Assembly (NCBI RefSeq): GCF_023278185.1
Contig: NZ_CP066356.1
Coordinates: 868,001-932,000, forward strand
Source: Bradyrhizobium elkanii USDA 76
GTDB lineage: Bacteria > Pseudomonadota > Alphaproteobacteria > Rhizobiales > Xanthobacteraceae
Length of the DNA: 64,000 nt
Direction of reading: 5' to 3'
In this document: in pieces, positions 1-64,000 of the stretch
How the letters are laid out: each line of letters opens with the position of its first letter
Numbering within the stretch: position 1 is the first letter of the stretch
The notes under the pieces: generated by a model
The model's input: only the letters and a program-made list of their open reading frames with translations
Database searches by the model: none
Told to the model about the DNA's origin: nothing
Program-made: the position numbers and the translations under genes

Positions 1-74
1 CGAACGCTTAAGGCTGAATGAAGCAAGGCTTAACGGTGCGCGCGACGCGCGTTTCCTGTTAACCAAGCCGCCTG

Positions 75-395
75 CTACGCTAGTCGCTTGCGCACGTCGT
101 CGCGCATCTGCTCGCGGAATGCCTGGCGGCGCGCGGCGCGATCTTTGACCGGAACGTCGTGGCGATCGAACACGTCGAACTTCTCCAGGATCGGATAGCG
201 CTCGCTCGCCATCGCCAGCACACGCAGCAGGGCGGCAACCTTCGGGGTCGGGCCGGTGACTTCCCATCGGCGCAGCTTCTCGGCGCCGTCGGCGGCCGAT
301 AACCCGCACAGCTTCGCCATGTCAGCCGCCGTCAGCTCGCGGCCCAGCGCCTCGCCGAGATGTTCGCGCAATTTCTTCAGTTCTGGGCCGGTCAC
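75..395 (-). CDS. Small helix-turn-helix protein
   Basis: Basic protein of about 106 residues. A helix-turn-helix-like segment (including LTAADMAKLCGLSAADG, roughly residues 20-45) resembles XRE-type DNA-binding folds, and the C-terminus is rich in Arg and Lys. I chose the GTG start at 395 because GGAG lies about 10 nt upstream. A TTG at 419 would add eight residues but has no visible Shine-Dalgarno sequence. It is transcribed away from the small membrane gene at 598. It is probably a cytoplasmic DNA-binding regulator, but no operator or target gene can be seen, and the neighbour to the left is outside the window. Confidence 0.6.
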   Translation of the reverse strand: MTGPELKKLREHLGEALGRELTAADMAKLCGLSAADGAEKLRRWEVTGPTPKVAALLRVLAMASERYPILEKFDVFDRHDVPVKDRAARRQAFREQMRDDVRKRLA

Positions 396-597
396 GCTGG
401 GTCCGCTCCGCGATGGCAAAATGTGAAGTGAGTCACATGACGTGCTCGAGGTGCGGGCTATACACCGCGCATGCGACTTCTAGAGCTTTTTTCGTTCCGA
501 TTGAATCGGAACGCGGCTCTGGATTCTTGTTTTGACGCGTTTTCATCACGCGAACCGGTACCCGCTTCGCTCGAAAACGCTTCTGGAGGACACCATC

Positions 598-723
598 ATG
601 CACGGCATCATCGAAAGCCTCAGCCCCGAACACGATCAGATCGATTGGAAATGGGTCGGCAGTGTGTTCGCGTTCTACGTCGTGCTGACGATCGGCGGGA
701 TGGGCGCGCTGCTGGCGCATTGA
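598..723 (+). CDS. 41-residue single-pass membrane protein
   Basis: Very short protein: a charged N-terminal part (IESLSPEHDQIDWKWVG) followed by one hydrophobic helix (SVFAFYVVLTIGGMGALLA), so a single-pass inner-membrane peptide is likely. The start at 598 follows a strong Shine-Dalgarno (TGGAGGA) at the usual distance. A longer reading from 532 has no such site. It stands alone between the HTH gene and tRNA-Thr. I do not recognise a function. Confidence 0.6.
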   Translation: MHGIIESLSPEHDQIDWKWVGSVFAFYVVLTIGGMGALLAH

Positions 724-778
724 TCCAGCGCATGCGGGCGCCCCGCGTGCCTGCGATTGCCATTGTTTGCGAAGATCC

Positions 779-853
779 TGGTGCTGCCAGACAGGATTGA
801 ACTGTCGACCTCTCCATTACCAATGGAGTGCTCTACCACTGAGCTACGGCAGC
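779..853 (-). tRNA. tRNA-Thr (GGT)
   Basis: Read on the minus strand, the sequence folds as a complete cloverleaf: acceptor GCTGCCG paired with TGGCAGC (one G-U pair), a D-arm with AGCTCAGTGGTAGAGC, an anticodon stem CTCCA/TGGAG closing the loop TTGGTAA (anticodon GGT), a T-arm with GTTCAATCC, and an encoded CCA end at 779-781. Confidence 0.95.
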
Positions 854-1167
854 ATGCCCGGGAAAAATTGAATCGGCCCCAAGGGCCCGTCCAAGCGGGC
901 GGTTCTTGCCACAGGCCTCCCTTTGGCGCAAGCGAAACAGCGCCCCGGTCGCCCTTGAAATCGGCAGAAATCGACGGCCTCGCCGATGATTTTGGCCAAT
1001 TCGGCCGATTTTGGCCGGATTGGGTTCCCGATCGCGCCGAAACCATCCCGATCCGCGCTTGCCGCCGAATCATATCGCCGCAACTGGCCGACCGGGCAGG
1101 GTGCGCGGACATCCGCCATTGGCTATGCTCGGCTCGCGCCGGGCGATGGCGGTTCGAGAGTTTTGCA
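854..1167. other. Gene-free stretch with one imperfect hairpin
   Basis: No credible gene. A near-perfect inverted repeat (arms CCAATTCGGCC at 996-1006 and GGCCGGATTGG at 1013-1023, one G-T mismatch) could form a hairpin. There is no T-run, and its orientation relative to tRNA-Thr and the gene at 1168 does not make it an obvious terminator. Confidence 0.4.
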
Positions 1168-1362
1168 ATGACAGGCGATCAGGACAGAGGCGGCGGGCAG
1201 GCCGGAGCCCGCGTGAAGGATTCACGACAGGATCGTCTCAAGCTGGCGTTGCGCGAAAACCTGAAGCGGCGGAAATCGCAGGCGCGCGGTCGCGAGGATG
1301 TGGCTTCCGAACCAGCCGATGGCTCGGTAGATGACGCCGGCGGAAACGAGCCGCGCCGTTAA
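1168..1362 (+). CDS. Conserved small basic protein of unknown function
   Basis: Predicted 64 residues with a strongly basic central motif (RQDRLKLALRENLKRRKSQ, residues ~23-41) and an acidic tail. The motif is familiar to me from small conserved proteins of Bradyrhizobium relatives, but no function is known to me. The ATG at 1168 is the first start that gives this conserved core without a long unrelated leader. The gene reads towards the oxidoreductase at 1403 with a 40-nt gap, so co-transcription is possible. Cytoplasmic; RNA or DNA binding is only a guess from charge. Confidence 0.65.
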   Translation: MTGDQDRGGGQAGARVKDSRQDRLKLALRENLKRRKSQARGREDVASEPADGSVDDAGGNEPRR

Positions 1363-1402
1363 CCCGGTTCGTGCGCATTGTTAAAGGAAGCGGGTCGCCG
1401 AG

Positions 1403-3100
1403 ATGGCTGTAGATGAGACGACGATCGATCGGCTGAGCGCAACCGCCTATGCCTTCCCGCGCCATGAGCAGACCTTTCCGACCCTGACCGCGCACGAGAT
1501 CGAGCGGATGCGCCGCTTCGGCGAGCGGTGCTCATACCAGGACGGCGAGGCGCTGTTCGAGACCGGCAAGCCAGGTCCCGGCATGTTCGTGGTGCTGTCG
1601 GGCAGCGTGTCGATCACCCAGCGCGACGGCCTCGGCCATGTCGCGCCGATCATCGACCAGGGACCGGGGCAGTTTCTCGCCGAGATCGGCCAGCTCTCCG
1701 GCCGCCCGGCGCTGGTCGACGGCCATGCCGACGGGGTGGTCGAGGCGCTGCTGCTGCCGCCCGACCGGCTGCGCGCGCTTTTGGTTGCCGAGGCCGATCT
1801 CGGCGAGCGCATCATGCGCGCGCTGATCCTGCGCCGGGTCAGCCTGATCCAGGGCGGCGCCGGCGGGCCGGTGCTGATCGGCCCCGCCTCGGTCGGCAAC
1901 ATGGCGTCGCTGCAGAATTTTCTGGCGCGCAACGGCCAGCCGCACCACTTCCTCGACCCCGAGACCGACAAGGATGCCGCCGACCTCGTCGCGCGCTATT
2001 CGCCGACACGCGCCGAGCTGCCGCTGGTGGTCTGTCCCAACGGCACCGTGTTGCGCAATCCGTCAGAGACCGCGCTTGCGATGGCGCTCGGCATGATCGG
2101 CAACAGCGCGCATGAAAAACTCTACGATGTCGCCGTGGTCGGCAGCGGCCCGGCCGGGCTTGCCACCGCGGTCTATGCGGCCTCGGAAGGCCTGTCGGTC
2201 GCGGTGTTCGATTCCCGCGCCTTCGGCGGCCAGGCCGGCGCCAGCATGCGCATCGAAAACTATCTGGGCTTTCCGACCGGCATCTCCGGCCAGGCGCTGG
2301 CCGGGCGCGCCTTCAACCAGGCGCAGAAATTCGGCGCCGAGATGCTGATCCCGGTCTCGATCAAATCGCTCGACTGCACGAAAGCGTCCGGCGCATTCGT
2401 GCTCGACACCGCCTGCGGGCATACGTTGCGTGCGAAATCCGTGGTGGTCGCCAGCGGGGCGCGCTATCGCCGGCCCGAGATCTACAATCTCGATGCCTTT
2501 GAAGGCCGCGGCGTCTGGTACTGGGCCTCGCCGATCGAGGCGCGACTCTGCGCCAACCAGGATGTCGTGCTGGTCGGCGGCGGCAACTCCGCGGGGCAGG
2601 CGGCGGTGTACCTGTCGGCACATGCCCGCAGGGTCAACATGATGATCCGCGGCGGCGGGCTCGGGGCCAGCATGTCGCGCTATTTGATCGAGCGCATCGA
2701 GGCGACGCCGAACATCGAATTGATGTTCAACACCGAGGTGATCGGGCTCGACGGCGCCGAGACGCTGCAGCGGGTGCGCTGGCGCAGCCGGCTCGCGCCC
2801 GACGAGTTCACCATGGATATCCGCAATCTCTTTTTGTTTGTCGGCGCCGATCCGGCGACCGGCTGGCTCGAGGGTTGCGGAGTGCAGGTCGACCGCGGCG
2901 GCTTCGTGATGACCGGCGTGCAGACCGGCGAGGGCGCGCGCGCCGTGCCGCTGCTCGAGACCACGGTGCCCGGCGTGTTCGCGGTCGGCGACGTCCGCTC
3001 CGGATCGGTAAAGCGCGTCGGCGGCGCGATCGGCGAGGGCGCGCAGGTCGTCGCGGCCCTGCACGGCTATCTCGCCGACGCGGGCAGTCCGACGCTGTAA
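1403..3100 (+). CDS. Cyclic-nucleotide-binding-domain / thioredoxin-reductase-like flavoprotein
   Basis: 565 residues in three parts. Residues ~30-145 form a CRP-type cyclic nucleotide-binding fold (GMFVVLSGSVSI; FLAEIGQLSGRPALVDG). Residues ~155-235 form a short linker domain. From ~240 there is a two-dinucleotide-domain flavoprotein with the FAD motif VVGSGPAGLATA and an NADPH-site motif VVLVGGGNSAGQAA (~390), ending in the GDVRSGSVKRV FAD signature. It should use NAD(P)H and FAD in the cytoplasm. The redox-active CxxC of true thioredoxin reductases is absent: the equivalent place reads WYWASPIEARLC (~370-382). Reduction of thioredoxin by the usual route is therefore unlikely, as in other members of this fused family. 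The UBP zinc finger gene follows. Confidence 0.9.
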   Translation: MAVDETTIDRLSATAYAFPRHEQTFPTLTAHEIERMRRFGERCSYQDGEALFETGKPGPGMFVVLSGSVSITQRDGLGHVAPIIDQGPGQFLAEIGQLSGRPALVDGHADGVVEALLLPPDRLRALLVAEADLGERIMRALILRRVSLIQGGAGGPVLIGPASVGNMASLQNFLARNGQPHHFLDPETDKDAADLVARYSPTRAELPLVVCPNGTVLRNPSETALAMALGMIGNSAHEKLYDVAVVGSGPAGLATAVYAASEGLSVAVFDSRAFGGQAGASMRIENYLGFPTGISGQALAGRAFNQAQKFGAEMLIPVSIKSLDCTKASGAFVLDTACGHTLRAKSVVVASGARYRRPEIYNLDAFEGRGVWYWASPIEARLCANQDVVLVGGGNSAGQAAVYLSAHARRVNMMIRGGGLGASMSRYLIERIEATPNIELMFNTEVIGLDGAETLQRVRWRSRLAPDEFTMDIRNLFLFVGADPATGWLEGCGVQVDRGGFVMTGVQTGEGARAVPLLETTVPGVFAVGDVRSGSVKRVGGAIGEGAQVVAALHGYLADAGSPTL

Positions 3101-3130
3101 GTACGATTGACGAGGTAGACGCAAACGTTT

Positions 3131-3236
3131 CCCGTCATCCTGAGGTGCGAGCGGAGCGAGCCTCGAAGGATGAATCGGCCAGAGTGCGGCCGTGCATCCT
3201 TCGAGACGCGCGTTCCGCGCTCCTCAGGATGACGGG
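3131..3236. repeat. Palindromic intergenic repeat (REP/BIME-like)
   Basis: Outer arms CCCGTCATCCTGAGG (3131-3145) and its exact complement (3222-3236) enclose a second inverted pair, CTCGAAGGATG (3162-3172) and CATCCTTCGAG (3195-3205). This nested palindrome is the form commonly seen dispersed between genes in Bradyrhizobium-type genomes. It lies between two co-directional genes and may act as a transcription attenuator or terminator. Confidence 0.85.
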
Positions 3237-3267
3237 TTAGAGAGGCGCACAAGGTAAGAGGTCGCAA

Positions 3268-3576
3268 ATGACAAAAGGCTGCACCCATATCGCCGGCATC
3301 CAGGACGTCACGCCGAGCGCGCTCGGCTGCGAGGAGTGCCTGAAGAGCGGCAGCCGCTGGCTGCATTTGCGCATCTGCCGGACCTGCGGCCATGTCGGCT
3401 GCTGCGACGACTCGCCGAACCGGCATGCCACGGCGCATTTCCACGCCACCGGTCATCCCGTGATCGAGGGCTACGATCCGCCGGAAGGCTGGGGCTGGTG
3501 CTATGTCGACGAGGTGCTGTTCGACCTGTCGAAGCGCAAGACGCCGCATGACGGACCGATCCCGCGCTATGATTGA
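3268..3576 (+). CDS. UBP-type zinc finger protein
   Basis: 102 residues with a zinc-finger UBP (ubiquitin-hydrolase-type) pattern: CTH near the N-terminus, CEEC, the paired CRTCGHVGCC, and the histidines of RHATAHFHATGHPV. In bacteria this domain occurs in small stand-alone proteins, often beside the CNMP/thioredoxin-reductase-like flavoprotein, as here (167-nt gap containing the palindromic repeat). Eukaryotic UBP fingers bind the free C-terminus of ubiquitin; the bacterial ligand is unknown. A cytoplasmic partner role with the upstream flavoprotein is inferred from neighbourhood only. Confidence 0.9.
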   Translation: MTKGCTHIAGIQDVTPSALGCEECLKSGSRWLHLRICRTCGHVGCCDDSPNRHATAHFHATGHPVIEGYDPPEGWGWCYVDEVLFDLSKRKTPHDGPIPRYD

Positions 3577-3756
3577 TACAGCTTCGCGCAGGGCGCACGA
3601 TGCCGCATCGTGTGACATACGTGCGAAAATTTTCAGCAATCGCCGGCGCCGGCAAAATTTTAGATGAGATGTCGGCCGTCCTGCCATCGAAGCATGTAGC
3701 AATTTTCCGTCACGCATCGTAACCTCGCATGCGGGTCTCAGCGGGGAGTGCGCCAC

Positions 3757-4257
3757 ATGACGACATTGGTGCTTGTGCACGTCATTATCAGCCTGATTGC
3801 AATCGTCGCCGGTGTACTCGTGATGTTCGGGCTGCTCGGCTCGCGCGCGATGCCGGGGCTGACCGCGATCTTCCTCGTGCTCACGATCCTGACCAGCGCC
3901 ACCGGCTTCGTGATCCCGCCCTTGGTGACCGAGAAGCTGCTGCCGTCGCACATCATCGGCGGGCTTTCGCTGGTGCTGCTCGCGATCGCCTGCATTGCGC
4001 TCTATGCGATGCAGCTCAAGGGCGCCTGGCGTCCGATCTATGTCGTGACCGCGATGGTCTCGCTCTATCTCAACGTCTTCGTGCTGGTCATCCAGAGCTT
4101 CCTCAAGGTGCCGGCGTTGCAGGCGCTGGCGCCGGCCGTGCCGCCGAACCCGCCGTCCGGGCCGGTGTTTGCGGCGGTGCAGGGCATCGTGCTGGTGTTC
4201 TTCGCCGTGGTGATCATCGGCGCCTGGCGCCGGTTCAGGCCGGTCACGTTCGCCTGA
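3757..4257 (+). CDS. Four-helix integral membrane protein
   Basis: Small hydrophobic protein of 166 residues with about four transmembrane segments (roughly residues 3-24, 32-52, 60-82 and 130-150) and a proline-rich loop (AVPPNPPSGP) before the last helix. I chose ATG 3757, with GGGGAG 9-14 nt upstream, over a GTG three codons earlier. It resembles uncharacterised inner-membrane proteins of rhizobia. No enzyme motif is visible, and it stands alone between the zinc finger gene and the hydrolase at 4384. Confidence 0.8.
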   Translation: MTTLVLVHVIISLIAIVAGVLVMFGLLGSRAMPGLTAIFLVLTILTSATGFVIPPLVTEKLLPSHIIGGLSLVLLAIACIALYAMQLKGAWRPIYVVTAMVSLYLNVFVLVIQSFLKVPALQALAPAVPPNPPSGPVFAAVQGIVLVFFAVVIIGAWRRFRPVTFA

Positions 4258-4383
4258 TCTGACGCGCGCGACATCATTTCGCGGCGACACGCGGCATAGA
4301 ACACGATGCACGATCGTGCGGCGTCGGGCGCTCATGCCTGACGCGCCGAGAACCGATACATTTGGCAGAAGAGGAGCGATCAA

Positions 4384-5208
4384 ATGCCCACCATCACCAC
4401 CAAAGACGGCGTCGAGATCTTCTACAAGGATTGGGGCTCCGGGCAGCCGATCGTGTTCAGCCACGGCTGGCCGCTGTCGTCGGACGACTGGGACGCGCAG
4501 ATGCTGTTCTTCGTGGGGCACGGCTTTCGCGTCGTCGCCCACGACCGCCGCGGCCACGGCCGCTCCGCCCAGGTCGCCGACGGTCATGACATGGATCACT
4601 ACGCCGACGACCTCGCTTCCGTCACCGCGCATCTCGATCTGAAGAACGCCGTGCATGTCGGCCATTCCACCGGCGGCGGCGAGGTGGTGCACTACATCGC
4701 CCGCCACGGCGAGAGCCGGGTAGCGAAGGCGGCGATCCTGAGCGCGGTGCCGCCGTTGATGGTGCAGACCGCGAACAATCCCGGCGGCCTGCCGAAGTCG
4801 GTGTTCGACGGCCTGCAGGCCCAGCTCGCCGCCAACCGCTCGCAATTCTACCGCGACCTGCCGGCCGGGCCGTTCTACGGCTACAACCGGCCCGGCGCAA
4901 AACCGTCGGAAGCCGTGATCCAGAACTGGTGGCGGCAGGGCATGATGGGCGGCGCCAAGGCGCATTACGATGGCATCGTCGCGTTCTCGCAGACCGACTT
5001 CACCGAGGATCTGAAGAAGATCAACGTGCCGGTGCTGGTGATGCATGGCGACGACGACCAGATCGTGCCCTACGCCGACTCCGCGCCGCTCTCGGCCAAG
5101 CTCCTGAAGAACGGCACGCTGAAGACCTACAAGGGTTTTCCGCACGGCATGCCGACGACGGAGGCCGAGACGATCAACAAGGATCTTCTGGCGTTCATCA
5201 AGGGCTGA
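4384..5208 (+). CDS. Alpha/beta hydrolase, non-haem haloperoxidase-like
   Basis: 274 residues, typical for the cofactor-free haloperoxidase/esterase branch of alpha/beta hydrolases. Visible features are the oxyanion-hole segment [13 protein letters not shown], the nucleophile elbow GHSTGGG (Ser95), the acid in HGDDDQIVP (about Asp224) and the catalytic histidine in GFPHGM (His254). Such enzymes hydrolyse esters and can form peracids; the physiological substrate is unknown. There is no signal peptide, so it is cytoplasmic. A close paralogue carrying a Tat-type leader is found at 60982 in the island. The start has AGAGGAG just upstream. Confidence 0.92.
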
Positions 5209-5286
5209 GGCGCGGGGCTGCATTCTCCGCCGCGCCGGTCTAACGCGTCCTCGGCGAATGAGGTTCGCTCTGGACGTCCACGAACT

Positions 5287-5317
5287 CGTCATGCCCGGGC
5301 TTGTCCCGGCCATGACG
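5287..5317. repeat. Short palindromic repeat
   Basis: CGTCATG (5287-5293) and CATGACG (5311-5317) flank CCCGGG...CCCGG, giving a compact palindrome of the kind dispersed in this genus. It sits just downstream of the hydrolase gene and could end its transcript. Confidence 0.65.
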
Positions 5318-5453
5318 ATATGTCGGAACTCCGTCGATCCAATATGCGGTTGCCGGGCGGCGAAGGTGCCGTTTGGGCGGAGCCGGTTCCTCCGGCTCGA
5401 ATTCCATTGACCGTCTGGTACCTCCCGGGCCGCGAGGCGTTATAACCACCGTC

Positions 5454-5882
5454 ATGTCGCCGCCCGCGCCGCTGAAACTGATCGCCCTCGACGCCGATGA
5501 CCTCGCGGTCATCTCGGCCCATGTGCAGGACGCCCGCGTCCAGCCCTCCGACATCGTCTGGCGCCAGGACGAGAAGCGCCTCGTGGTCGGCCTGAACCGG
5601 CTGGACTGGGAGCAGACCCTGTCGGGCGGCACCTGCTCGCGCCGGCTGATCGCCGCATTGAGGTTCGACCGGGTGCTGGCATGCAAGTCGCGCAATATCG
5701 ACCTGGAGGCCCCGGAAGCCACCCTGGAACTGCTCGGGATCGAGTTCTATGCCACCGACCCGCCGGGCGGCAGCGCGCTCCTGATGTTCGGCCATGGCGG
5801 GGCGCTGCGGCTCGATGTCGAGTGCCTGGAGTGCGAATTGACCGATCTCGGGGAAGACGACCTTGGGATGGCGCCGGGCTGA
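5454..5882 (+). CDS. DUF2948 family protein
   Basis: 142 residues matching in my reading the DUF2948 family: it opens with LKLIALDADDLAVISAHVQDA and has a conserved core RLVVGLNRLDWE and a C-terminal ECELTDLGEDD. The family is found almost only in alphaproteobacteria, directly ahead of hisD, and has no known biochemical function. The ATG at 5454 is preferred because the conserved LKLIALD begins a few residues later; an upstream in-frame start at 5373 would add an unconserved leader. Cytoplasmic. A palindromic repeat separates it from hisD. Confidence 0.88.
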   Translation: MSPPAPLKLIALDADDLAVISAHVQDARVQPSDIVWRQDEKRLVVGLNRLDWEQTLSGGTCSRRLIAALRFDRVLACKSRNIDLEAPEATLELLGIEFYATDPPGGSALLMFGHGGALRLDVECLECELTDLGEDDLGMAPG

Positions 5883-5890
5883 TTGGGCGT

Positions 5891-5930
5891 GTCATTCCGG
5901 GTTCGGTCCTGCGGACCGCCCCGGAATGAC
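5891..5930. repeat. Short palindromic repeat between DUF2948 gene and hisD
   Basis: Perfect 11-nt arms GTCATTCCGGG (5891-5901) and CCCGGAATGAC (5920-5930) with an 18-nt interior. It is a REP-like element and a candidate intergenic attenuator. Confidence 0.8.
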
Positions 5931-6003
5931 ATCCCCAAGGGTTGACGGCCATTATCCGTCGCGCCATTGAGCAGGGACCCGAATTCCTCCTAAGAAAGCC
6001 GTC

Positions 6004-7299
6004 ATGCCCGTTCGCCTGGACCGACAGAGCGCCGATTTCGAGCAGCGATTCCGCGATTTCCTGGCGGCCAAGCGCGAGGCGTCGGCCGACGTCGAGCGCG
6101 CCACCCGCGCGATCGTCGACGACGTGGCGGCCCGCGGCGATGCGGCGCTGCTCGAGGCGACCAAAAAGTTCGACCGCCTCGAGATCGACGCGGCCGGCCT
6201 GCGCATTACCGCAGCCGAGATCGATGCCGCGGTCGCGGCCTGCGACCCCAAGACCGTCGAGGCCCTGCGGTTCGCGCGCGACCGGATCGAGACCTTCCAC
6301 CGCCGCCAGTTGCCGAAGGACGAGCGCTTCACCGATGCCGCCGGCGTCGAGCTCGGCTGGCGCTGGAGCGCGGTCGATGCGGTCGGACTCTATGTGCCCG
6401 GCGGCACCGCGGCCTATCCGTCCTCGGTGCTGATGAACGCGGTGCCGGCCAAGGTCGCCGGCGTGCCGCGCGTGGTGATGGTGGTGCCGGCGCCGGACGG
6501 CAAGCTCAACCCGCTGGTGCTCGCGGCCGCTCATCTCGGCGGCGTCTCGGAAATCTACCGCGTCGGCGGCGCCCAGGCGGTGGCGGCGCTGGCCTACGGC
6601 ACCGCAACGATCGCGCCGGTCGCCAAGATCGTCGGCCCCGGCAACGCCTATGTCGCCGCGGCAAAACGGCTGGTGTTCGGCAAGGTCGGCATCGACATGA
6701 TCGCCGGTCCCTCCGAGGTGCTGGTCGTCGCCGACGACACCGGCAATGCCGACTGGATCGCGGCCGATCTCCTGGCGCAGGCCGAGCATGATGTCAGCGC
6801 GCAGTCGATCCTGATCACCGACAGTGCACGGCTCGCCGCCGACGTCGAGCGCGCGGTCGAGGCGCAGCTGGCGACCTTGCCGCGCGCCGAGATCGCCCGC
6901 ACCTCGTGGAACGATTTCGGTGCCGTGATCAAGGTGGCAAAACTCGACGACGCGGTCGAGCTCGCCAATGCGATCGCGGCCGAGCATCTGGAGATCATGA
7001 CCGCGGACGCCGAGGGCCTGTCGAACAAGGTCCGCAACGCCGGGGCGATCTTCCTCGGGGCCCATACGCCGGAGGCGATCGGCGATTATGTCGGCGGCTC
7101 CAACCATGTGCTGCCGACCGCGCGCTCGGCGCGGTTCTCGTCCGGCCTCGGGGTGCTTGACTTCATGAAGCGAACCTCGATCCTGCGGTGCGGGCCGGAT
7201 CAGTTGCGTGCGCTCGGGCCCGCCGCGATGACGCTCGGCCAGGCCGAGGGTCTCGATGCCCATTCACGTTCCGTCGGATTGCGCCTCAACCTCTCATGA
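6004..7299 (+). CDS. hisD: Histidinol dehydrogenase
   Basis: 431 residues, the usual length. The enzyme carries out the last two steps of histidine synthesis, oxidising L-histidinol to L-histidine with two NAD+ and a bound zinc ion in the cytoplasm. The family signature is clear ([15 protein letters not shown]...[10 protein letters not shown] around residues 233-262), together with [32 protein letters not shown] and the C-terminal [11 protein letters not shown]. The stop codon overlaps the ATG of the UPF0262 gene (ATGA), so the two are translationally coupled. Confidence 0.97.
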
Positions 7300-7802
7300 A
7301 CAAGCCACCAGACGACGAGGATTCCAACAATCGCATCGTCGCGGTGACGCTCGACGAGGAATCGATCGGCCGTTCCGGGCCCGATATCGAGCATGAGCGC
7401 GCGATCGCGATCTACGATCTGATCGAGCAGAACCTGTTCGCGCCCGAGGGCGCTGCCGGGCCGGGGCCCTACACCCTGCATATCGCGATCACCGGCAACC
7501 GGCTGATGTTCGATATCCGCAAGGAGGACGGCGCGCCGGTGGTCGCGCATCTGCTGTCGCTGACCCCGTTCCGCCGCGTCGTGAAGGACTACTTCATGAT
7601 CTGCGACAGCTACTATCAGGCGATCCGGACCGCGACGCCGGACAAGATCGAGGCGATCGACATGGGCCGCCGCGGCATCCATGACGAGGGCTCGCGCACG
7701 CTGCAGGAGCGGCTCAAGGGCAAGGTGCGCGTCGATTTCGAGACCGCGCGGCGGCTATTCACGCTGATCACCGTGCTGCACTGGAAGGGTGAAGGCGCAT
7801 GA
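7296..7802 (+). CDS. UPF0262 family protein
   Basis: 168 residues. Family landmarks include [45 protein letters not shown] and the C-terminal [17 protein letters not shown]. Function is unknown; the family is restricted to alphaproteobacteria and normally sits between hisD and the phosphatase gene. The ATG overlaps the hisD stop by 4 nt. No signal peptide or membrane helix is seen, so it is cytoplasmic. Confidence 0.92.
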
Positions 7803-7856
7803 TCGGTGAAGCGGTGATTGACGGGGGCGTACCCCGATCGAAAAAAGCCTGATCGC

Positions 7857-8321
7857 ATGGAAGCGCCGCGCGCGCGCAACCCCCAGGCCGTGCTGTTCGC
7901 ATGCGGCCTGAACAGCGTGCGGTCGCCGATGGCCGAAAGCCTGCTGCAGCAGATGTTTCCGCAAGGCCTCTATGTCCGCTCGGCCGGCGTCAAGAAGGGC
8001 GAGCTCGACCCGTTCGCCGTCTCGGTCATGGCCGAACTCGGCCAGGACATTTCCAGCCACAAGCCGCAAACCTTCGAGGAACTCGAGGACTGGGAGGGGC
8101 TGAACTTCGATCTCATCATCACGCTGTCGCCGGAGGCGCACCACAAGGCGCTGGATCTCACCCGCACGCTCGCCGCCGATGTCGAATACTGGCCGACGCA
8201 GGATCCGACCGGCACCAGCGGCAACCGCGAGCAGAAGCTGGCCGCCTATCGCGAGGTCTGCGATGGTCTTCTGCTGCGCATCCGCCGCCGCTTTGCCAAG
8301 GCTGGCGCGGCAAACCTGTGA
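7857..8321 (+). CDS. Low-molecular-weight protein tyrosine phosphatase / arsenate reductase family
   Basis: 154 residues. The catalytic P-loop C-X5-R appears near the N-terminus as ACGLNSVRSPMAE (Cys16, Arg22). A second conserved acidic region is WPTQDPTG (about residues 115-122), expected to supply the general acid. The enzyme hydrolyses phosphotyrosine-type substrates or, less likely, reduces arsenate. I chose ATG 7857 because the P-loop then lies at the expected distance; an earlier TTG at 7818 would add 13 residues without a convincing ribosome site. Part of the conserved hisD-maf neighbourhood. Confidence 0.88.
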   Translation: MEAPRARNPQAVLFACGLNSVRSPMAESLLQQMFPQGLYVRSAGVKKGELDPFAVSVMAELGQDISSHKPQTFEELEDWEGLNFDLIITLSPEAHHKALDLTRTLAADVEYWPTQDPTGTSGNREQKLAAYREVCDGLLLRIRRRFAKAGAANL

Positions 8322-8519
8322 GGCACGGCGAGGCGAGGGGACCGGCGTGTTCCGATTCGCAGAACCGCCGCTTGTCGCCAGACTGACAAACAGCTGTGCT
8401 TATGGGGCCTTGTCTCCAGGCGGGGGCGCGATTCGCGACCGGTTCCAAGGTTGTGCATCCATGCCCCATCCGATAGGTTCCGCCCGCGTCCGTCCCTCCG
8501 ATTCAGCCCAAAAGCCCGC

Positions 8520-9149
8520 ATGCTAGGCCGTCCCAAATTCGTTCTTGCTTCCGGTTCGCCGCGGCGGCTGGCCCTGCTCAACCAGGCCGGCATCGAGCCC
8601 GATGCGCTGCGCCCGGCCGATGTCGACGAGACCCCGCGGCGGGGCGAGTTGCCGCGCGCCTGCGCCAACCGCCTGGCGCGCGCCAAGGCCGACGCCGCGC
8701 TGAAATCGGTGCATCTTGACGACGACCTGCGCGGCTCCTTCATCATTGCCGCCGACACCGTGGTCGCGGTCGGCCGCCGCATCCTGCCCAAGGCCAATCT
8801 GGTCGACGAGGCCGCGCAGTGCCTGCGGCTGCTGTCGGGCCGCAATCACCGCGTCTACACCGCGATCTGCGTGGTCACGCCGCGCGAGGCATTCCGTCAG
8901 CGCCTGGTCGAGACGCGCGTGCGATTCAAGCGGCTCAGCGAGGACGACATCCAGGCCTATATCGGCTCCGGCGAATGGCGCGGCAAAGCCGGCGGCTACG
9001 CGGTGCAGGGCATTGCCGGATCGTTCGTGGTCAAGATGGTCGGCTCCTACACCAATGTGGTCGGCCTGCCGCTCTACGAGACCGTGACCTTGCTCGGCGG
9101 CGAGGGCTTTCCGATCCGCCACGGCTGGCTCAACTCCGTCGCGGTGTGA
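8520..9149 (+). CDS. maf: Maf-like nucleotide pyrophosphatase
   Basis: 209 residues. Maf/HAM1-fold landmarks are [16 protein letters not shown] at the N-terminus, [29 protein letters not shown] (with the catalytic-base Asp of AADTVV) and [16 protein letters not shown] near the end. These proteins hydrolyse nucleoside triphosphates (dTTP, UTP or modified pyrimidines, depending on subgroup) and link to cell-division control. The 198-nt gap from the phosphatase gene holds no gene; infA, sometimes present in this neighbourhood in relatives, is not here. Cytoplasmic. Confidence 0.92.
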
Positions 9150-9518
9150 GGTATCCACTTTCGCGCGGCGACGGCCGTCGATAGCCGGATGCGATAGCTC
9201 CTCCCAACGCCACGCTGCCAAAATATCGAAAACAACCCCATGCAAAGGAGCCGGCGGCTGGCGGCGTTCGACAGGGCAACTTCGACACGGCAACTTGACG
9301 CGTCGGGCAACTCAGCGGCATTCTTCCATTATCCAGAAATCGCGGAGACGCCCCTCGCTCCGAGGCTATCGCCCTGTGCTTGCGGGCGAGGTCGCCGTCT
9401 CGAGCCACGAGGCCAGGCACCTGCGCGGCCGGCGAAGACCATGTGCGATTGCCCTGCCCGCAAGCAGAGAGGGAGCGCAGCGGAACATGCGGCAGATGAT
9501 GTAAACTCCGGCCCAGCC
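9150..9518. other. Gene-free stretch between maf and yacG
   Basis: No supported gene. A 9-nt inverted repeat, CTTGCGGGC (9379-9387) and GCCCGCAAG (9456-9464), encloses about 70 nt and looks like a degenerate dispersed repeat. Confidence 0.4.
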
Positions 9519-9713
9519 ATGACCGACCAAGCCCGAACGCCCAAGGCCACACCCTCTGCCACCCGGCGCGCCTGCCCGATCTGCGGCAAGCCCGTCGAGC
9601 AGGCCTTCCACCCGTTCTGTTCGGCGCGCTGCCGCGACGTCGACCTCAACCGCTGGCTGACCGGCCGCTATGTCGTTCCCGGCCGCGAGGACGACGAAGA
9701 GGACCCGGAATAG
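9519..9713 (+). CDS. yacG: DNA gyrase inhibitor YacG (zinc-binding)
   Basis: 64 residues. The four zinc-ligand cysteines have the YacG spacing C-x2-C-x11-C-x3-C (Cys19, 22, 34, 38), followed by the family sequence DVDLNRWLTGRYVVPG and an acidic tail EDDEEDPE. YacG binds GyrB and blocks gyrase from binding DNA. The start at 9519 removes a long unconserved leader and leaves a typical length. It lies next to tRNA-Phe, the usual order in relatives. Confidence 0.93.
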   Translation: MTDQARTPKATPSATRRACPICGKPVEQAFHPFCSARCRDVDLNRWLTGRYVVPGREDDEEDPE

Positions 9714-9719
9714 CCAAGA

Positions 9720-9740
9720 TTTCCCAACAAGTTGGGGAAA
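9720..9740 (+). terminator. Hairpin after yacG
   Basis: TTTCCCAAC and GTTGGGGAAA form a short stem with a two-base loop and one bulge directly after the yacG stop codon; a plausible terminator. Confidence 0.5.
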
Positions 9741-9852
9741 GAGTGCCAGGCGGGCTCGCCGCGCCGAAGCCTTTGGCGAAGGCGGGTGGACACGACGCCC
9801 CGACCTCTCTATAAACCGCCCGCTCGCTCCGGCCTTTCGGCCCCGCGGGTAT

Positions 9853-9928
9853 GCCCAGGTAGCTCAGTTGGTAGAGCATGCGACTGAAAATCGCAGTGTC
9901 GGTGGTTCGATCCCGCCCCTGGGCACCA
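9853..9928 (+). tRNA. tRNA-Phe (GAA), island attachment gene
   Basis: A 76-nt cloverleaf: acceptor GCCCAGG pairs with CCTGGGC, D-arm AGCTCAGTTGGTAGAGC, anticodon stem TGCGA/TCGCA with loop CTGAAAA (anticodon GAA), T-arm with GTTCGATCC and encoded CCA. Its 3' end and the next ~135 nt recur near 63.6 kb, so this gene marks the left boundary of the genomic island. Confidence 0.96.
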
Positions 9929-10063
9929 AAACTACGCTTTTCCACGCTTGAGCACGCTCTTGTATGATAGTGTTCGCTGGACGATCGGCGCGAAGGGCGC
10001 TCGCGGATTTCCCTCCCTAAGGCTCGCAAAGTTTACGTACGTTCAAATCCAGTCCCCGCAACT
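9918..10063 (+). repeat. Left island repeat (tRNA-Phe 3' end plus flank)
   Basis: Starts in the tRNA-Phe acceptor stem (CCTGGGCACCAAAACT) and continues through CGCTTTTCCACGCT, GATCGGCGCGAAGGGC and CTCGCGGATTT to about TTCAAATCC. Each block recurs in the same order at 63580-63738. The last part (GTTCAAATCC followed by CCCCGCAACTA) resembles a tRNA T-arm and acceptor end, but no cloverleaf precedes it. Confidence 0.8.
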
Positions 10064-10155
10064 AACGCCTCCCTCGACTCGCCGACGCACTTGGATTAAG
10101 CGTCGTGCATGTCAACCGAGTCCCTCAGGCTTTCCGTTCGCAGGGCATTCTTGAT

Positions 10156-10338
10156 TTAAAGTCGGTCACGCTTGGCGATCTCGAGAAGATTGTCCAGCTC
10201 GGCGGGTTCGACGGTCTCGAGGATATAAGCACCGCATAGCTTCGCGGGCTGCCCTCGCATTGATGAGGAACAGCCGCGTCGCAAATGGCTCTGTAAAGGC
10301 GTGCGGAAGGCGCCGTGCTGCCGCCAACCATCATGCAT
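10156..10338 (-). CDS. Possible small protein or gene remnant
   Basis: A 60-residue reading whose last part (GAYILETVEPAELDNLLEIA) looks like real protein, while the first half is basic and irregular. No Shine-Dalgarno site is clear. It may be the tail of a decayed gene next to the island boundary, or a real small protein. I do not recognise it. Confidence 0.3.
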   Translation of the reverse strand: MHDGWRQHGAFRTPLQSHLRRGCSSSMRGQPAKLCGAYILETVEPAELDNLLEIAKRDRL

Positions 10339-10350
10339 AAGAACCCTGTC

Positions 10351-10563
10351 TCAGTGCCTCTTCCCACCCGGAATTGTGGTCAATTCTACCCAGCTCACAT
10401 CACGCACCGTCACCTCACGCCCCGTGCGCTCAGCGATTCTCCGTGCCACCTCAAAAGCCCGATCTTCATCGGCAATTTCCAAAACGATGAACGAGCGCCT
10501 ATTCGCCGAGACCCCAGCGCCGGTGAGTATCATGCGGGGCGTTCCTTCGCCTGAAGATCTCAT
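10351..10563 (-). CDS. Small conserved protein (IVLE/ADEDRA type)
   Basis: 70 residues. The core SFIVLEIADEDRAFEVARRI is matched by IIVLEYTDEDAAMRAARKI in the product of the gene at 23208, so the two form a small paralogous family in this island (both then read TGR-V-VR). The chosen ATG at 10563 lies next to the stop of the upstream gene (10568), so the two are probably co-transcribed. Function unknown; cytoplasmic. Confidence 0.6.
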   Translation of the reverse strand: MRSSGEGTPRMILTGAGVSANRRSFIVLEIADEDRAFEVARRIAERTGREVTVRDVSWVELTTIPGGKRH

Positions 10564-10567
10564 TTTG

Positions 10568-10789
10568 TCACCGGACTTCCAATTGCTTGATCGCCTGAGC
10601 CGAAATCTCTGCGGGATCAGCGATGTCGGTCTGTGCGACCTTGATGATTGTCTTCGCGACCATTTCCGTGAGTGGGTCGTCACGATCCTTGACGGAGAGC
10701 GCATGCAGAGTGCGCTCGTAAGCGGTCACAATGCGGCTAATCTCCGTCGGCTTCATTTGCCGGATTTGCGTATGCAGATAGGTAGACAT
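10568..10789 (-). CDS. 73-residue hypothetical protein
   Basis: A compact, mostly helical protein (MSTYLHTQIRQMKPTEISR at the start, then TAYERTLHALSVKDRDDPLTE and AKTIIKVAQT). A strong Shine-Dalgarno (GGAGGGT) precedes the ATG at 10789. Similar small proteins are common in Bradyrhizobium accessory regions; I know of no assigned function. First gene of a likely pair with the gene ending at 10351. Confidence 0.7.
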   Translation of the reverse strand: MSTYLHTQIRQMKPTEISRIVTAYERTLHALSVKDRDDPLTEMVAKTIIKVAQTDIADPAEISAQAIKQLEVR

Positions 10790-10959
10790 TTTTACCCTCC
10801 GAGCCCTTGTAGGTGGTCAAAGTCAATTTTCTTGCTCGCGGAAAACGATGAATTTCACAGTCATTGCCACGCCTTCCTTTGGTTCGCTAAGCACGATGAC
10901 CGTCAGCTTAGCAACCGCCTTTTTGACTAAGCGAGTCCGCTTATGCTGAGCTAATTTCT

Positions 10960-11151
10960 TCAAGTCTCATCCATACCCTTGGTCGTAAGTGCGGGGAGCG
11001 CGTCCCGGATTTCGACGTAACCCATCTGGGTGAGCTTCTGAACGTCGGCCGGATCGAGCGGGCTGACGATGAAGCGCCTGGCCCTGATGTCCCGCAAGAC
11101 CCAGCGAAGTCGGATAGCTTCATCCAGTGGCAAGCTCTTCAATTCACTCAT
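10960..11151 (-). CDS. 63-residue hypothetical protein
   Basis: Starts MSELKSLPLDEAIRLRWVLR and ends near ALPALTTKGMDET. A leucine-rich helical N-terminus is followed by a region resembling a short DNA- or protein-binding helix pair (DPADVQKLTQMGYVEIR). ATG 11151 is chosen because AAAGGA lies about 10 nt upstream; the ATG at 11163 would sit directly on that site. Separated by only 16 nt from the gene ending at 11168, so part of a small-gene operon read from 11658. Confidence 0.6.
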   Translation of the reverse strand: MSELKSLPLDEAIRLRWVLRDIRARRFIVSPLDPADVQKLTQMGYVEIRDALPALTTKGMDET

Positions 11152-11167
11152 GCAGCAGGTCATCCTT

Positions 11168-11347
11168 TTACGCTGCGCGAGCGGGTTGCTCAGGCTGCCG
11201 AAGCTTGTCCAGCAGCTGTTGCTCTTGGTTGATGCGCTCGCGAAAGCGCTCGCGCTCCTGTTCCGAGGTCGCGGTAGCGAGGAGATACTGGTAGTGGCCG
11301 ATGATCTTCTCGCTGCCGCGAATTAGTGTCTCTTGAAGGTCGATCAT
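11168..11347 (-). CDS. 59-residue helical hypothetical protein
   Basis: Predicted to be almost entirely alpha-helical and charged (SEQERERFRERINQEQQLLDK), suggestive of a short coiled coil. Its ATG at 11347 overlaps the stop of the upstream gene (ATGA), so translation is coupled. No catalytic motif or signal peptide. Function unknown. Confidence 0.6.
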   Translation of the reverse strand: MIDLQETLIRGSEKIIGHYQYLLATATSEQERERFRERINQEQQLLDKLRQPEQPARAA

Positions 11348-11658
11348 AGGTGGTTTTCTCCCGATGTTGTGGCGGCCGGGATTGACCGGCACGTACCGAT
11401 GGGGGGTACGTCAGACGCCACGCGTTCCACGGCCTCGAGCTCCTCGGCGAGGCGTCTTTCGATGAATTGACGCTCCAACTCGGAAAGCTGGGTTTTCAGA
11501 AGCCGCCGATAACGCCAGATGTTGTTACGGTGCGCTCGAAGTTGCTCGAGCCGTCTGTCGATCAATCTAGAGTGTCGTTTCTCCATCGGGCTGTATCTTG
11601 AGGTCCAGCGGGCTTCAATCCTGTCCACGACTTGCTTAGGCAGCTTGATGTCGGTCAT
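11344..11658 (-). CDS. 104-residue helical hypothetical protein
   Basis: Highly charged, predicted helical protein with a coiled-coil-like centre (EKRHSRLIDRRLEQLRAHR, then LKTQLSELERQFIERRLAEE). TAGGAG lies about 8 nt upstream of the ATG at 11658. It heads the operon that continues with the genes at 11347 and 11151. Function unknown. Confidence 0.65.
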   Translation of the reverse strand: MTDIKLPKQVVDRIEARWTSRYSPMEKRHSRLIDRRLEQLRAHRNNIWRYRRLLKTQLSELERQFIERRLAEELEAVERVASDVPPIGTCRSIPAATTSGENHL

Positions 11659-11989
11659 GACACACTCCTATGCTGCAAGAGGACGCGCCGTCGAGCGTCG
11701 GCGCGCTGACTTTCTTCCCGACGGTCGGCGTGGATCGCCGTCCAGACCACGAAGTGAAGGCAGGATCACGTCGACGCGAAGGGAAGCTGAATGTCCCATC
11801 GGCGCGCGCGAGGTACGATGAGATGGAATGGCGGCGAGTTTGGAAGCCCGGCGCGCCAGAATGGCCCGCTTCTTGGCCATGATCAGTGGGGGGATCCGAG
11901 AATACATCCCGCGAACGTTCGAACCGTCGCTCGTTTGGGATCAATGACTTCAAAGCGTCCAGATTGGTATACGCGGTCGTCGGCCGCAT
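11636..11989 (-). CDS. Doubtful gene with a good ribosome site
   Basis: A strong Shine-Dalgarno (CGGAGGCAACC then ATG at 11989) introduces MRPTTAYTNLDALKSLIPNE, which looks like real protein. After about 35 residues the composition becomes irregular and Arg/Ser-rich, and the frame runs into the next gene's start. This suggests a true small gene broken by a frameshift after its N-terminus. Confidence 0.35.
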   Translation of the reverse strand: MRPTTAYTNLDALKSLIPNERRFERSRDVFSDPPTDHGQEAGHSGAPGFQTRRHSISSYLARADGTFSFPSRRRDPAFTSWSGRRSTPTVGKKVSAPTLDGASSCSIGVCHDRHQAA

Positions 11990-12062
11990 GGTTGCCTCCG
12001 TTCTGAAGACGATATCGATGTGAAGGCTGCGTGCCGGATTTCCGGCACGCGGCTACGCCGGG

Positions 12063-12518
12063 TCAGGCCGCAGATTCGAGCCGTCGGGGCGCCTTCGTCG
12101 ACGCTGCGTTAATCGCGATCCGCCGCGGCTTCATGGCCTCGGGAATCTCGCGCGCAAGCCCGACCTTGAGAAGCCCGTTGTCGAATGCAGCACCCTTTAC
12201 CTGAACGTGATCGGCCAAGCTGAACTGCCGCTTGAACCTCCGGGTCGAGATCCCCTGGTAGAGGTATTCGCGCTCGTCCTTTTCGGGCTTGTTACCTTCG
12301 ATCGTGAGGACGTTCTGCTCGGCCGTCACCGAAATCTCGTCAGGTGAGAAGCCTGCGACTGCAAGCGCAATCTGGTAGCGATCTTCGGCCACCCGTTCGA
12401 TATTGTATGGGGGGTAGTTGTCGTCGCCGCCGGCCCGATTGGCCATCTCGGCAAGATCGAAAAGACGGTCGAAGCCGATCGTCGAGCGGAAGAGAGGGGA
12501 GAAGTCGTATGTGCGCAT
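12063..12518 (-). CDS. Small heat shock protein Hsp20 (class A type)
   Basis: 151 residues with an alpha-crystallin domain (about residues 38-130: YPPYNIERVAEDRYQIALAV, ISVTAEQNVLTIEG, the closing AREIPEAMKPRRIAI with the C-terminal I-x-I anchor). ATP-independent holdase that binds unfolding proteins in the cytoplasm and hands them to DnaK/GroEL. The true start is the ATG at 12518 (MRTYDFSPLFRSTIGFDRLF), because a ROSE-type thermometer and its GGAGG stand directly ahead; the reading frame is open further upstream but that part is the untranslated leader. Closely similar to the protein at 21297. Confidence 0.95.
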   Translation of the reverse strand: MRTYDFSPLFRSTIGFDRLFDLAEMANRAGGDDNYPPYNIERVAEDRYQIALAVAGFSPDEISVTAEQNVLTIEGNKPEKDEREYLYQGISTRRFKRQFSLADHVQVKGAAFDNGLLKVGLAREIPEAMKPRRIAINAASTKAPRRLESAA

Positions 12519-12610
12519 AGCCAAATCCTCCAGAGAGCAAGATGGATATGAACGGCACCGGGACACAACCGGCGCCCGTCTCGCCTGGGCCCGAATGGGC
12601 GCCCAGACAC
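12519..12610 (-). promoter_or_regulatory. ROSE-type RNA thermometer ahead of hsp20
   Basis: The leader just ahead of the ATG reads, on the minus strand, ATCCATCTTGCTCTC, then TGGAGGATTTGGCT. This matches the hallmark 3' hairpin of ROSE elements, in which TTGCT pairs with the Shine-Dalgarno sequence. Upstream GC-rich inverted segments (GGCGCCC and GGGCGCC, around 12572-12602) supply further stems. At low temperature the ribosome site should be masked and open on heating. The leader at 21297 has almost the same last 30 nt. Confidence 0.88.
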
Positions 12611-12639
12611 CGCCCCAAAGCGGGACTGGCGCGGCAAAA

Positions 12640-12666
12640 ATTATGCAACAGAGTGACGGCGTCAAG
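12640..12666 (-). promoter_or_regulatory. Candidate sigma32-type promoter for hsp20
   Basis: Minus-strand CTTGACG (12660-12666) and CATAAT (12640-12645) stand about 120 nt ahead of the hsp20 ATG, just outside the ROSE leader. The -35-like CTTGA matches the other two heat-shock promoters in this island; the -10 is less similar. Confidence 0.5.
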
Positions 12667-13243
12667 AGTCGCTCTGAGAAAAATTTGCGACCTGCCTTCG
12701 ACCCGGCCCGCCAATGGTGAACGAGCGGAAGCATCGCGGAGCCGCGCAGCAGCTCGGCACCGCGCTTTCTCCAGATTTGTTGCAATGCGGCACGTGGCGT
12801 CGGCAAGTTGTGGGCGTGGTGACCTACATGCCGGCAGTTCGTGCGACCTTTAGCAGCGAAGATCGGCCCTGCAGATGCTGTAAGTAAACGTGCCACCGGC
12901 AGCGACTAGCGGGCGTAGTGCTTTTCGACTCCAAGAACTGCGATTGCAACGCTTCGCGTGGCTCCCGGTGAGCGAGCGCGCCGACTATTATCCATCTGGT
13001 CCACTGGAAACAAAACCTCGCCATCTCCGTTTTAGTCAACGTCTGGACGGGTCTACCAGACGCTTACCGGGTGTTGACTTGGATATGCGACGTGTCGACA
13101 TTCCTGGCGGGATTTCGCGCGACGTTGATGTCATCTTCGCTAGGTCGCATCGCGGTTCTCACGTCGCGTAGTCGAAAACCCTACGTTGAGTTTTATCTGC
13201 TTGATTTCTGTGTGGTTGATAGGAACAGAAAGGAGCGAGCATC
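12667..13243. other. Gene-free stretch between hsp20 and rpoH
   Basis: Divergent intergenic region. No convincing gene. It must hold the promoter of rpoH; AGAAAGGAG just before 13244 is the rpoH ribosome site, but I cannot pick its -35/-10 elements with confidence. Confidence 0.4.
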
Positions 13244-14188
13244 ATGCCTATCATCGCTGCGCTGCCCTCCCTATCCTCGAGGGACGGGCTCTCTCGGTAC
13301 CTAACTGAGATTCGAAAATTCCCGCTTCTTGAAGCTTCCGAAGAGGTCGCTTACGCAAGGAGCTGGCGAGATCACGGTGATCGGCAGGCGGCATACCGCC
13401 TCGTGACAAGCCACCTGCGTCTGGCCGCAAAGATCGCAATAAGTTACCGCCATTACGGCCTGCCAATTGCCGACATCGTCTCAGAGGCCAATCTCGGTTT
13501 GATGCAAGCCGTCAAGCGCTTTGAGCCCGAGAGGGGTTTTCGGCTGGCCACTTATGCCATGTGGTGGATCAAGGCGTCCGTCCAGGAATACATCCTGAGA
13601 TCGTGGTCGCTTGTGCGAATGGGCACCACGCCCGCGCAAAAAAAACTGTTCTTCAAGCTAAGGCAGCTTAAGACCAGAATTGCCGCTGCCGACGAAGGTG
13701 ATTTGAGACCGGAGCACGTCAATTATATCTCCAAGCAGCTCAGGGTGAGCCCGCCTGACGTTATTGAAATGAATCGTCGGTTGCGCGGTGATCATTCGTT
13801 GAACGTTGCGATTGGCGATACGGAGGCATCAGAAGAATGGCAGGACCGCTTGATAGATCCTACCCCAGATCCGGAAAGTCGCCTCAGCGAGATCGATGAC
13901 TATCATCGGCGCCAGGTCGCACTGACGGAAGCGCTCAACACCCTGTCAGCGCGCCAGCGGGCCATCGTCGAGGCGCGCCTGCTCGCCGATGAACCGAAGA
14001 CTTTGGACGAACTGGCGCGGGAGCACGGCGTTTCACGCGAGCGGATCCGCCAGATCGAAGGGCGTGCCGTCGAGCTGATCAGGAGCGCGGTCCAGGCCCG
14101 CATCGCCGATACCCAAGCACGCTCGACAGCCGGGCTGAAGGGAAAGCCCTCGCTGCAACCCAAGTTTCCTCGCTACGCGAGATCTTGA
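13244..14188 (+). CDS. rpoH: Heat-shock sigma factor RpoH (sigma32)
   Basis: 314 residues, typical length. Region 2 reads LVTSHLRLAAKIAISY...EANLGLMQAVKRFEPERGFRL-ATYAMWWIKASVQEYIL, and the RpoH box QKKLFFKLRQLK (about residues 129-140) separates sigma32 from housekeeping sigmas. Region 4 ends with a clear -35-binding helix-turn-helix (ARERGVSRERIRQIE-like, HGVSRERIRQIEGRA). It directs RNA polymerase to heat-shock promoters. GGAG lies well placed before the ATG. An additional, island-borne copy: its neighbours are groESL and Hsp20 genes with sigma32-like promoters, so a local regulon is likely. Confidence 0.95.
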   Translation: MPIIAALPSLSSRDGLSRYLTEIRKFPLLEASEEVAYARSWRDHGDRQAAYRLVTSHLRLAAKIAISYRHYGLPIADIVSEANLGLMQAVKRFEPERGFRLATYAMWWIKASVQEYILRSWSLVRMGTTPAQKKLFFKLRQLKTRIAAADEGDLRPEHVNYISKQLRVSPPDVIEMNRRLRGDHSLNVAIGDTEASEEWQDRLIDPTPDPESRLSEIDDYHRRQVALTEALNTLSARQRAIVEARLLADEPKTLDELAREHGVSRERIRQIEGRAVELIRSAVQARIADTQARSTAGLKGKPSLQPKFPRYARS

Positions 14189-14232
14189 TAACTCTGCCCC
14201 ACAAGCTCTCGGCGCTATTGGGAGACGCAAGC

Positions 14233-14322
14233 ATGATTACCGAGGTCGTAATCGCTATCGCTTTTGCAAATTTATTCAGCGCGGCAGCGTGGGCGCCTTT
14301 AGTTCCTGGCTTCATCGTGTGA
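14233..14322 (+). CDS. Possible 29-residue hydrophobic peptide
   Basis: MITEVVIAIAFANLFSAAAW followed by APLVPGFIV, preceded by GGGAGACGCAAGC at good ribosome-binding distance. It could be a tiny membrane peptide in the rpoH transcript, or chance. Confidence 0.3.
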   Translation: MITEVVIAIAFANLFSAAAWAPLVPGFIV

Positions 14323-14572
14323 GCCAACCACAATTGGAGATCAATCTACTGGCGCGATCCATCAAGCCGCCGGTCGACAGGTTCAATCGCTTCTTCCGTA
14401 GTCCTCTCGGACAATTATGCCAGGCGGCGCGTTCGTGGGGATGGTATTGCAGGCGACGGAACCGTCTGGCTCTCCGCGATCGTGCGCGATGAGGGTCCGC
14501 ACCTACACGGCTGATTGGCACTGCTCGGTGGCCATCGCGATGTCGCGGTGCGCACCGGGCATTGTGGCAGGG

Positions 14573-14926
14573 TTAGCCGATCGTCGGCTCTCCGTGCACG
14601 CAATCTGGCGAAACCTCGAAGGCCCGCGATGGATCAAGGCACGGTATTATGAGAGTGTCAATTCTCATTGTCGGTGATGTCGTGCTCCACCTCATCCAGG
14701 GCATCGAGTAGGAATATGAGATCGGCGGGAGCGGAAGTGGGTCCACCTTCGTTGTCGGTGGACCATTTGTCCGTTGCGGGCTGTCAGCTCCCCACGCCGC
14801 GAGCGACGGTAGGCTCAGGACGGCTGCGAGCAATCCCGTCAGCAGCGCACGGGTGGTACGGGGTGCGGCGGAACCGTTGCTTCGATGCTCCGTACGAGCG
14901 GAGCCAATGATTCGATCCAAGATCAT
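14573..14926 (-). CDS. Exported protein, probably frameshifted
   Basis: The ATG at 14926 follows a strong AGGAGGATTAG. The product begins with a basic stretch and a clear Sec signal peptide (TTRALLTGLLAAVLSLPSLA, cleavage likely after AAWGA). After about residue 60 this frame becomes irregular, whereas a neighbouring frame reads PADLIFLLDALDEVEHDI and then stops near 14660. A single-base frameshift around 14745 would restore a ~90-residue periplasmic protein. I do not recognise the family. Adjacent to groEL but not obviously co-regulated. Confidence 0.45.
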   Translation of the reverse strand: MILDRIIGSARTEHRSNGSAAPRTTRALLTGLLAAVLSLPSLAAWGADSPQRTNGPPTTKVDPLPLPPISYSYSMPWMRWSTTSPTMRIDTLIIPCLDPSRAFEVSPDCVHGEPTIG

Positions 14927-15080
14927 CTAATCCTCCTATCGTTCGAAAACCTGCCAGTGCGATCGTTGCGAAAGCTCGACGCGAGCGCAGCTCCGCCTCG
15001 ACGCAACACACCTGGAAACTGCATGCTCATCGTGAGATTCTTGCTCGTTATCTGCTACCTCCCTCCTACATTGGGCGAGC

Positions 15081-15108
15081 GGTGCCCGGGGCGCCACGCC
15101 CGGGCACC
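15081..15108 (-). terminator. Terminator hairpin after groEL
   Basis: Perfect 10-nt arms GGTGCCCGGG (15081-15090) and CCCGGGCACC (15099-15108) lie 8 nt beyond the groEL stop codon in the direction of transcription. Confidence 0.8.
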
Positions 15109-15115
15109 GACCTGG

Positions 15116-16768
<1,653 letters not shown>

Positions 16769-16786
16769 TCAGCCTACCAGCGGCCT

Positions 16787-17101
16787 TTAGGCCGCCTTCT
16801 TCAGCTTGCCGCTGTCTTCGACGACACCAAGAAGGTCGCTCTCCTTCATGATCAGGAGATCCTGGCCGTCGATCTTCACCTCCGTCCCCGACCATTTGCC
16901 GAACAGAACCCGATCCCCAGCCTTCACATCGAGCGGGATCAACTGTCCCTGTTCATTCCGCGCTCCGGGACCGGCGGCGATGATTTCGCCTTCCTGCGGC
17001 TTCTCCTTTGCGGTGTCGGGAATGATGATGCCGCCGGCGGTTTTTTCCTCGGCATCAAGGCGGCGCACGAGCACACGATCGTGCAGCGGACGGAAATGCA
17101 T
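16787..17101 (-). CDS. groES: Co-chaperonin GroES
   Basis: 104 residues beginning [20 protein letters not shown], with the mobile loop ([20 protein letters not shown], residues ~18-37) that contacts GroEL, and the C-terminal core [18 protein letters not shown]. Caps the GroEL chamber. The start at 17101 is chosen because AAAGGAGG lies 6 nt upstream; the preceding in-frame ATG at 17107 overlaps that site. First gene of the groES-groEL operon. No CIRCE element was seen. Confidence 0.97.
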
Positions 17102-17171
17102 GCACATCCTCCTTTGCAATCTAGCGATGTCACTTGACCGGGGGCCGGATCCCAGCCCCGGCGGAAAATCC

Positions 17172-17199
17172 AATTAGGATCGCAGAAGGACCATTCAAG
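17172..17199 (-). promoter_or_regulatory. Sigma32-type promoter of groES-groEL
   Basis: Minus strand: CTTGAA (17194-17199), 16-nt spacer, CTAATT (17172-17177) continuing GGATTTT. The -35, the spacer length and the extended -10 are the same as in the hsp20 promoter at 21136-21163, although the spacer sequences differ. Confidence 0.8.
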
Positions 17200-17788
17200 A
17201 GGTTGACCAAAACTTTTTGACGATCCGGGTTCGTCGTTTGCCGGGCATCTCGTTGAACCCTGTTTTGCGCTTCCCTGACGACCGCTATTTTCCGAACCGC
17301 GAAAACGTTGGCTTTCAATGAACCACTCGCACGACCCATTTGCCATCTGGCGTCAACGAAAGGGCCGATGGACTGTCCCACTGGCCGCCCTGGTCATGAG
17401 TACCCCTGTGGCCAACATCTCCGTGAAGGTGAATCCTGCGAGGCAAGCCGCTCTATCGTGAGCCGCGGTCCACCAGTTCGGAAGCGATAGATTCGAAGAT
17501 CAGGCGCTTCTTGAAAGATCGAGCAGCTCATCTAAATCAATTGCCGCCAAGGCCCTATTGCAGGGAACGGCACGCCAAATGCCGCGAGGATCTGGCGTTT
17601 CGGCATAACCGCGTTGCTTGCAGGAGAATGTGGCTATGAAGCTTTATCATCTTCCGTCTGCACCCCACTGTGGTGCGATCATCGAACGAAGCTTCAACCG
17701 ACTTGTTCGCTGGTTCGCCGGCCCATTCAGAAATTGGCGCACCAGGCTCTCGGCTTGGAGAAACAGGACTTGAACTGGAGGGCGAACC
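17200..17788. other. Gene-free stretch upstream of groES
   Basis: About 590 nt without a supported gene. Several short open frames exist on both strands, but none has a ribosome site with protein-like composition. Confidence 0.4.
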
Positions 17789-17911
17789 ATGCGTGGCTTT
17801 TACGTAGCGTTTGCCTTGTCGATGCTGGTGGTCAGCACAAGCCAGGTCTCCGGAATGGAGCGGGAGCCGCCTCGAGCGTCAGTTCAGCGCCACTCCGGAC
17901 TTCCGCGCTGA
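17789..17911 (+). CDS. Possible 40-residue exported peptide
   Basis: TGGAGGG precedes ATG 17789 at good distance. The product starts with a signal-peptide-like stretch (MRGFYVAFALSMLVVSTSQV) and ends after a short basic tail. It could be a tiny secreted protein or the 5' remnant of a longer one. Confidence 0.4.
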   Translation: MRGFYVAFALSMLVVSTSQVSGMEREPPRASVQRHSGLPR

Positions 17912-18110
17912 AGAGCTCATTCCCGATATCTGCAAGGGATGCTCTTCCTGAGCCGGCGATGGAATTGGATGACTCGCGTGGCAACCGCTAGGATGCCATC
18001 GCGCGGATAGATGCCGCACGACGTGTTCGGCCGCCCGACATAACGCGCGCGAGCGCGTCATCGTCAATCGCGCAGCCTATTCACGATTCTTGTTTGGTAA
18101 GGAGGATCCG

Positions 18111-18377
18111 ATGAAAGGAAAAGCAGCTCTGACGGCCCTTGCGGCTTTGGCTTTCACGTCGAGCGCAGTGGCCATGCCGAATGGTCTGCCGCGAGCGCAG
18201 CAGACCTCTAACGTTGAGCCCAATGTTGAGCAAGTTCGCTGGATCTGCAACCCGTGGGGACGATGCTGGTGGCGCCCGAACTTGTATGGCGCATACGCCT
18301 ACTATCCGCCGCCGCCGCGCTTCTACGTGGCCCCGCCGTGGTGGCATCGCCGCTGGCATTGGCATCATTGGTGGTGA
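18111..18377 (+). CDS. Small exported Trp/His/Tyr-rich protein
   Basis: 88 residues. A Sec signal peptide (KGKAALTALAALAFTSSAVA) is followed by a short linker and a tail very rich in aromatic and basic residues (WICNPWGRCWWRPN, AYYPPPPRF, WWHRRWHWHHWW). Two cysteines in CNPWGRC could form a disulphide. Probably periplasmic or cell-surface; the His-rich tail suggests metal or polyanion binding, but this is a guess. AAGGAGGATCCG precedes the ATG. Such small proteins are common in Bradyrhizobium. Confidence 0.75.
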   Translation: MKGKAALTALAALAFTSSAVAMPNGLPRAQQTSNVEPNVEQVRWICNPWGRCWWRPNLYGAYAYYPPPPRFYVAPPWWHRRWHWHHWW

Positions 18378-18887
18378 GGACGAGGACAGCGGGGCCGCCC
18401 CGAGGGCCCCGTTCGTTCATTCAGCTCGAAAGACGCCATTGATGGACGGATTGCCCGCACCAACTCTTCGGTTAGGTGAGGCACGACGCGCTTCGTCTCG
18501 CCATAGCTCGTAGGAGCTGACGCCTCGCTCGTTTGGTGCACTACCGGAGCTGTGAACCCCGAGGGGGCGCCGCGCCCCCTTGCGATGCAATCGATCCACG
18601 CATGACTTTCCACAGAGACGGCAAGTAGAGATGGGATGGCACACGGCGCGTCTGCAAGAGATGGCAAGGGACTTGAAACGTCAAAGGTCGCTTCTAAGTT
18701 GGCTCGGCACAAACAAGTAATTGCTCGCCTGCGGTCACCGCGTTTGCGATCATGACCGAGCAAAATGCCCGCCCGCCGCATTCGAGGACGGTGTCATTAG
18801 CGGCCATCGCGCCGCGCTGCCGCTGGAAGAAAAGCGGAGACCAACGAATGTGAATTAGGCAACTCAACACCTACCGCGGAGGCGGAG
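18378..18887. other. Gene-free stretch
   Basis: About 510 nt with no supported gene; a long minus-strand open frame here has unstructured, low-information composition and no ribosome site. Confidence 0.4.
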
Positions 18888-19451
18888 ATGCCGGCCAACG
18901 CCCGATCTACATTTCCAGCTGATGCTCAAGCCGTCATATACAGGGTGGCGCGTTCAGTCATGACTTCAGCGCCAAGGCGGAAAGAGGAATGGAAACTTAA
19001 GTTTGAGCGTCGCACGCCGCTAAGCATCGAGCCATTGATGGGTTGGACGGAGGACGAGGATCCGCTCGCCCAACTCGAGCTCTCATTTCCCTCAGCAGAG
19101 GCGGCGATCGCCTACGCTCGCGGACAAGAGTTGCAGTACCTGCTTCTGGATCGTCCAGCACGTGACCAAGACCCCGGGCTAGTCTCGCCTCATGGCGTAC
19201 CTGCGGGCCCAGCAGCGCCGGATCTGCGACGGACGTCTGAAACGCTTATGAGGGCAGCTCCGCGAACCATTACTCGCCGTATGATGCCCTTTCCGAGGAT
19301 TTCGGTTTCGGTGATCTCAAGAGGCTTGCAATCGAACACTGCTTGGACGTCGAGCGCGAACCGGTGTTCAGGACTTCCGTCATCAGGGCGTCTTCATCCG
19401 AGACGAGGCTGGGCGTCAGAGGGGCGTCATGCAGGATGCGTCACCCGCTGA
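18888..19451 (+). CDS. ETC complex I subunit (NDUFS4-like) domain protein, 3' part doubtful
   Basis: GGAGGCGGAG stands directly ahead of ATG 18888. Residues ~12-90 (AVIYRVARSVMTSAPRRK, EEWKLKFERRTPLSIEPLMG, FPSAEAAIAYARGQELQYLL) match the conserved core of NADH dehydrogenase Fe-S subunit 4-like proteins, which in proteobacteria also occur as small stand-alone stress-island genes. After about residue 95 the frame loses protein character. In another frame, YDALSEDFGFGDLKRLAIEH (around 19280-19340) looks real, so one or more frameshifts or a deletion are likely. A role in complex I itself is not implied. Confidence 0.6.
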   Translation: MPANARSTFPADAQAVIYRVARSVMTSAPRRKEEWKLKFERRTPLSIEPLMGWTEDEDPLAQLELSFPSAEAAIAYARGQELQYLLLDRPARDQDPGLVSPHGVPAGPAAPDLRRTSETLMRAAPRTITRRMMPFPRISVSVISRGLQSNTAWTSSANRCSGLPSSGRLHPRRGWASEGRHAGCVTR

Positions 19452-19676
19452 CTCTGACGAATCCGAACACAGAGTTGCCGGGCGTACCCGTGCGGCGCTG
19501 GCACGGCAGCCGTGCCGTTGCGATTGATGACCTGACAGCCAGACACTCTGTTGCCGCGACAAGCTCTCCAGGCTAACTCCCTTCCGAGAAACCTTGAAAT
19601 ACCCGAGTTTGCTCCTATCGTCTTTTGTGAGCAAGCTTCACATTGCTGACGGATCTTCGGTCGGAGGCAATTGACT

Positions 19677-19871
19677 ATGGACACGAAACGGGGATCGAGC
19701 TTTGCAGGTGCCGGAGATCTTGTGGCGCACGCTGAGGCGGCTCGCCGGTACCTTGCCGAGCTGAGCGCAGCTTGTGCGAACGGTGACAAGAGCGCGGCCC
19801 GCAGGGCACTGCGCCAAGCAATCAGTGAACTCGAACTCGCTCGCGCGATGTTGCGGATTGGAATCGACTGA
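19677..19871 (+). CDS. 64-residue helical hypothetical protein
   Basis: Ala-rich, predicted helical (AEAARRYLAELSAACANGDK, then AARRALRQAISELELARAM). GGAGG lies about 10 nt before the ATG at 19677. No signal peptide or motif; function unknown. Precedes two further genes on the same strand. Confidence 0.55.
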   Translation: MDTKRGSSFAGAGDLVAHAEAARRYLAELSAACANGDKSAARRALRQAISELELARAMLRIGID

Positions 19872-19912
19872 CCTGGACTACGGATGTCGGGCATTTCGCC
19901 AGAGATCTCGTC

Positions 19913-20134
19913 ATGACGGTACAGCTTCACGATCTACTCACTGAGGCACTTGAAAGCATCAAGTCGGGCGGTTTGATCCGCAGATACAGCCTGGTTTGGG
20001 CCGGCCGTAGCGAGGCGCCACGCATCATCGTGTGGAAATCCGCCGACGTTGCAGACGAGGCGTTGCGTCGTACGATGATGAGATCACTGGCCGGCCTCGC
20101 GGCTGAGTCGCAGATTGTCATCGAAAAGGATTGA
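19913..20134 (+). CDS. 73-residue hypothetical protein
   Basis: Balanced composition with a plausible mixed alpha/beta fold (LLTEALESIKSGGLIRRYSL, APRIIVWKSADVADEALRRT). Lies 41 nt after the preceding small gene and 37 nt before the MarC-type gene, so the three may form one transcript. Function unknown. Confidence 0.5.
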   Translation: MTVQLHDLLTEALESIKSGGLIRRYSLVWAGRSEAPRIIVWKSADVADEALRRTMMRSLAGLAAESQIVIEKD

Positions 20135-20171
20135 GGACTGCGGAGCGCCCTGTCCACGGTAGACCACGACC

Positions 20172-20807
20172 ATGCTCTGGAATCAGTTCATCGGAATCAC
20201 GATGCTGCTCTATGCGCTGACGAATCCGGTCGGTGCAATTCCAATCTTTCTGGCGATCACGCGGCAAGCCGGAAGCGCAAATATCCATCGTATCATCGTT
20301 TTGGCCGGCACGGCGGTCGCGGTTTTCTTCGTGGGGGCCGCCGTGCTCGGCAAGGAAATCCTGGGCTTTTTCAACGTCGGTCTCAACGACTTCCGTATCG
20401 CGGGTGGGATGCTCGCGCTGGTCATCGCGCTCGAGATGTTTCAGGCCCGGTATGGGAAATTCATACAATTACCCAGCGGAGTGGACAGCAGTGAGGTGGA
20501 TATTCATGGAATGGCGATAACGCCGTTTGCATTCCCGTTACTGGTCGGCCCAGCCGAAGTGAGCATCATCATCACCCTCTCCAATGATAATCCTGGCTGG
20601 CTATCGAAGGCGCTGCTTGCCGCGGCGTCGCTCAGTGCAACATTCCTGATCGGGGTGACCCTCTGGACGGCGGCGGCGATTGAGCGGTTCCTGGGAAAGA
20701 CCGGAATTAACGTCATAACCCGCATCATGGCGCTCATCGTAGCGGCGATAGGCGTGAACTTCATAATGACGGGCCTTCGGAGCGAATTGCCCGGACTGGC
20801 GGGCTGA
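20172..20807 (+). CDS. MarC family integral membrane protein
   Basis: 211 residues with six predicted transmembrane helices. Family landmarks are LLYALTNPVGAIPIFLAIT at the N-terminus, the central FRIAGGMLALVIALEMFQ, and TPFAFPLLVGPAEVSIIITL ahead of helix four, followed by a conserved last helix with RIMALIVAAIGVNFIMTG. Located in the inner membrane. MarC was once linked to multiple antibiotic resistance, but its transport role is unproven. The first ATG fits the family N-terminus. Confidence 0.93.
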   Translation: MLWNQFIGITMLLYALTNPVGAIPIFLAITRQAGSANIHRIIVLAGTAVAVFFVGAAVLGKEILGFFNVGLNDFRIAGGMLALVIALEMFQARYGKFIQLPSGVDSSEVDIHGMAITPFAFPLLVGPAEVSIIITLSNDNPGWLSKALLAAASLSATFLIGVTLWTAAAIERFLGKTGINVITRIMALIVAAIGVNFIMTGLRSELPGLAG

Positions 20808-21135
20808 GCTTCTGCCGCGGCAGCTGCCGGCAGGGGCTCCGAGCCCAGCCGGTGCCGCTCCCGGGGGGAGGCTCAGCTCCCGCTGCCAGTGACCTAGCCG
20901 GGATGGCACCGTTCTCTGGTCGTCCCGACCCTTCACCTGGATCAAGGAATTTATACCTCTCGAACAAAGTACAACGTGCCTCCATTCCTGTTTGGTACCC
21001 GAGGGACCAATGCCCGCACTGAGTGGGCTCATCGTGGATCGCTCGTCGTGCGCTTGATGGGCAAATTGACCGAACTCGGTTCCGGTGCGGGCCGGAATAT
21101 CCGGGCCAAACCAACCCAAAATTTTTGCAGCCACC
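20808..21135. other. Gene-free stretch between marC-like gene and hsp20 promoter
   Basis: No supported gene. Contains CCCTTCACCTGG and other short inverted segments but no clear regulatory motif before the heat-shock promoter at 21136. Confidence 0.4.
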
Positions 21136-21163
21136 CTTGAAACTGAATGCCGCTTTTCTAATT
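21136..21163 (+). promoter_or_regulatory. Sigma32-type promoter of hsp20
   Basis: CTTGAA (21136-21141), 16-nt spacer, CTAATT (21158-21163) continuing GGATTTT. The -35, spacer length and extended -10 are the same as in the groES promoter at 17172-17199. Confidence 0.8.
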
Positions 21164-21169
21164 GGATTT

Positions 21170-21296
21170 TTGCCGCTTTCGGGCGGTGCCGGGCGCCAGG
21201 TTGGGCTCGGCAGAGCGAACAGGGCGCCGGACCGGTGTCTTGCACCGTGTGTCTTGCGCTCCTTCGTATCCATCTTGCTCTCAGGAGGACTTGGCT
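21170..21296 (+). promoter_or_regulatory. ROSE-type RNA thermometer ahead of hsp20
   Basis: The leader of about 125 nt contains GC-rich inverted segments (GGGCGCC, GGCGCCG; CCGGTGTC...GCACCG) and ends ATCCATCTTGCTCTC followed by AGGAGGACTTGGCT and the ATG. The TTGCT opposite AGGAGG is the ROSE signature, and the 3' end is nearly identical to that at 12519. Confidence 0.88.
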
Positions 21297-21746
21297 ATGA
21301 GGACATACGATTTCACCCCCCTGTGGCGTTCGAGCATCGGGTTCGACCGCCTCTTCGATCTTCTCGACGAAACCCAGCATCGGTCCGAAGACAATTACCC
21401 GCCTTACAACATCGAGCGGCTCGGCGAGGACCGTTACCAGATCTCGGTGGCACTGGCCGGCTTCAGTCAGGATGAGATTTCCGTGACGGCCGAGCAGAAC
21501 GTACTGACAGTAGAGGGGCGCAAGGGCGAGAAGGACCAGCACGAATTCCTCTATCGGGGCATCTCGGCGCGTCCCTTTAAACGGCAGTTCAACCTCGCCG
21601 ATTACGTCCAAGTAAAGACGGCGATGTTCGACGATGGTCTGCTGCGGATCGAACTCGTGCGCGAAATCCCCGAGGCCATGAAGCCGCGGCGCATCGCCAT
21701 CGAAAGCGACGCTCCTGCCGCGCAACTCACGCAGAAGGCGGCCTGA
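21297..21746 (+). CDS. Small heat shock protein Hsp20 (class A type)
   Basis: 149 residues starting MRTYDFTPLWRSSIGFDRLF, with the alpha-crystallin domain (YPPYNIERLGEDRYQISVAL, EISVTAEQNVLTVEG, VREIPEAMKPRRIAI). Cytoplasmic holdase chaperone. Closely similar over its whole length to the protein at 12063-12518, so one of the two arose by duplication together with its ROSE leader. Followed 84 nt later by a second, different Hsp20 gene. Regulation by sigma32 and by the RNA thermometer is inferred from the sites just upstream. Confidence 0.96.
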   Translation: MRTYDFTPLWRSSIGFDRLFDLLDETQHRSEDNYPPYNIERLGEDRYQISVALAGFSQDEISVTAEQNVLTVEGRKGEKDQHEFLYRGISARPFKRQFNLADYVQVKTAMFDDGLLRIELVREIPEAMKPRRIAIESDAPAAQLTQKAA

Positions 21747-21771
21747 GCCCGCTTCATGTTGGGTCAAATCA

Positions 21772-21796
21772 CGCACGGACGATAGCCGCCCGTGCG
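21772..21796 (+). other. Hairpin between the two hsp20 genes
   Basis: CGCACGG (21772-21778) and CCGTGCG (21790-21796) form a perfect 7-bp stem with an 11-nt loop. It could slow transcription or protect the mRNA; it lacks a T-run. Confidence 0.4.
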
Positions 21797-21830
21797 CTGA
21801 CCAGCTGCATGTCAAGTTAAGGAGGATATC

Positions 21831-22328
21831 ATGGGTATTCGCGATCTTGTTCCCTGGACGAAAGGTCAAGAACTCTCAACCAGACGCGAGGGATTTGATC
21901 CATTTCTTACGCTCCACCGCGAGATGAACCGCCTGTTCGATGACGCCTTCCGCGGCTTTGGCTCTTTGGGTCGCGTCAACACTCCGCTGATGGAAGGCCA
22001 GTTCAGCTGGCCGCGCCTGGAACTGAGCGAGACTGACAAGGAGGTCTCGGTTTCTGCCGAACTCCCGGGCCTCAGCGAAAAGGATGTCCAGGTTGAAATC
22101 GTCAATGGCGTCCTTTCGATCCGCGGTGAAAGGAAAGCTGAACACAGCGACGATTCCAAGTTCGTCAGCGAGCGATATTACGGATCCTTCGAGCGTCAGA
22201 TTTCGCTTGATGGCGTCGAAGAAGACAAGGCGAAAGCCGAATTCAAGAACGGCGTCCTCACCGTCACGCTACCGAAGTCCGAGCAATCGAGATCGAGCGT
22301 CAAGCGTATTGCGATCAATAGCAACTGA
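21831..22328 (+). CDS. Small heat shock protein Hsp20 (class C-like)
   Basis: 165 residues with a longer N-terminal arm (MGIRDLVPWTKGQELSTRRE, FLTLHREMNRLFDDAFRGFG) and an alpha-crystallin domain (LELSETDKEVSVSAELPGLS, VQVEIVNGVLSIRGERK, KAEFKNGVLTVTLPK, ending KRIAINSN with the I-x-I motif). It belongs to the IbpA-distinct, bacterial class C-type Hsp20 proteins. AAGGAGGATATC precedes the ATG; no ROSE hallmark is seen here. Closed by a strong hairpin terminator. Confidence 0.95.
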   Translation: MGIRDLVPWTKGQELSTRREGFDPFLTLHREMNRLFDDAFRGFGSLGRVNTPLMEGQFSWPRLELSETDKEVSVSAELPGLSEKDVQVEIVNGVLSIRGERKAEHSDDSKFVSERYYGSFERQISLDGVEEDKAKAEFKNGVLTVTLPKSEQSRSSVKRIAINSN

Positions 22329-22333
22329 CATCT

Positions 22334-22365
22334 GAGGTCGGCGGCGCGTAAACGTCGCCGACCTC
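22334..22365 (+). terminator. Terminator hairpin after the hsp20 pair
   Basis: Perfect 10-nt arms GAGGTCGGCG (22334-22343) and CGCCGACCTC (22356-22365) just after the stop codon. Confidence 0.85.
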
Positions 22366-22420
22366 ATCCTAAACCCGCATCAACCCGTCTCTGGACGAAA
22401 GGAGAAATAGGAGACACGAC

Positions 22421-22537
22421 ATGAGCCAGGTCAATCGCAATGCCAACATCATTGATCCCCTTTTCCATCCGGTATCTCACTACAATTCACCCGGAGATGT
22501 ATTGCACGACGCGCGGCTTTCGACAGACGAGAAGCGC
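22421..22537 (+). pseudogene. 5' remnant of a small conserved protein gene
   Basis: GGAGAAATAGGAGACACGAC precedes the ATG. The first 39 codons (MSQVNRNANIIDPLFHPVSH, then SPGDVLHDARLSTDEKR) are protein-like and resemble a common small rhizobial protein in which this segment is followed by a conserved helical half. Here the following codons are unrelated and lead into a different gene fragment, so the gene is cut by a recombination junction near 22538. The open frame continues to 22735. Confidence 0.55.
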
Positions 22538-22609
22538 GTACCGCCGCGCGCGATCAATGGACCCTCGCTTCTGAGGGGCATTGCGTTTGCGCTTCCTGCG
22601 ACTCCCGAA

Positions 22610-22766
22610 TGGATCGACGTCGAGCTTGGCGCCCGCTTGTTCCAGGCATTTGATCGCGCTGCCGATCGCCTATTTCGCGGCGCGGAGGGCGGGAGATTCG
22701 GTTGCGCGGGTGCGGGCACTCGAGAACATCCGTAATTTCCTAACCAGCTCGGCGCGGACGCTGGTT
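22610..22766 (+). pseudogene. Fragment of a type I secretion ABC transporter (HlyB/RtxB-like)
   Basis: Two frames together read WIDVELGARLFQ (22610-22645) and, one base shifted, HLIALPIAYFAARRAGDSVA-RVRALENIRNFLTSSA (from 22647). This is the familiar transmembrane segment of type I secretion ABC exporters (usually ...HLLALPLAYFESRRVGDTVA...RELENIRNFLT). Only about 50 codons survive, with a frameshift near 22646 and no ATPase domain. Confidence 0.7.
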
Positions 22767-22857
22767 GCGCACCGATGCTTCCCTTCGCTTGCGACACTCT
22801 GGCTCACGGCAAGGCGGCGGACATCTTATCGGGCGCGCCGGTCCACGGGAGCGGGCT

Positions 22858-23120
22858 CAGGTGGCCCTCGATCGCCCCGAGTTCAATTCGGCACGGCGGC
22901 TGCCGTCAATGTGAAGACGATCGACGCCTTCGCGCAACTGATGAATGCGAAGCTGGGATGCGGGCGACGCCACCACCGCAGAGGCTATATCCGCGCGATG
23001 ATCGACGCAGTCGAGGTCGGCAACCAGGCCGTCTGGATCATCGGCGACAAGGACATCCTCCAAGCCGCCATTGCCGGCAAGAACGGAAATCTTCGTGGTT
23101 TTGTATGCCCTTCCTTAGAG
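22858..23120 (+). pseudogene. C-terminal remnant of a large serine recombinase
   Basis: Reads in two frames as DRPEFNSARRLPS, then NVKTIDAFAQLMNAKLG, then YIRAMIDAVEVGNQAVWIIG-DKDILQAAIAGKNGNLRGF. This resembles the C-terminal end of large serine recombinases (..RSLIDRIEV...IRIIGSKDVL..). The catalytic N-terminal resolvase domain is absent. It is a fossil of an earlier mobile element. Confidence 0.6.
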
Positions 23121-23207
23121 AGGGGTGACAGTTCATTCCGGAGACATGGGTTACACAATGGGGCCTTTTGCGGGGAGCGCAGAATGCCCTGGAAGGCGTG
23201 TAAACCC

Positions 23208-23642
23208 ATGGACGAACGACTGAAGTTCATTGCCAGGCTGCTGGACGGGGAGCAGAAAGGCAGCATCATCGTGCTCGAATACACTGATGAAGATGCCGCC
23301 ATGAGGGCCGCCCGGAAGATCGCACGAGAGACGGGGCGCGCCGTCCCTGTCCGCAGTGAGGATATGCGCGTGATCGGTTCGATATCGCCGCCGATGACCC
23401 ATTGGAGCAAGGTATGTCTCCGGGAGTTCTCCATGGGTGAACGGAGTTCCGGTCAAACCCTTGCTGGCCAGACGAATTCTACAGGAACGCATCCATGGCG
23501 GCCCCTGTTATCCCGGTATCACCGACAACGACAACCGGGCGCCGGTGGCCGAGAGACCCATTTGCGCTCCCGCCTTTCACGGACTGGGAGCGTGTCATGT
23601 GCGAAAAATGCGTCGAACTTGACGGCAAGATTGCGCATTTAA
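23208..23642 (+). CDS. Small conserved protein (IVLE/TDED type) with a doubtful long tail
   Basis: Residues 1-65 (MDERLKFIARLLDGEQKG, IIVLEYTDEDAAMRAARKIA, ETGRAVPVRSED) match the small protein at 10351 in its core, so the two are paralogues. After about residue 75 the sequence becomes irregular and overlaps the start of the next gene, so the true protein was probably shorter and its stop has been lost. GGAAGG lies ahead of ATG 23208. Function unknown. Confidence 0.5.
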   Translation: MDERLKFIARLLDGEQKGSIIVLEYTDEDAAMRAARKIARETGRAVPVRSEDMRVIGSISPPMTHWSKVCLREFSMGERSSGQTLAGQTNSTGTHPWRPLLSRYHRQRQPGAGGRETHLRSRLSRTGSVSCAKNASNLTARLRI

Positions 23643-23749
23643 AAGCGCTGTCCCCGAATGTAACCGATGAGCTGACCTTAGCGGGGATGGCCCTTCTGAC
23701 CAAACATTACGAAGATCAGAAGCGCGAATTGCATCCCGAACAGAAGTAA
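23597..23749 (+). CDS. 50-residue small conserved protein
   Basis: MCEKCVELDGKIAHLKALSP followed by a helical segment and HPEQK at the end. The CxxC motif plus a helical pair suggests a small metal-binding helical protein. Similar proteins of this size occur repeatedly in Bradyrhizobium. CTGGGAG lies 8-14 nt ahead of the ATG. Overlaps the doubtful tail of the upstream gene. Confidence 0.6.
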   Translation: MCEKCVELDGKIAHLKALSPNVTDELTLAGMALLTKHYEDQKRELHPEQK

Positions 23750-23938
23750 GGCCGCCTCAGTTGGCGGAAAATGGGAAGAATGGGCCGACATCCCAGTTTC
23801 GGGAGTTCGAGCAATCGGTTGCTAGAAACGAACCCGCGAGAGTTTCGTTGTAGGGACATCACCGGCACGAAGTCTTTGGGCGCTGGTGGCTGAGCGACGC
23901 GATGCGCTCCCGCCTCTAACGGAACGGGAGAGCCAACC

Positions 23939-24169
23939 ATGATCCGTTATTTCTTCGACATCCGAGACGATGGACATCTCTACCCTGACGAAGAGGGCCT
24001 GGATTTGAATGATCTGCGAGACGCCAAGATGGAGGCAGCACACACAATGGCCGACATCGCGCGAGACGCGGGGCGCTCTGGCGACGACCATGACGTGACA
24101 ATCGAAGTTCGAACAGGCAAGGGGCTGCTGTTTCAGGCCGCCTTCGTGTTCCACGGATTGAAGCAGTAA
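23939..24169 (+). CDS. DUF6894 family small protein
   Basis: 76 residues beginning MIRYFFDIRDDGHLYPDEEG, the hallmark of the DUF6894 family, followed by a helix (DAKMEAAHTMADIARDAG) and a strand pair (VTIEVRTGKGLLFQAAFVF). Function unknown. Two more members are encoded at 27099 and 28168. Ribosome site ACGGGAG ahead of the ATG. Cytoplasmic. Confidence 0.85.
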   Translation: MIRYFFDIRDDGHLYPDEEGLDLNDLRDAKMEAAHTMADIARDAGRSGDDHDVTIEVRTGKGLLFQAAFVFHGLKQ

Positions 24170-24529
24170 GGCTGCCTCAATCGCGGCCAGTTCGAAAAGG
24201 GCTGAACCTTTTCTCGTCCCAGCCGGACGGATCAATATCCGGGATTTTGTTGGTTCCCTCTCGGTTGCAAGGCCGCGCCGCCTGTAAGATTTTCAAACGG
24301 GCGACGTTGCTTTGCTCAAACCCCTCAGTTGTTGTCCGTGACTTTGCTCTTACCTTCGCAGGTCTTGCGTTTGACCGGGAGTTCGGACCGCATGTTCCAC
24401 TTCATGTGTTTCAATTGTGGGCCTATCGCTGCCAGCCGGTTCGGCGTATGCTTTGTACATCACCGCTCTGCCCGTGGCTTCTATCGGTGATGAGAACGCC
24501 GATCGCGCTTTCGCCCCACGCACGGTCAA
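24170..24529. other. Stretch with only a possible 32-codon peptide
   Basis: No certain gene. A short frame at 24392-24490 reads MFHFMCFNCGPIAASRFG and resembles the start of small zinc-ribbon proteins like the one encoded at 24530, but it lacks the second CxxC and may be a remnant. Confidence 0.35.
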
Positions 24530-24724
24530 ATGATCAGTTTGCCTCAAATCTCGGTATTTTTTTCCTGCCAGAGCTGTGGCGCCACATATAACGCCTCACA
24601 AGATCACGACAATCGAAGCGGGCAGTTTCACTGCGTTCATTGCTCTAGATTGGTGCGCCAATGGTCGAGCCCTTATAGTTATTCGGATTGGCAATCATTC
24701 CGTGTGCCCGCCGGGTCGTCATGA
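24530..24724 (+). CDS. 64-residue zinc-ribbon protein
   Basis: Two CxxC knuckles, CQSCG (about residues 13-17) and CVHC (about 34-37), separated by a polar loop, form a likely zinc ribbon. The end SYSDWQSFRVP resembles related small rhizobial proteins. Function unknown; cytoplasmic. No strong ribosome site is visible, so the exact start is uncertain. Confidence 0.6.
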   Translation: MISLPQISVFFSCQSCGATYNASQDHDNRSGQFHCVHCSRLVRQWSSPYSYSDWQSFRVPAGSS

Positions 24725-25097
24725 TGGCTCACTGCATCCGCTGCGATGACACGTGTTGGGTCTGTGAAACATGAGGACCAGCCTGGCCGGGCGCAATGAG
24801 GGGTGCATTGGATGAGGATCGAATAGTCGCTTTTCGGCCGTGATTGGGAGGAGATGCCAAAGCGTCTGCTGAGCCGCTTGAAGCTTACGCGGCTCTCTGG
24901 AAGAGAGCGACGAGAGGCTCGCCAACCGAGGCGACCCTAAACTGGAACCGGCCCACCGCCGAGCGGGCGCCAGATGACGGCCGTTCCGCTGGGTGGTACA
25001 AACTCGGAGGTATGGTGCCACATTTGGCTTCGTTAGGAACGACCTTTCAGGCAAGACGCTGGGAGCAAATAGCGTGGCATCGTGGTCCCGGCCAAAG
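24725..25097. other. Gene-free stretch
   Basis: No supported gene on either strand. Confidence 0.4.
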
Positions 25098-25321
25098 CTA
25101 GAGCATCGAGAGCACGACGATCCCGTCTTCAAGCTGCCCCAAGGCAAGGCGCGCCCGCGCCATCTGCTCCAGTTCTGTCCGGTACTTTTAAGGTAACTAA
25201 GGGCTTGCTTGTCCGTTTGAAACGTCGTTGTGAGCCGGCACGTCTGTCGAGTTGCGCCGAGCGCAAGTGAGAACGTTATTGTTCCGTCGCCGAGTGACTT
25301 GGCTCTACGCACGATCTGCAT
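25098..25321 (-). pseudogene. Frameshifted small conserved protein gene
   Basis: From ATG 25321 the frame reads MQIVRRAKSLGDGTITFSL, then LTTTFQTDKQALSYLKS. One base shifted, at about 25185, it continues YRTELEQMARARLALGQLED-GIVVLSML and stops at 25098. The joined product resembles a common ~75-residue rhizobial protein of unknown function. The break is a single missing base next to an A-run. Confidence 0.65.
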
Positions 25322-25378
25322 GCCCCGGCTTGGCCAGGCTTGGTCCTCGACACAATCATCGACCGCTGCCGAACTTGA

Positions 25379-25621
25379 CTATCGCGGCAACTTCCTGGTG
25401 CGCTTCTTTGGCGGAAGCGCCGGCAATTGTGCCAGACGCGTTGCAGCGGCGGCGTCCCTGGTCTCGCGGAGCTCTCGAAGTCGCGCCATGTTTTTGCGAA
25501 CCTCGATGGCCTGCCTTCCGACATCCACCATCGCGCGCGCTCCTTCTTCAGCGGCCAATCGCTTTCGGTTGGCACGCGCGATGCTTTCCGGTGATAATTC
25601 TGCCGGCTTCCTGACGCTCAT
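25379..25621 (-). CDS. 80-residue basic helical protein
   Basis: Starts MSVRKPAELSPESIARANRK, followed by a long charged helix (EVRKNMARLRELRETRDAAA) and a basic C-terminus PPKKRTRKLPR. Probably a small nucleic-acid-associated protein, by charge only. The ATG at 25621 fits better than the one at 25630; GGTGG lies ahead. Function unknown. Confidence 0.6.
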   Translation of the reverse strand: MSVRKPAELSPESIARANRKRLAAEEGARAMVDVGRQAIEVRKNMARLRELRETRDAAAATRLAQLPALPPKKRTRKLPR

Positions 25622-25646
25622 GTTCACCACCGCTCAACAGGCAAAA

Positions 25647-25672
25647 CCCGCTCAATCCGGAGATCGAGCGGG
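25647..25672 (-). terminator. Terminator hairpin after cspA
   Basis: Arms CCCGCTC (25647-25653) and GAGCGGG (25666-25672) with a 12-nt loop, 45 nt beyond the cspA stop. Confidence 0.6.
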
Positions 25673-25716
25673 CAGCATGGTCGTTTCAGTACATCCGTGA
25701 AACGACACGACGAAGC

Positions 25717-25926
25717 TCACGCCAGCGAGAGGCTCTCGGCGCTGACCTTGCCCCGCATCTTGTCGGTCTTGACCTCGTAGTGGACCTTTTGGCCCTCGGC
25801 GAGACCCGAAAGACCGGCTCGTTCGACCGCGCTGATGTGAACGAACACATCGCTGCTGCCGTCTTCCGGCTGGATAAACCCGAAGCCCTTTTGGCTATTG
25901 AACCACTTAACAGTACCTGTCGTCAT
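25717..25926 (-). CDS. cspA: Cold shock protein (CspA family)
   Basis: 69 residues, standard length. Both RNA-binding motifs are intact: RNP1 KGFGFIQ (residues ~16-22) and RNP2 VFVHISAV (~30-37), within [18 protein letters not shown]. Single-stranded nucleic-acid chaperone in the cytoplasm. ATG 25926 gives the conserved N-terminus; an ATG four codons earlier lies in its leader. It is an accessory copy next to an accessory S21 gene read the other way. Confidence 0.95.
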
Positions 25927-26349
25927 CTTGATCTCCAAAGCGCACGAGCGCGTACCGCGTGACAGTCACGCGATAATTTCAACTTCGTCGATGTCTTTGG
26001 AAAAGGAGCCCGCGGGCGCGTTCAACAAGGCACAGCGGCTAATCGAATAGTGTCCATATACACACTAAGTGCAGGACTTACAAGGGAGAGGGCTGATTGG
26101 TTTCAGTTCGGGGCCTCGGCTGCTGATCGAGAGCTTCGAACGGGCCCGCCAAGGGAAGCCTAATCGATTGACACGGCCGTGCGGTAGTGATCCGGTCATT
26201 CTACCAACCGTATCGGCATGGCGAGCGGGCCGGCTTGTTCGAGGCCGGCGAAGAATTACGCCGTCACTCTCATCCTCATATTCGTGGACGACCCCTGCGC
26301 GAAGGCTGCGTGCAGGACTGTTCCAGTTCGCAGCCACCGAGGAGTTTTG
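25927..26349. other. Divergent leader region of cspA and rpsU
   Basis: About 420 nt without a gene. The cspA side should hold its long 5' leader. Near 26046 GTGTCCATATACACAC forms an imperfect dyad that could be an operator. Confidence 0.4.
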
Positions 26350-26619
26350 ATGCACGTCCTTGTTCGCGACAACAATATCGACCAGGCACTTCGAGTCCTG
26401 AAGAAAAAGATGCAGCGCGAAGGCGTCTTCCGGGAGATGAAGCAACGCCGCGCCTATGAGAAGCCTTCGGAAAGAAAGACGCGAGAAAGATCGGAGGCCA
26501 TTCGTCGGGCCCGCAAGCTCGCTCGGAAGCAGGCGATCCGCGAAGGATTGCTGCCGGCGCCTCCGAAGAAAAAGCTTCCAGAGCGCAAGCCGCCTTTGCC
26601 GCAGGTCACCGTCACCTAG
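26350..26619 (+). CDS. rpsU: 30S ribosomal protein S21 (accessory copy)
   Basis: 89 residues. Family signature: [20 protein letters not shown], then [20 protein letters not shown], followed by a basic tail [20 protein letters not shown] and a Pro-rich end. S21 sits in the small subunit and assists initiation at Shine-Dalgarno sites. The ATG at 26350 with GGAG ahead is the family start; the frame is open upstream but unconserved. Alphaproteobacteria often carry several rpsU genes, and an island copy next to cspA suggests stress-specific ribosomes, an inference only. Confidence 0.94.
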
Positions 26620-26668
26620 CAAGGATATCGGCCGGGTTGACTCCGCTGAGGTAAAACGACCGGTCAGA

Positions 26669-26779
26669 ATGGCACGTGAGACTTATCGAAGCCGGATGAC
26701 CTTCAATTCGTTCAGTTGGATTGTGGCAGCTGGATATGTCTGGGAATCGGATGGGTTAGGGCGCTTATTGAGGAAATGA
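26669..26779 (+). CDS. Possible 36-residue peptide coupled to the next gene
   Basis: MARETYRSRMTFNSFSWIVA followed by AGYVWESDGLGRLLRK. Its stop overlaps the ATG of the gene at 26776 (ATGA), which suggests translational coupling. No strong ribosome site. Confidence 0.3.
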   Translation: MARETYRSRMTFNSFSWIVAAGYVWESDGLGRLLRK

Positions 26780-26964
26780 AAACCTATTTCACCCCTCGCT
26801 TGCTAGAGGTCACCGTGACGCCTCAAGCGCCCACGCGCTGGAAATGGCACGTTTCCGAAGCAAACGTTGAGCTGGCCTCCGGGTACGCGACCAGCCGAGA
26901 AACGGCACAAATCGAGGGGGATGACGCTCTATTCGCCATGCTCTCTGTGGGACCCGTCAAATGA
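26776..26964 (+). CDS. 62-residue hypothetical protein
   Basis: MKTYFTPRLLEVTVTPQAPT opens a likely beta-sandwich-like small protein (RWKWHVSEANVELASGYATS, then RETAQIEGDDALF). The content resembles small rhizobial proteins of unknown function. TTGAGGAA lies just ahead of the ATG. Confidence 0.5.
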   Translation: MKTYFTPRLLEVTVTPQAPTRWKWHVSEANVELASGYATSRETAQIEGDDALFAMLSVGPVK

Positions 26965-27098
26965 CTGCTAAGCGTCCAGGACTCCAACCAGCGCGCCAGA
27001 TCCATTGAAAAGGCATTGCGAGGGAGAAGACGTCTGACCGTGTCAATAACGAGGAGCGAAATCCGCATACCATCTGTTGCCGGCGAAAGGAAACGCGG

Positions 27099-27335
27099 AT
27101 GATCCGCTACTACTTCGACATCAGAGACGACAACGGTATTTATCCCGATGAGGAAGGGATGGAGTTTGCAACGCAGCGTGAAGCTGAAGTCGAGGCAGCC
27201 GAATCGCTGGCGGGCCTAGCGCGTGACCTCGCCACTCTGGACGATCGACCGGACCTCTCGGTTGAGGTGAGAACCGTTGTTGGACGCGTATTCCAAGCCG
27301 CCCTCATTTTCGACAGAAGCGAGACGAAGCAGTAA
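27099..27335 (+). CDS. DUF6894 family small protein
   Basis: 78 residues, MIRYYFDIRDDNGIYPDEEG at the start, then a helix (REAEVEAAESLAGLARDLAT) and strands LSVEVRTVVGRVFQAALIF. Clear paralogue of the protein at 23939. GGAAACGCGG precedes the ATG. Its 3' end overlaps the opposite-strand gene at 27304. Function unknown. Confidence 0.85.
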   Translation: MIRYYFDIRDDNGIYPDEEGMEFATQREAEVEAAESLAGLARDLATLDDRPDLSVEVRTVVGRVFQAALIFDRSETKQ

Positions 27336-27546
27336 CGGCGCTGCAGCTGGCGGCGTTGCTCGCTTTGGCGGCGGCTTCCGGCCAAGAGGTCGCGGCGACC
27401 GACATTAGTCTGCTTTCCAGCACGCTTTGCCGTTCGCGCAGCTCCCGCGCACGGCCTTCGACATCCGTCATTGCGCGGCGGATTTCCGTCGCCTTCTGCG
27501 CCGCCATCCCGCGATGCTTGTCGAGATCGAGCGGTTCGTCACTCAT
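27304..27546 (-). CDS. Small conserved helical protein, 3' end replaced
   Basis: MSDEPLDLDKHRGMAAQKAT, then EIRRAMTDVEGRARELRERQ and SWPEAAAKA match a common rhizobial small protein. In relatives the last part continues as a further helix; here KASNAASCSAVTASSRFCRK looks like read-through into unrelated DNA, so the gene is truncated at about 27365. Its ATG overlaps the stop of the upstream gene by 8 nt. Confidence 0.6.
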   Translation of the reverse strand: MSDEPLDLDKHRGMAAQKATEIRRAMTDVEGRARELRERQSVLESRLMSVAATSWPEAAAKASNAASCSAVTASSRFCRK

Positions 27547-27805
27547 CTGGCATGCTCGCGTCGATCCGTTGGGCGTCCGCCAGATCGACCGGGCCAATGG
27601 AAAACATCTCCATCCTGGCGCCGTGCGAGGCTGCCGGCACGATCATCATGGTCGCAACGCGGCGATAAGACGCGAAGGAAAGTCCTTCGATCATCTCCTC
27701 GTCAGTGATGACCTCGTAGCGTCCGGCAGGGAGAGGGTGATCGATGCCTCTGATCTGAAACAAATGCTTGAAGGTGACGACTTCCCGTCGCGAGCGAGTT
27801 TTCAT
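27539..27805 (-). CDS. 88-residue conserved protein of unknown function
   Basis: MKTRSRREVVTFKHLFQIRG, then LPAGRYEVITDEEMIEGLSF, YRRVATMMIVPA, and the end DLADAQRIDAS. I recognise the pattern from small Bradyrhizobium proteins encoded directly upstream of the helical protein that follows here (8-nt overlap, so coupled). Probably a small beta-barrel-like protein; function unknown. ATG 27805 is the conserved start. Confidence 0.7.
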   Translation of the reverse strand: MKTRSRREVVTFKHLFQIRGIDHPLPAGRYEVITDEEMIEGLSFASYRRVATMMIVPAASHGARMEMFSIGPVDLADAQRIDASMPDE

Positions 27806-28167
27806 GTACGCCCGCCTTTTGCCAATGCTCGGGCGCCGCTGTCGGCTCGCCCATAAGCAACCATGCGCTCTTTCGGCCGCATTAGCTACCGCTTTCTCAC
27901 CGTCCGATGTCGCGGCGCGGAACGCCTCAAGCGTTCGTTGTTCCGCCGGAGGACGCGTCATGACGTCCCATAACCGCCAATTCGTCGGCATCCATCGGTC
28001 ACTGAGAGTTAAGTTTGCTCCCGCCAAAGACGACGAGCGTCCATTTTCATAGCTTCGCCTAGGTCGACTTTATTGTGCCGCCGGTGGTCGCCCCACTGTT
28101 TCTCCTGCTTTTGATTACTGTGATAGCTCTATGCCCCTCGCACCGAGCGAGAGGCGGATATAGGGCC
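27806..28167. other. Gene-free stretch
   Basis: No supported gene; a minus-strand frame is open across 27806-28027 upstream of the gene at 27805, but its sequence is irregular. Confidence 0.4.
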
Positions 28168-28383
28168 TCACTGGAAACGTCTAATCTCGAAGGTGAACGT
28201 CGCCCGTAAGACCGGTCCATCTTCAGGAGCATCGATAGTGCAGCGTCGAACTTCATCCTTGGCCAAGTGTGCCAGCGCCAAGGTTGCTTCGTGCTGCATG
28301 GCCACCAACGAAACGAGATCGATCCCCTGTTCGTCGGGGATCATCTCGTCACCTTCGCGCTGATCGAAAAAGTACCTACGCAT
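28168..28383 (-). CDS. DUF6894 family small protein (divergent)
   Basis: 71 residues. MRRYFFDQREGDEMIPDEQG matches the DUF6894 opening, followed by LVAMQHEATLALAHLAKDE and the strands PVLRATFTFEIRR. Third member in the island. The ATG at 28383 follows a plausible GGGAG (CGGGAGCACTTGC). Confidence 0.75.
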   Translation of the reverse strand: MRRYFFDQREGDEMIPDEQGIDLVSLVAMQHEATLALAHLAKDEVRRCTIDAPEDGPVLRATFTFEIRRFQ

Positions 28384-28572
28384 GCAAGTGCTCCCGAATA
28401 AGGCGGGAGCGCTGTAGCGTCTCTCTGTCACCGGAAAATGCCCAGGTCGGATCGGTGATGGTTGCCAAGCTAGCCGACTTCCAAGCATTCCTCAATCTTG
28501 GACGATGGGTCAGTTCGGATGGTGGTGAGGTTGGGGCTGGTATGTTGACCGGCCACGGCGCATACTCGACGA

Positions 28573-28767
28573 ATGAAAAACCGCATCGGCTGGACGACTT
28601 GCCCCTCCATTGGCGGCAACTACGCAGTGGCCGAACTCCTCGAGGGTGGTGTAGTCGGCAATGGACTCATCACCTTCGCCACCAAGGCGCAGGCCCAGGA
28701 ATTCATTGATTCTGGCCAGGCCGATGAGCTGGGGTTGCGTGGTTCTGTCCCCAAAAGCCGCGAATGA
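28573..28767 (+). CDS. 64-residue hypothetical protein
   Basis: MKNRIGWTTCPSIGGNYAVA, then a Gly-rich turn and TFATKAQAQEFIDSGQADEL. The last ATGA overlaps the start of the next gene, so the pair is coupled. Function unknown. Confidence 0.5.
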   Translation: MKNRIGWTTCPSIGGNYAVAELLEGGVVGNGLITFATKAQAQEFIDSGQADELGLRGSVPKSRE

Positions 28768-28970
28768 CCACGCGCGACGAATGGACCGTAGACCTTGAGT
28801 GTCCACGTTGTGGGAGGCTGGACGTGTCGCGGCTCTCACAGGCGGATGGCTACGCCTATGTGAGGGGGGACATTGCTACACGCGCCGACCATGTGCCGGC
28901 CGGGTTCGCCTGCATTGATCCGGAGACCAGCAGCTTTCAGTGCTCGAAATGTCAGGTGCTAATACCGTGA
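28764..28970 (+). CDS. 68-residue zinc-finger-like protein
   Basis: Two cysteine pairs, CPRCG (about residues 13-17) and CSKC (about 61-64), enclose a polar stretch and suggest a small zinc-binding fold. Overlaps the preceding gene by 4 nt. Similar Cys-rich small proteins occur in rhizobia. Function unknown. Confidence 0.6.
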   Translation: MTTRDEWTVDLECPRCGRLDVSRLSQADGYAYVRGDIATRADHVPAGFACIDPETSSFQCSKCQVLIP

Positions 28971-29303
28971 TGTTGCTGCCGCGAATGAGCGACAAGCGGG
29001 CCATCGCTATTCTTCGCGAATTGCACACTGCGGAGGAGTGTTTCGTGGGGGTAGCTGTCGCGCTGACCGGCGGTGACGGGGCCTGCCACATCGCGCTTCG
29101 CAAAGCGGCCCATTGTCGAGGACTTTATCCGATAAGCAGTGGAAGTAGCCAACTGTCGCAATCCCTCTCCAGCAGCGTTCACGACACGAGTGACAGTCTG
29201 CGTGCGCAGCCCGCCGCAGAGCAGAACGCCCTTTGCACCATCAAGCTAGCCATATAGCGTCCGTGTACAGGTTCTCGACAAGCTCGGATACCGAGACGGG
29301 CGA
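28971..29303. other. Gene-free stretch
   Basis: An open plus-strand frame (28940-29257) is present but overlaps the zinc-finger-like gene and lacks a ribosome site; I see no supported gene. Confidence 0.35.
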
Positions 29304-29576
29304 CTACGACGACCAGCCGACTGTGTTCTTTCGAGCAGGTAGGGTGCCGGCTGAATTCGACTCGATGCCATGATGTCTATTTTGCGTCACTGCTTCTTCA
29401 CGCTCGTCAACGGGAAGGATTTGGTGAGGCTCCTCCAATGCCCGAAGCCGTTCGATTTGCGCTCTGAGACTTTCCGGTTGTTCCAGCTCAAGCTTCAACG
29501 ACGCGCGCAGTTGCTGGCCAACGACTTTAAGAATGGCTCGGCTGTGCTTGTGGTCTATGTCAATGCGGTGGGGCAT
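29304..29576 (-). CDS. 90-residue conserved small protein
   Basis: MPHRIDIDHKHSRAILKVVG, then QQLRASLKLELEQPESLRAQ and IERLRALEE. AAAGGAG lies 9 nt ahead of the ATG at 29576; the open frame further upstream is not conserved. The N-terminal 60 residues resemble a family of small helical rhizobial proteins; the last 25 residues (SNSAGTLPARKNTVGWSS) may be read-through. Confidence 0.6.
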   Translation of the reverse strand: MPHRIDIDHKHSRAILKVVGQQLRASLKLELEQPESLRAQIERLRALEEPHQILPVDEREEAVTQNRHHGIESNSAGTLPARKNTVGWSS

Positions 29577-30070
29577 AGCGAAGTCTCCTTTCGGCACAGA
29601 GAAAAGCGCCTGCCCCTCCCGCTGGCTTTTCGCCGGCGAGCACGGCTGCTCAATCAATGGATCCGGAGACCGGAACTTTTTGCTATCTGCGCGAGCGCTT
29701 GTATTTGCGAACAGCGGGTCTAGTTGTAGGAGCGTTTGGCTATCCGCGACATGCGCCGTGTAGTTGACGGCGAGCGACGATCTCATGAATCCAAGTCGTG
29801 CCTAGGCATTCCGTTCCTGATCTCGTTACCGCCTACGGCGGAGATAGTTCCGGCTTGCTGCCCACCAACCCTGGTTACGGACCCGTTGTTCGGTTTGGTG
29901 GTCGGGAGTGTCATTCGGCCTGCAAAATTTGCAAGCCGACTGACACCTCGGTGGCCCTTCCGGACAAATGTGCGTCTGGCTCAGGTCCGGTCTCGAGCGA
30001 TTCCGGTCACAGGAGGGCGCGTTGCTCGGGGTATTGGACCGCTCAGCGGAGCTGACGAATTTCGTCCCGA
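29577..30070. other. Gene-free stretch left of element A
   Basis: About 490 nt with no supported gene before the tRNA-Arg-type repeat. Confidence 0.4.
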
Positions 30071-30191
30071 TTGCTTACTCGCCCGAGCCGGACGGACCGG
30101 GAGCTCCAGCCGCGGGCGCATATCGCGCTGTAGAATAAGAAATAAATGGCGCACCCGACACGATTCGAACATGTGACCTTTGCCTTCGGAG
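30071..30191 (-). repeat. tRNA-Arg(CCG) 3'-end repeat, copy 1 (att-like)
   Basis: Core 30147-30191 is, on the minus strand, the 3' part of a tRNA from the anticodon arm (CTCCGAAGGC) through the T-arm (GTTCGAATCGTGT) to GGGTGCGCCA. The ~77 nt beside it (TTGCTTACTCG ... ATATCGCGCTGTA) also recur at copies 2 and 3. One T-stem base differs from the other copies. Integrase 1 starts 180 nt further on. Confidence 0.88.
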
Positions 30192-30262
30192 CAAGATAAC
30201 GTGCCCATCCGAAGAATGCGATAGGGCACGCCACGCTACGCTATCCAGCTGAGACGACTGGA
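30192..30262 (-). other. Conserved integrase-side att block with hairpin and D-arm-like sequence
   Basis: Next to the core, a hairpin CGTGCCC...GGGCACG (30200-30230) is followed by CTATCCAGCTGA, the complement of a tRNA D-arm (TCAGCTGGATAG). The block recurs almost unchanged at 53701-53772, so it belongs to the element, probably as integrase or excisionase binding sites. Confidence 0.55.
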
Positions 30263-30371
30263 TATTCTCAACAACAGAAGCGACGTTCCTATCCGCGACT
30301 ACGCACTGACTTTCTCCCGCGTGCTTACGCACCGCTTACGCGAGAGACCGTGCCCGGAACAAAGGAACGTC

Positions 30372-31730
30372 ATGGTCAAGATCACCAAAAGGGTTGTCGA
30401 AGCAGCGGAAGCCCAAGAGAAGGATTACGTCATCTGGGACGATGAACTTTCCGGCTTCGGGGTCCGGGTGTTCAGTTCCGGCAAGCGCAGCTACGTCATT
30501 CAGTATCGAATAGGAGGTCGCTCACGTCGCTACACAATTGGGCTTCACGGAGCCTGGACGCTGGAGACTGCACGCCGAGAGGCAAAGGTGCAACTCGGCC
30601 GGGTTGCTGGGGGCGATGATCCCGCCGAAGATCGCCGGCTTGATCACAAGGCGATTACCGTGAAGGAGCTGTGTGGCCGATACTTTGCCGATCTGCAGGC
30701 CGGCCTCATCCTCGGGAAAGGCGGGCGACCGAAGAAGGCCTCTACGATCGTCACCGACACGGGCCGTATCCATCGGCACATCATTCCGCTCATAGGGACC
30801 CGGCGGGTGAAGGATCTTACCAAGTCCGATATCAACAAGGTCCTCAAGGACATCATGGCCGGAAAAACGCGCGTTTCGGTCAAGACCAAGAAGCTGCGCG
30901 GAAAGGCCATCGTCCGAGGCGGCGCTGGAACGGCCACGCGCACCGTTGGTCTCCTTGGCGGCATTCTCACCTACGCCGTCGAAGCCGGCATCATTGAGAG
31001 CAACTCGGCGCATGGTGTCCGCAAGCCAAAGGACAATGTGCGAAAGCGTCGGCTCTCGGAGGCGGAGTACCGAATATTGGGTCGGATGCTCCGCGATGCC
31101 GCCAAGCAGGAGAAATACAGCACCATCGTGGACATCGTTCGCCAGCTTGCGCTGACCGGCTGCCGGCGCAGCGAAATGATTGGCTTGAAATGGGCGGAGG
31201 CCGACACCGAGGCGAGCTGCTTGCGGTTGGAGGACAGCAAGGAGGGTGATTCCATCCGTCCCATCGGGTTGCCTGTCGTCGAATATCTCGAGCGGCGGCG
31301 CACCGACCAAGTTGGCACGTACGTCTTTCCGGGGCAGGGGGGCGACAACGCGTTTGGCAGCTTCCCGAACCATTGGAAGCACATCTTCGAAGACTCCCCG
31401 CTTTCCGATGTTACTCCCCACGTCCTCCGTCACAGCTTCGCGAGCATCGCCAACGACCTTGGCTTCACCGAAGTAACCATCGCGGCGCTCATGGGCCATG
31501 CCAAGGGTTCGGTGACGAGCAAATACATCCATACGCTCGACACAGCGCTCATCATGGCTGCGGACACCATCTCCAGCTACATTCAGGGGCTTCTTGACGG
31601 CATTGAGTTCAAGCAAACCGCCTATGCGCTGGATCGCGACTCACGAAAAGCCGCGCTGGCCCGCTTCCTGAAGAGGGCTTCAGCTGGTCAGCAGGACGCC
31701 ATCGAAGAAAAGTTTAACCTGGCTGCCTAG
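30372..31730 (+). CDS. Tyrosine recombinase/integrase (P4-type), intact
   Basis: 452 residues. An N-terminal arm-binding domain of the DUF4102/P4-integrase type (GFGVRVFSSGKRSYVIQYRI), a SAM-like core-binding domain (~100-200) and a C-terminal catalytic domain with the first Arg in LTGCRRSEMIGLKW (about 265), HVLRHSFAS (H-x-x-R, about 350), GHAKGS and the nucleophile in SKYIHTLD (about Tyr384). It should integrate and excise the element at the tRNA-Arg 3' end. ATG 30372 follows AAAGGA; the frame is open 17 codons upstream but unconserved. Close paralogue of the broken copy at 53881. Confidence 0.95.
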   Translation: MVKITKRVVEAAEAQEKDYVIWDDELSGFGVRVFSSGKRSYVIQYRIGGRSRRYTIGLHGAWTLETARREAKVQLGRVAGGDDPAEDRRLDHKAITVKELCGRYFADLQAGLILGKGGRPKKASTIVTDTGRIHRHIIPLIGTRRVKDLTKSDINKVLKDIMAGKTRVSVKTKKLRGKAIVRGGAGTATRTVGLLGGILTYAVEAGIIESNSAHGVRKPKDNVRKRRLSEAEYRILGRMLRDAAKQEKYSTIVDIVRQLALTGCRRSEMIGLKWAEADTEASCLRLEDSKEGDSIRPIGLPVVEYLERRRTDQVGTYVFPGQGGDNAFGSFPNHWKHIFEDSPLSDVTPHVLRHSFASIANDLGFTEVTIAALMGHAKGSVTSKYIHTLDTALIMAADTISSYIQGLLDGIEFKQTAYALDRDSRKAALARFLKRASAGQQDAIEEKFNLAA

Positions 31731-31826
31731 GTGAGGTGTTGTGCCAAACGTCTTATCGAACTTCAATCACGCAACGATGGAGTTCATCGTCAACTGACGG
31801 TAAGAGCCAACAGCCGGGCTCGCAGG

Positions 31827-31840
31827 TTGACGCAAATCAA
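31827..31840. promoter_or_regulatory. FixK/FNR box ahead of DUF302 - phosphorylase operon
   Basis: TTGACGCAAATCAA matches the TTGAY-N4-ATCAA consensus exactly and ends 65 nt before the DUF302 start. Expected to bind a FixK2/FNR-type activator under low oxygen. Confidence 0.8.
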
Positions 31841-31905
31841 TCCCGAACGCGAGATCGGATTTAATTGTTCGAGCTGACTTGGACCGCGCAATGGGAGTAA
31901 CAGAC

Positions 31906-32289
31906 ATGTCCTATTACTTCTCGAAATCCCTAAACGTTCCCCTTTCCGAGGCAGTGGAGAGGACAGTCGATGCACTGAAGTCACGCGGCTTCGGTATATT
32001 GACGAGGGTCGACGTTCAATCCGTGCTGAAGGACAAAATCGGGATCGACTTTCATCCTTACGTGATCCTCGGCGCCTGCAATCCAAAGATGGCCTATCAG
32101 GCGCTCCAGGCCGAAGACAAGATTGGAACGATGCTTCCATGCAACGTCATTGTTCAGGAAGTTGACGGCAAGACTGAAGTCGCTGCTGTGGACCCGGTCG
32201 CGTCAATGCAGGCGATTCAAAATCCAGCGCTTGAAGCCATCGCCGTCAAAGTTCGGGAGGACCTCAAGGCGGCCGTTCAGGCGACCTAA
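31906..32289 (+). CDS. DUF302 family protein
   Basis: 127 residues; [20 protein letters not shown], then [39 protein letters not shown] and [19 protein letters not shown] are the DUF302 landmarks. The family has a ferredoxin-like fold and no proven activity. ATG 31906 has GGGAG about 9 nt upstream; an earlier ATG at 31891 overlaps that site. A FixK box lies just ahead. First gene of the likely unit continuing with the phosphorylase, PRPP synthase and nuclease genes. Confidence 0.92.
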
Positions 32290-32330
32290 GTCCGGCTCGC
32301 GCGTTCGCCCTACCGGCAAGGGACATGATT

Positions 32331-32347
32331 TGGGTCAATATGACCCA
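32331..32347. promoter_or_regulatory. Perfect palindrome ahead of the phosphorylase gene
   Basis: TGGGTCAATATGACCCA: 7-nt arms around ATA. It lies in the 83-nt gap between the DUF302 stop and the preferred phosphorylase start, so it could be a second operator. It would be coding if translation began at 32325. Confidence 0.5.
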
Positions 32348-32372
32348 CGGCGGTACCGGTATCCTGCCGCAT

Positions 32373-33914
32373 ATGATCGAGATAAAGCCGACCCGCCACG
32401 AGCTTAAATCACGCCGGATCAATCTCGACACCGGGCGCGAAAACGTAGCCGTGATTTCGCGGCGCTCGACTGCCCTGCGCCCGGAAGTGTTTCGTGGCTT
32501 CAGCAGGGTCGAGTTGCGCAGCAACTCGAAAGTGTTGCTGGCGACCCTGCTGCTGACCGACGACGATAGCCTGGTGGGACCAAACGAGCTCGGGCTGGCG
32601 GAGCCTGCTTTCCACCGTTTTGCAGAACCGGTCGGCACTTATGTCTCGGTCACGCCCGCACCGTCCCCGGCGAGCCTGGACGCCGTGCGCGCAAAGATCC
32701 AGGGACGGACGCTTGGGGCTTCCGATATCGACGCAATCGTCGAAGACCTCACGCACTTTCGTTATTCGGACATGGAGATCGCCGCGTTCCTGGTCAGTTC
32801 GGCTGGCTTCATGACATCAGGAGAATTGCTTGCACTCACCAGGGCCATGTCCAAAGCCGGCACACAGCTCAAATGGAATGCGAACGTCATTGTCGACAAG
32901 CATTGCATCGGCGGTATTCCCGGCAATCGCACCTCCATGATCGTAGTGCCGATCGTGGCAGCGCATGGCCTGACCATCCCAAAGACCTCATCCCGCGCGA
33001 TCACTTCGCCTGCCGGAACGGCCGATACGATGGAGGTGCTGGCGCGAGTTGATCTCAGTGTGGAGGCGATGAAGGAGGTCGTTGCGGCTTGTAATGGCTG
33101 CCTCGTTTGGGGAGGTCACGTCAACCTGTCGCCGGCCGACGATATTCTGATCGGTGTCGAACGGCCGCTCTCGCTCGACGCTCATGAGCAAATGGTTGCC
33201 TCCATCCTGTCTAAGAAGCTCGCAGCAGGCTCGACCCATCTTCTCATCGATCTGCCGATTGGACCCAATGCAAAGCTCACCAGCGCGTCGGAAGCAATGC
33301 GGCTGCGCAAGCTGTTCGAGTTCGTCGGCGATCATTTCGGCATTGAAACGGAGGTAGTGACGACCGACGGCCGGCAGCCGATAGGGTGCGGCATAGGCCC
33401 GGCGCTTGAGGCCCAGGATGTCATGGCGGTGCTTGCCAACGAACCTCTCGCGCCGCGCGATCTGCTCGAAAAGTCGTTGAGGCTTGCTGCCCATCTTCTG
33501 GAACGTGACCCGGCGCTGCGGGGCGGCGCTGGCTACGCCCGCGCACGCGAACTGCTGGAAAGCGGTGCCGCACTTCGACAGATGCAGAAGATCATCGAAG
33601 CCCAGGGGCCCACGCCGTATCGAGCCGAAGTGGGCACCCTGACAGCCGACATTCCCGCGGCGGTCGATGGCGTTGTATCCACCATCGATTGCCTTCGCCT
33701 CAACCGGGTGGCGCGTACGGCTGGCGCGCCGCTGGACAAGGGGGCCGGAATCAAGCTGTTCAGGAAGATCGGCGACCGTGTCGATCAAGGCGAGCCACTT
33801 TACCGCGTTCACGCGTTTGAACCGTCCCAGTTTGAGCTTGCGGTCGCCATGGCTCAGAACGACCCCGGCTATTTGATCGACGGTCACGACTCGCCTGGCG
33901 GGGTCAGAGCATGA
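32373..33914 (+). CDS. Thymidine phosphorylase family protein (AMP-phosphorylase-like)
   Basis: 513 residues, longer than classical DeoA and matching the TypeII/archaeal AMP-phosphorylase-like branch: an N-terminal ~85-residue extension ([20 protein letters not shown]), then the phosphorylase core with [20 protein letters not shown] (phosphate-binding), [19 protein letters not shown], and a C-terminal hammerhead domain ([20 protein letters not shown]). It cleaves a nucleoside or nucleotide with phosphate to base plus sugar phosphate; AMP-phosphorylases yield ribose-1,5-bisphosphate. I prefer ATG 32373 because the family N-terminus begins there and a palindrome lies before it; ATG 32325 is the alternative. 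Its stop overlaps the PRPP synthase start (ATGA). Confidence 0.9.
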
Positions 33915-34831
33915 CCTGCGCCGCGATCCAGTGGATGCCGACCTCCGTCGCCATTGGCCGACAGCTCGCCGAGCGGCTTGGCGTCCCCGGGCATGAGATT
34001 GTCTTGCACCGATTTCCCGACGGAGAGCTGCGCGTTACCGTCGGGCCGGCCGCACCGACGACCATCATTTGCTGTTCGCTCAATGATCCGAACGAGAAGC
34101 TGATTGCGCTGTTGTTCGCGGCGGAAGCATTACGGCGTGGAGGAGCCCGACGGCTGGTGCTGGTTGCGCCGTATCTCGGCTACATGCGTCAGGACGCTGC
34201 GTTCTACGCCGGCGAAGCCATCAGCCAGCGCGCCATTGGTGATCTCTTCGCGAAGACCGTCGACCGTGTGATTACCGTGGAAGCGCATCTGCACCGCACC
34301 GCGACCTTGAACCACGTATTTCCCGGAATTGAGACCGACAATCTCACCGCGGCCTCGGTGATCGAATCGATGCTTCGCGCTGATACGCTAGACCCCACCA
34401 CTCTCGTCGTCGGTCCCGACACAGAATCCCGGCCCTGGGTGAGCGATCTCGCCGGCCGGCTCGGGCTGGCCTTTGCCGTGGGCGAAAAGATCCGTCGCGG
34501 CGATCGTTCTGTGCAGATCGTCTTCTCCGATCCCGCACCGCTTCTGCAGCGTCCAGTGGTCCTCGTTGACGATATCGTCTCCTCGGGCGGCACGCTCATC
34601 GGCTGCGCTGAGGCGCTTGCATCATCCGGCGTCAGCTCAATCGATGCCGTGGTGATTCACGCGCTGTTCCCGCCGGAGCTGTTGAACGAGTTCAATCGCG
34701 CCGGCATCCGCTCGTTACGGTCCACCAACAGCGTGCCCCATCCGACCAACGCCATCGCCATGGATCACATTCTCGCCGACGCATTGCGGCGAGAGGTGGT
34801 CGGCACATCGATCGCGGAGAATAGAGTGTGA
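33911..34831 (+). CDS. Ribose-phosphate pyrophosphokinase paralogue
   Basis: 306 residues. The fold and sites of PRPP synthase are clear: [31 protein letters not shown] (ATP/ribose-phosphate region), [11 protein letters not shown] and the PRPP-binding loop [14 protein letters not shown] (about residues 216-229). The family His motif is VDLH in housekeeping enzymes but VEAH here, and the catalytic flexible loop reads [10 protein letters not shown]. It is therefore a diverged, archaeal-like paralogue rather than the housekeeping Prs. It overlaps the phosphorylase (4 nt) and the nuclease gene (GTGA), so all three are translationally coupled. Confidence 0.9.
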
Positions 34832-36423
34832 GCATCACCGTCCAGTTTTGCGGCGCAGCCCGCACCGTCACCGGTTCCTGCTACCTTTTCGACACGCCCA
34901 CAGGGCGCCTCCTGGTCGATTGCGGCCTGTTTCAGGGGCCGAAAACGCTGAAGGGATTGAACTACGCCCCGTTTCCATTTCCTGCGGAGGAGATCGGCGC
35001 AGTGTTGCTGACGCACGCGCATATCGACCACAGCGGCCTATTGCCAAAGCTCAGACGCGAGGGCTTTTCGGGCCCCATTATGGCAACACGCGGCACGATC
35101 GACCTGTGTTCCTACATGCTTCCCGATGCGGGAAACATACAAGAGGCGGAGGTGGCCGCGCTAAATCGGAGAAATACCGCTCGCGGTCGTGATGAGGTCA
35201 AGCCCATTTACACACAGGCCGACGCAATTGCCACGCTCGATGCCTTTCGGCCGGTCGAATACCGGACATGGTTCGAAGCGATGCCAGGCGTCCGCGCCCG
35301 TTACTGGAACGCCGGCCACCTGCTTGGCTCTGCCTCGATCGAGATTGAATTTGCCGGCCAGGGTGCGGGCGGAATGCCGTTGCGCGTACTCGCATCCGGC
35401 GATCTCGGACCGGACGCCAAGTTACTGGAGCCGGACCCGGAGGCTCCGGCCGGTTTCGACTATGTCATTTCAGAGTCCACCTATGGCGACGGTGACCGCC
35501 CAGCGACAACCGCTTCACTCAGGCGCGCACACCTGGCACAGGAGGTGCGCGACGCCGCGGCCGCCAAGGGCGCGTTGCTTATTCCGGCCTTTGCCGTTGA
35601 GCGAACGCAAGAGCTGATCGTCGACCTTGTCTACCTGATGGAACGGGGAGAGATACCGACCGCGCCGATCTTTCTCGACTCTCCACTGGCGATCCGCGCG
35701 ACTGAGGTGTTCCGCAAACACGCGGCCAGTTTCGACGCGGAGGTCGACGTCGATCGGCTCCTGGCTTCGCCGCAATTGCGATTCACCGAGACCGTCGACG
35801 AGAGCAAATCGATAGCCAGGCTATCCGGCTTTCACATCATCATCGCGGCTAGCGGGATGTGCGAGGCCGGTCGCATCCGGCATCATTTGAAGCGCTGGCT
35901 GTGGCGGCGTGAAGCTACCGTGCTGCTGGTCGGCTTCCAGGCGCAGGGTACGCTTGGACGATTCCTGCACGATGGCGCCAAGGCCGTCCGGATACAGGGC
36001 GACGAAGTCAAGGTCGCTGCGCGAATAAGGTATCTCGATGAATATTCCGGCCATGCCGACGGCCCCGAACTGGCTCGCTGGATTGCCTCGCGGCGACCGA
36101 TTCATCGTGGCGTGTTCATCACCCACGGCGAGGAGCCCGCACTCAAAGGTCTTGTCGAACGAATAGCCGAGCGAACAATCCCGACGGCAAGCATCTTCAA
36201 TCCGGTACTCGATGACATTTATGAGCTTTCCACGGCCGCACCGACGCCTCTCGACGTCGTGCGCCGGCGCCGGCTGGCTCCCGATGCCGTCGTCAATCTC
36301 GACTGGCACAACGATATGTCCAGGCTACTTCTCGATATCAACGAGCAGATCGAGGCAGCGGCGGACGACCGGGCGCGTGGCGTGATCATACGGAGATTGC
36401 GAAGAGCTCTCGAACAGGTGTGA
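34828..36423 (+). CDS. Metallo-beta-lactamase/beta-CASP nuclease
   Basis: 531 residues. The metal site H-x-H-x-D-H is in LLTHAHIDHSGLLPKL (about 63-68), with NAGHLLGSASIEIE and SGDLGPD supplying further ligands. Beta-CASP motifs: ESTYGD (A), SGHADGPELARW (B) and FITHGEEPA (C). Such CPSF/RNase J-like enzymes cut RNA as endo- or 5'-exonucleases; the exact activity is unknown. GTG start at 34828 overlaps the preceding stop. Cytoplasmic. Position in one operon with nucleotide phosphorylase and PRPP synthase suggests RNA-derived nucleotide salvage. Confidence 0.92.
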   Translation: MSITVQFCGAARTVTGSCYLFDTPTGRLLVDCGLFQGPKTLKGLNYAPFPFPAEEIGAVLLTHAHIDHSGLLPKLRREGFSGPIMATRGTIDLCSYMLPDAGNIQEAEVAALNRRNTARGRDEVKPIYTQADAIATLDAFRPVEYRTWFEAMPGVRARYWNAGHLLGSASIEIEFAGQGAGGMPLRVLASGDLGPDAKLLEPDPEAPAGFDYVISESTYGDGDRPATTASLRRAHLAQEVRDAAAAKGALLIPAFAVERTQELIVDLVYLMERGEIPTAPIFLDSPLAIRATEVFRKHAASFDAEVDVDRLLASPQLRFTETVDESKSIARLSGFHIIIAASGMCEAGRIRHHLKRWLWRREATVLLVGFQAQGTLGRFLHDGAKAVRIQGDEVKVAARIRYLDEYSGHADGPELARWIASRRPIHRGVFITHGEEPALKGLVERIAERTIPTASIFNPVLDDIYELSTAAPTPLDVVRRRRLAPDAVVNLDWHNDMSRLLLDINEQIEAAADDRARGVIIRRLRRALEQV

Positions 36424-36546
36424 AGCGCGCACCTGCAAACACATGTCGGCTGAGATCCATGCCCCTCTACGCGATCGTCACTTTGACGCCCGCGATACCT
36501 GCTCTGGCCACCATGCCGGTCGACCCAATGGCCACCTGACAAATAG

Positions 36547-36560
36547 CTGACATAGATCAA
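36547..36560. promoter_or_regulatory. FixK/FNR-like box ahead of the RND operon
   Basis: CTGACATAGATCAA differs from TTGAC-N4-ATCAA by one base and lies 106 nt before the adaptor start. A similar but weaker sequence (CTGACACACATGAA, near 42007) precedes the TPR gene. Confidence 0.5.
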
Positions 36561-36666
36561 CAGCCTCCCGTAAGCCGGAGAGTAGTATGTCTCCGCCCTG
36601 CCGGTGCAGTGCGTGCTGAGTCTCCGCTTCGCGGAGGCCTTGCGCGCTGGCTGCGTGGAGAGACTA

Positions 36667-37803
36667 ATGACAGAATCTTGTCGCATGGGCCCGCGTTTGA
36701 CGTCGTGGTCGAGCCGAGCTCGAATCATACTCGCATTGGCGTTAATCGGCCTGCCGTCCTTCGCGATGGCCGAGGACGCCATAAAGCTCACCCCCGAACA
36801 GGCAACGAGTCTCGGTGTTCGCGTCGTTCATCCGGTTGCGAGCCCGACCGACAAGACGCTGCCCTATCCCGCGCAGATCGTGATTCCCACACCGCAATTG
36901 TGGGTCGTGAGTAGTCCTGTAGCCGGCATGGTGACCGGCCTTTCAGTCGCGCGAGGAGACCGGGTGAGCGCGGGCCAACCGCTCGTTGTCATGGAGAGCC
37001 CAAGTTTCGTGTCGCAGCAACGCGATTACATGCAGGCAGTCGCGCAGGACATTCTGGCCACCCAGCAACTCAACCGGAACACCCAGCTTTTCCAGACAAA
37101 TGCTGTCGCACAACGAGTTCTTGAGGCCAGCCAGACCGAAGCCCGGCAGGCCAGCATTCTGCTAGCGGAGCGGCGGCAGATGCTGCGGCTCAGTGGCCTC
37201 TCGGATGATGCAATCTCGAAGCTGACCAGCGAGGCCGCGATCAACGCAACCCTTTCGGTCTTCGCACCGCGGGCGGCGACTGTCGTCGATATAGTCGTCT
37301 CGCCCGGCCAACGGGTGGAGCAAACGGCTTCGCTTATCAAGCTCGCGCAGCTGTCTCCGCTATGGATCGAGATCGCCGTTCCGGCATCGAACATCCGCGC
37401 CATCAGACCGGGCGCGAAGGTCGAGGTTGAGGGTTATACAGTGCCCGGCCAGGTCGTGCTGATCTCGGAAACTGCCGATGCCGCGACCCAGACCATCCTT
37501 GTCCGCGCGGAAGTCCCCAATACGGGCGAGCTGCGGCCCGGGCAGACAGCCCAGGCGCGGATAGGTTTTGCTTCCTCGACTGAAAGCGCCTGGGAGCTTC
37601 CCTATAGCGCGCTGATCCGGCGTGGCGAGCAGGCTACTGTGTTCGTGGCGATACCCGGCGGTTTTCGTTTGGTCGCGGTGAAGCTCCTTGAGGAGGACCA
37701 GGACCACGTCGTGGTCTCCGGCCCGATCACCGACAAGGACGAGGTCGCCGCCGGCGGCATCTCCGCGTTGCGTGGAATCCTGCTTAAGCTCGGAGCCGGT
37801 TAG
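36667..37803 (+). CDS. RND efflux periplasmic adaptor (CusB/CzcB-like)
   Basis: 378 residues. A Sec-type signal (RIILALALIGLPSFAMA) is followed by a barrel-sandwich hybrid (VVSSPVAGMVTGLSVARGDR-VSAGQPLVVM), an alpha-helical hairpin (DILATQQLNRNTQLFQTNAV), a second lipoyl half (VDIVVSPGQRVEQ) and beta-barrel/membrane-proximal domains. It links the inner-membrane RND pump to an outer-membrane channel in metal efflux. The operon has no outer-membrane factor gene, so a channel must come from elsewhere. The ATG at 36667 has GGAGAG ahead. The permease gene starts 2 nt after its stop. Confidence 0.9.
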   Translation: MTESCRMGPRLTSWSSRARIILALALIGLPSFAMAEDAIKLTPEQATSLGVRVVHPVASPTDKTLPYPAQIVIPTPQLWVVSSPVAGMVTGLSVARGDRVSAGQPLVVMESPSFVSQQRDYMQAVAQDILATQQLNRNTQLFQTNAVAQRVLEASQTEARQASILLAERRQMLRLSGLSDDAISKLTSEAAINATLSVFAPRAATVVDIVVSPGQRVEQTASLIKLAQLSPLWIEIAVPASNIRAIRPGAKVEVEGYTVPGQVVLISETADAATQTILVRAEVPNTGELRPGQTAQARIGFASSTESAWELPYSALIRRGEQATVFVAIPGGFRLVAVKLLEEDQDHVVVSGPITDKDEVAAGGISALRGILLKLGAG

Positions 37804-37805
37804 TC

Positions 37806-40800
37806 ATGCTCAAGCGCCTTGTCGCATTTGCGCTTTCCCAGCGGCTGTTCGTTTCGCTTGGCGTGCTTCTGTTGATCGGCGCCGGGCTAGTCATGCTGCC
37901 GAGCCTGCCGATCGACGCGTTTCCGGATGTCTCGCCCGTCCAGGTCAAGGTCATCATGAAGGCGCCGGGTCTCACCCCGGAAGAGGTCGAGCAGCGGATC
38001 ACCGTTCCGATCGAGCTTGAGCTGCTTGGGTTGCCAAACAAAAAGATCCTTCGGTCCACCACGAAATACGCGCTCGCGGACATCACCGTGGACTTCGAGG
38101 ACGGCACCGACATCTATTGGGCGCGGAACCAGGTCACCGAACGCCTGTCCAACATCTCGCGCGACATGCCCGAAGGTGTAACCGGCGGGCTGGCCCCGAT
38201 TACGAGCCCCCTCGGCGAAATGTTCATGTTCACCATCGACAGTCCGGATTTGTCGCTGGCTGAGCGACGCAGCCTGCTCGATTGGGTGATCCGACCCGCG
38301 CTGCGGACGGTTCCGGGTGTCGCGGACGTCAACGCGCTGGGCGGCCATGTCCGGGCGTTCGAGATCGGGCCCCTCAGCGATGCACTTGCGGCACGCGGCA
38401 TTTCCTACGACCTGTTTCGGCGCGCGATCGATGCGAACAGCCGCAACGATGGCGCCGGTCGCGTCAACCAGGGCGAAGACAGCGCGTTGGTGCGGATCGA
38501 GGGCAGCATCCGTACGATCGAGGACATCAGGCAGATCGTTATCGACACGAAGGACGGAATTCCGATCCGGGTCAAGGATGTTGCCAGGGTCCAGGTGGGA
38601 TCACTGACACGCTATGGGGCCGTCACGGCCGATGGTCGCGGCGAGACGGTCGAGGGACTTGTCCTTGGACTGCGCGGCGCCAACGCCCGCCAGCTCGTCA
38701 GCGATGTGCGCGCTCGCCTTGACGAGCTGAAGCCATGGCTACCCCAAGGTGTTTCCATCAATGTGTTCTACGATCGCAGTCGGCTCGTCGACCGCGCCGT
38801 CGGAACCGTCATCCGCGCGCTTGGCGAGGCAACGGTCTTGGTGATCGTCCTCCTGCTCCTGTTCCTCGGCAACTGGCGAGCCTCGCTGGTGATCGCCTTG
38901 AGCCTCCCGCTCGCGATCGTTATCGCACTGATCGTCATGCGCATCGTCGGTATGTCGGCGAACCTCATGAGCCTAGGGGGCCTTGCCATCGCCATCGGCA
39001 TGCTGATCGATGCGCTAGTCGTGGTCGTCGAAAATGTGGTGGGAAATCTCAGCAAGGAACAGCAGGGAAAGGCCGCGCCGCTCGTTCATATCATATTCCG
39101 CTCGGTCTGCGAGGTGCTCCAGCCGGTCGCGTCGGGCGTGCTGATCATCATGATCGTGTTCGTGCCGCTGTTGACGCTACAGGGGCTCGAAGGAAAGTTG
39201 TTCATTCCCGTCGCGCTCGCGATCATTTTTGCACTGGGCGCCTCTCTTCTTCTGGCACTCACCGTAATTCCGGTCGCGACCTCATTTCTCCTCAAGAACG
39301 CGTCACATCATGAGCCGTGGCTGATCCGGATCGCATCACGCTTGTATGCACCAGCTCTCAACTGGGCGCTGAGCAATGAGCGCAAGGTGATCGTCGCCGC
39401 GGTGGCCGCGCTGGTTGCCGCAGGCTTCGCCTACACGCAGCTCGGCAAGACGTTCATGCCAACCATGGATGAAGGTGACACCATCGTCAGCGTCGAGGCG
39501 CTGCCATCCATCAATCTCGACGAAATGATTGCAATCAATGCCAGGCTTCAATCCGCCATCCTCGCGAAGGTGCCCGACGTCAAAGGCATCGTCGCCCGAA
39601 CCGGATCAGACGAACTCGGGCTGGACCCGATGGGACCCAATCAGACTGATACGTTCCTGGTTCTGAAATCCGCAGAAGAGCGGAAGAACGCCGACAAATC
39701 AGCCCTGATCGAAGAGCTCCGGCAAGTGCTGGCCAATTTCCCCGGCCTGTCGCTCAGTTTCACTCAGCCAATCGACATGCGTGTGCAGGAGATGATCAGC
39801 GGTGTACGCGGCGATGTCGCTGTGAAGATCTTCGGACCCGATATCTCCAAGCTCAACGAGATTGCGAGCAAGCTGTCGGGCATTCTGTCCAGCATCGATG
39901 GCGCCGAAGACGTCTACACCACCCTCAACGAGGGCGCGCAATATTACACGGTTGCCGTGAATCGTATGGAAGCGGGACGTCTCGGCCTGACGGTCGACAC
40001 CATCTCCAACTCGTTGCGCACCCAGATCGAAGGCCGCGCGATCGGCACCGTGCTGGAAGAAGGACGCCGCACTCCAATCTTGATTCGGGGCAGCGAAACG
40101 ACGCGTGAAGCGCCCACGCTTCTGGCGAGCCTGCCGCTAACGCTCGCCAACGGCCAGCACGTCGCGCTCTCGCAGGTGGCGCGAATTCATCGGGTCGACG
40201 GCCCAGTCATCGTCAGCCGGGAGAATGGGTACCGAATGAGCATCGTGCGGGCCAATGTGCGTGGCCGCGACATGGTCGGCTTCGTCGAGGCGGCCAAGCA
40301 GAAGGTCGTGGCGGAATTGCTGCTGCCCCAGGGTTACCGGCTTACCTGGGGCGGCCAATTCGAAAATCAGCAACGCGCCGCGGCGCGCCTCTCGATCGTG
40401 GTGCCGGTTGCGATCGGGCTCATCTTCGTGCTGCTGTTCACCACCTTCGGGTCGATCCGGCAGGCGCTGCTGGTGCTGGTCAATATCCCGTTCGCCGTCA
40501 TTGGCGGCGTCTTTGGGCTGGTTCTCACTCGCGAGTACCTCTCGGTTCCTGCGTCCGTCGGGTTCATCGCGCTGCTCGGCATCGCTGTGCTCAACGGCGT
40601 CGTGCTGGTCTCCTATTTCAACCAGCTCCGTGCCCACGGCGTGCCCGAGGGACGCATTGTCATTGACGGCGCCAAGCGCAGACTCCGGCCAGTTCTGATG
40701 ACGGCGAGCATCACAGCCTTGGGCCTGGTTCCGCTTCTGTTTGCGACCGGGCCTGGATCGGAGGTCCAGCGCCCCCTGGCTATCGTGGTCGTTGGCGGAC

Positions 40801-40883
40801 TGCTTTCGTCGACGGCTTTAACGCTGATCCTTCTGCCAATCCTGTATCGTCGGTTTGGCGGTATCGTGAAGGCGACCAAATGA
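37806..40883 (+). CDS. Heavy-metal RND efflux permease (CusA/CzcA family)
   Basis: 1025 residues with 12 predicted transmembrane helices and two large periplasmic loops. HME-RND landmarks: FPDVSPVQVKVIMKAPGLTP near the N-terminus, TM4 with GGLAIAIGMLIDALVVVVEN, and the C-terminal PIALGLIF-like region (VPVAIGLIFVLLFTTFGSIR) and GGLLSSTALTLILLP. TM4 has AIG-x3-D rather than the DFG-x2-VDG of CzcA, so divalent or monovalent metal specificity cannot be settled by eye. Driven by the proton gradient. Starts 2 nt after the adaptor and overlaps the DUF3240 gene by 4 nt. Confidence 0.95.
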   Translation: MLKRLVAFALSQRLFVSLGVLLLIGAGLVMLPSLPIDAFPDVSPVQVKVIMKAPGLTPEEVEQRITVPIELELLGLPNKKILRSTTKYALADITVDFEDGTDIYWARNQVTERLSNISRDMPEGVTGGLAPITSPLGEMFMFTIDSPDLSLAERRSLLDWVIRPALRTVPGVADVNALGGHVRAFEIGPLSDALAARGISYDLFRRAIDANSRNDGAGRVNQGEDSALVRIEGSIRTIEDIRQIVIDTKDGIPIRVKDVARVQVGSLTRYGAVTADGRGETVEGLVLGLRGANARQLVSDVRARLDELKPWLPQGVSINVFYDRSRLVDRAVGTVIRALGEATVLVIVLLLLFLGNWRASLVIALSLPLAIVIALIVMRIVGMSANLMSLGGLAIAIGMLIDALVVVVENVVGNLSKEQQGKAAPLVHIIFRSVCEVLQPVASGVLIIMIVFVPLLTLQGLEGKLFIPVALAIIFALGASLLLALTVIPVATSFLLKNASHHEPWLIRIASRLYAPALNWALSNERKVIVAAVAALVAAGFAYTQLGKTFMPTMDEGDTIVSVEALPSINLDEMIAINARLQSAILAKVPDVKGIVARTGSDELGLDPMGPNQTDTFLVLKSAEERKNADKSALIEELRQVLANFPGLSLSFTQPIDMRVQEMISGVRGDVAVKIFGPDISKLNEIASKLSGILSSIDGAEDVYTTLNEGAQYYTVAVNRMEAGRLGLTVDTISNSLRTQIEGRAIGTVLEEGRRTPILIRGSETTREAPTLLASLPLTLANGQHVALSQVARIHRVDGPVIVSRENGYRMSIVRANVRGRDMVGFVEAAKQKVVAELLLPQGYRLTWGGQFENQQRAAARLSIVVPVAIGLIFVLLFTTFGSIRQALLVLVNIPFAVIGGVFGLVLTREYLSVPASVGFIALLGIAVLNGVVLVSYFNQLRAHGVPEGRIVIDGAKRRLRPVLMTASITALGLVPLLFATGPGSEVQRPLAIVVVGGLLSSTALTLILLPILYRRFGGIVKATK

Positions 40884-41203
40884 GTGCCGAATTCGTCTGC
40901 CTTACACTCATCGCCGCACGTTCGCTTCGGGACGAGTTGTTCGACTTTCTCAGCGAACAACGCGATCTCGTGTCCGGCTTCACCGCCTCCGATGCCGCTG
41001 GACACGGTCCCGATATCCGATTGCAGACATCGGCCGAGCGGGTCAAAGGGCATGCCGACGAGTTGATGGTGCGGACAATTCTTCAGGCGCAAGAGGGAGC
41101 ACAGTTGATCGAACGGCTGAAGACCGCCTTCGCCGGGTCGAGGATTGTCTACTGGATTATGCCCGTCTCAGACTTTGGCGTGATCGATGTCCCCAATCGA
41201 TGA
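40880..41203 (+). CDS. DUF3240 family protein
   Basis: 107 residues; LTLIAARSLRDELFDFLSEQ, a central loop around DIRLQTSAERVKGHADE, and the end GSRIVYWIMPVSDFGVID fit DUF3240, a small ferredoxin-like family found directly after CzcA/CusA-type permease genes. It may sense or modulate the pump; this is not proven. ATGA overlap with the permease gene shows coupling. Cytoplasmic. Confidence 0.85.
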   Translation: MSAEFVCLTLIAARSLRDELFDFLSEQRDLVSGFTASDAAGHGPDIRLQTSAERVKGHADELMVRTILQAQEGAQLIERLKTAFAGSRIVYWIMPVSDFGVIDVPNR

Positions 41204-41247
41204 GGGGCCGCCGACCCGTGGCCGCTCCCCTCAGATCGGAGCGGGCA

Positions 41248-41925
41248 TCATCTGGGGCGCTCTGGCGGGACACGGCCGGAGGTAAGCGCTTCGGCTCGGC
41301 CAAAATCCGCCTCTGCGCCGACCCGGTCGCCGATTTTCAACTTCAATGCTCCGCCTTCTCGGATCAAAGCCGCATTCTTCGGATCAGCTTTGATAACCAC
41401 GTCAAGGTCGGCGATCGCGCGATCGAACAGGCCCTTGCGTGCGTAAGCCGTCACTCGAGCACCGAATGCCGCGAGATAGTCGGGCTTCAATTGAACGGCA
41501 CGATCAAAATCTGCGATGGCACGATCGAAGTCGCCCTTGGCCGTCAAAGCGACGCCGCGATTGTTGATGGCGACGTAATAATCCGGCATCAGGCGGATCG
41601 CCCGATCATAATCCTCTATGGCTCGGTCGATCTCGCCATTCGATCTGAAGACCAGACCCCGATTGTTGTATGCAGCGACGAGTTGGGCGAGGACCCGCTC
41701 ACCTGCCTTGATTATGGCGGTGCAACCTCGGATCGGACGATCAGACAAGAACTCGGCAGCGCGCGCGCAAGAGTCCCAGTCTTCGTCGCTTAAGGCTAAG
41801 GCCGACGACAGTGAAGGCGCTGCCAGCATCGCAATCATGGTTGCGCCAGCTACGATCAAACCGACCCTCGCGCGAGCCGTTCGTCCCGAGATCGGTCCAA
41901 TCAACGTCGAAAGTAGACAACGCAA
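41248..41925 (-). CDS. Exported tetratricopeptide-repeat protein
   Basis: 225 residues. Hydrophobic N-terminal segment (VGLIVAGATMIAMLAAPSLS) acts as signal peptide; then about four TPR units (e.g. AAYNNRGLVFRSNGEIDRAI-EDYDRAIRL, VAINNRGVALTAKGDFDRAI-ADFDRAVQL, AAFGARVTAYARKGLFDRAI). A protein-protein interaction scaffold, probably periplasmic. Convergent with the RND operon. No partner can be named. Confidence 0.88.
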   Translation of the reverse strand: MRCLLSTLIGPISGRTARARVGLIVAGATMIAMLAAPSLSSALALSDEDWDSCARAAEFLSDRPIRGCTAIIKAGERVLAQLVAAYNNRGLVFRSNGEIDRAIEDYDRAIRLMPDYYVAINNRGVALTAKGDFDRAIADFDRAVQLKPDYLAAFGARVTAYARKGLFDRAIADLDVVIKADPKNAALIREGGALKLKIGDRVGAEADFGRAEALTSGRVPPERPR

Positions 41926-42106
41926 ACGCCCTCTAGTTTAGAAAGCACACGAGTTTGGCTGATTTTGATGGTGCATCCAATATGGCAGGTCGCAGCTGAC
42001 AGTTGGCTGACACACATGAACAGGCTCCCGTCGCCCGACTCAAATCGTTCGCTACCGATCATCGGGGCTGAAGCCAGCGTCAAGACAGCTTTGCAGACTT
42101 GGTTGT

Positions 42107-44659
42107 TCAGGTCCTAAGTCGCGTGCGCCAGAAGGGCTTCAGCGGTTCCAGCGCGACAAGGATCAGCAGCGCCGATCCCGTCGTCAGCGCAAGATCGTCG
42201 AGATGTAGCACGCCGAACCGGAACAGCTCGCGCAAGGCCGGAACGCTCAGGCACAGACCAAGCATCGCGCAAACCGCGAGCAGGATTGACAGTAGCGCCA
42301 TATTTGGGCGAACCATCGCGAGCTTTAGGGACGAACCGAAAGAGCGGTTCACAAAGATCAGGCTGAAGATGCCAAGGATGAGCGCCACAAATGTGAGCGC
42401 GCGCACTTCGTCGTCGGGCATACCGTTCTTGAGCGCGAAGGCGAAAATGCCCCCGGCCATTGCAAAGGCAAGGCCGCCCTGCAACGCTCCCCAACCGATC
42501 AATGGAAGCGGCAATAGCGGTTCGGCCGGTGAGCGTGGCGGCCGACGCATCACATCTTCCTCCTCTTTTTCGGCCTCGAAGACCAGGGAGCAGACCGGGT
42601 CGATGACCAATTCAAGGAAAGCGATGTGGATAGGGCTGAAAATGATGGGCAATCCCAGAACAAGCGGTAGTATGGCGAGGCCAGCAATCGGCACGTGGAC
42701 CGCAACAATGAAACTCATTGCCTTGCGGAGATTGTCATAGATCCGACGGCCCAGCCGGATCGCGGTGACGATCGATCCGAAATCATCATCGAGCAACACG
42801 ATGGAGGAGGCTTCACGCGCGACATCCGTGCCGCGGCCGCCCATGGCGATGCCGATATGCGCCGCCTTCAACGACGGCGCGTCGTTGACGCCGTCGCCGG
42901 TCATTGCGACGATTTGCCCGTCGCCTTTCAGCGCTTCAACTATCCGCAGCTTTTGTTCGGGCACGATCCGCGCGAATACCGACGAGTTCCGCGTGCGTGA
43001 GATCAGCGCAGCATCGTCCTGTTTGCCAATCGTATCACCCGTCACCACCTCATTTGCCGCAAGGCCGGCCTGGCGCGCGATGGCAAGGGCGGTCGCCGGA
43101 TAATCGCCGGTGATCATAACGACCCTGATGCCGGCCGACTGGCACTGCTGCACCGCGTCTGGAACACTTGCACGCAGCGGATCGGCGAAGCCAATAAGGC
43201 CGAGAAGTGTGAAGGTAAATTCGGTGGGAGCGTCGGGCAGGCCCTGCCCGATATGCTGAGTTTGCGCGACAGCCAGGACACGTAACCCTTCGGCCGCCAT
43301 GGCGACCACGGAAGCTTCGAGATCGGTGCTTTCACTTTTCGAGAGCCGGCACAGCCGACCAATGGCCTCGGGAGCTCCCTTGGCTGCCACGATCGACGGC
43401 TCGCGGCCCTCCGGCGCCCAGACTTGCGTGACCGCGAGAAGCTCCGGCCTTAGTCCATAAGTCTTCACCAGCTTTGCGCCGGAAATCCGTGAATGACTTT
43501 CCTGTCCGGATAGGCTGTCCGCGAGGTCGCGGAGCGCCCTTTCCATTGGATCGAATGCTTCCGGAGCGCTAGCCAGAACGCCGTAGGTGACGACGTCGCG
43601 GAAGCTCTGCGCGGCCGGACCAGTGTCGCCGCGACGCCATTCACCTTCTGCCGTCCTTAGTTCAGCGACAGACATCCGATTTTCGGTCAGCGTGCCGGTC
43701 TTGTCCGTGCACAGCACGGTCGCCGATCCAAGGGTTTCGATCGCGGCTGAGCGCCGGGTCAAGACCCGGGCGCGTGAGATTCGCCATGCGCCCATCGCCA
43801 TGAACACCGTGAGCACTACCGGAAACTCTTCCGGCAGCATCGACATGCCGATGGTAATTCCCGCCAGCAGCGCTTCCAGCCATCCGCCGCGGAAGAGTCC
43901 GTAGAGCACCATGACGATCACGCTGACGGTCCCGCCGCCGATCGCCGCCACCCGCACCAGACTGCGGGTCTGGGTCTGCAGTCGCGGCGCCTCTGGCTGG
44001 AGGCCGTGCAGCAGTTGACCGATCCTGCCCATTTGGCTGTTGGCGCCCGTAGCGATGACCTCTGCCGTGCCGCTGCCGCGAACCACCAATGAGCCGGAGT
44101 AGACGTAAGGCGAATCCTCACCGCCCGGAGCTGCCACAGCCCGCGCTGCGGTGGGCGACATCAGCTTGCGGACAGCTACGGACTCACCGGTCAATAAAGA
44201 CTCGTCGGTCTGCAAGTCACGCGTTTCGAGCAGCAGTGCGTCGGCCGGAACACGGTCACCCTCAGCCAAAAGGATAACATCACCCCGCACCACTTCGCGT
44301 CCGGAGACCCGCTTGCGCACGCCGTCCCGAATGACCAGCGCGCGCGGGCTTGCCAGATCACGTAGCGCTTCGAGCACATGCTCGGTGCGGGTCTCCTGAA
44401 CCACCGTAATTCCAATCGACAGCAGAGCAAAAGCAAGGAGGATCAGTGCCTCCTTGATATCTCCGAGAAGCAGATAGATGGCGCCGCCGCCAAGCAACAG
44501 GGCGAACATCGGCTCGCGCAGAACTTCCAGCACAATGCGGAATGGTGTTCGACGATCCGGCTGCGGCAGTTCGTTTGGTCCTTCGGCGGCGAATCGCACT
44601 TGAGCCTCGTTTTCGCTGAGGCCAGCCAGGTGTCCGGGTAAGCTGTCATCGACTTTCAT
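42107..44659 (-). CDS. Cation-transporting P-type ATPase
   Basis: 850 residues. Actuator loop with LLTGESVAVRKL, phosphorylation motif CTDKTGTLTENRM (Asp about 320), hinge MTGDGVNDAPSLKAA, and the TM4 ion-site motif LPEEFPVVLTVF, which is typical of P2-type (Ca2+-like) bacterial pumps rather than heavy-metal P1B pumps. No N-terminal CxxC metal domains. Inner-membrane protein with about ten helices. Gene order uspA - membrane protein - ATPase with gaps of 2 and 25 nt indicates one operon read leftwards. Confidence 0.93.
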   Translation of the reverse strand: MKVDDSLPGHLAGLSENEAQVRFAAEGPNELPQPDRRTPFRIVLEVLREPMFALLLGGGAIYLLLGDIKEALILLAFALLSIGITVVQETRTEHVLEALRDLASPRALVIRDGVRKRVSGREVVRGDVILLAEGDRVPADALLLETRDLQTDESLLTGESVAVRKLMSPTAARAVAAPGGEDSPYVYSGSLVVRGSGTAEVIATGANSQMGRIGQLLHGLQPEAPRLQTQTRSLVRVAAIGGGTVSVIVMVLYGLFRGGWLEALLAGITIGMSMLPEEFPVVLTVFMAMGAWRISRARVLTRRSAAIETLGSATVLCTDKTGTLTENRMSVAELRTAEGEWRRGDTGPAAQSFRDVVTYGVLASAPEAFDPMERALRDLADSLSGQESHSRISGAKLVKTYGLRPELLAVTQVWAPEGREPSIVAAKGAPEAIGRLCRLSKSESTDLEASVVAMAAEGLRVLAVAQTQHIGQGLPDAPTEFTFTLLGLIGFADPLRASVPDAVQQCQSAGIRVVMITGDYPATALAIARQAGLAANEVVTGDTIGKQDDAALISRTRNSSVFARIVPEQKLRIVEALKGDGQIVAMTGDGVNDAPSLKAAHIGIAMGGRGTDVAREASSIVLLDDDFGSIVTAIRLGRRIYDNLRKAMSFIVAVHVPIAGLAILPLVLGLPIIFSPIHIAFLELVIDPVCSLVFEAEKEEEDVMRRPPRSPAEPLLPLPLIGWGALQGGLAFAMAGGIFAFALKNGMPDDEVRALTFVALILGIFSLIFVNRSFGSSLKLAMVRPNMALLSILLAVCAMLGLCLSVPALRELFRFGVLHLDDLALTTGSALLILVALEPLKPFWRTRLRT

Positions 44660-44684
44660 GGCTGTTGATTTTAGGCTCGCTTAG

Positions 44685-45329
44685 CTACGGTGCGCTGGTC
44701 GAACGCGATGTGGTACGCGCTCGAGCCGCTCCTTGGTATGGCTTCCTGTCAACCGTTGCAGCCGACAGCCTGTGGTAAAGATCGCGTCGTCGCGCGATTG
44801 GCCACCAGTCATAAAGAAAGATTTCAAGCGGCCGCCAATTGGCGACCCATCCCAGGATCAGGAAGCTTTCCTCGACCATCTTTTTGAACGAGGCGTCGGC
44901 GAGAAATCCAGATGCCAGGTTTGATGCGAGCAAACAAGCGACGAGAATCGCCACGCCTATTGCAAGAGATCGGCGGCCGATTCGGAACAGCTCGTTCAGG
45001 TCGCCCTGAATGACACCTGCACGACTAGCGAAGTATTTGCCAAGGGCTTCCGGCAGGTCTCGCGACAGGTCTGTTTGCGACTGATCATCCGGAAAGTGGA
45101 CAACGATCCTGAATGGGTGGTCCGCAGGGAGTTCTCTGGCCCATCCTACAATATATTCCTCAGCTTCCCGGTCGAGATCCTTCTCGCGAAACGGAAATGG
45201 ATCAAGCGTATGGAAGAGTTGTGCGATGTCATCGACGCGAACTTCAATCGTCCCAGCGCTTATACCGCTATCTCGCTCTCCAATCCCACCTCGGTTTATC
45301 GTCGGTCCCTCAAACGCCACATCTGTCAC
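44685..45329 (-). CDS. Membrane-anchored hypothetical protein of the uspA-ATPase operon
   Basis: 214 residues. A soluble N-terminal half (GTIEVRVDDIAQLFHTLDPF, PFREKDLDREAEEYIVGWAR) precedes one long hydrophobic helix (LAIGVAILVACLLASNLASG) and a conserved end NWRPLEIFLYDWWPIARRRD. I chose the GTG at 45329 because it follows the uspA stop by 2 nt; no ATG precedes the conserved part. I recall similar proteins beside uspA genes in Bradyrhizobium. Function unknown; inner membrane. Confidence 0.75.
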   Translation of the reverse strand: MTDVAFEGPTINRGGIGERDSGISAGTIEVRVDDIAQLFHTLDPFPFREKDLDREAEEYIVGWARELPADHPFRIVVHFPDDQSQTDLSRDLPEALGKYFASRAGVIQGDLNELFRIGRRSLAIGVAILVACLLASNLASGFLADASFKKMVEESFLILGWVANWRPLEIFLYDWWPIARRRDLYHRLSAATVDRKPYQGAARARTTSRSTSAP

Positions 45330-45331
45330 CG

Positions 45332-46165
45332 TCAGTGCGAGAACAGAATGGGAAGCAGCGGCTTCGACAACATGCTCTTGGTTGCGCCGCCAAGGATGAA
45401 TTCGCGAAAGCGCGAGTGCCCATAGGCCCCCATCACAAGCATGTCCGCGTTGTGGGAAGCCACCTCCCGTGTGAGAACATCGCCGATCCATCGGCCCGCC
45501 GCATCTACCCTGTCAAGCGTGACATCGACGCCGTGTCTCGACAGGTTCTTCGCAAGTTCCTCGGACGAGTGCTCAGTATCGATGACCTTCTCGTTCGTCA
45601 CCGTGACGACGTGCACTCTCTTTGCCTTCTCCAGCATCGGGATAGCGTCGGCAACTGCCCGGGCGGCCGAACGGCTGAAGTCCCATGCGACGACGACGGT
45701 GTTCAACTCGAATGGCCCGGAAGGCGCGCTTTCCGGCAATACCAGGGTCGGCCGTCCGGATCCGAAGATGATCGCTTCGGCGTTCCATTGATCATAGGAT
45801 TCCGGCACTGAAACGATCGCGAGGTCACGCAGCCGCGCGTACTCGACCAGCCGCTCCGGTACGCGATGGCTCAAGCTCTTCTCACGGATGATCTCATGCA
45901 ACACGCCAGCCTTCTGCGCGGCCGCCTCAAAAGCGGCAAGGAGGGCTTGCGCACTGTCACGGCTTCGGTGTGCCTCACTGGCAGCGATCGCCCCAGCGGC
46001 TCCAAAGGAAATCAAGCTGCCAGGGACCTGGACGTGAACTTCGCAGCAGATCGCGGCTATATGTGCACCAAGCGACGACGCGAATGACACCGCCCGGTCA
46101 ATGACCGAAGCGGGCGTCGGCTCAGGGTAGCTCGTGAGGGTGAGGAGCATATCTCTAATCGCCAT
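45332..46165 (-). CDS. Universal stress protein (UspA family, tandem domains)
   Basis: 277 residues. The second half (from about residue 150) holds a full Usp domain with TVVVAWDFSRSAARAVADAI and the ATP-loop pattern GAYGHSRFREFILGGATKSM (G-x2-G-x9-G-S/T). The first half is a degenerate Usp domain (MLLTLTSYPEPTPASVIDRA). Usp proteins support survival in stationary phase and low oxygen. First gene of the uspA - membrane protein - ATPase operon. No clear FixK box ahead. Confidence 0.92.
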   Translation of the reverse strand: MAIRDMLLTLTSYPEPTPASVIDRAVSFASSLGAHIAAICCEVHVQVPGSLISFGAAGAIAASEAHRSRDSAQALLAAFEAAAQKAGVLHEIIREKSLSHRVPERLVEYARLRDLAIVSVPESYDQWNAEAIIFGSGRPTLVLPESAPSGPFELNTVVVAWDFSRSAARAVADAIPMLEKAKRVHVVTVTNEKVIDTEHSSEELAKNLSRHGVDVTLDRVDAAGRWIGDVLTREVASHNADMLVMGAYGHSRFREFILGGATKSMLSKPLLPILFSH

Positions 46166-46321
46166 TGGACTCTCCGGCAGAATGTCCCCTTGAGCCTAGC
46201 TTGCAGTTTGCAGGGCATTATTGATCTATCGCAGCCACCAGCAGCCGATTTTCGCCGCTCCGATTGACCCGGCTGCCCGTTCGGCCCGATCCATGAACTG
46301 TGCAGCGACTGCTTCGCTCTT

Positions 46322-46660
46322 GGCTCACGCGCCGGGCTTGCAATAGCGGGGCTTGCGTCTGGCTTCATCTCAAGCATCGCAACAATTAGTTCCATGGGGG
46401 CGCGAGCCGTAGCCGGCGCTGTTCTCTCGACTGTTGATAATGCTGATATCGGCGAGCTTGCGCGAGGCCTTCGGAGAAAGCGGCCTGATGATCGGTGCCG
46501 CAATCGCAGAGCTTGTCGATACTCATGCTGCTGCCGTCTCCGTCAACGAACACGATCAGCAAGATCACCGTCGCGTCGACCAGTGGGAGCCGTGCTTTCG
46601 CTCTTCGCGTCGTGCCTGGGCTGATCTTCCTAATCGCGGGTGCGTGGACCGGCGCACTCT
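46322..46660 (+). pseudogene. Remnant of an MgtC/DUF4010 membrane protein gene
   Basis: Read in three frames in order: GSRAGLAIAGLASGFISSIA-TISSMGARAVAGAVLSTV (46322-46435), then REAFGESGLMIGAAIAELVD-THAAAVS (about 46455-46535), then STNTISKITVASTSGSRAFA-LRVVPGLIFLIAGAWTGAL (about 46545-46660). This is the C-terminal DUF4010 half of MgtC-like proteins, with at least two frameshifts and an internal deletion of about 25 codons. The MgtC N-terminal domain is missing. Confidence 0.7.
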
Positions 46661-47772
46661 TCGGCGGCTTCATCGGACGCTGGTTTATTGAGCGGGGCGG
46701 ACGGCCATGCGCGGCGTTCGCCGAGTATCCCCTCGATATAGAGTGCGTTCACCGCGACGAGCAGAACGACCGCGAGTGGCGCCGCCAACAACACGCCGAC
46801 CGGGCCCAATAGAAGCCCAAAGACCAAAGTTGCGAAAAGGGTGAGAACAGGGGGCAGTTCGATGGCCTCGGCCTGGACCAGCGGCGTAATGAGATTGCCC
46901 TCAACGAAGTGAATGCCGGCATAAAGGGCAACGACATAGCCTACCAGCACTGGCCCTTGCATTGAAGCCACCAGTATCCCCGACACTGAGGCTAGGATCG
47001 GGCCGACATAGGGAACGAAGGCAAACATGCCGGAAATCAAACCTAATGCTATGGGTGCGGTGACGCCGAGCAATGCCAAGCCGATTGCAGTCAACGTACC
47101 GACTACCGCCATTGTGATCGACTGGCCGATGATCCAGCGCTTGAGCGTGGTTCCAAGAAGCTCAAGCATTTCCCTCGCGCCGTCACGCCGAGGTGCCGGC
47201 ACCAACCGTAACAAGCCGTCAAGATAACGAGTGGGCTGCACGGCAAAGTACAACGCGGCGAACAACAAGACGGCGATGTAAGCCGCAGTCCGGAACACGG
47301 AACCAAACAGTGCGGCAACGTAGCTCGCAACTGGCGCGGTCGCGGTACCAAGGTTGATGTCCTGCGCGTGCCCGAGAAACCACGCACCCCACGAACTCGA
47401 TCCGAATTCATGCACGAGCTGCGTGAGGCTTTGCGGCAAGTCCTTTGCGAGGAGGTTGAACTGCGATGCGATTTGCGAGCCAAACAGCCAGCCGACAGCG
47501 ACAATGGATCCGAAAAGGAAGAGAACGACCGGCACGACGGCCCAAGCCTCAGGTATTCGCGTCCGGCGGCTTAGCTCATGGGCAAGGCCGCGCAACAGCA
47601 AGGCCAGAAGAGCCGCCCCCAAAGCGAGAACCAGCACGTCCGAAAGCTTCCAAACGGCAAAACCCGCCACACCGACAACGGACAGCACCAAGAGGGCGCG
47701 CTCAAATGATGGAGCTGTTGGTTTGGTCCGCTCCCTAGCCTGAGGTGTAACGACAATGTCCAGCTTTCCCAT
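46630..47772 (-). CDS. AI-2E family permease
   Basis: 380 residues with about eight transmembrane helices in the UPF0118/AI-2E pattern. The C-terminal hallmark is FAFVPYVGPILASVSGILVA, with LVGYVVALYAGIHFVEGNLI-TPLVQAEAIELPPVLTL following. Members export autoinducer-2 or exchange Na+/H+; the substrate here is unknown. The ATG at 47772 (MGKLDIVVTPQ) is the likely start; 46 more codons are open upstream but cross the FixK-type box region. Divergent from cytochrome b561. Confidence 0.9.
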   Translation of the reverse strand: MGKLDIVVTPQARERTKPTAPSFERALLVLSVVGVAGFAVWKLSDVLVLALGAALLALLLRGLAHELSRRTRIPEAWAVVPVVLFLFGSIVAVGWLFGSQIASQFNLLAKDLPQSLTQLVHEFGSSSWGAWFLGHAQDINLGTATAPVASYVAALFGSVFRTAAYIAVLLFAALYFAVQPTRYLDGLLRLVPAPRRDGAREMLELLGTTLKRWIIGQSITMAVVGTLTAIGLALLGVTAPIALGLISGMFAFVPYVGPILASVSGILVASMQGPVLVGYVVALYAGIHFVEGNLITPLVQAEAIELPPVLTLFATLVFGLLLGPVGVLLAAPLAVVLLVAVNALYIEGILGERRAWPSAPLNKPASDEAAEECAGPRTRD

Positions 47773-47838
47773 GCTCGCTCGTTCCAGGAGCCGCGCAAAT
47801 CGCAAGCGACACATCAAGCCGGAATGAGGGTTTTCCCG

Positions 47839-47852
47839 TTGATTCAGATCAA
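47839..47852. promoter_or_regulatory. Perfect FixK/FNR box between permease and cytochrome b561
   Basis: TTGATTCAGATCAA, an exact TTGAT-N4-ATCAA dyad, 47 nt before the cytochrome b561 start and 66 nt before the divergent permease start; the distance suits class II activation of cytochrome b561 best. Confidence 0.85.
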
Positions 47853-47899
47853 CTTCGCACGCTCGGTCCGGCCTATTTTGCGATGGGAGGGTCAAAGCC

Positions 47900-48469
47900 A
47901 TGAAGACCATAGCGCGCGATGACTACGGCCCCGTTGCCAAGACCTTGCATTGGATAACGGTTCTTCTCGTCATCATTGCCTGGACGTTGGGCATGTTCGG
48001 CGAAGAACTTTCTGAAGGGGCGGCACAAGAATCAGGATTGTTGACGCACATCTGGATCGGACTGGCCGTTCTGGTTGTCGCAGTCGTCCGAATTCCTTGG
48101 CGCATCGCAAATCCGCCACCGAAAATCGTTCCCACCGAGTTCGGCAGATGGTTGGTCGAATGGACCGATCCCGCATCCCGGTTGATGCATTACGTGCTCT
48201 ATGGATTGCTGGTGCTGGTACCAGCTTTCGGCATCGCGCTGCAGTTCGCAGAAGGTCATTCGCTGCCGCTATTCGGCATTGGCGAGATTCCATCGCCGTG
48301 GCTCGCTGACAAGGCGTTCGCGCACAACCTCAAGGAAGTGCATGAAATTCTTGCTAACCTTCTCGTAATCCTGGCCGTGTTCCATATGGCCGCTGCTCTC
48401 GTGCATCACATCGTTTTTGGCGACAGCACCCTGAAGCGCATGCTGCCGCGAATGCGCAAACAGATGTAG
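47900..48469 (+). CDS. Cytochrome b561 family protein
   Basis: 189 residues with four transmembrane helices. Haem-ligand histidines are in KTLHWITVLLVIIAW (first helix) and in the later helices (RLMHYVLYG; KEVHEILANLLVILAVFHMA-AALVHH). Di-haem membrane proteins of this type move electrons between the quinone pool and periplasmic acceptors. GGGAGG precedes the ATG. A perfect FixK box lies just ahead, suggesting induction at low oxygen. A second member lies at 52136. Confidence 0.93.
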   Translation: MKTIARDDYGPVAKTLHWITVLLVIIAWTLGMFGEELSEGAAQESGLLTHIWIGLAVLVVAVVRIPWRIANPPPKIVPTEFGRWLVEWTDPASRLMHYVLYGLLVLVPAFGIALQFAEGHSLPLFGIGEIPSPWLADKAFAHNLKEVHEILANLLVILAVFHMAAALVHHIVFGDSTLKRMLPRMRKQM

Positions 48470-48489
48470 AAGATCTGGACTCGAGTCAG

Positions 48490-48503
48490 TTGACCCATAT
48501 CAA
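48490..48503. promoter_or_regulatory. FixK/FNR box ahead of the Spy-like gene
   Basis: TTGACCCATATCAA, exact match to TTGAY-N4-ATCAA, 63 nt before the start at 48567. Confidence 0.8.
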
Positions 48504-48566
48504 GGCGCCGGTTGCGGTTGATGCGATCATGCGCGTGTTCGCTCATTTCTATGAGGAGAGCGCGTC

Positions 48567-49103
48567 ATGAGATCGGTGGTCAAGAGTACCGTGGTTGCGC
48601 TTGCTATCGTGTCAGCAATCGTCGGCACGGCCGTTGCCCAGGACCAGTCCCCGCAGACTTGGGGTCCCCGCGGTATGATGGGTTACGGGTTCATGGGACC
48701 TGGCATGATGGGCCATGGTGCTATGGGCCCTTGGATCATGGGACGGAGCGGATCGGCGGAAGCGATGTGTAGTGCGATGGCCAGCCATATCGATGGCCGT
48801 CTCGCTTATGTCAAAGCGGAGCTCAAGGTGACGGATGCCCAAGAGCCGCTCTGGAACGCTTACGCCGTCGCCGCACGCGACAACGCGAAAGCGATGAGTG
48901 CCCGTTGTACAACTATGATGGGCAAGCCGGACTCTCCAGTAAGCTTGCCCGACCGCCTTGATCAAAATGAGCAGTTAATGGCCGCGCAACTCGAGGCCGT
49001 GCGTGCCATGGATAGGACGCTGAAGCCGCTCTATGCAGCGCTGAGCGACGGCCAGAAGAAGGCAGCAGATCAGTTGTTCTGGGGTCCAATGGGCATGATG
49101 TGA
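48567..49103 (+). CDS. Spy/CpxP-type periplasmic protein
   Basis: 178 residues. Signal peptide (VVALAIVSAIVGTAVAQ), a Met/Gly-rich linker (GPRGMMGYGFMGPGMMGHGA), then an all-helical LTxxQ-like domain (IDGRLAYVKAELKVTDAQEP-LWNAYA, LKPLYAALSDGQKKAADQLF). Spy-like proteins are periplasmic chaperones; the Met-rich segment suggests copper or silver binding as in related proteins, an inference. GAGGAGAG precedes the ATG. A FixK box lies ahead. Confidence 0.88.
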   Translation: MRSVVKSTVVALAIVSAIVGTAVAQDQSPQTWGPRGMMGYGFMGPGMMGHGAMGPWIMGRSGSAEAMCSAMASHIDGRLAYVKAELKVTDAQEPLWNAYAVAARDNAKAMSARCTTMMGKPDSPVSLPDRLDQNEQLMAAQLEAVRAMDRTLKPLYAALSDGQKKAADQLFWGPMGMM

Positions 49104-49219
49104 CGGAGGGAACAGAAAAAAGGGTGCGCCGTTCCAGCGGTTTGGTTCTGGCGTATTTCCCAATTTCGTCCGCGTAATGCCGGAGCCGGCATTCCAGCTC
49201 CGGCATGCTACACAGTTCG

Positions 49220-49459
49220 TTAGTCCCGATCGTCCTCCTCATGAGCTTCCCTGCGCTCCTCACGATACCGCTTGTGGGCTTCGCGGGACCGCTCGTCGCG
49301 TGGCGTGCCCAGATGCTCGCCGTCCTTGTGGAGACTTTCCGTCTGGGCCGTTACCTGGGAGCTGTCCTTCTCCGGCATCCTGTCTTGGCCGGCATGGGCT
49401 GCGGCCACCAGACCGCCAATCCCGACCACCACAGTCGTCAGGATCATTGCCTTACGCAT
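49220..49459 (-). CDS. Small exported, highly charged protein
   Basis: 79 residues: signal peptide (KAMILTTVVVGIGGLVAAAH, then AGQ) followed by a very charged mature part (RDERSREAHKRYREERREAH-EEDDRD) that is disordered or helical. AGGAGAACTG precedes the ATG at 49459. Divergent from the PepSY gene and sharing its upstream FixK box. Function unknown; periplasmic. Confidence 0.7.
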   Translation of the reverse strand: MRKAMILTTVVVGIGGLVAAAHAGQDRMPEKDSSQVTAQTESLHKDGEHLGTPRDERSREAHKRYREERREAHEEDDRD

Positions 49460-49542
49460 CGTCAGTTCTCCTATCTTTGAGCCGGCCGGTCATTCGGCCG
49501 CGCCGATCGTAAACATGACGCAAAGGCGCTGACGCTCCCCTG

Positions 49543-49556
49543 TTGATTCATATCAG
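49543..49556. promoter_or_regulatory. FixK/FNR box between the small exported protein and the PepSY operon
   Basis: TTGATTCATATCAG, one mismatch in the last position, 53 nt before the PepSY gene and 83 nt before the divergent gene. Confidence 0.65.
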
Positions 49557-49609
49557 CCAAATGTCAGGTCGCTTCCGGCATATTCGAGCCGAAACTAGGT
49601 AAGAAACAG

Positions 49610-49939
49610 ATGCGCCTGCACCACCCCTTCACCGTGGCCCGGATAGCACTTCTGCTCGTGACATTTGCGTCGACAGCAGCGCCAACCGTCGCGCGTGACG
49701 ACGATCCGAAACGCCGGGACGCGGTACGCCGTGCCGTGGAGGCCGGCGAGGTCTTGCCGCTCTCCCAAATCCTGGAACGGGTTCGGGGAAAGGTGCCCGG
49801 TGATATCACAGGCATTGAAATCAATCGTGAAGAGGGCCGCTGGCTTTATGAGTTCCGAGTGATCGATCGTGGCGGCCGTGTGCTCGAAGTGCACGTTGAC
49901 GCGCGCAGCGGCAACATTGAACAGATCGAGGAAAAATAG
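49610..49939 (+). CDS. Exported PepSY-domain protein
   Basis: 109 residues: signal peptide (ARIALLLVTFASTAAPTVA) and a single PepSY domain (VEAGEVLPLSQILERVRGKV, DITGIEINREEGRWLYEFRV, VLEVHVDARSGNIEQIEE). Such small periplasmic proteins accompany two-component systems and may inhibit proteases or tune the sensor. Directly abuts the response regulator gene (stop at 49939, next ATG at 49940). Confidence 0.9.
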   Translation: MRLHHPFTVARIALLLVTFASTAAPTVARDDDPKRRDAVRRAVEAGEVLPLSQILERVRGKVPGDITGIEINREEGRWLYEFRVIDRGGRVLEVHVDARSGNIEQIEEK

Positions 49940-50605
49940 ATGCGCGTGCTCCTGGTCGAGGATGATCGCCGGATTGCCTCAGACGTCGCACGTGCGCTCG
50001 AAGCTGCCGGCTACGTGGTGGAGATCGTTCGCGACGGCGAGGAGGCTTGGTTTCGCGGCGACACCGAAGATTACGGCGCTGTCATTCTCGACCTTGGCTT
50101 GCCCGAAATGGATGGACTTTCGGTGCTCAAGCGCTGGCGGGCCAACGCTCGCCAAATGCCGGTCCTGATCCTGACGGCGCGCGGCAGTTGGGCGGAGCGC
50201 GTCGACGGGATCGACGCCGGCGCCGACGACTATCTACCAAAGCCGTTCCGGACCGAGGAACTGCTCGCGCGCTTGCGCGCGATTGTCCGGCGGTCTTCTG
50301 GTCACGCGTCTTCAGTCCTGAGCGCCGGCGATTTGACCCTGGACGAGCGTCAGATGAAGGTTAGCTTGCGCGGGATCCCCGTCGCGTTGTCGCAGCTCGA
50401 ATACCGCCTCGTCGCCTATCTGCTGCGGCACCGGGGTCGTGTGGTGCCACAGCACGAGCTAGACGAGAACGTTTATGGTCCCGGGCAGGAGCACGACTCG
50501 AACGCGCTGGAGGTCCTGGTGCGCCGGGTGCGCAAGAAGCTGGGACAAGAAGTGATCGAGACACGGCGCGGGTTCGGGTATTCCGTGCCGGGGCCACATC
50601 CATGA
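49940..50605 (+). CDS. OmpR-family response regulator
   Basis: 221 residues. Receiver domain MRVLLVEDDRRIASDVARAL with acidic pocket DD, phosphorylation Asp51 in VILDLGLPEMDG, Thr in LTARG and Lys in PKPFRTEEL; then a winged-helix DNA-binding domain ending VRRVRKKLGQEVIETRRGFG-YSV. Phosphorylated by the kinase encoded next (4-nt overlap). The target genes are not known; PepSY-associated systems often control envelope or metal stress genes. Confidence 0.95.
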   Translation: MRVLLVEDDRRIASDVARALEAAGYVVEIVRDGEEAWFRGDTEDYGAVILDLGLPEMDGLSVLKRWRANARQMPVLILTARGSWAERVDGIDAGADDYLPKPFRTEELLARLRAIVRRSSGHASSVLSAGDLTLDERQMKVSLRGIPVALSQLEYRLVAYLLRHRGRVVPQHELDENVYGPGQEHDSNALEVLVRRVRKKLGQEVIETRRGFGYSVPGPHP

Positions 50606-51990
50606 AATGGACCTCCTTGCGGCTTCGCTTGGTGGCCGGTGGCATGATCGCCATCCTGGTCGCACTTGGCGTGGCCGGTGCAGGCTTTGTCGTGCTATTT
50701 CAGCGTCATGTGTCGCGCGCGATGGCGGCCGATCTCGACGTCCATCTCCGGCAACTACTTGCCGGCATCGACGTCGGTTCTGATGGGCACCTCATAATTA
50801 ACCGGCAACCTGCCGATCCCAGGTTCGAAGAGCCGCTGTCCGGCCTTTACTGGCAGGTGACCGACGATCGCGAACAGATGCTGCGATCGCGTTCGTTGTG
50901 GGATACGACGCTTCGCTTGCCACCTGATGAACCCGGCCCGAGCGAAGTGCATCAGCATGAGGTCAATGGGCCGGGCGACGCCCGCGTGCTCGTCGCAGAA
51001 CGTGGCGTGCTGATGACGGTTGGCGATCGGCGCGTGCGCGTTCGGACGGCGGTTGCGTCGGATTTGTCGCGGGCAGCGGTAGCGGTGAAAGCCTTCGCCA
51101 AGGATCTATTCGTTGCGCTCGCGTTGCTCGCAGCCGTGTTGGCGATCGCGACCTCGGTCCAGGTCAGCCTTGGTCTGCGGCCGCTTGCCGTTCTCCGCCG
51201 CGGCATTTCCGAGATCAGGGCGGGTCACAGGAAGCGCCTTCCTGCTGCTGTACCGAGCGAGGTGGGCCCACTGGTCGAGGAAGTCAATGCGCTGATTGAC
51301 GCCCAAGAGCGGGAGATCGCGCGCTCTCGCGGTCGTGCGGCCGATCTCGCTCACGGCTTCAAGACGCCGCTTGCGGCGCTAACTTCCGACGCGGCCCGTC
51401 TCCGCGAGCGGGGCGACGACAAAACGGCCGAGGATATCGAAGCGGTTGCCGACGCAATGAGCCGCCATGTCGACCGGGAGCTGGCGCTCGCTCGGTTGCG
51501 CAGCGGGACGGGCAGCACCGGGGCCGCGATGAGCGAGCTTCGTCCCCTCGTGAGTTCGCTTCTGACCACGCTCGCACGGACGTCCAGTGGGGAAAAAATC
51601 CTGTTTGAACGTTCAATTCCAGAAGGGTTGCGCATTCCGCTTGATCGCACTGATCTTGCCGAGGTGCTCGGCAATCTTCTTGAGAACGCCGCGCGTCACG
51701 CCAAAGCGAGAGTTCGCATCGCGGCCATTGCCGACCCGCTATCGGTGGTCGTTGAGGACGATGGTGAGGGCATTCCCGAAGACCAGATTGCGCGCGTACT
51801 CGAAAGGGGCGGACGACTGGACGAACAGGGTTCGGGCTCGGGGCTGGGCCTCGCAATTGTCCAGGATGTCCTCGAAGCGTACAGATGGCACCTTCAGATC
51901 ACCCGCTCGGAACTTGGCGGCGCACGGGTGACAATTGCTCCCGATACCGACCCCAACTCCCGCATAAAACGTAACCGAGCAACGGCCTGA
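50602..51990 (+). CDS. Sensor histidine kinase
   Basis: 462 residues. Two transmembrane helices (LVAGGMIAILVALGVAGAGF near the N-terminus; LFVALALLAAVLAIATSVQV about 170) enclose a periplasmic domain of ~125 residues. HAMP follows, then a PhoQ-type H box DLAHGFKTPLAAL (His251), and the ATPase domain with NLLENAARHA (N box), VEDDGEGIPED (G1) and GSGLGLAIVQDV (G2). Partner of the response regulator at 49940. Confidence 0.95.
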   Translation: MKWTSLRLRLVAGGMIAILVALGVAGAGFVVLFQRHVSRAMAADLDVHLRQLLAGIDVGSDGHLIINRQPADPRFEEPLSGLYWQVTDDREQMLRSRSLWDTTLRLPPDEPGPSEVHQHEVNGPGDARVLVAERGVLMTVGDRRVRVRTAVASDLSRAAVAVKAFAKDLFVALALLAAVLAIATSVQVSLGLRPLAVLRRGISEIRAGHRKRLPAAVPSEVGPLVEEVNALIDAQEREIARSRGRAADLAHGFKTPLAALTSDAARLRERGDDKTAEDIEAVADAMSRHVDRELALARLRSGTGSTGAAMSELRPLVSSLLTTLARTSSGEKILFERSIPEGLRIPLDRTDLAEVLGNLLENAARHAKARVRIAAIADPLSVVVEDDGEGIPEDQIARVLERGGRLDEQGSGSGLGLAIVQDVLEAYRWHLQITRSELGGARVTIAPDTDPNSRIKRNRATA

Positions 51991-52135
51991 CCTGTCTTGA
52001 TCCTGACAATTTGCTGACAATTTCAGTCAGGTTGCCGACGGCGCGTTTGAGCTATCAATCCTGCATCGGCCGATCTCGCTCGACCGCATCAACGGCGACA
52101 GGTCGGTCATTAGTGCTTGAAATGGAGTGTTCAAC

Positions 52136-52690
52136 ATGCGTGCTCGAAACTCGTCCCGAGGTTATGGTGCGGTTGCAATGGCGCTGCATTGGGCGGTCGT
52201 CGTGCTCGTTCTGGGCGCGTGGCTCATCGGGCAATTCGGCGACGAATTGCCTCGCGGCGCGCCGCGCGAAACCGGTCTGTTTGTTCACATGTCGCTCGGC
52301 CTTGCCGTTATCGCCTTCGCGATCACCCGCCTATTCTGGCGTCTGCGCGATCCGCCGCCGCCGCCGGAACAGTCGCCGCTAGGCTCGTGGGGCAAGAGGG
52401 CGAGCAAAGCGGTCCACTATCTGATCTACGTGGCGCTCATTGCGGTGCCGATTGCAGGAATCGTGCTGCAGTTCGCGCGTGGGCATGCGCTACCGATCTT
52501 TGGCTTGTTCGAAATCGCTTCGCCATGGCCGGCCGACCGCGCTTTTGCGCATGATGTCAAGGAAGTTCACGAAGTGCTCGCCAACGGCATGCTGGCGCTG
52601 ATCGGCCTTCACGCGGCCGCGGCGCTCGTCCATCATTTCATTTTTAGGGATCGGACGCTGTTGCGGATGCTGCCTGTCACACGATCCTGA
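52136..52690 (+). CDS. Cytochrome b561 family protein (second copy)
   Basis: 184 residues, same four-helix pattern as the protein at 47900: MALHWAVVVLVLGAWLIGQF, RETGLFVHMSLGLAVIAFAI, KAVHYLIYVALIAVPIAGIV and KEVHEVLANGMLALIGLHAA-AALVHH. Haem histidines are retained. GGAG lies 9 nt before ATG 52136. It has no clear FixK box. Stands between the kinase gene and the VIT-type transporter gene. Confidence 0.92.
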   Translation: MRARNSSRGYGAVAMALHWAVVVLVLGAWLIGQFGDELPRGAPRETGLFVHMSLGLAVIAFAITRLFWRLRDPPPPPEQSPLGSWGKRASKAVHYLIYVALIAVPIAGIVLQFARGHALPIFGLFEIASPWPADRAFAHDVKEVHEVLANGMLALIGLHAAAALVHHFIFRDRTLLRMLPVTRS

Positions 52691-52739
52691 GCCCTCGGAA
52701 GCAGGATAGCCGCAACCCGATCGGCCGTTGGAGATCATC

Positions 52740-53435
52740 ATGCCTGCCACGCCACACATCGAGAAGCATTTCACGGCATCGGAGTCGGTCCGCGATGTGG
52801 TGATCGGAATGGCCGATGGCCTGACGGTGCCGTTCGCGCTGGCGGCCGGCCTGTCGGCCGCTGTCGTCAGCACGGATGTGATCGTAACGGCCGGACTTGC
52901 CGAAGTTGTGGCCGGCGCGATCGCCATGGGTCTCGGCGGCTATCTTGCGGCACGCACCGATGCCGAGCACTACACGGCCGAAGAGAACCGCGAGAATTAC
53001 GAGATTGATCACCTGCACGAGAAGGAGATCGAAGAAGTCGAGACGATCTTCCGTGAATATGGCCTGGAAGGAAACGTCTTGCAGAACGTCGTGAACGCGA
53101 TCGCCGCTGATCGGCGACGATGGGTCGACTTTATGATGCGTTTCGAACTGGGCCTCGAGCGACCCGACCCGAAGCGTGCTTCGATCAGCGCCGCCACCAT
53201 CGGCGGCTCCTACATCGTCGGCGGACTAATTCCGCTGATCCCTTACATGCTGGCGCACAACATCACGACGGCATTGCAGATTTCGGTCGCGGCCACGGGC
53301 TTCGCTCTGCTCTGCTTCGGGGCAATCAAGGGGCATTTCACCGGCGTCAACAAGGTCAAGTCTGCGCTGCAGACGCTTCTGGTCGGCGGGCTCGCTGCAG
53401 GTGCAGCTTATTGGCTCGCGCATTTGTTTGGATAG
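52740..53435 (+). CDS. VIT1/CCC1-type Fe2+/Mn2+ transporter family protein
   Basis: 231 residues with five predicted transmembrane helices. Landmarks: VRDVVIGMADGLTVPFALAA (first helix with the conserved Asp), VVAGAIAMGLGGYLAARTDA, a cytoplasmic helical metal-binding loop (EEIEEVETIFREYGL-type, KEIEEVETIFREYGLEG) and GGSYIVGGLIPLIPYML. Expected to move ferrous iron or manganese across the inner membrane by proton exchange. GGAG precedes the ATG. Last gene of element A. Confidence 0.93.
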   Translation: MPATPHIEKHFTASESVRDVVIGMADGLTVPFALAAGLSAAVVSTDVIVTAGLAEVVAGAIAMGLGGYLAARTDAEHYTAEENRENYEIDHLHEKEIEEVETIFREYGLEGNVLQNVVNAIAADRRRWVDFMMRFELGLERPDPKRASISAATIGGSYIVGGLIPLIPYMLAHNITTALQISVAATGFALLCFGAIKGHFTGVNKVKSALQTLLVGGLAAGAAYWLAHLFG

Positions 53436-53577
53436 CTCGATCGCGTTCGCTCAGCAGGCCTTAAGCTCGGGGTGGCAAGGGCAAGCCCGGCCTGACTCAT
53501 GAGGCCTGGACGCCGAACAAGATCTCGGGGGTAGCGAACCGCGCGTTCCGCCTTGCGACGAGACCATTTTTTCAGGG

Positions 53578-53700
53578 TTGCTTACTCGTGCCAATCAGAC
53601 CGAGCCGGGAGTTTCGGTTAGGGCGTGCACATCGCTCTGTAAAATAAAGAAAAAGTGGCGCACCCGACACGATTCGAACGTGTGACCTTTGCCTTCGGAG
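53578..53700 (-). repeat. tRNA-Arg(CCG) 3'-end repeat, copy 2 (att junction)
   Basis: Core 53656-53700 equals copy 1 except one T-stem base. The ~77-nt flank is shared with copies 1 and 3, and the integrase-side block (53701-53772) with copy 1. It is therefore both the right end of element A and the left end of element B. Confidence 0.9.
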
Positions 53701-53880
53701 CAAGATAACGTGCCCATCCGAAAAATGCGATAGGGCACGCAACGCTACGCTATCCAGCTGAAGCAACTGGATATTCTGACACACACAAGCGACGTTCCTA
53801 TCCGAAAACACGCATCGATCTTCTCCCGCCTGCTTACGTATCGCTTACGCGAGGGAGGGTGCCCGGAACGAAGGAATGTC

Positions 53881-55238
53881 ATGGTCAAGATCACGAAGAG
53901 GGTTGTCGAGGCGGCGGAGGCCCAAGAAAAGGACTACCTGATCTGGGACGACGAGCTGCCCGGCTTCGGACTGCGGGTCTTTAGTTCAGGCAAGCGCAGC
54001 TACTTATCCAGTATCGAATAGGTGGTCGCTCACGTCGATACACAATTGGACTTCATGGAGCCTGGGCGCCCGAGACTGCACGCCGAGAAGCAAAGGTGCA
54101 GCTCGGTCGGGTCGCTGGGGGTGACGACCCCGTCGAGGATCGACAGCTCGATCACAAGGCGATCACCGTGAAGGAGCTATGCGCCCGCTATTTCGCTGAT
54201 CTCCAGGCCGGTCTCATCCTGGGGAAGGGCGGACGACCGAAGAAGGCCTCAACGATCATCACCGATACGGGTCGTATCGAGCGTCACATCATTCCCCTCA
54301 TAGGAACCCGGCGGGTCAAGGATCTCACCAAGACCGACATCAACAAAGTCCTCAAGGACATCATGGCCGGAAAGACGCGGGTCTCGGTCAAGACCAAGAA
54401 GCTGCGGGGAAAGGCCATCGTCCGAGGCGGCGCCGGAACGGCCACTCGCACCGTTGGTCTTCTCGGGGGCGTCCTCACCTACGCCGTCGAGGCCGGTATC
54501 ATCGAAAGCAACCCGTCGCACGGCATCCGCAAGCCAAAGGACAACGTGAGAAAGCGACGGCTGTCGGAGGCGGAATATCGAATATTGGGTCGGATGCTTC
54601 GCGACGCCGCTACGCAGGAGAAATACACCACGATCGTAGACATTGTTCGTCAAATTGCGCTGACCGGCTGCCGGCGTAGCGAGATGATCGGGTTGAAATG
54701 GGCGGAAGCTGACACTGAGTCGAGTTGCTTGCGGTTGGAGGACAGCAAGGAGGGAGAATCCATTCGTCCCATCGGCCTGCCTGTCGTCGAATATCTCGAG
54801 CGACGGCGCACGAACAGTGTCGGCACATACGTATTTCCCGGGAACGGCGAAGACAACGCGTTCGGTAGCTTTCCGAACCATTGGAAGCATCTCTTCGAGG
54901 ACTCTGCGCTGTCCGATATTACTCCTCACGTCCTGCGCCACAGCTTCGCGAGCATCGCCAACGATCTCGGCTTCACCGAGGTGACCATCGCGGCGCTGGT
55001 CGGTCATGCCAAAGGTTCAGTAACGAGTAAATACATCCATACACTTGACACAGCGCTCATCATGGCTGCGGACACGATCGCTGGCTACATTCAAGGGCTC
55101 CTTGATGGCATAGAGTTCAAGCAGACTGCCTACGCGTTGGACAGGGATTCGCGAAAAGCCGCGCTGGCCCGCTTCCTACAGCGGGCTTCCAACGGCGACC
55201 ACGAAGGCGGCGAAGAAGAACGCCGCTTGGCGGCCTAG
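53881..55238 (+). pseudogene. Tyrosine recombinase/integrase, frameshifted
   Basis: Aligns with integrase 1 along its whole length. After SSGKRSY (codon ~41), one base is missing compared with copy 1 (copy 1 reads TACGTCATTCAG, copy 2 TACTTATCCAG), so translation stops at TAG 54019-54021 after 46 codons. The remainder is open again and keeps all catalytic residues (GCRRSEMIGLKW, HVLRHSFAS, SKYIHTLD), with a possible internal start at 54096 that would lack the arm-binding domain. Its end overlaps the convergent AraC gene by 4 nt. Confidence 0.85.
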
Positions 55239-56266
55239 TCCGGTCTTCCATCACTCGCGGTTGGCAACTTCTTGTATAATTGGCGGTCATCTTGGCAGGC
55301 AGTCGTCACCGCCTCCCGTCGAGCATTCCTGCGTAACACCTCTGGGGGCACACCGAAGGTCCGGAGGAACGCCCGCCGCATGCGCTCGCGGTCAGCAAAA
55401 CCCACTTCCTCCGCCACGACATTAACCGTGTGCCGCCCTTCCTCCATCATGAACCTGGCCGTTTCCAGCCGAAGCCGCTCCACTGCTTTTGCCGGTGATT
55501 GGCCTGTCTCGGCCAGAAAGGCGCGGCTGAACTGGCGAGGACTGAGGTTGGCGACCGCCGCAAGGTTCTCGATTGTGAGCGGATTCCGCAGATTTTGGCG
55601 GATGTACGCCACGACCAACTGGATGCGATCGGATTTCGGTGTCATGTCGAGGAGCGCGGAATGCTGCGTTTGTCCGCCCATCCGACGTTGATTGATGACC
55701 ATAAGTTTGGCAGCAACCTTCGCAACTTCGGAACCCAAGTCCCTATCGATCATCGCTAGAACAAGATCGATTCCTGCGGTCATTCCAGCTGACGTCCAGA
55801 TCGGACCGTCATTGATATAGATCCGATCCTCCTCCATCCTGACATCGGGAAACCGAGCCCTGAAACTTGTCGCTTGAATCCAATGCGTCGTCGCACGGCG
55901 ACCATCGAGAAGTCCGGCTTCGGCGAGAACAAACGCGCCATTGCAAAATGAAGCAGTGCGCCTTGATACCTTGGCAGCTTCTTGCACAAAGGCGATCAGG
56001 TTTGCGCTCGATGGAGCCATTTCGAACGCGGTGACCGCGCCGACAATAATTGTATCAAAAGCCGGATCGCCGAATGCTTCGGTGTCAACGGTCAAACCAC
56101 AGGAAGATCGAACGGGACCGCCGTGCTCCGACAACAGATGGAGGTCATAGTGGGAATCGGTCGGAGGCGGCTTCGCAAGCCCGAATCCCGTCATTTCGAA
56201 TGCCGTCATGGGCGCAAGACTCAAGAGCTGGAAGTCGTGCGGGACAATGAGACCTACCCGATGCAT
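55235..56266 (-). CDS. DJ-1/PfpI - AraC family regulator 1
   Basis: 343 residues. N-terminal DJ-1/PfpI (class I glutamine amidotransferase-like) domain with the nucleophile-elbow Cys108 in SFCNGAFVLAEAGLL and TSAGMTAGIDLVLAMI; C-terminal AraC DNA-binding domain (two HTH: LAAVANLSPRQFSRAFLAET, VAEEVGFADRERMRRAF). Regulators of this GlxA/FtrA type usually sense a small metabolite. TAGGAGCAGCC precedes the ATG. Closely related to the protein at 56437-57393 but with a longer, unconserved C-terminus. Confidence 0.93.
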   Translation of the reverse strand: MHRVGLIVPHDFQLLSLAPMTAFEMTGFGLAKPPPTDSHYDLHLLSEHGGPVRSSCGLTVDTEAFGDPAFDTIIVGAVTAFEMAPSSANLIAFVQEAAKVSRRTASFCNGAFVLAEAGLLDGRRATTHWIQATSFRARFPDVRMEEDRIYINDGPIWTSAGMTAGIDLVLAMIDRDLGSEVAKVAAKLMVINQRRMGGQTQHSALLDMTPKSDRIQLVVAYIRQNLRNPLTIENLAAVANLSPRQFSRAFLAETGQSPAKAVERLRLETARFMMEEGRHTVNVVAEEVGFADRERMRRAFLRTFGVPPEVLRRNARREAVTTACQDDRQLYKKLPTASDGRPD

Positions 56267-56436
56267 GGCTGCTCCTACTGTCCGAAATGTGGATGATAGT
56301 CCAGACGAATATCATCCAAGAGGCATGCTCTGATGTCGAACCCGGATGCTCACGCACGAGCCAGATGGCCGAAAGCGCCGTTCGGCACCGCATTGAGAGC
56401 TAGACTCAAAAGCCTGTATTTCTTGACAGCCCGAAG

Positions 56437-57393
56437 TCAGGCAGCCGCTTCCGCCTCCCGTCGAGCGTTCCGGCGTAATATCTCCGGTGGCACACCGAAG
56501 GTCCGGAGGAACGCGCGACGCATGCGTTCGCGGTCCACGAATCCTGTTTCCTGCGCCACAACATTGACCGTGTGCCGCCCCTCTTCGATCATGAACCTGG
56601 CGGCCTCCAGCCGAAGCCGCTCCACGGCTTTTGCTGGAGACTGGCCGGTTTCGGCCAGAAAGGCGCGGCTGAACTGGCGGGGGCTCAGGTTGGCGACCGC
56701 CGCAAGCTCTTCGATCGTCAATGGGTTCCGCAAATTTTGACGGATGTGCGCCAGCACCAATTCGATGCGATCGGACTTCGGCGTCATATCAAGGAGTGCG
56801 GAATGCTGCTTTTGTCCCCCCATCCGACGTTGGTTCATGACCAGAAGTCTGGCGACCATTTTCGCGACTTCGGGACCAAGATCATTATCGATCAACGCCA
56901 GAACGAGGTCGATCCCCGCAGTCATTCCCGCGGACGTCCAGACCGGACCGTCATTGATGAAGATCCGGTCCTCCTCCGCCCTGACATTCGGAAACCGGGC
57001 CCTGAAGCTAGCGGCATGGGCCCAGTGCATCGTCGCGCGTCGACCACTCAGAAGGCCCGCTTCAGCCAGTACAAACGCTCCGCTGCAGATCGAGGCGACC
57101 CGCCTCGACGCCTTGGCGGCTGCCTGTACGAACGCGATCGTCGTCGCGTCGGAGGAAGGCATGTCCATCTCGGTGATCGAACCCACGATGACTGTATCGA
57201 AGGCAGGATCTCCGAACGGTTCGGTTTGCAGCGTCATGCCTGAGGAAGATCGAACCGGACCGCCATGCTCCGAAAGCAAATGGATGTCGTAGCGCTGGTC
57301 GGCGGGAGGCAGATTGACGATTTCAAATGCGGTCAGGGCCGCAAGGCTCATCAACTGAAACCGTTGCGGCACGATGAAACCGACCCGATGCAT
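56437..57393 (-). CDS. DJ-1/PfpI - AraC family regulator 2
   Basis: 318 residues, same architecture: DJ-1/PfpI domain with Cys103 in SICSGAFVLAEAGLLSG and TSAGMTAGIDLVLALI, then an AraC domain (LAAVANLSPRQFSRAFLAET, VAQETGFVDRERMRRAF). AGGAGCG precedes the ATG. It is divergent from the hydrolase operon at 57539, with a 145-nt gap likely holding its operators, so it is the better candidate for control of that operon. Tandem paralogue of the gene at 55235. Confidence 0.93.
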   Translation of the reverse strand: MHRVGFIVPQRFQLMSLAALTAFEIVNLPPADQRYDIHLLSEHGGPVRSSSGMTLQTEPFGDPAFDTVIVGSITEMDMPSSDATTIAFVQAAAKASRRVASICSGAFVLAEAGLLSGRRATMHWAHAASFRARFPNVRAEEDRIFINDGPVWTSAGMTAGIDLVLALIDNDLGPEVAKMVARLLVMNQRRMGGQKQHSALLDMTPKSDRIELVLAHIRQNLRNPLTIEELAAVANLSPRQFSRAFLAETGQSPAKAVERLRLEAARFMIEEGRHTVNVVAQETGFVDRERMRRAFLRTFGVPPEILRRNARREAEAAA

Positions 57394-57538
57394 TTTCGCT
57401 CCTGTGGCACGAATGGTGGCAAGAACGACCTACGTCGGCCCCGCCGTAATCGCTAGAGTCCAGGCAACAAATCTCGCACTGGCTCCTCGCCGCTAAGCGA
57501 CCCCCATCAGCGCTTCCGTGAGGAAGAAAGAATGATGC

Positions 57539-58411
57539 ATGTCTTCTGATCACGCCGCCTTCGTCGAGCATCGCATTTCTAGGGGCGAAGGAAAAGTCTA
57601 CGCTCGAGATTATGCGGGTTCTGGTCCGGCCTTTGTGCTGATGCACGGCTTCCCTGACAACCTGCATATCTGGGATGACCTGATCCCGTTCCTGGTTGCC
57701 AGCGGCCGGCGCGTGGTGACGTTCGATTTCCTGGGCTTCGGCGCCTCGGACAAGCCCGCTGGCGCTACCTATAGCTTTAAGCAGCAACTGGGCGACCTTG
57801 AAGCGGTCGTCGAGGGGCTGGGCCTGGGAAAGATCGTTCCGGTGGCTCACGATTCCTCCGGGATGGCGACGCTCAACTACGCGCTCGCCCATCCGGGAGG
57901 CGTCGACTCCGCGATCATGCTCAACTCGGCCTATAGCGAGGACTCCACGGTTCTTTGGCCCGAGATGATCACGCTCTTTGCGACTCGGAGCATGCAGGCC
58001 CTTTCAATAGCGATCGCCCAGAGCCCCGAACAGTTTGGCTGGCTGCTGAAATGGCAGCAGAAGAAATTCCTGGACCCCTTGCCTGAGGCGCAAAGACCCC
58101 ATTTCAGCGCGTTCATCGGTCCGCTGATCAGCGACAACTTCATCGCCCAACCCGGCGCCGGTCCGGCCTTCGTGCAGTTGGCGGCGGAATTCTTCGATGA
58201 ACACGCCCGAAACGCCAAGCATCTGACCGCGCTCAAGACGCTAGATATTCCGGTCAAGCTGATCTGGGGACAATACGACCCCTACTTCCCCGTCGCCATG
58301 GCCGAGCGGCGTCAATCTCAGCTCAAAAATGCCTCTCTCGCCGTCATACCGGCGGGCCATTGGCTGCAGGCCGATGAGCCCGCGCAAGTCGCGAAGGCGA
58401 TGCTGTCATGA
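57539..58411 (+). CDS. Alpha/beta hydrolase with Asp nucleophile (haloalkane-dehalogenase-like)
   Basis: 290 residues. The oxyanion-hole motif is LMHGFPDNLHIWDDLI; the nucleophile elbow reads VAHDSSGMA, with Asp105 where most family members have Ser. That arrangement is seen in haloalkane dehalogenases and epoxide hydrolases, though the usual Trp after the Asp is Ser here. The acid is near WGQYDPYFP and the catalytic His in PAGHWLQAD. Expected to split C-halogen or epoxide bonds; the substrate is unknown. First gene of a six- or seven-gene run; overlaps the next gene by 4 nt. Confidence 0.88.
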   Translation: MSSDHAAFVEHRISRGEGKVYARDYAGSGPAFVLMHGFPDNLHIWDDLIPFLVASGRRVVTFDFLGFGASDKPAGATYSFKQQLGDLEAVVEGLGLGKIVPVAHDSSGMATLNYALAHPGGVDSAIMLNSAYSEDSTVLWPEMITLFATRSMQALSIAIAQSPEQFGWLLKWQQKKFLDPLPEAQRPHFSAFIGPLISDNFIAQPGAGPAFVQLAAEFFDEHARNAKHLTALKTLDIPVKLIWGQYDPYFPVAMAERRQSQLKNASLAVIPAGHWLQADEPAQVAKAMLS

Positions 58412-58878
58412 GTCCCCGCGTTCTCGATAGGCTCACCGTTCGCGTGGGCCGCTTGGCCAAGCTCGCCCGCGCCATTGGCCTCACCGCGGTACTGGCGGCG
58501 ATCAACCCGACCGCTTCGCTCGCTCAATCGGCGATGCCGGCCGCTCCGCCGCCATCATCGAGCCTCGACGTCCCTACGACCAAACTGCTGGCGATCGGCA
58601 CATTTACAGTCAAGGGGACGCCGGAGCGATGGAAGCCGCTCCTGGATGCTGAAGTGCGCGACACGGTGCGCCTCTATCTCACTGGGAAAATTGACCAGTG
58701 GTACCTCAAGCAGGACCAGAGCGGGGTCGTTTTCGTCATGAGCGTCACAGATCCGAAGGAGGCTCTGGAACTGCTAGGCAGGTTTCCTTTCGGCCAGGCG
58801 GGGCTGATGGAATTCCAGATCATCCCACTTGGCCCAATCGCTCCGCTTCGCGTGCTTTTGACCGATCCCGCGAAGTAG
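58408..58878 (+). CDS. Exported muconolactone-isomerase-like protein
   Basis: 156 residues. The N-terminal ~45 residues look like a Sec or Tat-like leader (ARAIGLTAVLAAINPTASLA, then Q). The rest (TKLLAIGTFTVKGTPERWKP, VVFVMSVTDPKEALELLGRF, LMEFQIIPLGPIAPLRVLL) is a ferredoxin-like domain of the muconolactone-isomerase/YciI type, and is related to the next two proteins. Catalytic activity is unproven. Overlaps the hydrolase gene by 4 nt. Confidence 0.75.
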   Translation: MSPRVLDRLTVRVGRLAKLARAIGLTAVLAAINPTASLAQSAMPAAPPPSSSLDVPTTKLLAIGTFTVKGTPERWKPLLDAEVRDTVRLYLTGKIDQWYLKQDQSGVVFVMSVTDPKEALELLGRFPFGQAGLMEFQIIPLGPIAPLRVLLTDPAK

Positions 58879-59362
58879 TTCGCGACGGCCTCACACCAAT
58901 CCAACGACAAGGAAACATCGATGTCTGAGAACAAGAATCCGCGCGTCCATGCTGAGATACTTCCCGCACTTGCCGCCGTTGTTGGTCCGACAACCAAGAT
59001 CCTGGCTATCGGCTCGGTTACGGCCAAGGGAACACCCGAGGCGATCGCTCCCGTCCTGCCTCACGAAGTCCGCGCGACGGTTCGCAACCATCTCGCCGGC
59101 AAGATCGAGCAGTGGTTCTTCCAGACCGAGGGCTACGGCGTCGTCTTCATCGTGAACGCCACCAGCACCGCAGAGGCGCACGAACTCCTGGAGAAACTTC
59201 CACTTGGCGTAGCCGGCATGATGGAATTCGAATTGATCGCTCTCGGGCCGCTCGCGCCTCTCGCCATGCTAATCGGCGAACCTCCGCGTTCGTAATGCGA
59301 CCCGCGGGCCTCGACTGTGAGTTTGGTCGCGCTCCAGGCTCTATCGGACCGCCTTCGTAGTT
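58834..59362 (+). repeat. Tandem duplication, unit 1
   Basis: Extends from the last ~45 nt of the gene at 58408 through the gene at 58921 to about 70 nt beyond it. Unit 2 repeats it with an offset of about 538 nt. Confidence 0.75.
58921..59295 (+). CDS. Muconolactone-isomerase-like protein (copy 1)
   Basis: 124 residues without signal peptide: NPRVHAEILPALAAVVGPTT, VTAKGTPEAIAPVLPHEVRA, VVFIVNATSTAEAHELLEKL, MMEFELIALGPLAPLAMLIG. The ferredoxin-like fold of muconolactone isomerases is probable; key catalytic residues cannot be judged. Almost identical to the protein at 59459, from a tandem duplication. The genes lie in the same strand and spacing as the upstream hydrolase operon. Cytoplasmic. 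Confidence 0.8.
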   Translation: MSENKNPRVHAEILPALAAVVGPTTKILAIGSVTAKGTPEAIAPVLPHEVRATVRNHLAGKIEQWFFQTEGYGVVFIVNATSTAEAHELLEKLPLGVAGMMEFELIALGPLAPLAMLIGEPPRS

Positions 59363-59372
59363 TCGTAACCGC

Positions 59373-59900
59373 CCGATCGCACCGCTTCGGGTGCTTTTGA
59401 GGGATACGGCAAAGTAATTCTCGGCCCCGACACCGATGCGGCGAGAGAAAATAGCAAAATGCCTGAAGTCAAGAACCCGCGCGTCCATGCCGAGATATTG
59501 CCCGCGCTCGCCGCCGTTGTCGCTCCGACAACCAAGATCCTGGCGATCGGCTCGGTCACGGCGAAGGGCACACCCGAGGCGATCGCCTCGGTCAGTCCCC
59601 ACGAGGTTCGCGCCACGGTTCGCAATCATCTCGCTGGAAAAATCGAGCAGTGGTTCTCCCAGACGGAGGGCCGCGGCGTTGTCTTCATCGTGAACGCCAC
59701 CAGCACGGCAGAGGCGCACGAACTCCTGGAGAAGCTTCCACTCGGCGTCGCCGGAATGATGGAATTCGAGCTGATCGCTCTCGGGCCGCTTGCGCCGCTC
59801 GCCGTGCTCATCGGCGAACCTCCGCGTTCGCAATGCGATCCGCGGACCTCGTTGTGAGCTTGGTAGCACTCCAGGCTCCATCGCCAACCGATCGAGGTCG
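59373..59900 (+). repeat. Tandem duplication, unit 2
   Basis: Repeats unit 1: CACCGCTTCGGGTGCTTTTG corresponds to CTCCGCTTCGCGTGCTTTTG at 58840, followed by the whole next gene and AATGCGATCCGCGG (unit 1: AATGCGACCCGCGG). Confidence 0.75.
59459..59857 (+). CDS. Muconolactone-isomerase-like protein (copy 2)
   Basis: 132 residues; differs from copy 1 at few positions (e.g. APTTKI for GPTTKI, ASVSPHEV for APVLPHEV, QTEGRGVV for QTEGYGVV) and has an eight-residue longer end because of a shifted stop. Both reading frames remain intact, so both copies probably make protein. No ribosome site as strong as that of copy 1 is evident (AGAGAAAATAGCAAA before the ATG). Confidence 0.78.
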   Translation: MPEVKNPRVHAEILPALAAVVAPTTKILAIGSVTAKGTPEAIASVSPHEVRATVRNHLAGKIEQWFSQTEGRGVVFIVNATSTAEAHELLEKLPLGVAGMMEFELIALGPLAPLAVLIGEPPRSQCDPRTSL

Positions 59901-59974
59901 ACCGGGCATGGTGAAGCCACGCCGCGGCGGACCAAAGATTACGTCAACAACCCGCCAAAAAGGATCCCGCCACG

Positions 59975-60985
59975 ATGCCTGTTATCAAAGCCGCGGCCGT
60001 GCAGATCAGTCCCGTTCTCTACAGCCGGGAAGGCACTGTTGGCAAAGTGGTCAAGAAAATTATCGAGCTTGGGCGCCAAGGCGTCCAGTTCGCGACCTTC
60101 CCGGAAACGGTCATTCCCTACTACCCGTATTTTTCCTTCGTCGAAGCGCCCTACCTGATGGGCGCGGAGCACTACAAGTTACTTGATCAGGCGGTAACCG
60201 TGCCGTCTGACGTGACCAGGGCCATCGGCGAGGCCGCCAAGCAAGCTGGCATGGTCGTCTCCATCGGCGTCAACGAGCGCGATGGTGGCACGATCTATAA
60301 CGCGCAAATTCTGTTCGATGCCGACGGCATGCTCATCCAGCACCGTCGCAAGATTTCCCCGACCTATCATGAACGCATGGTCTGGGGGCAGGGCGATGGC
60401 TCCGGGCTGCGATGTGTGGACAGCGCTGTGGGACGCATCGGTCAACTGGCGTGCTGGGAGCACTACAACCCACTCGCCCGCTACGCCTTGATGGCCGACG
60501 GCGAACAGATTCACTCAGCTATGTATCCCGGCTCGTTCGCCGGAGACGGCTTCTCCGAGCAGATCTCAGTCAATATCCGCCAGCACGCTCTGGAGGCCGG
60601 ATGTTTCGTGGTCTGTGCGACAGCCTGGCTGGATGCCGAGCAGCAAGCCCGGATCATGACGGACACCGGCAGCAGAATCGAGCCAATCTCCAGCGGCTGC
60701 TTTACCGCAATCGTTTCTCCAGAAGGCGAGCTAATGGGCGCGCCGCTGAGATCCCGCGAAGGCGAGGTCATTGCCGATCTCGATTTCTGGGCCATCGACA
60801 AGCGCAAGCGTTTGATGGACTCGCGCGGTCACTACAGTCGCCCGGAACTGCTCAGCCTCCTGATCGATCGCACGCCAAAGTCCCATGTGCTTGAGCGCAA
60901 CGCGCATCCAGCGCTGGAATTCCTCGACTCGGGCGAACCGCTGGAAGAAGTCGGCTCGCGTCCGGTAATGGCAGCAATCTCATGA
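59975..60985 (+). CDS. Nitrilase (aliphatic/aromatic nitrilase-type)
   Basis: 336 residues, the length of true nitrilases. Catalytic triad: Glu44 in [12 protein letters not shown], Lys126 in [12 protein letters not shown] and Cys160 in [14 protein letters not shown]. The Cys motif CWEHY is the nitrilase-branch version. It hydrolyses R-CN to the acid and ammonia; some make the amide. Cytoplasmic, forms helical oligomers. The ATG follows the MIase-like genes by 117 nt and its stop overlaps the next gene (ATGA). Confidence 0.95.
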
Positions 60986-61941
60986 CCTCACGCCGGCATC
61001 TGCTTCTCACTGGCGGCGCTTTCGTCGCCGCGCTCGGCCTCCCGAAAGCGGGGCTTGCAGACGCGACGGAGGTCGCCAGACCGCCAGCCCACCAACCCGC
61101 TCACAAAGGATCAAAGCTCATGACGACCGCGACAATGAAAGACGGCGCGAAGATCTACTTCAAAGACTGGGGCGCCGGTCCGGTCGTGACCTTCTCTCAC
61201 GGATGGCCGCTCACCGCAGACGCCTGGGACGCCCAGATGCTGTTCCTGGCGAACCACGGCTACCGCGTTATCGCGCATGATCGACGCAGCCATGGCCGGT
61301 CGGATCAGACCTGGACCGGCAACGACATGGATACTTATGCCGACGATCTCGCCACCCTGCTTGAGACGCTCGACGTCAAGGGTGCGACGATGATCGGCCA
61401 TTCGACCGGTGGCGGCGAGGTCGCGCGTTACGTTGGCCGCCACGGCACATCGCGCGTGTCGAAAGCAGTCCTGATTTCCGCGGTGCCTCCGCACATGGCG
61501 CAGACGCCGACGAACCCCAACAGTGCGCCGATGAGCGTGTTCGATGGTCTGCGCTCGAGCCTGGTTGCCGATCGGGCGGGGTTCTTCAAAGAACTGGCGA
61601 TGCCGTTCTTTGGCTACAACCGTCCCAATGCGAAGGTTTCGCAGGGCCAGATCGACTCCTTCTGGCTTCAGGGCATGATGGGGAGCCTCCAAGGAGAGTA
61701 TGATTGTATCAAGGCCTTCTCCGAGACCGATTTCACGGATGATCTCAGGAAGATGACGATCCCAACCCTGCTGCTGCAGGGTAATGACGATCAGGTCGTT
61801 CCAATCGACATCGCCTCCCGGCGTTCGGTGAAGATCCTGCCAAACGCGAACTTGAAGGAATATGCAGGTGCTCCACATGGCATGTGCGTCACCCACGCCG
61901 ATCAAGTGAACGCAGACCTGCTGGCCTTCCTCAAAGGATGA
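60982..61941 (+). CDS. Haloperoxidase-like alpha/beta hydrolase with export leader
   Basis: 319 residues. It resembles the core-genome hydrolase at 4384 from residue ~47 onward ([37 protein letters not shown] with Ser141, [15 protein letters not shown] with His299) but carries an N-terminal leader [20 protein letters not shown]. The RR followed by a hydrophobic stretch resembles a Tat signal without a complete S/T-RRxFLK. Hence periplasmic export is likely. Overlaps the nitrilase gene by 4 nt. Activity: ester hydrolysis/peracid formation, substrate unknown. Confidence 0.9.
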
Positions 61942-62029
61942 CGGGGGACGAAATCCTCCTGCCCGATCGACCAGCGGCAAAGCGGATACGTCGTGCGGCA
62001 AAGCATATTCATTCTGAGTGAGGCGAAAA

Positions 62030-62967
62030 ATGAGCAAGGCACAACGCGAACTTCCGATTCTCGTGACCGGCGCGGCTGGACGGATCGGCTCGGTGGGTCG
62101 CACCGTGACGGAGCTGCTTCTCGCCCGTGGATTCCAGGTACGGGCGCAGGTTCGTGTGGACGACGAGCGGGCCGCAAGGTTGCGTGCGCTCGGTGCAGAA
62201 GTCGTGGTTGGCGATCTGCTCGATCTTATGGCGGTACATCGGGCGATCGAAGGGTGCGAACGTCTCTGCTTCGCAATGTCGGTCGCGCCGACCTATCTCG
62301 AAGCGGCTGTCAACGTCGCCGTCGTCGCGAAGCACCACGGCGTAAAGGCGTTCGTCAATCTCTCCCAGATGACCGTCAACGAGATGGACATCTTCAATAC
62401 GACCCCCAGCCCACAGCAAAAGCAGCATTGGTTGGCGGAGCAGATATTATCCTGGTCCGGGCTGCCAGTGGTGGAAGTACGACCAACGGCCTTCATGGAA
62501 GGGTTGTTGCTTCAAACGGCGAAAACCGTCTCCTTGCAGGACAAAATCATGGCCCCCTTTGGAATGGGCAAGAACTCTCCATCGCTGCAGCCGATGTCGC
62601 TCGGGTGATCGCCGAGATACTGAGTGAGCCCGCCGAGCATATCGGCCAGACCTACCATCTGACCGGCCCGGTTTCGCAGGACATGGACGCGGTTGCACGC
62701 GAGTTCTCGGCCGCGCTTGGTCGCACGATCTCGTATGTCAACGTTCCACTTGAGGTCATGAAGGGGCAACTCGCCGCCTTCGGAATGCCGCAGCATGTCG
62801 TTGCGCACGTGGCGACCATGGCGGGGCTACATCAGGACAACCGGTACGATCGGTTCAGCAACGATGTCGAAAGGCTGACCGGCATACGTCCGATGAGCGT
62901 TCGGGAATTCGTGCAGAAGAACGCGCATACGTTCGCACCGGTCGCGCCTTCGAGCGCGGCTGAATAA
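62030..62967 (+). pseudogene. NmrA/NAD(P)-binding oxidoreductase gene, frameshifted
   Basis: From ATG 62030 the frame reads ELPILVTGAAGRIGSVGRTV (NAD(P)-binding GxxGxxG-type motif) to APFGMGKNSPSLQPMSLG and stops at 62608. In another frame the gene continues SIAAADVARVIAEILSEPAE-HIGQTYHLTGPVS to 62967. Joining at about 62580 (one base missing in a C-run, giving KNSP|IAAADVARV) yields a ~312-residue NmrA-like protein such as azoreductase/NAD(P)-binding regulators. Either a true pseudogene or a sequencing error. Confidence 0.8.
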
Positions 62968-63000
62968 ACGCATCGTAGACACGGGTTCGCAAAGGAGCGT

Positions 63001-63020
63001 GGTTGCGGGCACACGCAACC
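63001..63020 (+). terminator. Possible terminator of element B operon
   Basis: Arms GGTTGCG (63001-63007) and CGCAACC (63014-63020) with a 6-nt loop, 34 nt past the end of the NmrA-type gene. Confidence 0.45.
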
Positions 63021-63132
63021 ACCGATACCGACATTCACTTCAAGTCACGATCTGACCAAGATGGCCCCTCGGGGGAGTTCCTCGCGTCCCGAACGCGATG
63101 TATCTGCAATCGACAATCACTTTTTCAGCGAT

Positions 63133-63254
63133 TTGCTTACTCGTTCGAATGAGACGGAATCGTAATTTCGGTTCAGACGCGCATATCGCGCTGTAAAACA
63201 AAGAAAATCTGGCGCACCCGACACGATTCGAACGTGTGACCTTTGCCTTCGGAG
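63133..63254 (-). repeat. tRNA-Arg(CCG) 3'-end repeat, copy 3 (right att-like)
   Basis: Core 63210-63254 is identical to that of copy 2; the flank TTGCTTACTCG...ATATCGCGCTGTA is shared too. After the core, GGCA continues the expected tRNA anticodon stem (GGAGGGCA) where copies 1 and 2 have element sequence, so this copy keeps a few more bases of the original tRNA before diverging. Confidence 0.88.
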
Positions 63255-63579
63255 GGCACAGCTCGATCTATTCCGCCAATCGCGGACCAGTTCCACCAAT
63301 CGCAAGAATCGGGTGTTGCGTGCCCCCCACGACCACCGGCTATTGCGATATCGGCGCAGCGACCCGGAAGGGTCGCCTTCGCTTTTTTCGCGGCATTTCG
63401 CGAAGACCAGGTGTCACGCCTCCAGGATTTGACCTAGCCAGGGTTGGGACAAGAGGCGGCAGCTCCCGCGATTGTCGATTTCGCGATGCAGCGAACCTCC
63501 GCCAAAGTGCCAAGCGCTCACGCTACCATACTAAGGACAAACAGCGGTTCCTCGTGTCGGTGGTTGCGTATGATTCCCT
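63255..63579. other. Gene-free remnant between elements and right island repeat
   Basis: No supported gene. Confidence 0.4.
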
Positions 63580-63738
63580 CCCTGGGCACCAAAACTGCGC
63601 TTTTCCACGCTAGAGCACGATCTTCTACGATTGCGTTCGCTGGATGATCGGCGCGAAGGGCACTCGCGGATTTCTCTCCCTAGGGCTCGATAGATTTACC
63701 TACGCTCAAATCCCCGCCCCCGGAACCAGATCTCGTCA
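63580..63738 (+). repeat. Right island repeat (decayed tRNA-Phe 3' end plus flank)
   Basis: CCTGGGCACCAAAACT, CGCTTTTCCACGCT, GATCGGCGCGAAGGGC and CTCGCGGATTT recur in the same order and spacing as at 9918-10063. Just before, GTGTCGGTGGTT matches the tRNA-Phe variable/T-arm start, followed by an insertion, so a decayed tRNA 3' half is present. Ends with CTCAAATCC and CCCCCGGAACCA. Confidence 0.8.
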
Positions 63739-63790
63739 TATTGAGCAGGTTTCTTGGTGCCTGCCTCGGTTCGCGCGTCAGAAGGACCGG

Positions 63791-64000
63791 CTAGTTGCGG
63801 ACTGCGTACAGAGGCGTTCTGACCGTCAGTTGATAGGCGGGCTTCGGCACCCACATGATTTCGGCTGTGATGCCAAACAGCCGATTGTCGTTGTCGTCCA
63901 TGCGATCGAGATCGAGCCGCACAATCGGTTGTGTGAAGGGCTGAATGGACGTGAGGGTCAGAAGCTGCGCGCCCTCGAAGGATTGCACGCCCACGCGGCC
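63791..64000 (-). CDS. C-terminal end of an unrecognised protein (cut by window edge)
   Basis: An open frame enters from the right edge and ends at TAG 63791-63793. About 70 residues are visible, including LLTLTSIQPFTQPIVRLDLD and the end YQLTVRTPLYAVRN. The composition is protein-like (beta-rich). I do not recognise the family. The start lies outside the window. It is probably the first core gene beyond the island. Confidence 0.65.
   Translation of the reverse strand, partial: GRVGVQSFEGAQLLTLTSIQPFTQPIVRLDLDRMDDNDNRLFGITAEIMWVPKPAYQLTVRTPLYAVRN

Follow-up and report, generated by a model that had tools for sequence, protein, structure and literature searches.

A tandem array of tRNA-Arg(CCG)-type elements inside a tRNA-Phe island of Bradyrhizobium elkanii and the spare attachment cassette it may occupy

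Cis-mobilizable elements (CIMEs) are bounded by att sites and lack an integrase. Other islands target tRNA genes and encode P4-type tyrosine integrases, and such elements may be nested or accreted. In the portion of the published account available to us, CGI48, in tRNA-Trp of Shewanella, is a case of tandem accretion and a composite island (PMC8978831). Polypartite symbiosis ICEs are known from Bradyrhizobium and Mesorhizobium, according to the available parts of the two relevant papers (PMC9174649, PMC9239051).

Here, we analyze two neighboring elements, A and B, in a stretch of 64,000 nucleotides (hereafter the window), which corresponds to C1:868001-932000 of a two-contig genome of 9.5 Mb. 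Like the tRNA-targeting islands with P4-type integrases, the array has a tyrosine recombinase with intact domains (IntA) adjoining a duplicated tRNA 3' end, direct repeats of this 3' end at the ends of the elements, and five invariant integrase residues. Unlike them, it is not located at the cognate tRNA gene: it lies at 898-931 kb of C1, about 600 kb from tRNA-Arg(CCG) (C1:295299), and the 5' half of the tRNA is missing at its third copy. The array also resembles composite islands such as CGI48, as far as these are described in the excerpts of the source, in being an island within an island with att sites shared by elements: A and B share direct att sites inside another element, and a relative is free of the array. 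It differs from them in its entry point, which here would be a recurring cassette of tRNA origin (X-core-Y, see below) inside the host island. With polypartite symbiosis ICEs, in so far as the same partial texts present them, it has in common the att sites of one tRNA lying far from that tRNA and several integrase systems per genome, but the scanned ORFs of A and B include no symbiosis or conjugation family and there is no sign of separate parts joining. In that comparison, separated att sites were the sole feature of such ICEs that was seen. This is mostly known biology at an unusual address: composite islands are already known, and dispersed spare att sites would be a modest novelty, in which the target of a tRNA integrase is separated from the tRNA gene itself.

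Anatomy of the array

The left 9.9 kb of the window are chromosome-like DNA (66% GC, with hisD at 6004-7299), and the GC content to the right of them is 59-61%. The array has the following parts.

30049..30146, + strand: X arm 1 (the "outer flank")
30147..30191, + strand (tRNA sense on the minus strand): core 1, tRNA-Arg(CCG) 3' end with 1 mismatch
30192..30320, + strand: integrase-side block of element A
30321..31730, + strand: integrase A, intact P4-like tyrosine recombinase of 469 aa
31731..53435: cargo of element A (thymidine phosphorylase family, PRPP synthase, beta-CASP nuclease, CusA/CzcA-type RND efflux, P-type ATPase, Usp, two-component system, VIT1)
53565..53655, + strand: X arm 2, right end of A
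53656..53700, + strand: core 2
53830..55238, + strand: integrase B, frame-broken near residues 57-60
55235..62967: cargo of element B (two AraC/DJ-1 regulators, alpha/beta hydrolases, AIRS_C-like protein, nitrilase, NmrA-like protein)
63111..63209, + strand: X arm 3, right end of B
63210..63254, + strand: core 3
63255..63436, + strand: Y, right half of the putative spare att cassette, common to G030 and partly to G042 and G053, without the tRNA-Arg 5' half

As the initial annotation had proposed, the three 45-nt cores (at 30147, 53656, and 63210) are all direct and correspond, on the minus strand, to the 3'-terminal 45 nt of tRNA-Arg(CCG). The first 24 nt of the core, with at most 2 mismatches, occur four times in the genome, versus none for a reversed-pattern control. 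The ~77-nt outer flank that had been described as the same at each copy is indeed present at all three, but it is similar rather than identical: those of the other two copies match copy 2 at 80% and 90% over 89 nt including the core. Copies 1 and 2 are 86% identical over 1613 nt spanning X, core, integrase-side block, and integrase, in agreement with the earlier view that each is followed by the same block and a P4-type integrase gene, the second of which is frame-broken. Copy 3 runs into a different sequence, Y, instead of the integrase-side block. Neither this recognizable Y nor the tRNA-Phe repeat that encloses the array (see below) had been noticed before. Since the three cores are direct and the first two face P4-like integrases, they delimit two tandem elements, A of 23.5 kb and B of 9.6 kb.

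IntA is a single frame of 469 aa with Arm-DNA-bind_3 and Phage_integrase domains. Its R282, H367, R370, H393, and Y402, which we take to be the catalytic residues, are among the positions invariant across 73 aligned integrases. In integrase B (IntB), residues 1-60 and 57-469 are in different frames and the protein is probably inactive; for IntA, all three cores are possible substrates in principle. The integrase relatives at the 89-91% level are from Bradyrhizobium.

Element A carries stress and efflux genes. Relatives of the first three (E up to 1e-100) occur in 65 of 146 genomes, at 93% in G120 and 70-76% elsewhere, and G120 has much of this cargo set with no Arg core within 39 kb. No relaxase or type IV secretion gene, the combination that defines an ICE, was named among the 30 (longer) ORFs of A and B that were scanned. 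Pfam matches of 48 ORFs of the window and 10 of its right flank, many of which matched no family, included no conjugation family. Nor are A and B CIMEs, A having an intact integrase and B a broken one. Element B contains two tandem duplications (58921-59220 / 59459-59758, 87%; 55296-56266 / 56438-57393, 77%).

The integrase family and its attachment site

The initial annotation had named, as an outcome that would speak against it, a core that is a dispersed repeat unlinked to integrases. This is not what we found: 72 of 80 named relatives have a core (at most 12 mismatches) in the 700 nt upstream of the integrase, versus 0 of 71 control windows taken further upstream of the integrases. Three of the remaining eight loci are cut by contig ends and five have no core, among them the closest relative (L006, 91%), which yet keeps the integrase-side block. 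Many Arg cores in the genus stand alone, without an integrase. The T-stem within the core differs among loci, yet all its positions pair (G-U allowed) in 70 of the 72; CCTTCGGAG is nearly constant. We infer that the T-arm half of the core follows the host tRNA and that the A/B integrase would recombine the core between the X arm and the integrase-side arm, with the crossover probably at the anticodon end.

The polarity of the elements can be read in genomes where the tRNA gene is at hand. A complete tRNA-Arg stands beside the integrase in 3 of the 72 core-bearing loci. In G024, which has a single element of the A/B kind at tRNA-Arg, the core-integrase and X-core-tRNA junctions are 22.9 kb apart, which identifies X as the element's right arm. 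The X flank is not native, because most of the tRNA-Arg matches listed in the survey of 146 genomes begin at the core. Copies 2 and 3 thus mark where A and B end on the right, whereas the X arm of copy 1 has no such element body to its left. In G069, three direct cores end at the true tRNA-Arg, with an integrase match at the middle core only. A second, inverted Arg core is found in that genome about 75 nt from the tRNA-Arg gene (C2:3203797-3203993, L169), and similar inverted copies occur in L107 and L254.

No intact tRNA-Arg gene was found in the window, as had been stated from the outset. A single Arg(CCG) is present among the 48 distinct tRNAs recovered from the genome, and its gene holds an X-ended insert of its own, since synteny with G118 ends at about 280,814 and picks up again at the core. 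This insert (C1:280814-295298; L118, L119) is about 14.5 kb long and has X as its right arm; no left, second core was seen in it.

The enclosing tRNA-Phe island and the point of entry

A tRNA-Phe repeat (9896-10062 versus 63554-63726, 83%) encloses the array, with the following parts.

9853..9928, + strand: tRNA-Phe(GAA), left edge of the enclosing repeat
9929..10062, + strand: P arm, a tRNA-Phe flank of element origin; in 60 genomes, most of the listed matches extend no further than 9928
24786..29868, no strand assigned: DNA of the tRNA-Phe element, matched in G048 by four blocks (87-91%) and followed there by the Phe end without the array
63483..63593, + strand: distal end of the tRNA-Phe element with a decayed tRNA-Phe 3' core (~63560-63593), common to G042 and G048
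63594..63726, + strand: second P arm

tRNA-Phe is a hot spot whose downstream flanks vary widely: among 44 flanks (some entered twice), the largest cluster, of 10, is the P arm, which is present in seven other genomes among the loci compared. In the draft genome G048, tRNA-Phe is followed by DNA matching 24786-29868, then by 106 nt, and then by DNA matching 63491-63591, and the array is absent. The island DNA at 10.1-24.8 kb has no counterpart in this draft, whose six listed Arg cores all lie on contigs other than that of the tRNA-Phe element. Native chromosome to the right of the island was sought at tRNA-Phe in G004 (18.5 kb), G041 (6.4 kb), and G043 (19.7 kb) and was not found: past the tRNA, these gave no match of at least 100 nt to the chromosome of our strain up to 980 kb. 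Within the island, two inverted-repeat stretches about 9 kb apart (12112-12567 / 21248-21700) are 74-78% alike, and one of them overlaps an HSP20-like ORF.

The X arm at copy 1 had led to the proposal of an additional, integrase-less element to its left. Yet the DNA up to 29868 is tRNA-Phe element DNA in G048, on a contig without an Arg core, so only about 180 nt (29869-30048) are left unexplained; these had no match among the sequences compared. A third element larger than this is not supported on the G048 evidence, and we regard its existence as very improbable. Hence some caution is warranted with such traces: a tRNA 3' fragment is no proof of an island at its tRNA, and the outer flank of a repeat is no proof of a further element.

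Where, then, did A and B enter? When the flanks of the array are joined (30191|63255), they align across the joint with the uninterrupted X-core-Y of two other genomes, G042 (130 of 159 columns identical) and G030 (227 of 287). G053 has only core and Y in common with the window (100/122), beside tRNA-Val. Copy 3 had also been considered as a decayed tRNA-Arg 5' half, a candidate that was dropped because Y is common to these three genomes. The X-core-Y of G042 shares a contig with the tRNA-Phe island of that genome, precedes a Phe end by about 4.5 kb, and has no integrase match in the surrounding 20 kb. Its core has lost several nucleotides at the anticodon end, so it may be a scar instead of a usable target. 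Another Phe end of G042 is preceded, at a distance of about 240 nt, by a second Arg core, which has a different left arm; in G144, about 23 nt separate an X-core site from the decayed Phe end that follows it. In G042 (C65, L216), fragments of an integrase of the IntA/IntB family are found inside the tRNA-Phe island.

From these comparisons of sequences, we consider it likely that the target of A and B was a spare X-core-Y att cassette, devoid of a tRNA gene, near the distal end of the tRNA-Phe island. Both would be integrative elements specific for tRNA-Arg(CCG). The cassette would already have been present before they arrived, and they would have entered it, and not the tRNA-Arg gene, by sequential site-specific integration, splitting it into X1-core-intA...X2-core-intB...X3-core-Y. 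The junctions would be the work of integrases, the events would have taken place in this order, and the elements could be mobile at present. The polarity in G024 and G069, the array-free G048, and the uninterrupted cassettes support the original idea of two elements accreted at one att site.

Alternatively, A, B, and perhaps an older element could have been assembled by ordinary tandem accretion at tRNA-Arg or in a larger mobile island and then carried or rearranged en bloc into the tRNA-Phe island; Y would be the remnant of a neighboring integrase-less element. The three cores of G069 that end at the true tRNA-Arg are consistent with this, and so are four Arg cores that G030 has in series away from the tRNA, with Y-ended and int-ended stretches in alternation. 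We find such a transfer rather unlikely, as uninterrupted X-core-Y sites with the same Y exist without A or B in G042 and G030, and as the tRNA-Phe element of G048 lacks both the array and the cassette. The G030 series (C1:2236530-2494349) has stretches of about 49, 40, and 169 kb. Its Y...X stretches resemble CIMEs in having att ends and no match to the IntA family near the Y end, unlike element A with its intact integrase. Two cassette-like junctions in this region (2236530-2494305) resemble plain joints of neighboring elements. Hence, like these G030 junctions, the cassette that A and B would have entered could have originated as an old tandem joint and need not be a purpose-made site. We also considered Y as the integrase end of another element. 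This was rejected, because no match to a profile of 73 integrases was found beside the scanned X-core-Y junctions, with the exception of a weak, partial one 2.4 kb from the L262 junction (E 7e-4). The flanks of Y gave no junction-anchored matches to the 80 integrase loci.

Spread of X-core sites

X-core matches (query start at 74 or less, reaching 136 or more) number at least 41, in at least 25 of the 146 genomes, our own included; these counts are lower bounds. Beyond the core, the 41 listed matches continue, as classified by eye, into Y-type sequence (25), tRNA-Arg (9, one cut by a contig end), the integrase block (6), or an unclassified sequence (1, G050 C267). On the Y side, the 3' end of another tRNA is found within 0.75 kb at five of the 25 listed X-core-Y sites, namely, Phe in the window and in G144 (both decayed), Met in G144, Leu in G070, and a Lys fragment in G062; the other 20 have none. 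One X-core-Y is on a 359-kb contig of G144, and core-integrase junctions are also present on a 457-kb contig of G069. Intact tRNAs lie within 750 nt in 4 of 48 Y contexts, versus 0.185 expected, in a biased sample chosen from search listings and for a class of genes that are island hot spots anyway. These contexts include a contig end (L105), the inverted copies beside tRNA-Arg (L169, L107, L254), and an integrase junction (L255). A reversed tRNA library gave 0 matches, versus 20 for the real one. The X-core-Y subset has 2 intact tRNAs in 25, versus 0.097 expected.

The sites near 3' ends of Phe, Leu, Met, Val, and Lys tRNAs could mean that what we see as cassettes belongs to polypartite, multi-integrase ICEs that integrated via another tRNA and left these attP sites unused, in the manner of bipartite and tripartite symbiosis ICEs. 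The portions of the literature at hand do place polypartite symbiosis ICEs in Bradyrhizobium, including a bipartite one at tRNA-Arg (PMC9174649, PMC9239051). We hold this to be quite improbable: the ORFs of the window and its right flank, many lacking a Pfam match, gave no conjugation family, the ~1.5-2 kb to the right of the scanned X-core-Y junctions contain no match to the IntA family, and an integrated polypartite ICE should have all its att sites split.

More tentatively, it is possible that Bradyrhizobium genomes carry dispersed, spare, tRNA-less X-core-Y landing pads, in islands at other tRNAs and on smaller replicons, where tRNA-Arg elements would pile up while sparing the tRNA gene and travel with the carrier island. 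The parts of the literature on composite islands and polypartite ICEs that we consulted contain no description of such cassettes, which does not prove its absence. Should the cassettes be live targets, other islands, and not one tRNA gene, would determine how many landing sites the IntA family has, and islands could recruit more elements without risk to the tRNA. A different arrangement is seen at L199, L201, L203, and L024, which have a complete tRNA-Arg(CCG) with a variant 3' half and TGCTTACG-type repeats on the 5' side, as if these were elements carrying a whole tRNA gene.
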